A stretch of DNA of 38,419 bases from Prevotella sp. GTDB taxonomy: Bacteria; Bacteroidota; Bacteroidia; Bacteroidales; Bacteroidaceae. Location of the stretch: NCBI GenBank assembly GCA_017556145.1, contig JAFZCU010000211.1:1-38419 (forward strand). The letters run 5' to 3'. The notes under the pieces are model-generated. The model ran no database searches. It was not told where the DNA came from and saw only the letters and a list, made by a program, of their open reading frames with translations. Shown here in pieces: positions 1 through 38,419 of the stretch (position 1 is its first letter; every line of letters starts with the position of its first letter). A program made the position numbers and the translations under genes.

Positions 1-20
1 GTTCTTTGCCAAAAAAGTTG

Positions 21-28
21 TAATTTTG
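21..28 (+). promoter_or_regulatory. Promoter -7 element for the kinase-like operon
   Basis: TAATTTTG matches the Bacteroidota -7 consensus TAnnTTTG and lies 45 bases before the start codon at 73. The matching -33 element would fall at or before the window edge, so it cannot be judged. Confidence 0.6.
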
Positions 29-72
29 CAAGCAAAATTTACCAACAACAATTACTTTTAATTAAAACAATT

Positions 73-717
73 ATGAACAAGAACGCGAAATTTGTTATTA
101 CGATTAATCGTGAACTGGGTAGCGGTGGCCGCACCGTTGGTGAGAAACTGGCAGCAAAGTTGGGTGTACCCTTCTACGACAAGGCCCTGATTAAGGCTCT
201 GACGGAGAAGTACAATCTCACGGTGGAAGAGATTGAAATACTCAAGGGACGTAGCCACAGCTGGTGGGCTGACTTCAAGCGCGTGGTCAGAATCGGCCAG
301 ACTTTTGCCAATTCTTCACAGTACTACAAGGTAGAGATAGGCGAAGAACCCGATTTGCTGACTACCGACGAGATGTTTAATGTCGAGAAGGAAATCCTGA
401 AGGGCATTGCCGAGGAGGAGTCGTGCGTCATTGCCGGTCGTTCGGGCTTCTTCGTGCTGAAGGACCACCCCAACCGCCTGAGCGTTCTCATTCAGGCTTC
501 AATGGAGCACCGTATTGAGCGTGTGATGCGCAAGCAAGGCGTGAGCCGCGAGGAGGCCGAGAAGATTATTAAGAAGGTGGACAAGATGCGCGAGAACTAT
601 GTCAGCCACTATGCCAAGACGTCGCGCTACGACACCCGCAACTATGACCTCGTCATCTCCATGGACGGCAAGACCGAGGATGAGGTGGCCGAAATGATTT
701 ATCAATTCATCGGGTAG
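73..717 (+). CDS. Cytidylate kinase-like family protein
   Basis: This 214-residue protein resembles the cytidylate kinase-like family common in Bacteroidota and Firmicutes. Its N-terminus reads TINRELGSGGRTVGEKLA, where GSGGRTVG is the family's variant of the nucleotide-binding P-loop. The line ESCVIAGRSGFF near residues 116-127 and the arginine-rich HRIERVMRKQGVSREEAEKI segment around 146-165 fit the LID region of NMP kinases. There is no signal peptide, so it should be cytoplasmic. The true substrate of this family is not settled, and I infer only a nucleoside-phosphate kinase fold. It is followed after 28 bases by a membrane protein and then a PAP2 protein on the same strand, so the three may be co-transcribed from the -7 element at 21. 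Confidence 0.85.
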   Translation: MNKNAKFVITINRELGSGGRTVGEKLAAKLGVPFYDKALIKALTEKYNLTVEEIEILKGRSHSWWADFKRVVRIGQTFANSSQYYKVEIGEEPDLLTTDEMFNVEKEILKGIAEEESCVIAGRSGFFVLKDHPNRLSVLIQASMEHRIERVMRKQGVSREEAEKIIKKVDKMRENYVSHYAKTSRYDTRNYDLVISMDGKTEDEVAEMIYQFIG

Positions 718-745
718 TCTAAACTGATACTGCACAAAAGAGCTA

Positions 746-1309
746 ATGATGAAGACAAGATTTAAGAAAGGGGCCAAGGTTTTCGACATCGTGATTACGG
801 CCGTGGCGGGCATGTTCTCGGTGGGCATGATGCTCTATGGTGTGTTTTATTTCGGACTGGGCGAGGCATGGCCCGAACTGGTGCTCAACCTGTTTTACAT
901 CGCCTGTTTAGTGATGATCTGGATGTACTTCTTCAACTCCCGCCACATCACCACCCAGCAGTTCAACTACTGGTGCTCCATCTTGGTGGGCATGACGGTG
1001 CTGCTGCGCGATATCCTCTTTGCGCCGCCGCTGGCCTATTATGCGCTCCATCTGGTATGTCTCACGCTCTCTGTGCTGCTGCTCTGCATGCTTACATTCT
1101 TCTATGCGCGCAAGAACTGGAAGAGCTACACCAAGCACAACCTGTGGGCCATCTGCGTCATCGACATGATCATTGCCGCACTCTACAACCTGGACATCTA
1201 CCTGGAGCCCACCAGCGAGTACACCAACTACATGATGACGGAAATCTGGATTCGTCCCACCATTACCTACGGCCTCGTGGCCTGTTTTGTGACAGAAGTA
1301 GAAAATTAA
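746..1309 (+). CDS. Hypothetical polytopic membrane protein
   Basis: This 187-residue protein is very hydrophobic, with about five or six membrane segments: roughly residues 13-34, 41-62, 74-92, 96-121, 130-150 and a last one near 166-183. A short basic start (MMKTRFKKGAK) suggests a cytoplasmic N-terminus. I do not recognise a named family and see no catalytic motif. It lies 28 bases after the kinase-like gene and 17 bases before the PAP2 gene, so the three probably form an operon. Its role may concern the membrane or lipids, but that rests on context only. Another frame that runs open across this gene into the next one is a shadow. Confidence 0.75.
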   Translation: MMKTRFKKGAKVFDIVITAVAGMFSVGMMLYGVFYFGLGEAWPELVLNLFYIACLVMIWMYFFNSRHITTQQFNYWCSILVGMTVLLRDILFAPPLAYYALHLVCLTLSVLLLCMLTFFYARKNWKSYTKHNLWAICVIDMIIAALYNLDIYLEPTSEYTNYMMTEIWIRPTITYGLVACFVTEVEN

Positions 1310-1326
1310 TTCTAAAACCAATAATT

Positions 1327-3189
1327 ATGAAACAGTTATTATTACTCATTGCTGTGGTCCTGACAACTCATGCCAACGCAGTCAATTACCGGAACATGGA
1401 ACCCCTGAAGCTCGAAACACCCGAGATGAAGGCAGAGTTATGCAATCTTTCCGAGCGGTCTACCCTAAATCATGGGGACAAGTTTATGATTGGGTCGTTG
1501 ACAACTGCCGACAAGTGGAAACCTGACTTCAACTTCTTCAAGCAGAAGACTAATCCGGATGTAAAGCCCTACAAGTTTTTGGACGACTTGACATTCGTGG
1601 GTGTGCCCCTGTTCCTGGCCGGCTGGGCCGTCAAGGGCGACAAGGCGATGTTCCGCGTCAACCAGAAGGCGGAGCAGGGCGGAAAGAAGAACACGCAGCT
1701 GCTCACCGACTTCAAGACCGGCATCGACGACTACACACAGTTCTTCGGCCCCGCTATGACAGTCGGCTTGAAGTTGGGCGGCTATGAAGGCCGTAGCGAC
1801 TGGCCTCGCCTGTTGGCAAGTGCCGCCATGTCGTACGGCATCATGGCCGGTTTCGTCAACGGTATCAAGTACACAGCCAAGGAGATGCGTCCCGATGGAA
1901 CCACTGCCAACTCGTGGCCCTCGGGTCACACGGCAACGTCGTTCGTCGGTGCTACGTTGCTCCACAAGGAGTATGGACTCACCCGTTCGCCCTGGTGGTC
2001 GGTGGCTGGCTATGGCGTGGCTACGGCAACAGGTGTGATGCGTGTGCTCAACAACCGTCACTGGATCAGCGACGTCATGTCGGGAGCCGGCATCGGTATC
2101 ATGTCCGGAGAGCTGGGCTATGCCCTTTGCGACCTGATGTTCAAGCAGAAGGGTCTGCTGCGCAACGACCTGGTGCTGGAAAGCGAAAAGCCTTCTTTCT
2201 TCAGCATCTCCATGGGTTTGGGCCTTGGCAACAAGGACCTCGAGTTTGAGGATGAGAAAGAGGAAGAGATGGTGGGCATTAAGTTCCGTGCCGCCACAGT
2301 GGTCGATGCCGAGGGCGCCTACTTCTTCAATAAGTATATCGGCGTTGGTGGCCGTCTTCGCGTCAGGGCCCAGTCGGCCAAGGACTTCGGTGACTTTGCC
2401 GGTTTTGTGGGTGCCGAGGATTTATTAGTCTGGGATGGCCTGCGTCCTCACTACGAGGCTGCCTATCCCGGTGACTACACGGGTGACGAGTATGAGAATC
2501 TGTTGAAGTATCTGGGCAAGGTGGGCTATCAGTTAGACTCAGAGAGTGCCATGAATGCCAATGCTCCCGTCACCGACAGCTACGGCATCGTGAAGAGCGA
2601 CCACATCACCGAGTTCACGGGCAGTGTCGGTGTCTATTTCAACCTGCCACTGGGCACCCACTTCTCACTGGGCACCAAGGCACTTATCGGCCGATCCATC
2701 ACCCAGGAGCTTGACATCGACGGCCACGCCGAAGGCAACAGGAAGGACATCGCCTACACGATGACGCTCGACAACCGCCCAGGGCACAAGGATACCTTTG
2801 GCGACCCCTCCATATCACTCGACAACCTGCAGTACCCCAACAACACGGGTGAGAAATGGACCGACGACTGGGAATACCTCACCATAGGCGCCAAGTCGTC
2901 CACCTCGTATGGTACGGGCCTCTCGCTCACCTATCGTTACAAGTCCAATTTCTCCTGGCGCATCTACTGCGACTACGACTATACCCGCAAGGACTTCACG
3001 GCCACTTATGACCCCTTCCACTTCGTGCAGAGCAGCATGACCTCTGGTGCCGCCTACCTGGCGGACGCTGCGCTCATGACCTCGACTGACGAATTCGCCG
3101 ACGGTCTGGGTATGGAGGCCAGAGAATACAAGACTCGCAAGACCATGAACTATTGGACGCTGGGTCTCTCGTTCTTGGTGAACTTCTGA
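1327..3189 (+). CDS. Secreted PAP2-family phosphatase with C-terminal beta-barrel-like region
   Basis: The start at ATG 1327 gives 620 residues with a clear signal peptide (MKQLLLLIAVVLTTHANA). The open frame extends upstream to 868, but that part overlaps the previous gene and is low-quality sequence. All three PAP2 motifs are present: KX6RP at about K181 to R188-P189, PSGH at 198-201, and RX5HX3D at R239, H245, D249. PAP2 enzymes remove phosphate from lipid phosphates such as undecaprenyl pyrophosphate, phosphatidylglycerol phosphate or lipid A. After about residue 290 the protein becomes rich in alternating aromatic and glycine beta-strands and ends in LSFLVNF, a C-terminal Phe typical of outer-membrane barrels. 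The active site should face the periplasm. Substrate is unknown; a lipid or lipid A phosphatase tied to the outer membrane is an inference. Confidence 0.88.
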   Translation: MKQLLLLIAVVLTTHANAVNYRNMEPLKLETPEMKAELCNLSERSTLNHGDKFMIGSLTTADKWKPDFNFFKQKTNPDVKPYKFLDDLTFVGVPLFLAGWAVKGDKAMFRVNQKAEQGGKKNTQLLTDFKTGIDDYTQFFGPAMTVGLKLGGYEGRSDWPRLLASAAMSYGIMAGFVNGIKYTAKEMRPDGTTANSWPSGHTATSFVGATLLHKEYGLTRSPWWSVAGYGVATATGVMRVLNNRHWISDVMSGAGIGIMSGELGYALCDLMFKQKGLLRNDLVLESEKPSFFSISMGLGLGNKDLEFEDEKEEEMVGIKFRAATVVDAEGAYFFNKYIGVGGRLRVRAQSAKDFGDFAGFVGAEDLLVWDGLRPHYEAAYPGDYTGDEYENLLKYLGKVGYQLDSESAMNANAPVTDSYGIVKSDHITEFTGSVGVYFNLPLGTHFSLGTKALIGRSITQELDIDGHAEGNRKDIAYTMTLDNRPGHKDTFGDPSISLDNLQYPNNTGEKWTDDWEYLTIGAKSSTSYGTGLSLTYRYKSNFSWRIYCDYDYTRKDFTATYDPFHFVQSSMTSGAAYLADAALMTSTDEFADGLGMEAREYKTRKTMNYWTLGLSFLVNF

Positions 3190-3275
3190 AACAAATAACT
3201 CAACTTAAAACATAGAAACAATAAAAAAGAAGTACGTATGGTTGTTCGCCGCCATCCCGGGAACCTAGAATAACC

Positions 3276-3908
3276 ATGCGCGGCACGCCCGTGTTGGTGC
3301 TGCTCATGCTGATGTACTATGTGGTGATGGCGCCGCTGGATGCTACGGGCATCGTAGTGGCTATCGTCGCCTGCCTGGCACAGTTGCTGGCATCCGGGGC
3401 CGACAAGTATTCATCGCTCTCAGGCGTGGAACTGGTGCGCCGCAAGGTGAAATGTATCTATCTGCAGGGCGGCGTATTCGGCGAGGCCGTCGAGCCTGAT
3501 TTCAACTTCGCCCAGGGCATCACGTTCGCCAAGACCTTCTTCCAGAACTGGCCGCAGGAGGTCGATATGGTGTTCTCGCCGATGGAGGCAGGACAGGACG
3601 TGGAATATACGCCTGGGCAGGTTATTGCCGACGTCTCGTGGACCGATGCACATCCCATCAAGCAGGTCTATATGCAGTGCGACTGCAACACGGGACAGAT
3701 GATGTGGGACCCGATGGCTGTCATCCAAGCTGTGGAGGGCGACGACCTCTTCACGCTCTCCCCTCGCGGCACCGTCACCCTGACCCCTGATGCCGAGACT
3801 ATCTTTACGCCCTCGGCCACAGCAAACTGCCGCTACCAGCTGCCTGGCTCCGAAGCGTGGGCAGCGCAAATGCTGGAGAAGATACGCCACGCAAACAAAC
3901 AAAGATAG
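3276..3908 (+). CDS. Hypothetical protein, N-terminal membrane segments
   Basis: This open frame encodes 210 residues that I do not recognise. Residues about 5-20 and 24-42 are hydrophobic and could be one or two membrane helices. The rest is soluble-looking, with a cysteine-containing stretch (QVYMQCDCNTGQMMWDP) near 130-146. Base composition at third positions looks like that of neighbouring genes, which supports real coding. However, a signal-peptide-like stretch (KKKYVWLFAAI) sits just upstream in another frame near 3224-3256 without an ATG and ends at a stop, so the 5' end may be frameshifted. The start is therefore uncertain. It follows the PAP2 gene on the same strand after 86 bases. 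Confidence 0.5.
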   Translation: MRGTPVLVLLMLMYYVVMAPLDATGIVVAIVACLAQLLASGADKYSSLSGVELVRRKVKCIYLQGGVFGEAVEPDFNFAQGITFAKTFFQNWPQEVDMVFSPMEAGQDVEYTPGQVIADVSWTDAHPIKQVYMQCDCNTGQMMWDPMAVIQAVEGDDLFTLSPRGTVTLTPDAETIFTPSATANCRYQLPGSEAWAAQMLEKIRHANKQR

Positions 3909-3984
3909 ATCCTGACATTCTGTGGCACGTTTTCTACCCTCCTCGCCTGCACCCTTGCCATGCGAGAGGCTGGCAGCCAGCGAC

Positions 3985-4164
3985 ATGTCGGGCCAGAACC
4001 TCACCTCGATCACCTATGACGATGAGAACGCGCAGATATCTGGTGCATATACCGCTAATGGCACTACCCACCTCGTGATCACCAACGATGGTACGACTGT
4101 GGCGTCGATCACCATCCAGCGCGGTAGTGGCGGTGACGGCGGCGACGGTTTCGACAAAGACTAA
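3985..4164 (+). CDS. Small hypothetical protein, possible remnant of a lipoprotein
   Basis: The frame opened by ATG 3985 gives 59 residues (MSGQNLTSITYDDENAQ at the start) with a beta-strand-like pattern and a glycine/aspartate-rich tail (GSGGDGGDGFDKD). The same frame is open back to an ATG at 3922, giving 80 residues, but the extra part is unconvincing. In the frame used by the preceding gene, the bases at about 3918-3968 read FCGTFSTLLACTLAMRE, which has a lipobox-like LLAC. A single-base shift would join that to this ORF. It may be a broken small lipoprotein gene or a genuine short ORF. No family is recognised. Confidence 0.35.
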   Translation: MSGQNLTSITYDDENAQISGAYTANGTTHLVITNDGTTVASITIQRGSGGDGGDGFDKD

Positions 4165-4175
4165 GCGCTTCGCTG

Positions 4176-4196
4176 GTGAAGAGTGAAAAGCGAAAA
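4176..4196. repeat. Three 7-base units (GTGAAAA family)
   Basis: Units GTGAAGA, GTGAAAA and GCGAAAA stand in tandem. The same family recurs inside the GH3 gene at 24640 and, as the other strand, upstream of the LacI gene at 33338. This short copy alone would be weak evidence. Confidence 0.45.
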
Positions 4197-4227
4197 AGGG
4201 GATGGCAATGGTGCCGGCCCCTTTTCG
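4191..4227. terminator. Hairpin terminator between convergent genes
   Basis: An interrupted hairpin has outer arms CGAAAA(A)GGGG and CCCCTTTTCG and an inner GGCA/TGCC stem with a four-base loop. It lies between the stop at 4164 and the convergent sirtuin stop at 4248. The A-rich left arm and T-rich right arm would let it act on both strands. A short heptad array (4176-4196) overlaps its left arm. Confidence 0.6.
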
Positions 4228-4247
4228 ATTATGTCAAACAATTAGAA

Positions 4248-4940
4248 TCACGGTTGCAATATCTGCAGGAGTTCCTTCATGCCCTCGGAAGCGCCTTTCT
4301 GAATCTGCTGGACGCGGCCACCGGCATTGACGGGGTTCGGGTCGATGAGATAGACAGGCACCTCGGGACGGGCATAGTGGAGAAGTCCTGCGGCGGGATA
4401 GACCACGAGAGACGTACCTATTATAATAAGGATGTCTGCCAGTGACACCTCCTCGGCGGCAATCGTAATATTGGGCACCGCCTCGCCGAAGAACACGATG
4501 TAGGGGCGCAGCAGTGAACCGTCACCAGCCTTCGTGCCAGGCTCAATCTCACAATTGTCGGGCGTGAGCTGCTGGATATAGCGGGGATCGTCGACATCGC
4601 GGCTGGAGCACACCTTCATCAACTCGCCATGCAAATGGATGACTCGCGAGGAGCCCGCCATTTCGTGGAGGTTGTCGACATTCTGGGTGACAACCGTCAC
4701 GTCATAGTTCTTCTCAAGCTCTGCCACGAGGCGATGGCCTTCGTTAGGCTGCACGTTCCAGCACTTCTTGCGGAGCATGTTATAGAAATTAGTCACAAGC
4801 GTGGGGTCAGCCAGCCAGCCCTCGTGGGTGGCGACTTTCTGCACGGGATAGTTCTCCCAAAGGCCATCGGCATCGCGGAAGGTCTTCAATCCGCTCTCCA
4901 CCGACATGCCGGCACCGGTTAATACTACTATCTTCTTCAT
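4248..4940 (-). CDS. NAD-dependent protein deacylase, SIR2 family
   Basis: This 230-residue sirtuin starts at MKKIVVLTGAGMSVESG. The open frame runs 15 codons further upstream, but that stretch overlaps the promoter. Visible motifs are the NAD-binding GAGMSVESGLKTFRDADGLW near residues 8-27, TQNVDNLHEMAG, the catalytic histidine in HLHGE, GTSLVVYPAAGLLHY, and IDPNP near the end. Sirtuins use NAD to remove acyl groups from lysines. The short, bacterial CobB-like length fits the deacetylase/desuccinylase class. The two CxxC pairs that bind zinc in most sirtuins are absent: only one cysteine remains after HLHGELMKV and one in DNCEIEP. From memory, several Bacteroidota sirtuins share this loss. 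It is divergent from the FKBP gene at 5095. Confidence 0.93.
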   Translation of the reverse strand: MKKIVVLTGAGMSVESGLKTFRDADGLWENYPVQKVATHEGWLADPTLVTNFYNMLRKKCWNVQPNEGHRLVAELEKNYDVTVVTQNVDNLHEMAGSSRVIHLHGELMKVCSSRDVDDPRYIQQLTPDNCEIEPGTKAGDGSLLRPYIVFFGEAVPNITIAAEEVSLADILIIIGTSLVVYPAAGLLHYARPEVPVYLIDPNPVNAGGRVQQIQKGASEGMKELLQILQP

Positions 4941-4962
4941 AAACAACATAAATAATTCCGTG

Positions 4963-4994
4963 CAAATATACGAATTTTTAGACAAAAGAACAAA
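4963..4994 (-). promoter_or_regulatory. Sirtuin promoter (-7 and -33)
   Basis: On the minus strand TATATTTG (4963-4970) matches TAnnTTTG, and TTTG (4991-4994) lies 20 bases further upstream, the usual Bacteroidota spacing. The -33 element falls inside the palindromic repeat 4975-5037. Confidence 0.65.
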
Positions 4995-5037
4995 AGAAAC
5001 AAAAAAAAATATGTTCTTATGTACTTATGTCTAAAAA
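4975..5037. repeat. Imperfect palindromic intergenic element, copy 1
   Basis: The ends TTTTTAGAC and GTCTAAAAA are perfect inverted repeats. Between them the left arm carries the 8-base repeat CAAAAGAA and the right arm GTTCTTAT/GTACTTAT. The arms match apart from A/T transversions at regular spacing. It sits exactly between two divergent -7 elements. A second copy lies at 12987-13055 in the same arrangement. Confidence 0.75.
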
Positions 5038-5051
5038 TTATTGTAACTTTG
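5018..5051 (+). promoter_or_regulatory. Promoter of the FKBP gene cluster
   Basis: TAACTTTG (5044-5051) matches TAnnTTTG. A TATG at 5018-5021 lies 22 bases upstream inside the palindromic element and may serve as a weak -33 site. The same TATG-22-TAnnTTTG layout recurs at 13032-13065. Confidence 0.6.
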
Positions 5052-5094
5052 CAGCCGATTTTCGAAAATTATACATTATTATTATAGAGAAAGA

Positions 5095-5700
5095 ATGGAT
5101 AAATTAAGTTATGCCTTAGGACTGGGCATTGGTCAGCAATTGTCGCAGATGGGTGCCAATGACATCAGTGCCGAGGATTTTGCACAGGCCATCAAGGATG
5201 TACTGGAGGGCAACGAGCTGAAGGTATCGCACCGTGAGGCCCAGGGCATCGTACAAGACTATTTCCAGAAGCAGGAGCAGAAACTCCAGGCCGAGCGCGC
5301 CGAAGCCGGCAAGGCCCATAAGGAGGCTGGTGAGAAGTATCTGGCCGAGAATGCCAAGAAGGACGGCGTCATCACCCTGCCCAGCGGCCTGCAGTATCAG
5401 GTGCTGAAAGAGGGCAATGGCAAAAAGCCGAGCGCCAAGGATACCGTGATGTGCCACTATGAAGGTTTTCTCATCGACGGTACGGTATTCGACAGCAGTA
5501 TCCAGCGTGGCGAGCCCGCCACCTTCCCCTTGCAGCAAGTGATTGCTGGTTGGACTGAAGGTCTGCAACTGATGCAGGAAGGTGCCAAATACCGCTTCTT
5601 CATTCCCTACCGCTTAGGTTATGGCGAGGGTGGTGCAGGCAATTCGATTCCGCCGTTTGCAGCGTTGATCTTCGACGTGGAGCTGATACAGGTCGTTTAG
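5095..5700 (+). CDS. FKBP-type peptidyl-prolyl isomerase, cytoplasmic (FklB-like)
   Basis: This 201-residue protein lacks a signal peptide (MDKLSYALGLGIGQQLSQMG), so it should act in the cytoplasm. Residues about 1-85 form the helical FKBP N-terminal dimerisation domain of the Mip/FklB type. A charged linker (KQEQKLQAERAEAGKAHKEA) leads to the catalytic FKBP domain at about 105-201. The expected active-site residues are visible: Y in CHYEGF, FD in TVFDSS, VI and W in QVIAGW, Y in LGYGEG, and F in FAALIFDVEL. It catalyses cis-trans isomerisation of Xaa-Pro bonds during folding. Two further FKBP genes follow, the first after a 109-base gap made almost entirely of heptad repeats. Confidence 0.93.
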   Translation: MDKLSYALGLGIGQQLSQMGANDISAEDFAQAIKDVLEGNELKVSHREAQGIVQDYFQKQEQKLQAERAEAGKAHKEAGEKYLAENAKKDGVITLPSGLQYQVLKEGNGKKPSAKDTVMCHYEGFLIDGTVFDSSIQRGEPATFPLQQVIAGWTEGLQLMQEGAKYRFFIPYRLGYGEGGAGNSIPPFAALIFDVELIQVV

Positions 5701-5798
5701 AGTTTAGAGTTGAGAGTTGAGAGTTTAGAGTTTAGAGTTTATAGTTTAAAGTTTAGAGTTTAAAGTTTAAAGTTGAGAGTTTAGAGTTTATAGTTTAA
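5701..5798. repeat. Array of fourteen 7-base units (AGTTTAG family)
   Basis: Fourteen uninterrupted heptads, variants of AGTT(T/G)A(G/A/T), fill the gap between two FKBP genes and start directly after the stop codon TAG. Only 11 bases separate the array from the next ATG. The AGTTGAG variant is the reverse complement of CTCAACT, the unit found inside the SusR-like gene at 14247. A weaker relative lies at 9930. Confidence 0.92.
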
Positions 5799-5809
5799 AG
5801 ATAAAGATT

Positions 5810-6682
5810 ATGAAGAAATTAATGTTTGTAGCCGTTATGGCTATTTCAGCAGCTCTTTTCACAGGCTGCGGCAATTCTACTCCGAAGGCCAACCTGAAGA
5901 GTGATGTAGACACACTGAGCTATGTATTCGGTATGGCTCGTACACAGGGTCTGAAGGAATATCTTTCTCAGACTGGTGTTGACACTACCTACATGGCTGA
6001 TTTCATCAAGGGTCTGAACGAGGGTGCTAACTCTGGCGACGACAAGAAGAAGGCTGCCTACTATGCTGGTATCCAGATTGGTCAGCAGATTGCCAACCAG
6101 TGGGTAAGCGGCATGAACCGCGAGCTCTTCGGTGATGACTCAACCAAGACCATCTCTCTGAAGAACCTGATGGCCGGTTTCGTAAGCGGTATCAAGAACA
6201 ATGGTCTGATGACCCTCGACTCTGCCCAGGTGCTGGCTCAGTCGATGATGCAGTCGATCAAGGCCAAGGAGCTGGAGAAATCGTATGGTCCCAACAAGGA
6301 GGCTGGCGAGAAGTTCCTCGCTGCCAACAAGACCAAGGAAGGCGTGAAGACCTTGGAGAGCGGTGTGCAGTATAAGGTGATCAAGGAAGGCAATGGCCCC
6401 ATCCCCGCTGACACTTCACTCGTGAAGGTACACTACGAGGGTAAGACCGTTGAGGGTAAGGTGTTCGACAGCAGCTACGAGCGTGGCGAGCCCATCAACC
6501 TGCGTTGTAACCAGACCATCAAGGGTTGGACCGACGCTATGGTTCACATGCCTGCAGGCTCTATCTGGGAAGTCTACATTCCTCAGGATCTCGCTTATGG
6601 CGAGCGTGAGCAGGGCGACATTAAGCCGTTCTCTGCCCTGATCTTCAAGATTGAACTGATTGAGGTTAATCCTAAGAAGTAA
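5810..6682 (+). CDS. FKBP-type peptidyl-prolyl isomerase lipoprotein
   Basis: This 290-residue protein has a lipoprotein signal peptide ending in the lipobox LFTGC (Cys20), so it is anchored on a membrane, probably facing the periplasm. Residues about 30-180 match the helical FKBP N-terminal domain (DTLSYVFGMARTQGLKEYL, and later YYAGIQIGQQIANQW). The FKBP catalytic domain covers about 195-287, with HYEGKTVEGKVFDSS, IKGW, LAYGERE and FSALIFKIELIEV. One active-site position reads TIKGW instead of the usual VIxGW. Its stop codon overlaps the next start (TAATG), which suggests translational coupling. It probably helps fold secreted or outer-membrane proteins. Confidence 0.93.
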   Translation: MKKLMFVAVMAISAALFTGCGNSTPKANLKSDVDTLSYVFGMARTQGLKEYLSQTGVDTTYMADFIKGLNEGANSGDDKKKAAYYAGIQIGQQIANQWVSGMNRELFGDDSTKTISLKNLMAGFVSGIKNNGLMTLDSAQVLAQSMMQSIKAKELEKSYGPNKEAGEKFLAANKTKEGVKTLESGVQYKVIKEGNGPIPADTSLVKVHYEGKTVEGKVFDSSYERGEPINLRCNQTIKGWTDAMVHMPAGSIWEVYIPQDLAYGEREQGDIKPFSALIFKIELIEVNPKK

Positions 6683-7593
6683 TGAAGAAGGCAATGATAT
6701 TGGCACTCGCTCTCGTGGCGAGTGCCTCTTTGTTTACAGCCACAGCTGCCAAGAAGAAGACGGTAGTGAAGAACGAGTCGGCAGCAGTAAAAGAGCCTGT
6801 AAAGCTGACCAACGGCAGCGACTCGTTAAGCTATGCCGCCGGTATGAGCGTAACTGACGGACTGATCACTTACCTGGTTCAGCAGCAGGGTGTCGACACC
6901 GCCTATATCGCTGATTTCGTGAAAGGTTTCCAATTGGTGATCAATGGCGGCAACGACCCGAAGCTGACAGCCTATGCCGCCGGCATGGACATTGGTAAGC
7001 AAGTGAAGAACCGCATGATACCCGACATGACCAAGGAGTTTACCGACACACCCGACTCCATCGTACCCTCCCTGCTTTACAGAGGCTTCACCGATGCACT
7101 GGTAAAGGATTCCAGCGTATTCAAGCAGGAGGTTGCCGAGCAGTTATTTAAGGACAAGCAGGTTTCAAACAAGGCAGCCAAAGAGGAGAAACTCTATGGG
7201 GCCAACCGCGATGCCGGCCGTAAGTTCCTGGCTGAGAATGCCAAGAAAGAGGGTGTGATCACCCTGCCCAGCGGCCTGCAGTACAAAGTACTGGTCAAGG
7301 GCGACGGTCCTGTACCCACCATGAACGACAAGGTACAGGTGAACTACGAGGGTCGTCTCGTTGATGGTACTGTATTTGATGCTTCTGCCAAACATGGCGA
7401 CAAGCCCATTGAGTTCAAGCCCAATCAGGTGATCAAAGGCTGGACGGAGGCGCTGACCATGATGCCTGTGGGTTCTACGTGGCAGCTCTTCATCCCCTAC
7501 GAGTTGGCCTACGGCGAACGTGACTCCGGCCAGATTAAGCCCTTCAGTGCACTCATCTTCGATGTACAATTAGTGGGCATCGCAGACAAGTAA
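6682..7593 (+). CDS. FKBP-type peptidyl-prolyl isomerase, secreted
   Basis: This 303-residue protein starts within the stop codon of the previous gene (TAATG). It has a Sec signal peptide (MKKAMILALALVASASLFTATA) without a lipobox, so it should be soluble in the periplasm. Residues about 40-175 form the FKBP N-terminal domain (SDSLSYAAGMSVTDGLITYL, then AYAAGMDIGKQVKNRM). The catalytic domain is at about 205-300: VNYEGRLVDGTVFDAS, VIKGW, LAYGERD, FSALIFDVQLV, so all main FKBP active-site positions are kept. It resembles the lipoprotein upstream enough to suggest duplication, and differs mainly in how it is anchored. A strong terminator follows. Confidence 0.93.
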   Translation: MKKAMILALALVASASLFTATAAKKKTVVKNESAAVKEPVKLTNGSDSLSYAAGMSVTDGLITYLVQQQGVDTAYIADFVKGFQLVINGGNDPKLTAYAAGMDIGKQVKNRMIPDMTKEFTDTPDSIVPSLLYRGFTDALVKDSSVFKQEVAEQLFKDKQVSNKAAKEEKLYGANRDAGRKFLAENAKKEGVITLPSGLQYKVLVKGDGPVPTMNDKVQVNYEGRLVDGTVFDASAKHGDKPIEFKPNQVIKGWTEALTMMPVGSTWQLFIPYELAYGERDSGQIKPFSALIFDVQLVGIADK

Positions 7594-7598
7594 TAAGC

Positions 7599-7628
7599 AA
7601 GTGTGTCACAAAAGTGGCACACTTTTTT
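7599..7628 (+). terminator. Rho-independent terminator after the FKBP cluster
   Basis: An 11-base stem, AAGTGTGTCAC pairing with GTGGCACACTT through one G-U pair, closes a four-A loop and is followed by a run of six T. It begins six bases after the FKBP stop codon. Confidence 0.9.
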
Positions 7629-7646
7629 ACTTTTTCTCCTAAAAAA

Positions 7647-7678
7647 GTTGCATTATTCAATTATTTTGTTTACTTTTG
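7647..7678 (+). promoter_or_regulatory. Promoter of the Lrp-like regulator operon
   Basis: TACTTTTG (7671-7678) fits TAnnTTTG, and GTTG (7647-7650) ends exactly 20 bases upstream, the best -33/-7 pair in the window. The start codon at 7709 is 30 bases downstream. Confidence 0.75.
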
Positions 7679-7708
7679 CTGACAAATTGTAAACGATCGC
7701 ATCGCATT

Positions 7709-8167
7709 ATGGAGAAAATTGACAATCTGGACAGAAAAATCCTGAGCATTCTCTCAAAGAATGCACGTATTCCCTTCAAGGATGTAGCTGCTGAGTGTAA
7801 TGTATCACGAGCCGCCATCCACCAACGTGTGCAACATCTGATAGAGGCCGATGTCATCACGGGCAGTGGCTTCGATGTGAACCCCAAGAGCCTGGGTTAC
7901 AGCACCTGTACCTATGTGGGCATCACCCTCGAGAAGGGCAGCATGTACAAGAACGTGGTGGAGCGTCTGCAGCATATCCCCGAGGTAGTGGAGTGCCATT
8001 TCACCACAGGTCCCTACACCATGATGGTGAAGCTATACGCCCGCGACAACGAGCAGCTGATGGAGCTGCTCAATGGTCAGTTGCAGAGCATCCCCGGCGT
8101 GGTGGCCACAGAGACGCTGATCTCACTCGAACAAAGCATCAAGCGGGAGATACCCGTCTCGTTCTAA
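7709..8167 (+). CDS. Lrp/AsnC family transcriptional regulator
   Basis: This 152-residue protein begins MEKIDNLDRKILSILSKNAR. The helix-turn-helix lies at about residues 4-50 (FKDVAAECNVSRAAIHQRVQ), followed by a ligand-binding RAM domain at about 65-145 (YVGITLEKGSMYKNVVERL, EVVECHFTTGPYTMMVKLYA). The family usually binds amino acids and controls their metabolism. An upstream in-frame extension to 7676 would overlap the -7 element, so ATG 7709 is chosen. The next gene starts 12 bases after the stop, so the regulator probably shares an operon with the gamma-glutamyl hydrolase/dipeptidase fusion and may sense a product of it. That link is an inference from position. Confidence 0.93.
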   Translation: MEKIDNLDRKILSILSKNARIPFKDVAAECNVSRAAIHQRVQHLIEADVITGSGFDVNPKSLGYSTCTYVGITLEKGSMYKNVVERLQHIPEVVECHFTTGPYTMMVKLYARDNEQLMELLNGQLQSIPGVVATETLISLEQSIKREIPVSF

Positions 8168-8179
8168 ACGGCACCCGTT

Positions 8180-9931
8180 ATGACAGACAGATTCGACTTG
8201 CAGGCCCATCTTCGCAATGTCTATGCAAAGTATCCGGCCGCACAGCGACAGCCCATCATCGGCATCACCGGCAACTATGAGGACCTGACCTGCAAACTGG
8301 GTCAGGGCTATTACAAATCGGTGGTGGCGGCGGGAGGCGTGCCCATCGTCATCCCCCCAGTGGCCGATACTAACACCCTCGTCAATACCCTCGACCATAT
8401 CGATGCCCTCATCCTCAGCGGCGGTGGCGACTTCAACCCCCTCTATGGTGGTGAGGAACCCTCGAACCGGCTGCACGATATCAACTCAGAGCGCGACCTA
8501 CCAGAGCTGATGCTCACGCAGATGGCCTACAACCGTCAGATGCCCATCCTCGGCATCTGTCGTGGTATCCAGACCCTGGCGATGGCCCTTGGCGGCCGCG
8601 TGTGGCAGGATATCAATGAGAAGACCGTCACAAAGCATTCGCAGCAGGCGGCCCGCAGCGAGGTGACACATTCGGTGAAGATCGATGAGAACTCACTCCT
8701 CCATCAGATGTACCACGAGGACAAGATGTTTGTCAACAGCTTCCACCATCAGGCCGTGCGTGAGACTGGGCCAAAATTCCGCGTCACTGCCAAGTCGCCT
8801 GATAATATCATCGAAGCGATGGAGAGCAACGAGTACAAGCCCATCGTCGGCGTACAGTGGCATCCGGAATGCCTGGAAGAGGGTATGCCTCTGTTCCACT
8901 GGCTCATTCAGGAGGCACTGGCCTATCATCATGCCCACGAGGTGCACAACCGCGTGCTGACACTCGACACCCATTGCGACACGCCCATGTTCTTCCCGCA
9001 GGGCATCCATTTCGACCAGCGAGATTCCAAGATACGCGTTGACCTGCATAAGATGAACGAGGGCCGTCAGGATGCCACCATCATGGTGGCCTATCTGCCC
9101 CAGCCAAAAATCGGCGAAACCTTCTCGTCATTGGTCGACTTCGACGTAGCCGGTCCCACGGAATATGCCGACCTCATCTTCGATAAAATCGAGGAAATTG
9201 TCAGTCAGAACAAGACCTACTTGAGCATCGCCCGTACCCCTGGCGACCTGTATGAAGACAAACGCAACCGTCGGAAGTCGATCATGTTCGGCATTGAGAA
9301 CGGTCTGGCCCTCAACGGTCAGTTGCAGAACCTGCAGCATTTCGCCCAGCGCGGCGTTGTGTATATGACGCTCTGCCACAATGGCGACAACGATATCTGC
9401 GACTCTGCCCGTGGCTGCAACACTCACGGGGGCGTGAGCCGTTTCGGCGAACAAGTCATCCGCGAGATGAACCGTCTGGGCATCATGGTCGACCTGAGCC
9501 ACGCTTCGGAAAAGAGCTTCTACGATGCCCTCGACATCAGCAGCACGCCTATTGTGTGCAGCCACTCCAGCTGCAAAGCCCTCTGCGACCATCCGCGCAA
9601 CCTCACCGACGACCAGATGCGCGCCCTGGCCTCGAAAGGCGGTGTGGCACAGACCACACTCTATCCGGGCTTCCTGAAGAGCGACGGGGAGGCCACCATC
9701 ATGGATGCCATCGCCCATCTGGAGCACGCCATCAAAATCATGGGCATCGACCATGTGGGCCTCGGCACCGATTTCGACGGTGACGGAGGCGTGACTGGTC
9801 TCGCTGACAGCAGCGAACTCATCAACTTCACCCGTCAGCTACTGGCCCGCCGCTACAGCGAGCGCGACATCCAGAAGATCTGGGGCGGGAATTTCCTTCG
9901 TGTCATGTCATTGGTGCAGAAGAAGGTTTAG
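8180..9931 (+). CDS. Fusion of class I amidotransferase-like gamma-glutamyl hydrolase (C26) and membrane dipeptidase (M19)
   Basis: The 583-residue protein has two enzyme halves. Residues about 18-250 resemble peptidase C26/PuuD-type gamma-glutamyl hydrolases, with the nucleophile Cys127 in GICRG and the His228-Pro-Glu230 pair in QWHPE. Residues about 255-580 are a renal-dipeptidase-type M19 domain, with the zinc motif HxD at His265 and Asp267 (DTHCDTP), FGIENG, VDLSHASEKSFYDAL, CSHSSCKAL, and GLGTDFDGDGG. No signal peptide is visible, so it should be cytoplasmic despite the family name. C26 enzymes cleave gamma-glutamyl bonds and M19 enzymes cleave dipeptides such as Cys-Gly, so one chain could degrade glutathione-like or other gamma-glutamyl peptides in two steps. 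That pathway is an inference. It follows the Lrp-like gene by 12 bases. Confidence 0.9.
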   Translation: MTDRFDLQAHLRNVYAKYPAAQRQPIIGITGNYEDLTCKLGQGYYKSVVAAGGVPIVIPPVADTNTLVNTLDHIDALILSGGGDFNPLYGGEEPSNRLHDINSERDLPELMLTQMAYNRQMPILGICRGIQTLAMALGGRVWQDINEKTVTKHSQQAARSEVTHSVKIDENSLLHQMYHEDKMFVNSFHHQAVRETGPKFRVTAKSPDNIIEAMESNEYKPIVGVQWHPECLEEGMPLFHWLIQEALAYHHAHEVHNRVLTLDTHCDTPMFFPQGIHFDQRDSKIRVDLHKMNEGRQDATIMVAYLPQPKIGETFSSLVDFDVAGPTEYADLIFDKIEEIVSQNKTYLSIARTPGDLYEDKRNRRKSIMFGIENGLALNGQLQNLQHFAQRGVVYMTLCHNGDNDICDSARGCNTHGGVSRFGEQVIREMNRLGIMVDLSHASEKSFYDALDISSTPIVCSHSSCKALCDHPRNLTDDQMRALASKGGVAQTTLYPGFLKSDGEATIMDAIAHLEHAIKIMGIDHVGLGTDFDGDGGVTGLADSSELINFTRQLLARRYSERDIQKIWGGNFLRVMSLVQKKV

Positions 9932-9957
9932 TTTACAGTTTATAGTTTACAGTTTAC
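9930..9957. repeat. Four 7-base units (AGTTTAC family)
   Basis: AGTTTAC, AGTTTAT, AGTTTAC and AGTTTAC stand in tandem, beginning within the stop codon of the fusion gene and ending two bases before the next ATG. The unit is close to that of the 5701 array. Confidence 0.75.
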
Positions 9958-9959
9958 AG

Positions 9960-11012
9960 ATGAATACTAAAAATATTAATAAGGTGCCTGCAGGCGTATT
10001 CTACTTACTCCTACCCTCCTTACTCCTTCTCTCCTTTTCTTCCTGCGGACTTCGTAAACAGACTGCTACAGAGACAGAGACCATAACAGCCGTAGGCCCT
10101 GCCTTCAATGCCGACAGCGCCTATCTGTTCTGTCAGCAGCAGTGTGATTTCGGTCCACGGACCATGAACAGCAAAGCCCACGACCTCTGTGAACAGTGGA
10201 TTATCAGCAAGTTCAAGGGCTACGGCATGACCGTCATTCCCCAGAAGTGCGAACTGAAAGGCTACGACGGCACAACCCTGCACAGCACAAACATCATAGC
10301 CAGCTACAAGCCTGAACTCACAGACCGTATTCTGCTCTGTGCCCACTGGGATTGTCGCCCCTGGGCAGATAACGACCCTGATGAGGCCAACTGGAAAAAA
10401 CCTGTTCTCGCAGCCAATGATGCCGCCTCCGGTGTCGCCGTCATGCTTGAAATAGCCCGGCTCCTGTCTTCTGACGCCCGAGAGCTGACGCCCGACTCCT
10501 GTCTTCTGTCTCCTTCTCTCGGCGTAGATTTTATCTGTTTCGATGCAGAAGACTACGGTTTTCCCCAATGGGAAACTATCGACGACCCTGGCAACACCTG
10601 GGCCTTAGGCTCCAAATACTGGGCCGAAAATCCCCATACCTCAGGCTACAAAGCCCGCTACGGCATCTTGCTCGACATGGTGGGCGGTCAAGGGGCGCAG
10701 TTCTATCAGGAGATCATGTCGAAGCACTATGCCAAGCATATTGTCGACAAGGTTTGGCGAGCCGCCTCTGTGGTGGGCTACGGCAGCAGTTTCCCCATGG
10801 CGGAGGGCGGTGCCATCACCGACGATCACATCCCGGTAAACACCACGGCTAATATCCCTTGCATCGACATTATCCCCCACTACCCCAACTGCGAACAGAG
10901 CAGCTTCGGTCCCACTTGGCACACCGTGAATGACGATATGGCTCACCTCGACAAGAACACGCTCCTTGCCGTTGGCCAGACTATCATCCAGGTGTTGTTC
11001 TCTGAAAAATAA
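9960..11012 (+). CDS. M28-family glutaminyl-peptide cyclotransferase-like lipoprotein
   Basis: ATG 9960 gives 350 residues; the frame opens earlier, but the extension overlaps the previous gene and the heptad array. The signal peptide has a strongly hydrophobic core and ends in the lipobox SFSSC (Cys29). The M28 fold is clear: LLCAHWDCRPWAD (His129), AANDAASGVAVML (Asp154), FDAEDYG (Glu197), ITDDHIPV (His290) and TWHTVNDD (His321). By analogy with human glutaminyl cyclase, Asp154, Glu197 and His321 would be the zinc ligands. Such enzymes convert N-terminal glutamine to pyroglutamate on secreted proteins, a common processing step in Bacteroidota. Aminopeptidase activity is the alternative. An in-frame segment at 10461-10516 is a heptad repeat. 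The gene ends 8 bases before the convergent pullulanase. Confidence 0.87.
   Translation: MNTKNINKVPAGVFYLLLPSLLLLSFSSCGLRKQTATETETITAVGPAFNADSAYLFCQQQCDFGPRTMNSKAHDLCEQWIISKFKGYGMTVIPQKCELKGYDGTTLHSTNIIASYKPELTDRILLCAHWDCRPWADNDPDEANWKKPVLAANDAASGVAVMLEIARLLSSDARELTPDSCLLSPSLGVDFICFDAEDYGFPQWETIDDPGNTWALGSKYWAENPHTSGYKARYGILLDMVGGQGAQFYQEIMSKHYAKHIVDKVWRAASVVGYGSSFPMAEGGAITDDHIPVNTTANIPCIDIIPHYPNCEQSSFGPTWHTVNDDMAHLDKNTLLAVGQTIIQVLFSEK
10461..10516. repeat. Heptad array inside the M28 gene (TGTCTTC/CTCCTGT family)
   Basis: Eight 7-base units, some degenerate, include CTCCTGT twice and CTTCTGA/CTTCTGT, plus CGCCCGA twice. They encode LLSSDARELTPDSCLLSPS, between the first metal-site helix and the next core strand. 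The reverse complement matches the GH3 array at 24464. Confidence 0.7.
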
Positions 11013-11020
11013 GGCTACGC

Positions 11021-12946
11021 TTAGTCGTGCAGGATCATCGCTGACTGAGGTGCAACCAGAGCACGACGACCGAAGAGCTTATCAGTCGAAGCCTCGTTGA
11101 TCTCACCCTTCTGGCAGACAATGGTGTACATGGCCTTGGGGAGGTCGACAGCAGCCTGCTCACGGTTGGCATTGAGGATGACAACTATATTGCGCCAGTC
11201 ATCGCGACCTGCATAGTCCTTCAGACGGAAGGCCACCACCCCCTTGGGGGCATCAAGGAATTCCAGATGCTTTCTCACCAGATGGGCATCACCGAGGCGG
11301 AAGGCCGGATGGTGCTTGCGGAGGGCGATCAGGTCCTGATAATATTTGAAGACCTTTGGATAACGTTCGAGATTCTTCCAATCAAGCTGGTTGATGCTGT
11401 CGGGGGATTCAAAACTATTATGCACACCCTTCTTGCTACGCAGCAGTTCCTCGCCAGAGAGCATAAACGGCACACCCTGAGAAGTGAAAACGGCAGTTTG
11501 TGCCAGCAAGTCGAGACGAATCAGTTCCTCATCGCTGATACCGGGAATACTGGACTTCAGGCGGTCGACAAGACACATATCATCGTGACAGCTGACGTAG
11601 GACATCATCTGCGTGGGCTCTATGGCCCAAGGGGCTTTTGAATAATTGACCTTCGACATATCCACCTGCGGATGGGCGATGGCTCCCACGATGCCGAACT
11701 TCAGGCTCTCCTCGCAATCGGGCACACCCGCTAAGAAACCACCCTTCGTATCATCGTCGAAAGGCCCGCGCAGGGCATCGCGGATCTCATCGGAGAAAGC
11801 TGCGATACGAGGCATCTTCGGGATATTCGCCTTGACGCCAAGCTGTTCGGTAGGCAGCGCACACTGCCCGGCGCTCCAGCCTTCGCCATAAATAAATATG
11901 GTGGGATCGATGGCATCGACCGCTTTGCGTATCTCGTTCATCGTCCCGATATCGTGACAGCCCATCAGATCGAAGCGGAAACCGTCGATATGATATTCAT
12001 TGATCCAGTATTTCACCGACTCAATCATGAACTTCCGCATCATCGGCTGGTCAGAGGCCGTCTCATTGCCGCAGCCGGAGCCGTTGGAGTATTGTTTCGG
12101 AGAACTCGGAGTAGTCGGAGTCATCCGATAATAATAATCAGGGTAGGTGCGCTGGAAGTTCGAGTGCTCGATGTCGTAGGTATGGTTATAGACCACATCA
12201 AGGATGACAGCGATACCAGCCTTGTGAAGGGCCTGCACCATCTGCTTGAACTCGAGGATACGGCACATGGGGTCATAGGGATTGGTTGAGTAGCCACCCT
12301 CGGGCACGTTATAGTTCACAGGGTCGTAGCCCCAGTTGTATTGCGGCGTGTTGAGACGAGTCTCATCCACAGAACCATAATCGTAGCTGGGCAGGATATG
12401 GACGGCATTCACACCCAACGCCTTCAGATGATCAATGGCCCAGGGCTCCGTCAGGGCGAGGAACTTACCCGGATGTCCGGCATCCTTACGGGCGATGGAG
12501 AAGTCACGATGGTGCATCTCATAGACCACAAGGTCGGCAGGCGACTTGATGACGGGGTGCGCATCACAGCACCAGTCTTCCGGATCTGTCTTCACCAGAT
12601 TAACGATGGCGCCTCGCTGGCCATTCACGCCCACGGCCTTGGCAAACACGCCAGGACACTCGCCTTTACCCATATCAAAGGTATAGAACCTGCCCAAGAG
12701 GTTGCCCTTGACCTCAGCTTTCCAAAGATCAGCCTTGTCAGTACGCTTCATCTGAACGGTCTTAATGGGCTTGCCACCGATGCCATCCTTATAGATTCGC
12801 ACCACGACTCGCTTGGCCGTAGCGGGGGCAAAGAGTTGGAACGTCGTGGCCTCGGGACCACAGTCTACCTCGTTGAAACTGAAATCCTGTGCCTGAGTTA
12901 TCACTGTAGTCATTGCCAATAGAATTGCGAATAAGATTCTTCTCAT
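11021..12946 (-). CDS. Secreted type I pullulanase, GH13
   Basis: The 641-residue protein has a signal peptide (MRRILFAILLAMTTVITQA). Residues about 25-105 look like a CBM48-type beta-sandwich (TTFQLFAPATAKRVVVRIY). The GH13 barrel follows, with YNWGYDP at 203-209, the signature of type I pullulanases. The catalytic residues are the nucleophile Asp326 in GFRFDLMG, the acid/base Glu355 in YGEGW, and Asp455 in SCHDDM. A C-terminal beta-domain ends the protein. It hydrolyses alpha-1,6 branch points in starch or pullulan. No lipobox is seen, so it should be periplasmic or released. Near 272-283 the chain has a TPTTPSSP insertion encoded by a 9-base repeat. It is divergent from the SusR-like regulator, as expected for a co-regulated starch gene. 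Confidence 0.92.
   Translation of the reverse strand: MRRILFAILLAMTTVITQAQDFSFNEVDCGPEATTFQLFAPATAKRVVVRIYKDGIGGKPIKTVQMKRTDKADLWKAEVKGNLLGRFYTFDMGKGECPGVFAKAVGVNGQRGAIVNLVKTDPEDWCCDAHPVIKSPADLVVYEMHHRDFSIARKDAGHPGKFLALTEPWAIDHLKALGVNAVHILPSYDYGSVDETRLNTPQYNWGYDPVNYNVPEGGYSTNPYDPMCRILEFKQMVQALHKAGIAVILDVVYNHTYDIEHSNFQRTYPDYYYRMTPTTPSSPKQYSNGSGCGNETASDQPMMRKFMIESVKYWINEYHIDGFRFDLMGCHDIGTMNEIRKAVDAIDPTIFIYGEGWSAGQCALPTEQLGVKANIPKMPRIAAFSDEIRDALRGPFDDDTKGGFLAGVPDCEESLKFGIVGAIAHPQVDMSKVNYSKAPWAIEPTQMMSYVSCHDDMCLVDRLKSSIPGISDEELIRLDLLAQTAVFTSQGVPFMLSGEELLRSKKGVHNSFESPDSINQLDWKNLERYPKVFKYYQDLIALRKHHPAFRLGDAHLVRKHLEFLDAPKGVVAFRLKDYAGRDDWRNIVVILNANREQAAVDLPKAMYTIVCQKGEINEASTDKLFGRRALVAPQSAMILHD
12098..12133. 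repeat. Four 9-base units inside the pullulanase gene
   Basis: CGGAGAACT, CGGAGTAGT, CGGAGTCAT and the diverged CCGATAATA are in tandem. They encode YYRMTPTTPSSP on the minus strand. A related 9-base array lies in the MFS gene at 31475. Confidence 0.6.
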
Positions 12947-12974
12947 TTTCTTTGAATATTTACGATTTTCGCCA

Positions 12975-13008
12975 CAAAGATAAGGATTTTTTTAGACAAA
13001 AGAACAAA
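12975..13008 (-). promoter_or_regulatory. Pullulanase promoter
   Basis: On the minus strand TATCTTTG (12975-12982) fits TAnnTTTG. A TTTG at 13005-13008 lies 22 bases upstream, inside the second palindromic element. The start codon at 12946 is 28 bases downstream. Confidence 0.65.
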
Positions 13009-13055
13009 AGAAACATAAAAAATTATGTTCTTATGTATTTATGTCTGAAAAAAAA
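12987..13055. repeat. Imperfect palindromic intergenic element, copy 2
   Basis: This copy has the same ends (TTTTTAGAC; GTCTGAAAA) and the same arm sequences as the element at 4975-5037, including GACAAAAGAACAAAAGAAAC. Again it separates two divergent -7 elements. Differences are few, mostly in the A-run at the centre and the length of the outer T/A runs. Confidence 0.78.
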
Positions 13056-13065
13056 TGTATCTTTG
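13032..13065 (+). promoter_or_regulatory. Promoter of the SusR-like regulator
   Basis: TATCTTTG (13058-13065) fits TAnnTTTG, 20 bases before the start codon at 13086. TATG at 13032-13035 lies 22 bases upstream within the palindromic element, as in copy 1. Confidence 0.65.
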
Positions 13066-13085
13066 CGCTGTGCAAACGATAGAAA

Positions 13086-14747
13086 ATGATGATGAGACGA
13101 CTGCTGACCTTCCTTATGGTACTGTTTCCAACAGTTCTGATTGCCCAGCAAGTGGACATAGAATCGCGCTACAGGCAGATCGACGAGGCCATTGCCGAGT
13201 CGCCCCGCTATGTAGCTTTGCGCGAGGCTAAGATCACGGCAGCTCGTCACGCCTTTAATCAGACCAGCGGGAAGCAAAAATACGAAGAGGGATATCGTCT
13301 CTACGAACTCTATCGTCCCTTCGTGAGCGACTCCGCCATCTATTTCCTCCGTCAGTGCATTGCCTTGGCAGAACAGCAGGGCGACCATGCTGCGTCAGTA
13401 CGTTGCCGTTCGCAACTGGCCATCCGCTGCTCGAACATCGGCCTCTACGACGAGGCCCTGAATATTCTCGACTCTATCCGTATAGGCAATGGTCTCGACA
13501 AACTGGTACTCGGCACCTATTACGAAGCCTATAACAATGTCTACGGCGAACTCAGCTACTACACCCGTCTCGACGATATGCGCCAGCTCTATCAGCAGAA
13601 GGAGCAGTACTACAAGCAGCTGATGTTCGACCATCTGCCAGCCACCAGCGAAGCCTGCCTGCTCCGTCGTGAACAGACTGCCCAGGCCGAAGGCGACCTG
13701 AAGACAGCGATGGCCATCAACGACGAATGGATGAAAACGGTGGAGCCAGGCAGTCATCCCTATGCCCTGACCGCCCTCTACCGCTATATCGAATACAAGC
13801 TTCAGCGCGATACCACCCAAATGATGTACTGGCTGACGGAATCAGTGCTCGCCGACATTCGTAATGCCGCCATGGATCAGGGATCGATGTGGGAATTGGC
13901 CAACGAACTGATGCTCATGGGCGACGTGGACCGCGCCTCACGCTACATCAGCTTTACCAGCGACTGTGCCAACCGCTATGGCTCACGTCAGCGCAACTGG
14001 CAGATAGCCCCGCTGTTGTCGCATATCGCCAACGAATACAAGTCACAGAGCGAGCATATTACCTCGCAATTGTGGGGGGCGCTTGCCGTGATCAGCATCC
14101 TGGCCCTGCTACTGTTGGGAGCCTTGTTCTTTGTACATCGACGCAACACACAGTTACACACCGCTCGTAACGACCTGAAGATCTCGAACGACGAACTGGC
14201 ATCGGCCAACAGTCTGCTCGCCGCACAGAAAGACGAACTCGCCGCCCTCAACTCTCAACTTTCAACTCTCAACTCTCAACTTACGGAGAGCAACCGCGTG
14301 AAAGAGGAATACATCGGCCGCTTTATGAGCCTTTGTGCGCAGTATATTGACAAGCTCGACAACTATCGTAAGATGGTGAACAAGAAGATGAAGAACAAGG
14401 AACTCGAGGAGTTGTTCCGGATATCGAAGTCGACGGAACTGAAGGAGAAGGAACTGGAAGAGCTCTATGAAAACTTCGATACCGTATTCCTGCACCTCTT
14501 CCCCAATTTCATCGACGACTTCAATGCCCTGTTGCAGCCAGAGATGCAGATTCATCCCAAGGAAGAGAACCGGCTGACAACCGACATCCGGATCTTCGCC
14601 CTGATCCGATTAGGGTTTGAGGATTCGTCGAAAATCGCCGAATTCCTGCATTACTCCGTGAACACCATTTACAACTACCGCGCCCGCATCAAAAACGGGG
14701 CCCTTGGCAACCGCGAACAATTCGAAAACAAGGTGAAAACCCTGTAA
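13086..14747 (+). CDS. SusR-like membrane-bound transcriptional regulator (DUF6377 type)
   Basis: This 553-residue protein has the layout of SusR of Bacteroides thetaiotaomicron, which is about the same length. It has a signal sequence (MMMRRLLTFLMVLFPTVLIAQQ), a periplasmic helical, TPR-like sensor region at about 25-325, one membrane helix at about 329-353 (ALAVISILALLLLGALFFV), a coiled coil at about 355-400, and a cytoplasmic DUF6377-like region. Near the C-terminus, IRLGFEDSSKIAEFLHYSVNTIYNYRAR looks like a LuxR-type helix-turn-helix. SusR senses maltose and turns on starch genes. Here the divergent neighbour is a pullulanase, but the genes directly downstream form a beta-glucan locus, so its target is open. 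Five heptad repeats encode part of the coiled coil. Confidence 0.85.
   Translation: MMMRRLLTFLMVLFPTVLIAQQVDIESRYRQIDEAIAESPRYVALREAKITAARHAFNQTSGKQKYEEGYRLYELYRPFVSDSAIYFLRQCIALAEQQGDHAASVRCRSQLAIRCSNIGLYDEALNILDSIRIGNGLDKLVLGTYYEAYNNVYGELSYYTRLDDMRQLYQQKEQYYKQLMFDHLPATSEACLLRREQTAQAEGDLKTAMAINDEWMKTVEPGSHPYALTALYRYIEYKLQRDTTQMMYWLTESVLADIRNAAMDQGSMWELANELMLMGDVDRASRYISFTSDCANRYGSRQRNWQIAPLLSHIANEYKSQSEHITSQLWGALAVISILALLLLGALFFVHRRNTQLHTARNDLKISNDELASANSLLAAQKDELAALNSQLSTLNSQLTESNRVKEEYIGRFMSLCAQYIDKLDNYRKMVNKKMKNKELEELFRISKSTELKEKELEELYENFDTVFLHLFPNFIDDFNALLQPEMQIHPKEENRLTTDIRIFALIRLGFEDSSKIAEFLHYSVNTIYNYRARIKNGALGNREQFENKVKTL
14247..14281. repeat. Five 7-base units encoding coiled-coil heptads
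   Basis: CTCAACT occurs four times and TTCAACT once, in tandem. Translated, the array gives LNSQLSTLNSQL (residues 388-399), with leucines spaced 4-3-4 as in a coiled coil. The unit is the reverse complement of AGTTGAG in the 5701 array. Confidence 0.9.
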
Positions 14748-14806
14748 AAGGGCATTAATTGTAAAAAATACACCTCTATATTCCGTCCACTCTTTTTGAG
14801 GACTTG

Positions 14807-14847
14807 CAAATATGTAAGTCGCTCATTACTATGTATATACATATTTG
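14807..14847. promoter_or_regulatory. Inverted-repeat candidate operator upstream of the first SusC
   Basis: CAAATATGTA (14807-14816) and its exact complement TACATATTTG (14838-14847) have centres 31 bases apart, about three helical turns. The right half also contains the 14-base perfect palindrome TATGTATATACATA (14830-14843), and the left half is flanked by GACTT/AAGTC. It ends 60 bases before the -7 element. The only annotated regulator nearby is the SusR-like protein just upstream. Confidence 0.5.
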
Positions 14848-14906
14848 AACGTGACAAAATCATCCACTTTTCAATTCACCTTTAAAAATTGTATTGGCTT
14901 TTTTCA

Positions 14907-14922
14907 TAATTTTGCACCGTCG
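14907..14922 (+). promoter_or_regulatory. Promoter -7 and start region of the beta-glucan locus
   Basis: TAATTTTG fits TAnnTTTG and is followed by CACCGTCG. The same 16 bases occur before the second SusC (33458-33473). I see no good -33 element at the expected distance, which fits a promoter that needs an activator. Confidence 0.7.
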
Positions 14923-14976
14923 AAACATCCAACCGACAAATCATCAATTACAATATTAATAATTAACTAACAAAGT

Positions 14977-17900
14977 ATGAAAAAAAGCAGGTATCTATGG
15001 TTGTTATTGGCACTGATGGTGTCAATGGTAACACGAGCCCAAGGCATCTTGGGAACTGTGACAGACGAGTATGGGGAGCCCATTATCGGAGCCTCCGTCG
15101 TCGAGAAAGGTAATCCTCAGAATGGCAGTATCACCGACTTTGACGGAAATTTCAACGTCAAAGTGAACGAAGGTACAACCATTGTTATTAGTTACATCGG
15201 CTACGTTACTCAGGAACTGAGCGCCACCAGAGGCATGAAAGTCGTGCTGAAGGAAGACGCCCAGACGCTGCAGGACGTAGTGGTGATTGGCTATGGTGTT
15301 CAGAAGAAGAGCGTGGTCACCGCCTCTATCGCAAAAGTCTCTGCTGAGGATCTAGATGGTAAGACCCGTCTGCGTGCCGAGGATGCCCTGAAGGGTATGG
15401 CAGCCGGTGTGAACGTTACTTCCGCTTCTGGCCAGCCAGGCTCTAAATCCATGATCCGTATCCGTGGTATCGGCACTATCAACAACTCCGAACCTCTTTA
15501 CATCATTGACGGCATGCCCACCGACCAGAACGGTATGGAGAGTGTGAACCCCGGCGATATCGAGAGTATCGAAGTGCTGAAGGATGCTGCCTCGGGCGCT
15601 ATCTACGGTGCCCGTGCCGCCAATGGTGTTATCCTCGTGACCACCAAGAAGGGTAAGATGGGCAAGGCCTCTATCAACTACAACTTCTCATATGGTTGGC
15701 AGAGCGCTTGGAAGAAGCGCGACGTAACGGGTGCTACAGATTATGCTATATTGCAGAACGAACGTGCCGTACAGAACGGCTCGGCTCCTCTTTATGCCGA
15801 CCCGTACAACCTGACCGATGCCAATGGCAACAAAATAACCGGATTCGGTACCGACTGGCAGGATCTACTCTTCAACGACAATGCACCTATCGTGCAGCAC
15901 GATGTGAGCATCAGCGGAGCTTCTGAGAAGTTGAACTACTACCTCTCATTAGGCTACTTCACCCAAGACGGTATCGTCGGCGGAAACTACGGACAATCTA
16001 ACTACGACCGTCTGACCATCCGCTCGAACAACCAGTTCAACCTTTTCGACGACTCGAAGGAGCGCAACTTCCTGAACAAACTCGACTTGGGTGCGAACCT
16101 TTCTTATATGCGCGTGCATAACACTGGTATCGATGCCAACTCCACATGGGGCTCTCCCCTCGGTTCGGCACTCTATCTGGCCCCCATACTGCCTGTAACG
16201 CTGAATAAGGACGGTATCGGTGGCGATATGATTGACCGCTACTCAGCCTACAACCTGTATACCGATGCCAACGGCAATCCTTATACCATCCCCAACTTCG
16301 TAGGCTCATATCAGGAACAGAACAACCCCATCGCCATGATGCAGGGCAATCCTAACAAGAACTGGAGCCATAAGTTCATGCCTAAGTTCTCTATCGACCT
16401 GCAGCTGTTCGACGAACTGAAGTACCACTTCACCTATAGTGCTGAACTATCTTTCTGGGGCTACGATGCAGCCACCTTACAGAAGTACTATCTCTCAGGC
16501 AACAACAATGCCGACCACACCTCTGCCACATCGTATAAGGGCAACAACACCACCTGGCAGATAGAAAACACCCTGACCTATGATAAGATCTTCGGCAAGC
16601 ATACCATCGGAATCGTGCTCGGTCAGAGTGCCTTAAAGTTCAAAGGTGACGAATTGGGCGGTTCACACTGGAACCTCGTCAACACCGAAAAGCCATCAAT
16701 CAACTACACCACTGGTGGTGATCTGGAACTCACTACCGATGCAGACGGCAAGGTGACTGGTGCCAAGAGTCTTGTTAGCGCATGGGGCGGTCCTTATACA
16801 GAACATCGCCTAAGTTCACTCTTCGCACGTTTCAGTTATAACTACGACGAAAAATACATGATCCAGGCTACCATCCGTCGCGACGGTTCAAGCCGCTTCG
16901 GCTCAAACAACAAATACGGAACGTTCCCATCAGCCTCTATCGGATGGAACATCATGAACGAGGAATTCATGAAAGACACCAACGACTGGCTCACCAACCT
17001 GAAACTTCGTGCCAGCTGGGGTAAGAACGGTAACGACAATATCGGTGACTTTGCCTACACCACTCTGACAGCCCTGGGTGCCAGCAGTAACTACTATTAT
17101 GGCCGAACAGCCACAATGACCTATGGTTCTAAGGCCAACCGACTGGCCAATGAAGACCTGAAGTGGGAGGAGAGCGAGCAGACCGATATCGGACTCGATT
17201 TCGGTTTCTGGAACAACAAGCTGACTTTCAGCGTTGACTACTATATCAAGAATACCAACGGCATGATCATCGAGATGCCCATCGCCAGTTACGTCGGCGA
17301 GGAACGTCCGCTGGCCAACGTCGGTGACATGAAGAATAGCGGTTGGGAGTTCGAACTGGGCTACAAGTGGAACGTTGCCGATGCTCACTTTGCCATCAAG
17401 GGCAATGCCTCCTATCTGAAGAACGAGCTGAAGAACCTCGGTAATGACACCGGATTCCTGAACTACGGCATCAGCCAGTTCAGCGATGGCGGTACCCGCG
17501 CTGAGAACGGACAGCCATTCCCCTTCTTCTATGGCTATAAGACCGACGGTATCATTCAGAATGCTGCTGAGGCCGCTGCATACAACGCCAAGTACGGTAC
17601 CAACAAGCAGCCAGGCGACTTCCGTTTCGTAGATACGAATGATGATGGAAAAATCACTTCTGACGACCGTACCAATATCGGTAACGGTGTTCCCGACTGG
17701 ACCTTTGGTCTGAACTTCGACGCAGAGTGGAAGGGCTTCGACCTGGGCATCTTCTTCCAGGGTGTGAGCGGAGCCGACGTCTTCGATGCCACTTACCGTC
17801 AGGATATCGCCTCGGGCAACTATCCCACTTGGGTGCTTCAGCGCTGGACAGGTGAAGGCACCTCTAACACAGTACCAACACTAGGTAATTCGGAGAACTG

Positions 17901-18165
17901 GGTCTGCAGCGACATGTATATCCAGGACGGCAGCTACCTGCGCCTGAAGAATATCACGCTTGGCTATACCTTGCCACGCAACCTCACCAAGAAGATCAAC
18001 ATCAGCCGCCTGCGCATCTATGCCCGTGCTGAGAATCTCTTCACATGGACTAAGTACTGGGGCTTCGACCCGGAAATCGGTTCCGGCTCCACCTCTCTCG
18101 GTGTAGACTATGGAGTATATCCACAGGCTCGTACCTACACCCTCGGATTTAACATCTCATTATAA
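14977..18165 (+). CDS. SusC-like TonB-dependent outer-membrane transporter (beta-glucan locus)
   Basis: The 1062-residue protein has a signal peptide (MKKSRYLWLLLALMVSMVTRA) and a carboxypeptidase-regulatory-like domain at about 24-95 (GILGTVTDEYGEPIIGASV, SITDFDGNFNVKV, ISYIGYVTQE). The SusC signature TLQDVVVIGYGVQKK comes next, then a TonB plug at about 110-220 with IRIRGIGTINNSEPLYIIDG, and a long beta-barrel ending in YTLGFNISL. It imports oligosaccharides across the outer membrane with energy from TonB. SusD follows after 30 bases, then a binding lipoprotein, GH16 and GH3, so the cargo is most likely beta-1,3-glucan fragments. The untranslated leader is about 50 bases. Confidence 0.95.
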   Translation: MKKSRYLWLLLALMVSMVTRAQGILGTVTDEYGEPIIGASVVEKGNPQNGSITDFDGNFNVKVNEGTTIVISYIGYVTQELSATRGMKVVLKEDAQTLQDVVVIGYGVQKKSVVTASIAKVSAEDLDGKTRLRAEDALKGMAAGVNVTSASGQPGSKSMIRIRGIGTINNSEPLYIIDGMPTDQNGMESVNPGDIESIEVLKDAASGAIYGARAANGVILVTTKKGKMGKASINYNFSYGWQSAWKKRDVTGATDYAILQNERAVQNGSAPLYADPYNLTDANGNKITGFGTDWQDLLFNDNAPIVQHDVSISGASEKLNYYLSLGYFTQDGIVGGNYGQSNYDRLTIRSNNQFNLFDDSKERNFLNKLDLGANLSYMRVHNTGIDANSTWGSPLGSALYLAPILPVTLNKDGIGGDMIDRYSAYNLYTDANGNPYTIPNFVGSYQEQNNPIAMMQGNPNKNWSHKFMPKFSIDLQLFDELKYHFTYSAELSFWGYDAATLQKYYLSGNNNADHTSATSYKGNNTTWQIENTLTYDKIFGKHTIGIVLGQSALKFKGDELGGSHWNLVNTEKPSINYTTGGDLELTTDADGKVTGAKSLVSAWGGPYTEHRLSSLFARFSYNYDEKYMIQATIRRDGSSRFGSNNKYGTFPSASIGWNIMNEEFMKDTNDWLTNLKLRASWGKNGNDNIGDFAYTTLTALGASSNYYYGRTATMTYGSKANRLANEDLKWEESEQTDIGLDFGFWNNKLTFSVDYYIKNTNGMIIEMPIASYVGEERPLANVGDMKNSGWEFELGYKWNVADAHFAIKGNASYLKNELKNLGNDTGFLNYGISQFSDGGTRAENGQPFPFFYGYKTDGIIQNAAEAAAYNAKYGTNKQPGDFRFVDTNDDGKITSDDRTNIGNGVPDWTFGLNFDAEWKGFDLGIFFQGVSGADVFDATYRQDIASGNYPTWVLQRWTGEGTSNTVPTLGNSENWVCSDMYIQDGSYLRLKNITLGYTLPRNLTKKINISRLRIYARAENLFTWTKYWGFDPEIGSGSTSLGVDYGVYPQARTYTLGFNISL

Positions 18166-18196
18166 TTGATAATTGAAAATTGATAATTGATAATTA
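18162..18196. repeat. Five 7-base units (ATAATTG family) running into the susD start codon
   Basis: ATAATTG, ATAATTG, AAAATTG, ATAATTG and ATAATTA are in tandem. They begin at the SusC stop and run directly into ATG 18196, leaving no room for a separate ribosome binding site. The same family lies before the SusE-like gene (38271) and inside the GH97 gene (26874). Confidence 0.88.
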
Positions 18197-19737
18197 TGAA
18201 TACTAAGCATATTTCTATCATAGCAGGTTTCTGTACAGTAGCTTTTGCGCTGGCATCCTGCAGCGATGATTTCCTTGAGGTGAAAAATCCAACAGGTGAG
18301 CCTCTGGAGGAATACTATACAACAGAGGAGACTCTGAACGAGGCCCTCACATCGGCCTATGCGCCACTGCACTGGCCTGACTGGGATAACGTGGCCTACA
18401 ACGACCTGACCGTAGACGGTGAGATTATGGGCGACGACTTCTGGGTAGGCGGTTCCCATGCCACCGACAATGAGCACTGGCATAAGCTCTTCAATTATGA
18501 GGGCAGCGGCAACTATACACTTGCCACCCTATGGGGTGACTTCTACAGCGGCATCAAGCGTTGTAACGATGCTATCAAGTATGCAGGTTGGGAAGGCAAG
18601 GCGAGTGACAGCTTCCGTAAGTCGATGGAGATGCAAGCACGTCTGTTGCGCGTGTACTACTATAATATTCTGTGGCACTACTACGGCAACGTACCCTTCT
18701 ATCTAGAGAATCTCTCACTACCATATACCGCTCCACAGTTGTCAGCAGATGAGATATACAACAATCTGTTGCCCGAGCTGGAGGAGATTATTGCATCCAA
18801 TGTACTGCCCATGCGCTGGGAGGCTTCTGAGAGCGGACGCGTAAGCCAGGCTTTCGCCTATATGCTCTATGCCGAGATGGTGATGTATCAAAACGACTCG
18901 GCTCGCTATCCCCAGGCCCTCAATTACATGAAGCAGATCATCAGCGACTCCAGCTATTCACTTAACCCAAGTTTCTACGACCTCTGGCAGGAGAGTGGTG
19001 AGTGGTGTTCTGAAAGCATCTTCGAGATCAACTACAACGACGACCAGGCACAGCGAGACTGGGGTAAAGCAGCCCTGAATGCCGGCGGTACCGTATTCCC
19101 CACACTCTGCTCACCCAACGGCTGGGGCGGCGGTGAAGGCTGGGACAGCGGAAACGACGGCTGGGGATTCCTGCCTTGCAAGGTAGAAACCTATAATATG
19201 TATGCCGAGAACGACCTGCGTCGTGATGTTACTATCTGGGACGTTCGTGGTTACACTTATACAGAGCGTTATCAGGACACTCACCTCTGGCACGGAAAGT
19301 ATCGTCCACAGTCAGACAACAACAAGGACTGTCCGACTTCGAAGAACCTCAACTATAACAACAACAAGCGCATCTATCGCTATGCTGAGACCCTGTTGAA
19401 TGCAGCTGAATTGCTGCTTCAGACTGGTGGCAATGCTGCAGAAGCTACAGGTTATGTGAACGAGGTTCGCGCTCGTGCAGGTTTGGATAATCTCTCCAAC
19501 GTCACCATCGACGATATCTTCACAGAACGTCACTTAGAGTTCTGTGGCGAGGGCAAACGTTACTTCGACCTCGTACGTGCTGAGGGTATCGCAGGTGCTA
19601 CCCAGAAGGCCTCAACTGTACTTGTACCCGACAGCTACGGCTATCGCACCAACTCTTGGACACCAAGTAAGAAGCACATTCCTCTGTCGCAGAGTGAACT
19701 CGATGCTGACCCAACGCTGGTGCAGAATAACTACTAA
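18196..19737 (+). CDS. SusD-like surface glycan-binding lipoprotein (beta-glucan locus)
   Basis: ATG 18196 gives 513 residues with the lipobox ALASC (Cys22), so it should be a surface lipoprotein. The helical TPR-like SusD core is visible: LWGDFYSGIKRCNDAI, MEMQARLLRVYYYNILWHYYGNVPFYLE, and the C-terminal YRYAETLLNAAELLLQTG with VNEVRARAGL, TERHLEFCGEGKRYFDLVRA. It forms the lid of the SusC transporter and binds incoming glycan. Aromatic and glycine-rich loops (PNGWGGGEGWDSGNDGWGF) could be part of the ligand site, but this is a guess. A TTG-initiated reading three codons upstream is possible and less likely. Confidence 0.95.
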   Translation: MNTKHISIIAGFCTVAFALASCSDDFLEVKNPTGEPLEEYYTTEETLNEALTSAYAPLHWPDWDNVAYNDLTVDGEIMGDDFWVGGSHATDNEHWHKLFNYEGSGNYTLATLWGDFYSGIKRCNDAIKYAGWEGKASDSFRKSMEMQARLLRVYYYNILWHYYGNVPFYLENLSLPYTAPQLSADEIYNNLLPELEEIIASNVLPMRWEASESGRVSQAFAYMLYAEMVMYQNDSARYPQALNYMKQIISDSSYSLNPSFYDLWQESGEWCSESIFEINYNDDQAQRDWGKAALNAGGTVFPTLCSPNGWGGGEGWDSGNDGWGFLPCKVETYNMYAENDLRRDVTIWDVRGYTYTERYQDTHLWHGKYRPQSDNNKDCPTSKNLNYNNNKRIYRYAETLLNAAELLLQTGGNAAEATGYVNEVRARAGLDNLSNVTIDDIFTERHLEFCGEGKRYFDLVRAEGIAGATQKASTVLVPDSYGYRTNSWTPSKKHIPLSQSELDADPTLVQNNY

Positions 19738-19772
19738 GATTGAAGAATTGAAAAAAAAAGAATTGAAGTTAT

Positions 19773-22211
19773 ATGAAGACGAAAAAATATAATAAGGTAG
19801 TGGCAGGAGTATCCTCTTACCTCTTACTTCTTACATCTTACCTCTTTTTTGCCTGCTCACCTGATGAATTCAGTGGTGCAGACCCCAATGGACTCCCAAC
19901 AGTTAGCGGTGTTGACTTCAACATCAGCGTGGATCAGGAGACCAACCAGATGATTGCTACCTATACGCCACAGGCTGGTACATACCCCGTGTGGATCCTC
20001 AATGGCAACACATACTCTACCCTACAGGAGGTAGGTTATCAGAACCCCGAGGCAGGTACCTATACCATCGATCTGAAGTTAGGTAACCGCAATGGTTTCA
20101 GCCAGGGTGTGGTCAGCAAGACATTCACCTTCAACGAGACCAAGATCGACTATAGTGCTGACTTCCGTAAGATTACCGGTAAGGAGTGGCGCTTCGCCAA
20201 CAAGGAAGTAGGTCACCTGGGTTGTGGCCCTGCAGGAACTACAGGTACAGAATGGTGGTCGGCTCAGCCCGATGACAAGAAAGACTTCGGTATGTACGAT
20301 GACCGCATTACCTTCACAGCCGACACCCGCAAGGGCGGCACCTTTACCTACAATGCAGGTGAGGACGGCAAGACTTATGTGAACACCGGTACAACCAAGT
20401 GGGGTTCGGAAGCCGCCGACTTCGACGCAACCATCGGCAATCAGACCTCCAGCTGGAGCTTCGAGGTTTACGATTGGGAGGATGCTGACGGTAATGTAAC
20501 CAAGCAGACCTACATCCAGTTGGCTGCCAATACTGCATTCCCATATATCTCAAGCGATGCGCAATACGAAAATCCAAAGTTCCGCATCGAAACGCTTACT
20601 GCCAAGAAGTTGGTCTTGGTGTATGAAACCCCTGATCGCAGCATCGCATGGCACTTTATCTTCACCAGCGAGGAAGCAGAGAAGGAATGGGCCGGTTTTG
20701 ATGCCAACAGCGACTTCAACATGTGGAAGGGTATCACCCCAACTATGTCGTTCTACTATAATCCTGATCCAGGTTGGGGTAACGACCAGACTGCAGCCTT
20801 CGAGGCCCTCTTCAAGGGTGGCAACAACGACTACAGCGTAACTATTCCTCAGGAGTGTTTCTCTGAGTGGCAGGCACAGGTTCACTTCCACACCAATCTG
20901 ACAACTTCTGCTGCTGTCAACTATGACTTCTCTTGTATCTTCAATAGTGATCGCGACATCGAGGGTGTCGTCGTGAAGCTGACTAATGAGGATGACTCAG
21001 AGGCAATCATCGACGAACACAATATCAAGTTGAAGGCTGGTGAGGACTATATTTTCTGGGTCAGCAACGTACCTGGTAAGGACCTGAATCCCGTGAAGTT
21101 AGTGATGGACTTCGGTCACGCTACGGGCGAAACCAATATCAGCATTACCGACATCGTACTGAAGGATCACGCCAATGACGATGGCACAGTTCCACCAAAT
21201 GACAATCCCGATAATCCTGATGCACCTAAGATGGACTGGGACTACGAGAGTAGCGCTAACCTTTGGAAGGCTGTTGATGACGGCACACTGTTCGACACAT
21301 TCGGCTATTGGTTTGCTAACGATGGCTGGAGTCAGATTCCTAATGATGAGGCTACACATAGCGGCGACGCCTACGAGATTACGCTTCCTGAGGGGATGGG
21401 TGGTAGCCAATGGCAGGGTCAGTTCCACATCGACACCAAGCTTACCGCCAGTGCATCGAAGGCATATAACTTCTACCTCGTCATGGAGGCAGATAACGAT
21501 TGCTCAGGTGTAACCATCAAGCTTACCGACTCAGGTGACACGAACTTCTTCTGCGAGGGACGCCACGACGTGAAGGCCGACGAGCCATTCATCTTCAAAG
21601 TGGAAGGTGCAACGCTCAAGGAAGGTAAGGATGCCGAGTCCATCCGTCTGTTCTTCGACTTTGGCGGCTCACCAGCTGGTACTCACATTAAGATCAGTAA
21701 GATTTACTTCGAGGAGGCAGTCGTGCTGAACTACGATGATGCCAGCAACCTGTGGAAGGGTGTTGACGATGGCACTGTAGGCAGTTCGTTCGGTTACTGG
21801 TTTGCTAACGACAGCTGGAGCGAAATCGCCCACAACGAGTGCAAACACAGTGGTGACACCTATGAGATATTGCTTCCAGAGGGAATGGGTGGTAGCCAGT
21901 GGCAGGGTCAGTTCCACATCGACACCCAGCTCACTGCATCTGCATCAAAGCAGTATCACTTCCAACTGGTTATTGAGGCTGATGCCGACTGCCCAGGTGT
22001 GACTATCAAGCTCACCGACGCTGGCGATACCAACTTCTTCTGCGAGGGTCGTCATGACATCAAGGCCGACGAGCCATACGTTTACACGCTGAAGAATGCG
22101 ACGCTGAAAGAAGGAACCGACGCATCTGCCATCCGCTTGTTCTTCGACTTCGGTGGCTCACCTGCCGGTGCTAACGTCAAGATCAGCAAAATCATCTTCA
22201 AAGAAGCATAA
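19773..22211 (+). CDS. Modular surface glycan-binding lipoprotein with three CBM4-like repeats
   Basis: The 812-residue lipoprotein has its lipobox at FFAC (Cys28). Residues about 40-120 look like a PKD/Ig-type domain, and about 125-305 form a beta-rich domain of unknown type (ITGKEWRFANKEVGHLGCGP). Three related carbohydrate-binding modules follow at about 310-480, 487-645 and 653-812. The last two are nearly copies of each other, both with EGMGGSQWQGQFHIDT and DTNFFCEGRHD, and resemble CBM4-type beta-sandwiches. It takes the place of SusE/SusF in this locus and should hold polymer at the cell surface. The hydrophobic core of its signal peptide (SYLLLLTSYLFF) is encoded by heptad repeats. 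Its stop overlaps the GH16 start (TAATG). Confidence 0.88.
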   Translation: MKTKKYNKVVAGVSSYLLLLTSYLFFACSPDEFSGADPNGLPTVSGVDFNISVDQETNQMIATYTPQAGTYPVWILNGNTYSTLQEVGYQNPEAGTYTIDLKLGNRNGFSQGVVSKTFTFNETKIDYSADFRKITGKEWRFANKEVGHLGCGPAGTTGTEWWSAQPDDKKDFGMYDDRITFTADTRKGGTFTYNAGEDGKTYVNTGTTKWGSEAADFDATIGNQTSSWSFEVYDWEDADGNVTKQTYIQLAANTAFPYISSDAQYENPKFRIETLTAKKLVLVYETPDRSIAWHFIFTSEEAEKEWAGFDANSDFNMWKGITPTMSFYYNPDPGWGNDQTAAFEALFKGGNNDYSVTIPQECFSEWQAQVHFHTNLTTSAAVNYDFSCIFNSDRDIEGVVVKLTNEDDSEAIIDEHNIKLKAGEDYIFWVSNVPGKDLNPVKLVMDFGHATGETNISITDIVLKDHANDDGTVPPNDNPDNPDAPKMDWDYESSANLWKAVDDGTLFDTFGYWFANDGWSQIPNDEATHSGDAYEITLPEGMGGSQWQGQFHIDTKLTASASKAYNFYLVMEADNDCSGVTIKLTDSGDTNFFCEGRHDVKADEPFIFKVEGATLKEGKDAESIRLFFDFGGSPAGTHIKISKIYFEEAVVLNYDDASNLWKGVDDGTVGSSFGYWFANDSWSEIAHNECKHSGDTYEILLPEGMGGSQWQGQFHIDTQLTASASKQYHFQLVIEADADCPGVTIKLTDAGDTNFFCEGRHDIKADEPYVYTLKNATLKEGTDASAIRLFFDFGGSPAGANVKISKIIFKEA
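19814..19848. repeat. Five 7-base units encoding a signal-peptide core
   Basis: CTCTTAC, CTCTTAC, TTCTTAC, ATCTTAC and CTCTTTT are in tandem. They encode SSYLLLLTSYLFF, the hydrophobic core just before the lipobox cysteine, and the peptide itself has a 7-residue period. Confidence 0.85.
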
Positions 22212-23323
22212 TGAAACGATTCATGTTTAATACAATACTGCTCTCTCTTACCGTGGCCCTTTGGGGCTGCGGTGGGAGTGGAGACGATCCAGAACCCGAT
22301 GCGCCTACGATCACCACTTCGATGGAGGCCATCAACGCGCCTGCTACTGGAGGCAACTATACCATCAACGTGACCACCACAGGCAAGGAATGGGGCGTAT
22401 ATACTGAGGGTGACTTCGTGAAGGTTACAGCCAATTACACATCAAACTCAGTATCTGTCACTGTCGACGAGAATCCCAACACCTCAACCCGTACAGGCAA
22501 TGTTGTCATTATGTCGGGTATAGCCCGTAAGAGCATCAGCGTGAATCAGGCCGCTGCCGAGAAGTCGGCTTACAATGCCCCTGACGGTTATACGCTGGTG
22601 TGGCAGGACGAATTCGAAACAGGTTCGTCGCTGAACCAGAACGACTGGACCCACGAGGTACAGAAGTCAGGCTGGGTCAACAATGAACTGCAGAACTATG
22701 TAAACCAAAAAACGCCTGATGGTGCATTGGTAACACAGATCAAAAATGGTGCGCTACACATTACCGCCCTGAAAGAGAACGGAAAGGTTTACTCGGGTCG
22801 TGTCTACGCTCACGTGAACGAGGGTTGGCAATATGGCTATTTCGAGGCCAGCATCAAACTGCCGAAGGGCAAGGGTACATGGCCCGCCTTCTGGATGATG
22901 CCTGTAGGCAACGACTGGAACACCAATCCTTGGCCAATGTGTGGTGAGATAGATATCATGGAAGAAGTGGGCTGTGTACCTAACGAGGTTTCCTCTTCTA
23001 TCCACACGCAGGATTACAACCACACCAAGAATACGCAGAAGACTCACGCTATGACTATCTCTAAGGCCGAGGGTGAGTTCCATACGTATGCTTTGTTGTG
23101 GACTGCTGACGAAATCACGACATACGTTGATGGCATTGTACAGCTGCACGTCACGAAGACTGCACTTGGTAGCGGTCATAATCAGTGGCCTTTCCATTAT
23201 GCCTTCTATCCCATTTTTAATCTCGCATGGGGTGGTTCATGGGGTGGCATGAACGGCGTAGACGAATCTGCCCTGCCCTGCACGATGGAAGTAGATTACA
23301 TCCGCGTCTTCCAGAAGAAGTAA
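22211..23323 (+). CDS. GH16 endo-beta-1,3-glucanase lipoprotein with BACON domain
   Basis: The 370-residue protein starts within the previous stop codon (TAATG), which suggests coupling. Its lipobox is ALWGC (Cys20). Residues about 30-118 fit a BACON domain (EAINAPATGGNYTINVTTTG, EWGVYTEGDFVKV, GIARKSISVNQAAAE). The GH16 domain covers about 125-370, with YTLVWQDEFETGSSLNQNDW and the catalytic motif Glu246-Ile-Asp248-Ile-Met-Glu251. The inserted methionine (EIDIME) is the form found in laminarinases and lichenases. It probably cuts beta-1,3-glucan at the cell surface. Activity on mixed-linkage beta-1,3-1,4-glucan is the main alternative. Confidence 0.94.
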   Translation: MKRFMFNTILLSLTVALWGCGGSGDDPEPDAPTITTSMEAINAPATGGNYTINVTTTGKEWGVYTEGDFVKVTANYTSNSVSVTVDENPNTSTRTGNVVIMSGIARKSISVNQAAAEKSAYNAPDGYTLVWQDEFETGSSLNQNDWTHEVQKSGWVNNELQNYVNQKTPDGALVTQIKNGALHITALKENGKVYSGRVYAHVNEGWQYGYFEASIKLPKGKGTWPAFWMMPVGNDWNTNPWPMCGEIDIMEEVGCVPNEVSSSIHTQDYNHTKNTQKTHAMTISKAEGEFHTYALLWTADEITTYVDGIVQLHVTKTALGSGHNQWPFHYAFYPIFNLAWGGSWGGMNGVDESALPCTMEVDYIRVFQKK

Positions 23324-23349
23324 AAGTTGTCTTAGTTGTCAAAGTTGTC
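23323..23349. repeat. Three 9-base units between GH16 and GH3
   Basis: AAAGTTGTC, TTAGTTGTC and AAAGTTGTC are in tandem directly after the GH16 stop codon, 13 bases before the GH3 start. Confidence 0.7.
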
Positions 23350-23362
23350 GTTAATTAAGAAT

Positions 23363-25645
23363 ATGAGAAAGTTTATAATTTTCATTTGTTGTATATCATT
23401 CAGCCCTATGCTTGCCCAACAGTTGCCAAAGTATCTTGATGAAAACATCCCTGTAGAGCAGCGTATCGACGATGCCCTGAGCCGGATGACGCTCGATGAG
23501 AAGATTGCGGTGATCCATGCGCAGTCGAAGTTCTCGAGTCCTGGCGTGAAGCGCCTTGGCTTCCCCGACCTCTGGACGGACGATGGTCCTCACGGTGTGC
23601 GTCCTGACGTGCTCTGGGACGAGTGGGTACAGGCTGGACAGACCAATGATTCATGTGTGGCCTTCCCTGCCCTCACCTGTCTGGCAGCCACTTGGAATCC
23701 CGAGATGGCATCACTCTACGGCACATCGTTGGCAGAAGAGGCACTCTACCGCAACAAAAGCGTGATCCTCGGTCCTGGTGTGAACATCAACCGTACCCCG
23801 CTGGGAGGCCGTAACTTTGAGTACATGGGCGAAGACCCTTACCTGGCCTCACAGATGGTGGTGCCCTACGTTCGGGGACTGCAGTCGAAGGGTGTGGCGT
23901 CGTGTGTGAAGCACTATGCCCTCAACAACGATGAGGAGTACCGTCATCAGGTGAATGTCATCGTCAGCGACCGTGCCCTCCACGAAATCTACCTGCCAGC
24001 CTTCCGTGCTGCTGTGCAGGAAGGTGGTGCCTGGGCCATCATGGGTGCCTACAACCTCTACAAAGACCAACACAATTGTCATAATAACATCCTCCTGAAC
24101 AAGATCCTGAAGCATGACTGGGGCTTCGATGGCGTGGTCATCAGCGACTGGGGCGGCTGTCACAACACTGAGGAAGCTGTCACCAACGGCCTCGACCTCG
24201 AGTTCGGCACATGGACCGATGGTCTGACGATGGGACGTACCAATGCCTACGACAGCTATCACATGGCGGAGGCCTATAAACGCCTCATCAAAGAAGGGAA
24301 GTTCACCACGAAGGAACTGGATGAAAAAGTGCGCCGTGTATTGCGTCTGTTCTATCGCACCACAATGAACAAGAACAAACCCTATGGATTCCTTTGTTCC
24401 GAAGCCCACTACGCTGCCGCACGGAAGATTGCACAGGAAGGCATTGTGTTGTTGAAAAATGAAGGAGTCAGGAGACAGGAGTCAGAAGACAGGAGTCAGA
24501 AGGCTGCGCCTTTGCTGCCGCTGGATAAGTCAAAAGCACAGCGCATCCTTGTGGTGGGCGAGAACGCCATCAAGATGATGACCGTAGGTGGTGGATCATC
24601 TTCCCTCAAGGTCCAGCACGAGATCCTCCCCCTCGACGGGTTAAGTGAAAAGTTAAAAGTGAATAGTGAAAAATTTGCTACCGCTATCGATTATGCCCGT
24701 GGCTACGTGGGCGACACCATCCAGAGCTTCGACGGTGTGACTGTAGGCCGCAGCCTCCGCGAGAGCCGCTCACAGGCCGAACTCACTGCCGAGGCAGTAG
24801 AGAAGGCCAAGCAGGCCGATGTCGTCATCTTCTTCGGTGGCCTGAACAAGAGCGACTTCCAGGACTGCGAAGGTCATGACCGTAAGCAGTACGACCTGCC
24901 CTATGGTCAGAACGAACTCATCGAGGCACTCGTGGCTGCGAATCCCCGTCTGGTATATGTCAATATCAGCGGCAATGCCGTCGCCATGCCGTGGGCCGAT
25001 AAGGTGCCGGCCATCTTACAGGGGTGGTTCCTCGGTTCAGAGGCCGGCAATGCCATTGCCGATGTCCTCTTCGGCGATGCCAATCCCTCCGGAAAGCTGC
25101 CCTACACCTGGTACCAGCAGCTCGACGACTGTGGGGCGCACGCTTTGAAGGCTTTCCCTGGCACCTGGCGCGACGACTACAAAATCATCGACGAGGAATA
25201 TAAGGAGGACATCTATGTCGGTTACCGTTGGGCTGACAAACAGAAAATCCGTCCGCTCTTTGCCTTTGGCCATGGCCTCAGCTACACCACCTTTAAAATA
25301 GGCAAGGCCACTGCCGACAAGCAAGAACTGACGACAGATGACAAGATTACCTTCACTGTACCCATTACGAATACTGGCACTGTGGCTGGTGCTGAAACCA
25401 TCCAACTCTATGTCAACGATCTTCAGAGTTCAGTTGAGCGTCCTATCAAGGAACTCAAAGCTTTCCGCAAGGTCTTCCTTGAGCCGGGCGAGACCCAGCA
25501 GGTATCGCTTACTCTTGACAAGAGCGCCCTTAGCTTCTACGACGATCAGACAGGCCAGTGGACGGCTGAGCCTGGCGAATTCAAGGCCCTCATAGGAACA
25601 TCATCAAAAAACATCGTTAGTGATTATAAGTTTAGATTAAAGTAA
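23363..25645 (+). CDS. GH3 beta-glucosidase, secreted
   Basis: ATG 23363 gives 760 residues; an upstream in-frame TTG lies inside a 9-base repeat and is less likely. The signal peptide is MRKFIIFICCISFSPMLAQ. The N-terminal GH3 barrel shows WTDDGPHGVR, GPGVNINRTPLGGRNFEYMGEDP (split here by residue limits into its two halves GPGVNINRTPLGG and RNFEYMGEDP), CVKHYALN and the nucleophile Asp262 in VVISDWGG. The second domain has IFFGGLNKSDFQDCEGHDR, and a fibronectin III-like domain closes the protein (about 665-755). It should release glucose from beta-glucan oligosaccharides in the periplasm. Two low-complexity insertions, GVRRQESEDRSQ and LSEKLKVNSEKFA, are encoded by heptad arrays near the junction of the two catalytic domains. 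Confidence 0.94.
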   Translation: MRKFIIFICCISFSPMLAQQLPKYLDENIPVEQRIDDALSRMTLDEKIAVIHAQSKFSSPGVKRLGFPDLWTDDGPHGVRPDVLWDEWVQAGQTNDSCVAFPALTCLAATWNPEMASLYGTSLAEEALYRNKSVILGPGVNINRTPLGGRNFEYMGEDPYLASQMVVPYVRGLQSKGVASCVKHYALNNDEEYRHQVNVIVSDRALHEIYLPAFRAAVQEGGAWAIMGAYNLYKDQHNCHNNILLNKILKHDWGFDGVVISDWGGCHNTEEAVTNGLDLEFGTWTDGLTMGRTNAYDSYHMAEAYKRLIKEGKFTTKELDEKVRRVLRLFYRTTMNKNKPYGFLCSEAHYAAARKIAQEGIVLLKNEGVRRQESEDRSQKAAPLLPLDKSKAQRILVVGENAIKMMTVGGGSSSLKVQHEILPLDGLSEKLKVNSEKFATAIDYARGYVGDTIQSFDGVTVGRSLRESRSQAELTAEAVEKAKQADVVIFFGGLNKSDFQDCEGHDRKQYDLPYGQNELIEALVAANPRLVYVNISGNAVAMPWADKVPAILQGWFLGSEAGNAIADVLFGDANPSGKLPYTWYQQLDDCGAHALKAFPGTWRDDYKIIDEEYKEDIYVGYRWADKQKIRPLFAFGHGLSYTTFKIGKATADKQELTTDDKITFTVPITNTGTVAGAETIQLYVNDLQSSVERPIKELKAFRKVFLEPGETQQVSLTLDKSALSFYDDQTGQWTAEPGEFKALIGTSSKNIVSDYKFRLK
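24464..24505. repeat. Heptad array inside the GH3 gene (GGAGTCA family)
   Basis: GGAGTCA occurs three times, alternating with GGAGACA and GAAGACA, followed by a diverged unit. It encodes GVRRQESEDRSQK, a hydrophilic insertion between the two catalytic domains. The reverse complement resembles the M28 array at 10461. Confidence 0.85.
24640..24674. repeat. Second heptad array inside the GH3 gene (GTGAAAA family)
   Basis: GTTAAGT, GAAAAGT, TAAAAGT, GAATAGT and GAAAAAT are in tandem and encode LSEKLKVNSEKF. A pure GAAAAGT array would contain a TGA stop; the base changes here remove it. Confidence 0.8.
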
Positions 25646-25690
25646 TGAATTAGTTAGTTAGTAATTGTTTTTTCATCGGAACACAACGTC

Positions 25691-25725
25691 AAGAAGCCGG
25701 ACTCTGTGAAGAATCCGGCTTTCTC
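25691..25725. terminator. Hairpin terminator between GH3 and GH97
   Basis: AAGCCGGA (25694-25701) pairs with TCCGGCTT (25714-25721) around a 12-base loop, followed by TTC. It lies in the 128-base gap between convergent genes, and the symmetric arms could stop transcription from both sides. Confidence 0.65.
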
Positions 25726-25773
25726 ATGAATCAGAGTCTCATCCCTCACATTTTCTTCGGGATGGGTTAGATG

Positions 25774-28050
<2,277 letters not shown>

Positions 28051-28053
28051 TTA

Positions 28054-28081
28054 ATTATGCATTGTACATTGTGCATTATTT
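28054..28081. repeat. Heptad array between GH77 and GH97 (ATTGTGC family)
   Basis: ATTATGC, ATTGTAC, ATTGTGC and ATTATTT are in tandem. They cover part of the 37-base gap and reach into the GH77 stop codon. The complement matches the array in the GH97 signal peptide. Confidence 0.75.
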
Positions 28082-30514
28082 TCGTCCGCTTTGTATAATT
28101 AATGTGCTGATTTCGTTATTCAGTTCATCTGCCTTCAATAGCTGCTCGATGGTAAGATGCATACGATAACGCCAATAATGACGGGGATTGGCGGGGATAT
28201 TGATGCGCTCGGCATTTTCATCAGGCAGACGACGCTTCTCGTCGATGCTCATCCAATCCTGGAAAGAAATGAGACAGAGCATGGAGGGCGAGGTAAGATG
28301 ACGGCTCACGATGTCCTTGGCCAGCCAGCCTGGCAACGGACGGGGTGCAGCACCACCACGACGCAACGTCGTGTTGTAATAAGTCTGAGAACGCTCTTCG
28401 TCTTCATCCCACCACTGACGCAACGTGGCCATATCATGGGTGGAGATGGTGTCGACAGAGCGGTAAGGATTATGCGACAGCTTACCAAAGCGTGTAGTCG
28501 GGTCTTTCGGCATCGACTGGATTTCGAGCGAAAGGATTCGCAATTCATTCATCACCCAAGGCACACAATCGGGCACCATACCAAGGTCCTCCGCACAAAC
28601 GAGCATTCGGGTGGCCTGTACCAGTTTCGGCAACTTCTTCATAGCCTCCGTATACCAAAACTGATTGTTGCGACGATAGAAATAATCATTGTAGAGCTGA
28701 TTGAAACAATACTTCTGCTCTTCATCAAGTTGCTGGTAAGCCTCCTGATACTGCACGGCAATACGCGGATGCCAGCGATCGTTGCGTTTGTGGTCGACGA
28801 GGAACAGTCCTTCGTTAAATGCCACACCATAGGCCTCAATCTCTTCACGACTCAGTCCGAGAGCTGGCGAGAACTGACCCATCAGACCTGACTTATAAGG
28901 CACGGGAATCTCCCAGATGCGGAAGAAGCCAAGTACATGATCGATACGATAGGCATCGAAATACTCTGCCATCTTACGGAAGCGGCGCACCCACCAAGAG
29001 CAGCCATCCTTGAGCATCTCGTCCCAGTTGTAGGTGGGGAAGCCCCAGTTCTGGCCGTCGGCAGAGAACGCATCAGGCGGCGCACCAGCCTGACCATTGA
29101 GGTTGAAATACTTCGGCTCAATCCAAGCCTCAACGCCATCACGACTGATGCCGATGGGAATGTCACCTTTTAAGATGACGCGATGGGCACGGGCATGGGC
29201 ATGGGCCTCACGCATCTGTGCATCGAGATTGTACTGCACATAATACCAGAACTGCAGTTCCTTCTTACCTTTGAACGTGGATTTCTGCGTACTCTGCAAG
29301 GTGGCATCCTTCGGCCATTCCGAGAAGGTGGCTGTGCCGTAGAGGTCGCGGAAATAACAGAAGGCGGCATAAGGCACCAGCCACTCCTTGTTCTGCTCGA
29401 AGAATTTCTTATAACTCTCACGACGTTGCACACCGGCCCACTCCTGTGCAAAAATCGCACGCAGGTAGTCCATCTTGGCGGTGAACATCCGTTCGTAGTC
29501 AATCTGTGGCAGGGCATTCAACTCCTGACGCAGAGTCTCGAAAGATTGGCGCTTGGCCTCATCCTTAAGAGGCGGCAACTGACGAAAGTCAGTATATTGC
29601 GGATGGAGGGCGTAGATACTGATACTATTGTAGGGATAGCTGTCCTGCCAGGTGTGCGTCATATTGGTATCGGTGATGGGCAGCACCTGAAGCACGCGCT
29701 GTTTTGTCTTGTCGCACCAGTCGATCATCAGTTTCAGGTCACCGAAGTCTCCCACACCGAAACTACCCTCACTGCGGAGTGAGAAGATGGGGATAACCGT
29801 TCCAGCTGCCTTCCACGGGTAGACGGGGAAATAAGCCTGTGTCAGTTCATAGACAACTACCTCGCCCAGTTCGATGTCGGGCAGAGTGACCGTACGGTTT
29901 ATGCCGTTCTCCCATAACGGCGTCACATCCGTTTCATCAAGCGCCACAAACTTAAACTCAAAGGTCTGAGGTAGTTTGTCGGCATTCAGGCTGACAACCC
30001 ACTCATTACTCTCGTGCTCAGTCATGTTCAGGGCATGCTTGGCTTCCCAGTTACCCAAGGCTTCACCACCACCGATGATGGCCAGTCGCTCATTGGCGCG
30101 CAGTTGTGGAGCACGTACTTTCAGACGAACAGTCCTGCCATACTCCTGTTGCTCACTCATCTTGCGTTTGCGGGCAGCCACACACTCTGTCATGGCAGAG
30201 GAATACATATAACTGTCCTCCGGAATGTCAATCCAATGGTCGTAGATAGTATATCGGATACCCCTGATAGCGGCAAACTCCAGACGATGAGGTTCTGTGA
30301 GCCACTCATGACGCGTTTCCTGATCTCCACGATAAACACTATAGTAATAGTCCGCATAGACACTCGCCTTCATGGTCTTATTTAATTCACAAGTCCAATG
30401 AAGGCCATCAAGAGTAGACATCTTGTGCTGCTCTGTTTTCTTCTCTGAAAGAATGTTCAGTACCAGTTCTTCACCGAACGTAGTCTGATACTCCAGGTTA
30501 AATTGTAGCTTCAT
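28076..30514 (-). CDS. malQ: 4-alpha-glucanotransferase, GH77, with N-terminal CBM20 pair
   Basis: The 812-residue protein has no signal peptide (MKLQFNLEYQTTFGEELVL), so it is cytoplasmic. Two CBM20-type starch-binding modules occupy about residues 1-105 and 120-230 (the second with GGGEALGNWEAKHALNM). The GH77 barrel starts near 240 with GTVIPIFSLRSEGSFGVGDF. Catalytic residues are the nucleophile Asp525 in YRIDHVLGFFR, Glu642 in VCAEDLGMVP, and the Asp of ISTHDMATLRQWW. It transfers alpha-1,4-glucan segments between maltodextrins and releases glucose. The CBM-bearing form is common in Bacteroidota and resembles plant DPE2. It follows SemiSWEET by 39 bases and precedes GH97. Confidence 0.95.
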   Translation of the reverse strand: MKLQFNLEYQTTFGEELVLNILSEKKTEQHKMSTLDGLHWTCELNKTMKASVYADYYYSVYRGDQETRHEWLTEPHRLEFAAIRGIRYTIYDHWIDIPEDSYMYSSAMTECVAARKRKMSEQQEYGRTVRLKVRAPQLRANERLAIIGGGEALGNWEAKHALNMTEHESNEWVVSLNADKLPQTFEFKFVALDETDVTPLWENGINRTVTLPDIELGEVVVYELTQAYFPVYPWKAAGTVIPIFSLRSEGSFGVGDFGDLKLMIDWCDKTKQRVLQVLPITDTNMTHTWQDSYPYNSISIYALHPQYTDFRQLPPLKDEAKRQSFETLRQELNALPQIDYERMFTAKMDYLRAIFAQEWAGVQRRESYKKFFEQNKEWLVPYAAFCYFRDLYGTATFSEWPKDATLQSTQKSTFKGKKELQFWYYVQYNLDAQMREAHAHARAHRVILKGDIPIGISRDGVEAWIEPKYFNLNGQAGAPPDAFSADGQNWGFPTYNWDEMLKDGCSWWVRRFRKMAEYFDAYRIDHVLGFFRIWEIPVPYKSGLMGQFSPALGLSREEIEAYGVAFNEGLFLVDHKRNDRWHPRIAVQYQEAYQQLDEEQKYCFNQLYNDYFYRRNNQFWYTEAMKKLPKLVQATRMLVCAEDLGMVPDCVPWVMNELRILSLEIQSMPKDPTTRFGKLSHNPYRSVDTISTHDMATLRQWWDEDEERSQTYYNTTLRRGGAAPRPLPGWLAKDIVSRHLTSPSMLCLISFQDWMSIDEKRRLPDENAERINIPANPRHYWRYRMHLTIEQLLKADELNNEISTLIIQSGRK

Positions 30515-30553
30515 AGATATATTGAAAATAGTTGATGCAATCGGTTGCGCTTG

Positions 30554-30841
30554 TTATTTCTTCTTAATATAATCATTATAGACCTTGATGGCAAAAATGA
30601 TGACACAGCATGTGGTGGTGATAAGATTCGTGATGAACAGGGCCCATAGCGGCTCTGGCTGATGGGAGATGCCCTGAAGCATGAAGCAGGCGCCACCAAC
30701 ACCCATCATGAGGAAAGTAGGGAGCGCTATGCCCTCGGTATCACGCGTACGGATGGTATAAATGGCCTGGGGCAGATAACCCAGAATCATCGTAATGCTG
30801 GCCAACCAGCCACATATCTCAAAAAACGTGCTTTGTTCCAT
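30554..30841 (-). CDS. SemiSWEET-type PQ-loop sugar transporter
   Basis: This 95-residue protein has three hydrophobic segments at about 5-27, 37-57 and 65-87. The PQ motif at Pro24-Gln25 (ILGYLPQAIYTIRTRDTEGI) is followed by the typical T-x-G-I/L turn before the second helix. These match bacterial SemiSWEETs, which dimerise to pass sugars such as glucose or sucrose down their gradient across the inner membrane. It lies between the MFS transporter (21-base gap) and GH77 (39-base gap). In a maltodextrin operon it may move glucose, but that is an inference. PnuC-type vitamin transporters are longer and do not fit. Confidence 0.88.
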   Translation of the reverse strand: MEQSTFFEICGWLASITMILGYLPQAIYTIRTRDTEGIALPTFLMMGVGGACFMLQGISHQPEPLWALFITNLITTTCCVIIFAIKVYNDYIKKK

Positions 30842-30862
30842 AACTATAAACTAAACAATAAA

Positions 30863-32191
30863 CTACTTTTTCACTTTGATAACAAAGACGCAGGCTGAAG
30901 CAATCAGGAAACTGACACCTGCTACAATCATCATCGACGACTGATGGTGGCCGATAAGTGAGAGGATGGCACCGCCACAGATAGCCGCTACAATCTGTGG
31001 AATGCAGATGGTGCCGTTGAACAATCCCAGATAAGCCCCCATGTGACCATAGCCCTGCAGGGCATTCGTCACAAAGGTGAACGGCATCGCCAACATCGCA
31101 GCCCAGGCACAGCCGATCATCAGGAAGGGCACGAACTGCAGATACTGGTCATGGATATAAGGCACCATCACAAAGCCGATGGCACCAATCACCAAACTCA
31201 ACGAATAAGCCACCTTCGTGTTCTTGAACTGCGGGAGCAGAGCTGCCCACACAACAGAACCTACAGCCTGCACGGCAAAGAGGATACCCACCCAGTTTCC
31301 AGCTTCCTGAAAAGCCTCGCTGGCGGGGTCGGTGGTATTCCAAACCACCTCGGCAATGGCACCTGTAGTATAGTTCCACATATAAAGCATCGCTGCCCAA
31401 CTGAAGAACTGCACCAGTCCAACCTTCCAGAAAGTGGAGGGGGCATTCTTTAGCAGCGTAATCCAGTTGCCAGAATCCTCTGTTTTATCGGAGTTTTCCG
31501 AATACTCCGAGTCTTCAGATCTGCCATTATACTCCGCATACTCCTGCGGATTCCACTCCTTCACCTTCGATGTAGTGTAGATGACGCACAGGATTAGAAT
31601 AGCCGCACCAATATAAAATGACCAGATGACAGAATCAGGCACCACACCCTTCTCAGCAACATTGCTGATACCGATAAACGTGAAGACAAACGGGAACACA
31701 TAACCCATCACGCTTCCTGCATTGCAGAGGAACGACTGGATACTGTAAGCCTTGGCCTTCTGCTTCTCGTTGACCATATCGCCCACCAGCATCTTAAACG
31801 GCTGCATAGCCATGTTGATACTCGTATCGAGGAACATCAGGGCGATGAGTCCGAACATCATGGCAGCACTGATAGTGAGGCCTAAGGAACCGGAATTCGG
31901 CAACAGACACATCACTAAGACAGCCACAGCCGCACCCACGAACAGATAAGGGATACGACGACCGAAGCGGGTCCAGGTCTTATCACTCAGTGTTCCGACA
32001 ATCGGTTGCACGAGAATACCCATTAAAGGGGGCAAAATCCAGAAATAACTGAGGTTGTGCGGGTCTGCGCCCAACGTGGCGAAGATACGCGAAATGTTTG
32101 CACTCTGCAGGGCATAGGCAATCTGCACACCAAAGAATCCGAAACTCAGATTCCATAAATTCCAAAAACTTAAATCCGGCTTTTGTTTCAT
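30863..32191 (-). CDS. MFS sugar transporter (maltose/SLC45-like)
   Basis: This 442-residue inner-membrane protein has about twelve membrane segments and begins MKQKPDLSFWNLWNLSFGFFG. The motif GTLSDKTWTRFGRRIPY after helix 2 is the MFS loop as seen in glycoside/sucrose/maltose transporters of the GPH or SLC45 kind. The central loop at about 212-242 is very acidic (SEDSEYSENSDKTEDSGN) and is encoded by 9-base repeats. It follows LacI by 19 bases, with SemiSWEET, GH77 and GH97 after it, so maltose or maltodextrin import is the likely job. Exact substrate is not shown by the sequence. Confidence 0.9.
   Translation of the reverse strand: MKQKPDLSFWNLWNLSFGFFGVQIAYALQSANISRIFATLGADPHNLSYFWILPPLMGILVQPIVGTLSDKTWTRFGRRIPYLFVGAAVAVLVMCLLPNSGSLGLTISAAMMFGLIALMFLDTSINMAMQPFKMLVGDMVNEKQKAKAYSIQSFLCNAGSVMGYVFPFVFTFIGISNVAEKGVVPDSVIWSFYIGAAILILCVIYTTSKVKEWNPQEYAEYNGRSEDSEYSENSDKTEDSGNWITLLKNAPSTFWKVGLVQFFSWAAMLYMWNYTTGAIAEVVWNTTDPASEAFQEAGNWVGILFAVQAVGSVVWAALLPQFKNTKVAYSLSLVIGAIGFVMVPYIHDQYLQFVPFLMIGCAWAAMLAMPFTFVTNALQGYGHMGAYLGLFNGTICIPQIVAAICGGAILSLIGHHQSSMMIVAGVSFLIASACVFVIKVKK
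31475..31519. repeat. Five 9-base units inside the MFS gene
   Basis: Units of the type (A/G)TNCTCCGA on the plus strand are in tandem and encode SED-SEY-SEN-SDK-TED in the central cytoplasmic loop (residues 225-239). The ACTCCGA core also makes up the 9-base array in the pullulanase gene. Confidence 0.7.
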
Positions 32192-32210
32192 ATCTTTTAC
32201 CTTTTAACCA

Positions 32211-33278
32211 TTATCTCGTTGTTCCGCGGATGATGAGACGGGTACGGACGACGCGTTTCTCAACCTTTTCTAATGGTGAGAGTCCCTCCACCTTGTCGAT
32301 CAGGATCTCAGCAGCCTCCTCGCCCACCAGATGACCACGTTGTTCTATCGTCGTCAGCATCGGGTCGCAGGCGATGGCTCGTTGACCATTCGTGAAACCA
32401 CAGATGCTAATCTCGTCGGGCACCTTAAAGCCTGCCCGCTTCACAGTATAGAGGATACCGATAGCTGTGTCATCGTTGACAGCAAAGAAACCATCAGGCC
32501 GATGGTCAAGCGACAACATCTCCGGCGTGATTGACTCTGCCTCCGCCCGATTATCACAGATACGTACAATGGATTCATCAACGGCTAGACCATGCTTCAA
32601 AAGAGCGTCCTTATAGCCATTATAACGGTTCTTCGAGATTTCCAACTGCATTGGCCCCCCATAGAAGGCGACGCGCTGACAACCAGTCTCTATCAGATGA
32701 GTCACAGCATTATAGGCTCCCATGTAGTCATCGACTACCACACGACTGGCATTTACGCCCGTACATATTCTATCACAAAACACCAACGGAATACCGGCAT
32801 CTATCAGTTTCTGGTAATGTTCATAGTTACGTGTTTCCTTGGCTTGGGAGACAATCACACCGCAGACCTTACTGCGATGGAAATTCTCACAGATACGTAC
32901 TTCCTTCTCATATTTCTCATGGCTCAGTGACACCATGACATTATAGCCACGTGCCGAAGCCGCTTCTTCGATACCAGTAAGGATGGAAGAAAAATAATAA
33001 TGCGTTATTTCCGGTACAATAATACCAATCAAACGAAGCGGCATCACCTTGCTGTGGCGCAACGCCTCACCTACCGCATTAGGATAAAAATTATGTTCGC
33101 GCGCATACGTTTGAATTGCCTTACGACGCTCCTCACTGATACGAGGCGAATCCTTCAGTGCACGTGACACCGTCGCCACGGAAATACCGAATTCCCGAGC
33201 GATATCCTTCATTGTCAGTGGGCCTTTTTTCTCCATCATGTTGACTTTGTCTTCGTCCGTCACGACTCGGCCATTCAA
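32211..33278 (-). CDS. LacI-family transcriptional regulator of the starch locus
   Basis: This 355-residue protein has the LacI helix-turn-helix and hinge at about 23-75 (MKDIAREFGISVATVSRALK, then YPNAVGEALRH). The sugar-binding domain follows (LIGIIVPEITHYYFSSILTG, CDRICTGVNASRVVVDDYMG, DGFFAVNDDTAIGIL). The start is uncertain: ATG 33278 gives 355 residues, while ATG 33239 (MMEKKGPLTMKDIA) gives a more typical LacI N-terminus. It heads the minus-strand operon and lies opposite the second SusC, with a LacI-type operator in between, so it probably controls both directions in response to a starch-derived sugar. Whether it represses or activates cannot be read from the sequence. Confidence 0.93.
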   Translation of the reverse strand: MNGRVVTDEDKVNMMEKKGPLTMKDIAREFGISVATVSRALKDSPRISEERRKAIQTYAREHNFYPNAVGEALRHSKVMPLRLIGIIVPEITHYYFSSILTGIEEAASARGYNVMVSLSHEKYEKEVRICENFHRSKVCGVIVSQAKETRNYEHYQKLIDAGIPLVFCDRICTGVNASRVVVDDYMGAYNAVTHLIETGCQRVAFYGGPMQLEISKNRYNGYKDALLKHGLAVDESIVRICDNRAEAESITPEMLSLDHRPDGFFAVNDDTAIGILYTVKRAGFKVPDEISICGFTNGQRAIACDPMLTTIEQRGHLVGEEAAEILIDKVEGLSPLEKVEKRVVRTRLIIRGTTR

Positions 33279-33327
33279 GCGAGCTTGATGGCTCTCGCTG
33301 TTCCGTCCGTTTTTTAGTTTTCAAGTG

Positions 33328-33335
33328 CAAAGTTA
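33328..33335 (-). promoter_or_regulatory. -7 element of the LacI-MFS-SemiSWEET-GH77-GH97 operon
   Basis: On the minus strand TAACTTTG fits TAnnTTTG, 49 bases before ATG 33278. No TTTG is seen at the usual -33 distance; that stretch is taken up by a heptad array. Confidence 0.5.
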
Positions 33336-33337
33336 CT

Positions 33338-33365
33338 ACTTTTCACTATTCAGTATTCACTTTTC
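33338..33365. repeat. Heptad array in the starch control region
   Basis: ACTTTTC, ACTATTC, AGTATTC and ACTTTTC are in tandem. The complement (GAAAAGT) matches the array inside GH3 at 24640. It lies just upstream of the LacI -7 element, where the -33 element would be. Confidence 0.8.
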
Positions 33366-33389
33366 ATCATCAAAGTTGACATATATCAA

Positions 33390-33405
33390 TGCAAACGTTT
33401 ACGCA
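33390..33405. promoter_or_regulatory. Candidate LacI-family operator
   Basis: TGCAAACGTTTACGCA contains the central CG flanked by AAA/TTT, the usual LacI/CcpA-type half-sites (GNAANCG-NTTNC), and AAACGTTT is a perfect palindrome. It lies 53 bases upstream of the SusC -7 element and 55 bases beyond the LacI -7 element. Confidence 0.7.
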
Positions 33406-33457
33406 AGTCTAATAACGATTTTAAACAAAAAAAAGAATAATGAGGCGAAAAGATTCT

Positions 33458-33473
33458 TAATTTTGCACCGTCG
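33458..33473 (+). promoter_or_regulatory. Promoter -7 and start region of the starch SusC operon
   Basis: TAATTTTG followed by CACCGTCG is identical to 14907-14922 before the other SusC. No clear -33 element is found at the normal distance. The leader to ATG 33544 is about 65 bases. Confidence 0.7.
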
Positions 33474-33543
33474 GAATATGACTAACAACGAACGAAACGA
33501 CTAAAGTATAATTAAGTATATTGATTAACTCTAATTAAATGTA

Positions 33544-36500
33544 ATGATGAAGCAGGTAAACATTCAGTTCCCGCTTAGGATGCTCGGCCTTTTGTTAGGC
33601 CTATTCCTATCGGTAGGCGCCTTTGCTCAGATTGACGTCAAAGGCCATGTGAAAGATGCTACAGGCGAACCCATTATCGGCGCAACAGTACGCGTAGACG
33701 GAACACAAACCGCTACCATTACTGACTTCGACGGTAATTTCGCACTGAAAGCTAATCAGGGTGACGACATCACCATTTCTTACATTGGTTATCAGACTGC
33801 AACCGTAAAAGCCGCTCCCACGTTAGAGGTAACGCTGCAAGACGATGCTGCAGTACTGAATGAGGTGGTGGTCATCGGTTATGGTCAGGTAAAGAAAAGC
33901 GACCTGACCGGTTCTGTAACGGCTTTGAAACCTGATTCCAAGAACAAGGGTCTTGTGGTGAACCCGCAGGACATGCTTGCAGGTAAAGTTGCCGGTGTGA
34001 ACATTATCAGTAACGATGGTGCCCCTGGTACAGGTGCACAAATCCGTGTTCGTGGTGGTTCGTCACTGAACGCCTCCAACGACCCATTGATTGTGATTGA
34101 TGGTCTGGCAATGGATAACGAAGGTGTGAAAGGTCTTTCCAACCCTCTCGCCATGATCAATCCACAGGACATTGAGTCTTTCAACGTTTTGAAAGATGCC
34201 TCTGCCACAGCCATCTATGGTAGCCGTGGTTCTAACGGTGTCATTATCATTACCACTAAGAAGGGCCGCAAGAACATGAAACCCACTATCTCTTACGCTG
34301 GTAGTGCCACCATCAGTATGCGTCAGAAATCCCTTGAGGTGATGACTGGCGACGAATATCGTGCTTTTATTACAAAGATGTATGGAACAGAAAGCATTCC
34401 TTACAAAGCACTCGGTACAGCCAACACAAACTGGCAGGACGAGATCTACCGTACCGCTTTCAGCCATGATCATAACGTAACTGTTTCCGGATCCTTCAAG
34501 AGTTTACCATACCGTGCCTCTGTAGGTTATACAGACCAACAGGGTATTCTGAAGACCTCAGACTTCAAGCGTATTACAGCATCGCTGAATCTGAATCCTT
34601 CATTCCTAGATGACCATCTGACCCTGAATCTCAACGGCAAGGGCATGTATGCCAAGACCCAATATGCAGACGGTGGAGCAGTTGGTGCAGCCGTTTACTA
34701 TGATCCCACACAGGATCCACACAACTTTACGTCAACCTACCATAAGGAACTGCTGGGTCCGCAGTACAACGATAATGGAGAATTGGTGCGTGATGACGTT
34801 CTTCAGCAGACACTGAATAACTTTGGTGGTTATTTCCAGTGGCCGGTAGGCGCCAACTATGATGGTGACACGAGTTGGCCATTTACTTACAACAGTGTAG
34901 CCGGCAGTGCAAACCCGCTGGCACTGCTCTACGGACGCGATGAATATGCCAAGAGCCGTTCGTTTGTGGGAAGCGCTGATATCGATTATAAGATTCACGG
35001 CTTCGAGGATCTACGCCTGCACATGACATTGGGCGCTGATATCTCAGAAGGTAAGCAATACACCAATAACGAGCCTTGGTATACAGGATCCATGTATTAT
35101 GGAAGCTGGGGTGATGAAAAGATCCTGAAGAGAAATCTCCAGTTCTCCGCCTATGCCCAGTATTTCAAGGACTTTGCCAAGATTCACCACGTTGATGTTA
35201 TGGGCGGTTATGAGTGGCAGCACTTCTGGAGAGACCAGAAGAACGACTATGTCGGCTATTATCCCTCCACCAACCCCAATGCTGGTAAGGAGCGTCCGCA
35301 CACACCATACCACTACCGCACTGACAGCTATCTGGTATCATTCTTCGGACGTGCCAACTACACACTGCTCGACCGTTACTACCTGACAGCTACCGTGCGT
35401 GACGACGGTTCTTCACGTTTCCGTGAGCACTGGGCAGTATTCCCCTCTTTCGCTTTCGCATGGCGAATCAACGAGGAAGGATTCCTCAAGGATGCCAAAG
35501 CCCTCTCCGACTTGAAGCTCCGTCTTGGTTGGGGTAAGACCGGTCAGCAGGCAGGTGCTGTTCCTGACTATAGCTGGATTGCCACTTACTCTAAGAACAC
35601 AGGTACCAACGGCTTCTATCCTATTACTGGCGACGGTACACTTTACCGTCCGGACAACTATACGCCCAACCTGAAATGGGAGACAACAACCACAACCAAC
35701 GTCGGACTTGACTGGGGTATCCTGAATCAGCGTCTATCCGGATCTATCGACTGGTACAACCGCAAGACCACCGATCTTTTGAACTATGCTCCTACGAAGG
35801 CCCTGTCTGCTTACCGTAACCAGGCGTGGCAGAACATCGGTACCTTGGAGAACAAGGGTATTGAGGCCAGTATCAGTTGGAAGGCTGTCCAGAGCAAGGA
35901 CTGGTACTGGGTACTTGATTACAACATCACGTATAACAAGAATGAGATCACTGACCTGAGCGGTGTTTCCGAGGACGGTTCTCCTGTTCCTAACACAGGC
36001 ATTAAGATTGGTACTGACCGTTATCTGGAGTACCAGCAGGTTGGTCACCCAATCAATTCTTTCCTGGTGTTCCAGCAGGCCTATGACGAAAATGGAAAAC
36101 CACTCGAGAATGTAGTGGTTGACCGTAATGGTGACGGCCAGATCACACAGGCTGACAAGTATTTCTACAAGAGTCCTGCAGCACCTGTCACTATGGGTCT
36201 TGCTTCACGTGTAGAATACAAGAACTGGGATCTGGGTATGTCATTCCGTGCCAGCTTCGACAACTACGTGTATAACAACAATGAGCAGGGTATGGCCAAT
36301 GTTAATCCCACCGAGGTTTGGAAGAGCTCGCTGCTCTATATGAACAACTATACCTACGAGGCTATTGAACGCAACTGGCAGACCTACCAGATTACTTCTC
36401 AACTCTCTGACTACTATGTTCACAACGCTTCATTCTTGAAGTGCGACAACATCACGCTCGGCTACAGTTTCTCTGATCTCTTCAAAGCACTGAGCGGACG

Positions 36501-36636
36501 TGTCTATGCAACGGCGAACAACGTGTTTACGATTACAAAGTACGATGGTTTGGATCCTGAGGTTGCCAACGGCTTCGATAGCAATATGTATCCGCGTCCC
36601 TTCTCTGTCATCGTTGGTGTGAACTTGAATTTCTAA
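33544..36636 (+). CDS. susC: SusC-like TonB-dependent outer-membrane transporter (starch locus)
   Basis: The 1030-residue protein has a signal peptide ending near residue 28 (LFLSVGAFA). A carboxypeptidase-regulatory-like domain lies at about 30-100 (DVKGHVKDATGEPIIGATV, TITDFDGNFALKA). The signature VLNEVVVIGYGQVKK, a plug domain with IRVRGGSSLNASNDPLIVID, and a barrel ending VIVGVNLNF complete it. It imports malto-oligosaccharides if its neighbours are a guide: LacI, GH97 and GH77 lie opposite, and SusD and SusE follow. It shares its promoter core with the beta-glucan SusC but is only moderately similar in protein sequence. Confidence 0.94.
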   Translation: MMKQVNIQFPLRMLGLLLGLFLSVGAFAQIDVKGHVKDATGEPIIGATVRVDGTQTATITDFDGNFALKANQGDDITISYIGYQTATVKAAPTLEVTLQDDAAVLNEVVVIGYGQVKKSDLTGSVTALKPDSKNKGLVVNPQDMLAGKVAGVNIISNDGAPGTGAQIRVRGGSSLNASNDPLIVIDGLAMDNEGVKGLSNPLAMINPQDIESFNVLKDASATAIYGSRGSNGVIIITTKKGRKNMKPTISYAGSATISMRQKSLEVMTGDEYRAFITKMYGTESIPYKALGTANTNWQDEIYRTAFSHDHNVTVSGSFKSLPYRASVGYTDQQGILKTSDFKRITASLNLNPSFLDDHLTLNLNGKGMYAKTQYADGGAVGAAVYYDPTQDPHNFTSTYHKELLGPQYNDNGELVRDDVLQQTLNNFGGYFQWPVGANYDGDTSWPFTYNSVAGSANPLALLYGRDEYAKSRSFVGSADIDYKIHGFEDLRLHMTLGADISEGKQYTNNEPWYTGSMYYGSWGDEKILKRNLQFSAYAQYFKDFAKIHHVDVMGGYEWQHFWRDQKNDYVGYYPSTNPNAGKERPHTPYHYRTDSYLVSFFGRANYTLLDRYYLTATVRDDGSSRFREHWAVFPSFAFAWRINEEGFLKDAKALSDLKLRLGWGKTGQQAGAVPDYSWIATYSKNTGTNGFYPITGDGTLYRPDNYTPNLKWETTTTTNVGLDWGILNQRLSGSIDWYNRKTTDLLNYAPTKALSAYRNQAWQNIGTLENKGIEASISWKAVQSKDWYWVLDYNITYNKNEITDLSGVSEDGSPVPNTGIKIGTDRYLEYQQVGHPINSFLVFQQAYDENGKPLENVVVDRNGDGQITQADKYFYKSPAAPVTMGLASRVEYKNWDLGMSFRASFDNYVYNNNEQGMANVNPTEVWKSSLLYMNNYTYEAIERNWQTYQITSQLSDYYVHNASFLKCDNITLGYSFSDLFKALSGRVYATANNVFTITKYDGLDPEVANGFDSNMYPRPFSVIVGVNLNF

Positions 36637-36664
36637 GACAACAATCATAAAAGGATATTAAGTC

Positions 36665-38272
36665 ATGAAAAAGATATATAAGAATTTGATTCCCGCAGCA
36701 GCCTTCTTGCTGACACTCGGTGTGACATCTTGTACAGGTGACTTGGATGTTGAGCCACTGGATCCCAATATGTCGACCGAAGTGAGCCCTGAAGGTCTTT
36801 TCAACAAGTGCTATGCAAATATTGCGATGGCGGGCAATGGCGGTGCCAATGGTGACTGTGACATCGACGGTATCGATGGCGGTACATCAGGATACATCCG
36901 TCAGATGTGGAACGCTAACGAGCTTCCTACCGATGAAGCTATCAACGGATGGGGTGACGATGGTATTGAGCAGTCATGCTTTAACACCTACGACGAGTCT
37001 CACCCGATGCTCAACGGTTATTTTGCACGTCTCACCACAGGCATTACCTACTGCAACCAGTATCTGACTGTTGCTGCAGACCATGATGCAACGATGACGG
37101 CAGAAGTACGCTTTATCCGTGCACTGAACTACTATTTGCTGATGGATGCCTTCGGACGTGTACCTTTCGCTGAGGAATTGGGCGATCCCGTTATCTACAG
37201 CCGTCAGGAAATCTTCAATTGGCTCGAGAACGAACTTATCACCAATGTAGAGCCCAATTTGTCAGAGGCTAAACCCAAGAAATCGTCCGATGCCGGCTAT
37301 GGTCGTGTAGACAAGGCAGCCGCATGGCTCCTGCTCTCACGCCTCTATCTGAATGCAGAGGTCTATACTGGCACTGCCCAGTGGGCGAAAGCTGCTGAAT
37401 ATGCCAAGAAGGTAATGGACTCCCCCTATAAGCTGAACACTAACAGTGTCAATGGTTGGAGCGCCTACCAGATGCTCTTCATGGGTGACAATGGTGAGAC
37501 TGATGCTGCCTACGAGGCCATCTTCCCCATTCTGCAGGATGGTCTGACAACCACCTCATGGGGTACCACACAGTTCCTCTGCGCTGGTAGCTTCGACAGT
37601 GACATGCATGCCAACCCCAATGATCCTGATGCCACAAATGGACTCTCAGGTCAGGTATGGGGTGGTAATCGTACCCGTCCCAGTCTGGTTCAGAAGTTCT
37701 TCCCGAACCTGGATGCGCCTCAGGTGCCTTCTTACGACATGACACTTGCCGCTGGTGACGACCGTGCTATCTTCGATGGTGTTGGCAGGGAAATCAACAA
37801 CCTCGACCGCGCTACCTTCAAGAACGGTTATGCCGTAGCCAAGTTTATTAATTTCAAAACTGACGGTTCCAGCGGTCACGATGCCACATTCATGGATGCT
37901 GACTTCTTCCTGTTCCGCGCAGCTGAAGCCTACCTGACCTATGCAGAGGCTCAGGCTCGCATGAACGGTGGTGCCACCAATGCAGAGGGCGCCAATGCCA
38001 TCAATGCACTGCGCACACGTGCCCATGCTTCTACTAAGGCCAACTACGCCCTCGACGAGATCCTCGACGAGTGGTCACGTGAGTTCTACTTCGAAGGCCG
38101 TCGCCGTGTCGATCTTATCCGCTTCAACAAGTTTGGTGGAAACACTGACTATATCTGGCAGTGGAAAGGCGGCACCTATAATGGCCGTAACTTTGATGCT
38201 TATAAGAACATCTATGCTATTCCGGCTTCTCAGTTGTCAACCTATGGCAATGAACAGAATCCTGGCTATTAA
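36665..38272 (+). CDS. susD: SusD-like surface glycan-binding lipoprotein (starch locus)
   Basis: The 535-residue lipoprotein has its lipobox at GVTSC (Cys23). The SusD core is clear: LTTGITYCNQYLTVAADHDA, TAEVRFIRALNYYLLMDAFGRVPF, the C-terminal FLFRAAEAYLTYAEAQARMN, and EWSREFYFEGRRRVDLIRFN. The inserted NGGANGDCDIDGIDGG segment near 58-73 is similar to the region before the starch-binding arc in known starch SusD proteins, from memory. It starts 28 bases after SusC. It should bind malto-oligosaccharides at the surface and close over SusC. Confidence 0.94.
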   Translation: MKKIYKNLIPAAAFLLTLGVTSCTGDLDVEPLDPNMSTEVSPEGLFNKCYANIAMAGNGGANGDCDIDGIDGGTSGYIRQMWNANELPTDEAINGWGDDGIEQSCFNTYDESHPMLNGYFARLTTGITYCNQYLTVAADHDATMTAEVRFIRALNYYLLMDAFGRVPFAEELGDPVIYSRQEIFNWLENELITNVEPNLSEAKPKKSSDAGYGRVDKAAAWLLLSRLYLNAEVYTGTAQWAKAAEYAKKVMDSPYKLNTNSVNGWSAYQMLFMGDNGETDAAYEAIFPILQDGLTTTSWGTTQFLCAGSFDSDMHANPNDPDATNGLSGQVWGGNRTRPSLVQKFFPNLDAPQVPSYDMTLAAGDDRAIFDGVGREINNLDRATFKNGYAVAKFINFKTDGSSGHDATFMDADFFLFRAAEAYLTYAEAQARMNGGATNAEGANAINALRTRAHASTKANYALDEILDEWSREFYFEGRRRVDLIRFNKFGGNTDYIWQWKGGTYNGRNFDAYKNIYAIPASQLSTYGNEQNPGY

Positions 38273-38305
38273 TTGAGAATTGATAATTGAAAATTGATAA
38301 TTGAA
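38271..38305. repeat. Five 7-base units (AATTGAT family) before the susE-like start
   Basis: AATTGAG, AATTGAT, AATTGAA, AATTGAT and AATTGAA are in tandem, followed by AATTATG whose last three bases are the start codon at 38310. The array begins in the SusD stop codon. The layout is the same as at 18162. Confidence 0.9.
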
Positions 38306-38309
38306 AATT

Positions 38310-38419
38310 ATGAAGACAATATTCAAATCCACAATACTGTTGGCTGTCGCATGTCTGTCGCTTTTCACCTCGTGTGCCGATGACAATGACTCCAACCCCG
38401 TACTGGGAAAGCCGACAAC
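38310..38419 (+). CDS. SusE-like outer-membrane lipoprotein, cut by the window end
   Basis: Only the first 36 codons are present. They encode a lipoprotein signal peptide (MKTIFKSTILLAVACLSLFT) with lipobox FTSC (Cys22), followed by ADDNDSNPVLGKPD. The SCxDDxDSNPxL pattern after the lipobox is typical of SusE-type starch-binding proteins. The position right after SusD supports this. The rest of the gene, and any SusF or surface amylase after it, lie outside the window. Confidence 0.75.
   Translation, partial: MKTIFKSTILLAVACLSLFTSCADDNDSNPVLGKPT

What the first reader, a model, noticed from the sequence alone, without database searches (positions are those of the whole stretch)
4176..38312. 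Length-locked 7-base tandem arrays of several unrelated sequences, between and inside genes
At least 14 sites hold tandem 7-base units: 4176, 5701, 9930, 10461, 14247, 18162, 19814, 24464, 24640, 26874, 27972, 28054, 33338 and 38271. The units fall into at least six families (for example AGTTTAG, AATTGAT, GGAGTCA, GTGAAAA, CAATGCA, CTCTTAC). They share no sequence, only the period, and about half the arrays have five units (35 bases). Five families occur at two or three distant sites, often once inside a gene and once between genes, so they spread or are copied. A process that fixes unit length but not sequence is not explained by ordinary slippage. The closest known parallel I can name is the heptanucleotide STRR repeats of filamentous cyanobacteria.
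Basis: partly seen in the sequence, partly recalled or inferred. Interest (0 to 1): 0.82.

Follow-up and report, generated by a model that had tools for sequence, protein, structure and literature searches.

The report
Repeat arms of selfish gene cassettes
The short 7-base repeats scattered through this bacterium are, at least in part, the matching end pieces of tiny movable gene cassettes, which gives a concrete source for a repeat pattern long noticed in many bacteria.

Summary
The arrays are real: 7 is the only basic repeat period enriched in the window, and 10 of the 11 clear arrays hold 4.1-5.6 units.

The main result is a source. Genes of PF05635 (23S rRNA intervening-sequence protein, IVP/S23p; a pentameric four-helix bundle related to retroelement Avd) sit between inverted repeat arrays. 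51 of 62 scored IVP genes have strongly inverted flanks, against 0 of 133 and 1 of 26 control genes. In the one subfamily examined, arm family follows IVP subfamily from Prevotella to cyanobacteria, and arm units match the dispersed arrays of the same genome. A ~467-bp cassette here is missing from its site in 21 relatives whose two flanking genes are joined. Gene-less versions with the same ends exist; the window holds a comparable inverted pair at 27972-28077. The other arrays look like solo arms, often filling the gap from stop codon to next start.

I read the arrays as arms of IVP elements, non-ribosomal cousins of rRNA intervening sequences. How they move, and whether the pentamer reads the repeats, is inferred. 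Two array-bearing relatives show no IVP gene.

The parts
5695..5797 (+). Solo array, 14.7 units AGTTTAG-type, from the stop codon of ORF 5095-5700 to 12 nt before ATG 5810
   Evidence: nearest relative G031 lacks it
9930..9959 (+). Solo array, 4.3 units AGTTTAC-type, filling stop (9931) to ATG (9960)
   Evidence: same unit family as the arms of the IVP cassette on contig C62
14247..14281 (+). Array of 5 CTCAACT units read in frame as coiled coil inside ORF 13116-14747
   Evidence: no net length change against two orthologues
18162..18195 (+). Solo array ATAATTG-type filling stop (18165) to ATG (18196)
19813..19846 (+). Array CCTCTTA-type in the signal-peptide region of ORF 19773-22211
   Evidence: orthologue L088 has a different array there
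24463..24502 (+). Array AGGAGTC-type in frame inside ORF 23336-25645
   Evidence: same unit family as arms of the IVP cassette on contig C133
24643..24672 (+). Array AAGTGAA-type in the same ORF
26876..26908 (+). Array AATTGAT-type inside minus-strand ORF 25774-28038
27972..28077 (-). Gene-less inverted pair: arm 27972-28003 and inverted arm 28054-28077; one arm encodes part of the signal peptide of ORF 25774-28038
   Evidence: inverted score 20 against 9 direct; 25-bp stem with one mismatch, z -3.3, 1 of 200 shuffles as good
33338..33366 (+). Weak solo array ACTATTC-type between divergent genes
38271..38309 (+). Solo array AATTGAA-type filling stop (38272) to ATG (38310)
4176..4196 (+).
   Evidence: lag score 8; not in the TRF list
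10461..10511 (+).
   Evidence: lag score 6; not in the TRF list

Best explanation
The heptamer arrays are the arms, and mostly the solo arms, of small selfish elements built round a PF05635 (IVP/S23p) gene. A full element is about 470 bp: an array of about 4-5 units of 7 nt (8 in sister species), the IVP gene, and the same array inverted. Gene-less versions keep the two inverted arms round 39-73 nt; solo arms of about 31 nt are the commonest form. SHOWN: inverted arms round IVP genes in several phyla; match of arm units to dispersed arrays of the same genome; in one subfamily, arm family following IVP subfamily across phyla; a cassette absent from its site in relatives; insertion right after a stop codon. 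INFERRED: the arms pair in RNA as in ribosomal intervening sequences; the pentameric IVP (Avd-related) binds about five repeat units, one per subunit, which would set both unit spacing and array length and leave spacer bases free; mobility goes through RNA with a reverse transcriptase supplied in trans; solo arms are truncated or decayed copies, tolerated between genes and, when open in frame, as signal peptides, coiled coils or loops.
For: Own IVP genes on C62, C133 and C124 are each flanked by inverted arrays; the C62 and C133 arms are the unit families of window arrays 5695/9930 and 24463. Inverted-flank score >=16: 29 of 30 Prevotella IVP loci taken by HMM rank, 16 of 18 loci from array-rich genomes, 6 of 14 plasmid loci; total 51 of 62. 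Controls: 0 of 133 own genes of 240-660 nt, 1 of 26 neighbour genes. Plasmids: arrays on both sides in 9 of 14; either sign in 11 of 14. The right flank of the same locus is the best match of 18 for 14 of 18. Arm units lie within one substitution of 17.5% of dispersed arrays in their own genome and 2.3% in others; 0 of 10000 label permutations. Own C133 IVP: its five closest non-Prevotella relatives (60-63% identity) all bear TCAGGAG arms like it. Empty sites at the C62 element in 21 relatives, one read (G258). Own array pairs within 700 nt: 9 inverted, 1 direct. Length mode 27-33 nt. IVP element folds with an arm stem of about 37 bp, z -6.4; four gene-less pairs z -8.1 to -4.5. 18 of 19 genomes picked only for (TCAGGAG)4 have PF05635 over cut-off; 0 of 14 control genomes.
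Against: G018 (98 AACTNTM hits) and G010 (18) show no PF05635 match, so the gene is not needed at present. PF05635 is common anyway: 259 of 299 in the genus, 45 of 61 in the phylum sample, so co-occurrence is weak evidence; in that sample all 8 array-positive genomes have it, about p 0.07. Most own arrays have no inverted partner: 18 of 101 are in inverted pairs. L316 and L323 arms score as direct, not inverted; L332 likewise, L341 has no arms. Mismatched flank pairs among the 30 genus loci also score high (mean 14.2, max 82). TCAGGAG arms also occur at a divergent IVP (L177, 30% identity). No target-site duplication seen. At the C62 site at least seven relatives have long gaps whose content I did not read. 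Unit binding and movement are untested.
Confidence: 0.62

Rival explanations
1. Tandem slippage whose favoured step is 7 nt in some genomes (the proposal that 7 nt is the stretch held by the DNA polymerase); IVP genes merely land in or near such arrays.
For: Heptamers are reported as the most abundant long simple repeats in many genomes (Mrazek 2007, seen only as cited in PMC4679880 and PMC4692102). G031 has a single AGTTTAA at the site of the 5695 array, as a slippage seed would look. Very long arrays exist (202 nt). Periods 8 and 9 also occur.
Against: Length mode at 4-4.5 units with fewer at 3; inverted pairs 9 to 1; inverted arms round IVP genes against control genes; unit grammar beyond composition; the same unit in many phyla. 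Landing inside an array would give direct, not inverted, flanks.
Confidence: 0.17
2. Functional sites: arrays are translation or mRNA-stability elements at gene junctions, bound by a host protein and kept by selection, as proposed for TAACTGA repeats.
For: 61 of 101 arrays intergenic; purine strand in sense 35 to 10 in codirectional gaps; 18 of 45 such arrays reach from within 9 nt of the stop to within 7 nt of the next start. MacGregor 2015 reports the same placement near start codons.
Against: Arrays differ or are absent at orthologous sites; family size varies from 0 to 436 hits among 299 genomes of one genus; the placement also fits insertion at the least harmful sites.
Confidence: 0.1
3. 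A DNA transposon system whose transposase acts in trans on heptamer-array ends; the IVP gene is a passenger.
For: Inverted ends, gene-less derivatives and empty sites are what transposons and their miniature forms show.
Against: No transposase gene was seen inside the arms of the IVP loci printed; no target-site duplication at the one empty site read; arm identity follows IVP subfamily.
Confidence: 0.11

Closest known systems
Intervening sequences (IVS) of 23S rRNA genes with an S23p/IVP reading frame (Coxiella, Leptospira and others; passages of PMC4990558 seen)
   Same: S23p/IVP reading frame, total size of 428-444 nt against about 470 here, terminal inverted repeats forming a stem (28 bp there), sporadic distribution
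   Different: The elements seen here lie between protein genes and their arms are 7-8-nt tandem arrays; RNase III excision not tested
Heptanucleotide STRR of cyanobacteria, GGGANTN/GGGGAYT repeats of Xanthomonas and Nostoc (PMC4692102), TAACTGA repeats (PMC4679880)
   Same: Dispersed heptamer arrays, mostly intergenic, near gene ends or starts; a preferred array size of four units in the Xanthomonas/Nostoc paper; variable and fixed positions in the unit
   Different: Those papers, in the sections and passages seen, name no encoding element; here they are tied to IVP cassettes
Small dispersed repeats embedded in heptamer arrays of Nostoc (Elhai 2008; recalled, not seen)
   Same: Short hairpin elements associated with heptamer arrays
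   Different: Described, as recalled, as 21-27-nt elements of unknown driver
Avd of diversity-generating retroelements
   Same: IVP and Avd are homologous (passages of PMC10053308; PF22296 bAvd also matches the C62 protein)
   Different: No reverse transcriptase or template/variable repeat seen in the short IVP flanks printed; not searched for systematically
MITEs
   Same: Short gene-less elements sharing ends with a larger element; fixed length classes
   Different: Ends are tandem arrays; no target-site duplication established

Membership tests
23S rRNA intervening sequence | S23p/IVP (PF05635) reading frame inside | tested here: met
   PF05635 E 1e-34 for the C62 protein; own genome 5 matches, of which 3 over the cut-off
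23S rRNA intervening sequence | Terminal inverted repeats forming a long stem | tested here: met
   (about 37 bp, z -6.4)
23S rRNA intervening sequence | Located in a helix of an rRNA gene | tested here: not met
   own C62 element lies between two protein-coding ORFs; of 14 plasmid loci the 12 with annotation in the stretch show protein genes as neighbours
23S rRNA intervening sequence | Excision of the RNA by RNase III | not testable with these tools
   needs RNA work
Heptanucleotide repeat (STRR-like) families | Dispersed, mostly intergenic tandem heptamers of a few sequence families | tested here: met
Slippage-type simple sequence repeats | Copy number falling steadily from short to long | tested here: not met
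   7-nt length bins 2/3/4/5/6: 28/34/63/10/2; shuffled sequence gives 12 in bin 2 only
Slippage-type simple sequence repeats | Change in steps of one unit between close strains | not testable with these tools
   no strain pairs held; nearest relatives are about 85-87% identical
MITE / transposon | Inverted ends shared with a larger element | tested here: met
   C62 IVP element and gene-less pairs share the left end TAGTTTATAGTTTAAAG...
MITE / transposon | Target-site duplication | tested here: inconclusive
   one empty site read, junction diverged, no duplication evident
Diversity-generating retroelement | Adjacent reverse transcriptase and template/variable repeats | not tested
   only short flanks read; RVT_1 is present once in the own genome, distance to IVP genes not examined, different contig (C35) from C62, C133, C124

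The most novel reading that the evidence does not exclude
A bacterial family of selfish elements whose ends are binding arrays for their own ring protein: each IVP pentamer recognises about five copies of a 7-8-nt unit (fixed core plus free spacer), and this protein-repeat pairing, spread by RNA-mediated copying, is the common source of the unexplained excess of heptanucleotide repeats in bacteria from Bacteroidota to Cyanobacteria.
Probability: 0.27. Interest if true: 0.92.

Novelty: new variant of a known kind. Interest (0 to 1): 0.76.

Why it matters
An excess of heptanucleotide repeats in bacterial genomes has been noted since at least 2007 with only a polymerase-slippage guess behind it (as cited in PMC4679880 and PMC4692102), and the S23p/IVP family is described as having no known function (passage of PMC4990558). 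Tying the two together makes both testable: a named protein with a solved pentamer (2gsc) and a named repeat. It would recast scattered 'simple repeats' as pieces of mobile elements, explain why one heptamer family occurs in several phyla, and warn annotators that array-encoded stretches (signal peptides, coiled coils, linkers) can be element-derived.

Tried and rejected
Length-locked, sequence-free repeats: rejected by the unit grammar (Prevotella, 55 distinct classes: 5.14 bits against a letter-permuted mean of 4.55, maximum of 30 nulls 4.755; other phyla, 58 classes: 4.765 against 4.005, maximum 4.379) and by out-of-sample scoring (43 classes, 1 of 1000 permutations as good; classes absent from Prevotella 24 of 1000). 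Exact class sharing between Prevotella and other phyla was not beyond chance (7 against 4.6, 316 of 2000), so the grammar, not exact sharing, carries that point. A thought that the unit mimics an anticodon loop was dropped without a test.

IVP presence as a predictor of arrays inside the genus: weak. Of the 20 IVP-less genomes that one search lists (20 more were not listed), 5 have AACTNTM hits (G010 18, G018 98, G066 2, G135 3, G176 2). The reversed-pattern control is invalid for AACTCTC, which reads as its own rotation backwards.

Reverse transcriptase as driver: RVT_1 is found in 6 of 8 genomes tried, with no relation to array load (G228 and G018, both with arrays, have none). IVP in viral contigs: 7 stretches matched a peptide pattern, none a relative. 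Rfam: nothing in the window.

Weak points of my own scripts: loci of the 30 genus IVP hits on the minus strand were not turned, so only 17 of 30 gave open proteins for the HMM and the minus-strand rows are mistranslated (short alignments); they do not bear on the inverted-flank scores, which are strand-symmetric. One search kept 32 Prevotella loci and 50 in all. The purine-strand orientation rests on the EM register. The gene caller is my own.

Papers: no print link between PF05635 genes and heptamer arrays in searches; of the four papers listed I saw passages of two and the listing only of two. Most subscription journals are not held.
Full report
OBSERVATION. TRF finds eleven clear period-7 arrays in the window (score 37-150). 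A lag self-match count gives 10 period-7 arrays at score >=12 against 0.0 in shuffled sequence; among periods 4-21 only the multiples 14 and 21 also rise. The window is contig C144 of a 3.46-Mb, 242-contig, 82.7% complete genome. In 613,590 bases of it there are 101 period-7 arrays, 14 of period 8 and 18 of period 9; the part picked without regard to arrays (20 contigs, 194,156 bases) has 16, 4 and 5. Two complete relatives of the genus have 0 and 1 period-7 arrays in 200 kb each, and one family ranges from 0 to 436 hits among 299 genomes of the genus, 156 having any. So the trait is patchy and turns over fast.

NOT SEQUENCE-FREE. By record titles these are mostly cyanobacteria, with Tenacibaculum, Chitinophagaceae, Alistipes, Prevotella, Granulosicoccus, Thiorhodococcus, Geobacteraceae, Verrucomicrobiales, Lentisphaeria, Nitrospirae, Acidobacteriota, Desulfotruncus and Pelotomaculum among them. 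A second window family (AACTNTM) is found in 9 of 20 of the genomes behind such loci. Distinct unit classes share a register better than letter-permuted classes in Prevotella and in other phyla, and the Prevotella register scores cyanobacterial, Tenacibaculum and Alistipes classes better than permuted ones (1 of 1000; 24 of 1000 when classes shared with Prevotella are left out).

WHERE THE ARRAYS SIT. With a simple codon-usage gene caller, 61 of 101 arrays are intergenic, 36 coding, 4 mixed; random 35-mers are 9.5% intergenic. In 45 codirectional gaps the purine-rich strand is sense 35 times and antisense 10, and 18 of 45 arrays reach from within 9 nt of the upstream stop to within 7 nt of the next start. 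In the window, 9930-9959, 18162-18195 and 38271-38309 end exactly at an ATG. In genes, arrays lie in compatible places, such as signal peptides (19813, 27972) and a coiled coil (14247). At five sites aligned with relatives the arrays are absent or replaced by other sequence, twice by another heptamer family (9930 in G031, 19813 in G013).

INVERTED PAIRS AND A GENE. Of own array pairs of related units within 700 nt, 9 are inverted and 1 direct. Eight inverted pairs enclose 39-138 nt; one encloses 409 nt holding an open reading frame. Several of the short ones and the long one share the left end TAGTTTATAGTTTAAAGTTTATAGTTTATAG followed by TGAT. The enclosed protein is PF05635, 23S_rRNA_IVP (E 1e-34), with a weaker bAvd match; by sequence its solved relative is 2gsc (E 9e-21, one entry with five chains), described as a toroidal homopentamer of four-helix bundles (passages of PMC4990558). 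PF05635 and Avd of diversity-generating retroelements are reported homologous (passages of PMC10053308).

IS IT GENERAL? Eight PF05635-type genes outside the 30 genus loci in sequence then held all had period-7 arrays within 400 nt on both sides; one of them (L317) I had fetched knowing of the array. Twelve more were then taken from HMM lists without looking at arrays, some in array-rich genomes: inverted arms are visible in 10 of 12 and score >=16 in 11 of 12. Over all scored loci, inverted-flank score >=16 holds for 16 of 18 in array-rich genomes, 29 of 30 top-ranked IVP genes of the genus and 6 of 14 plasmid copies: 51 of 62. Controls: 0 of 133 own genes of 240-660 nt and 1 of 26 neighbouring genes. 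On plasmids (13 of the 14 named by organism as cyanobacteria, Azospirillum or Gemmatirosa carry 'four helix bundle', 'S23 ribosomal' or hypothetical products or no annotation) 9 of 14 have arrays on both sides and 11 of 14 show either sign; arms that overlap the gene end lower the flank score (L337, L340), L339 has one side only, L341 none, L332 is direct. Exceptions in the first set: L316 and L323 score as direct.

UNIT LENGTH IS A LINEAGE TRAIT. The arms of the 30 genus IVP loci are themselves tandem arrays, best at period 8 in 21, 7 in 4, 9 in 3, 10 in 1 and none in 1, often with an RGTT core and variable spacer bases.

ARMS BELONG TO THEIR IVP. Among 18 loci the best inverted match of a left flank is the right flank of the same locus in 14. 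IVP genes at one conserved site (L318 own, L319, L322, L320) carry arms of one family in three species and of another (AATTAGG) in the fourth, both arms changed together. IVP identity and arm similarity correlate (Mantel r 0.23, 32 Prevotella loci; 0.17, 50 loci; 2 of 2000 permutations each), chiefly above 60% identity. The own C133 IVP, with TCAGGAG arms, has five closest non-Prevotella relatives (L325, L340, L226, L337, L316; 60-63%), all with TCAGGAG arms; its Prevotella relatives (66-74%) have GGAGTTAA/GAAGTTAA-type arms of 8-10 nt. So within one subfamily the core stays and the spacing shifts. L177 (TCAGGAG arm, 30% identity) is an exception, and L333 and L335 have partial matches.

ARMS MATCH THE DISPERSED ARRAYS. 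Arm units of nine IVPs lie within one substitution of 17.5% of the dispersed arrays of their own genome and 2.3% of those of five other genomes; 0 of 10000 label permutations reach this. Seven of nine are highest at home, own C124 is second, and G327 matches nothing anywhere. Own loci were partly chosen for the AGTTTAG family, which inflates one of the nine.

PRESENCE AND ABSENCE. The G258 junction was read: AAATAGT GAAA AAAATGG against own AATAGT [element] AATATGG. At least seven others (G203, G097, G177, G288, G249, G074, G252) have gaps some 400 nt or more longer than an empty site; their content was not read, and G097 has no PF05635 match while the two matches of G177 lie on other contigs, so some are something else.

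LENGTH AND STEM. Array lengths peak at 27-33 nt, with a second class of 83-103 nt. The C62 element folds with an arm stem of about 37 bp (z -6.4); four gene-less pairs give z -8.1, -4.5, -5.2, -5.2. The window's own inverted pair gives 25 bp with one mismatch, z -3.3. The Coxiella ribosomal IVS is 428-444 nt with a 28-bp stem and is excised by RNase III (passages of PMC4990558).

MECHANISM. Shown: inverted repeat arms as the ends of IVP cassettes; arm-array match; one polymorphic cassette; fixed size. Inferred, in falling confidence: solo arrays are remnants or truncated copies of such elements; arms pair in RNA; the pentamer reads about five units, one per subunit, as the TRAP ring reads its repeats (recalled analogy), which would explain fixed spacing, four to five units, conserved core and free spacer positions; movement is RNA-mediated with a reverse transcriptase in trans, suggested only by the Avd kinship.

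AGAINST. G018 and G010 have arrays and no PF05635 match; most own arrays have no partner (18 of 101 in inverted pairs); PF05635 is frequent in the phylum (45 of 61), so co-occurrence (18 of 19; 8 of 8) weighs little; no target duplication.

KNOWN OR NEW. Heptamer excess, STRR, GGGANTN and TAACTGA repeats are known; ribosomal IVS with S23p are known. I found no paper tying PF05635 genes to heptamer arrays. It works like an IVS but does not meet the rRNA-location feature, so I file it as a new variant of a known kind.

Noticed in passing
L332, L333, L336: IVP cassettes sit between CRISPR genes on cyanobacterial plasmids (between cas6 and cas4 twice, between cas10 and a cmr3-family gene once).
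   Followed up: no
L226:3560-4200: A Scytonema IVP gene is interrupted by what looks like a gene-less TCAGGAG-armed inverted element: nesting of the two forms.
   Followed up: partly
L036:458-519, L036:13100-13151, L049:3850-3896: Period-9/18 arrays (TCTGAGTAT-like) in the same genome, a different repeat class from the heptamers.
   Followed up: no
window 14247-14281 and L087: A heptamer array in a coiled coil with no net length change against orthologues; G018 has a second stretch of the same family elsewhere in the same coil.
   Followed up: partly
G097 contig C53 and G177 contig C49, at the site orthologous to own C62: Insert-sized gaps (467 and 1108 nt) at the same intergenic site with no PF05635 match there: possibly a second kind of insert at one site.
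   Followed up: no
L327: The Nitrospirae IVP cassette starts just after what looks like a tRNA gene by eye (not checked with a tRNA finder).
   Followed up: no
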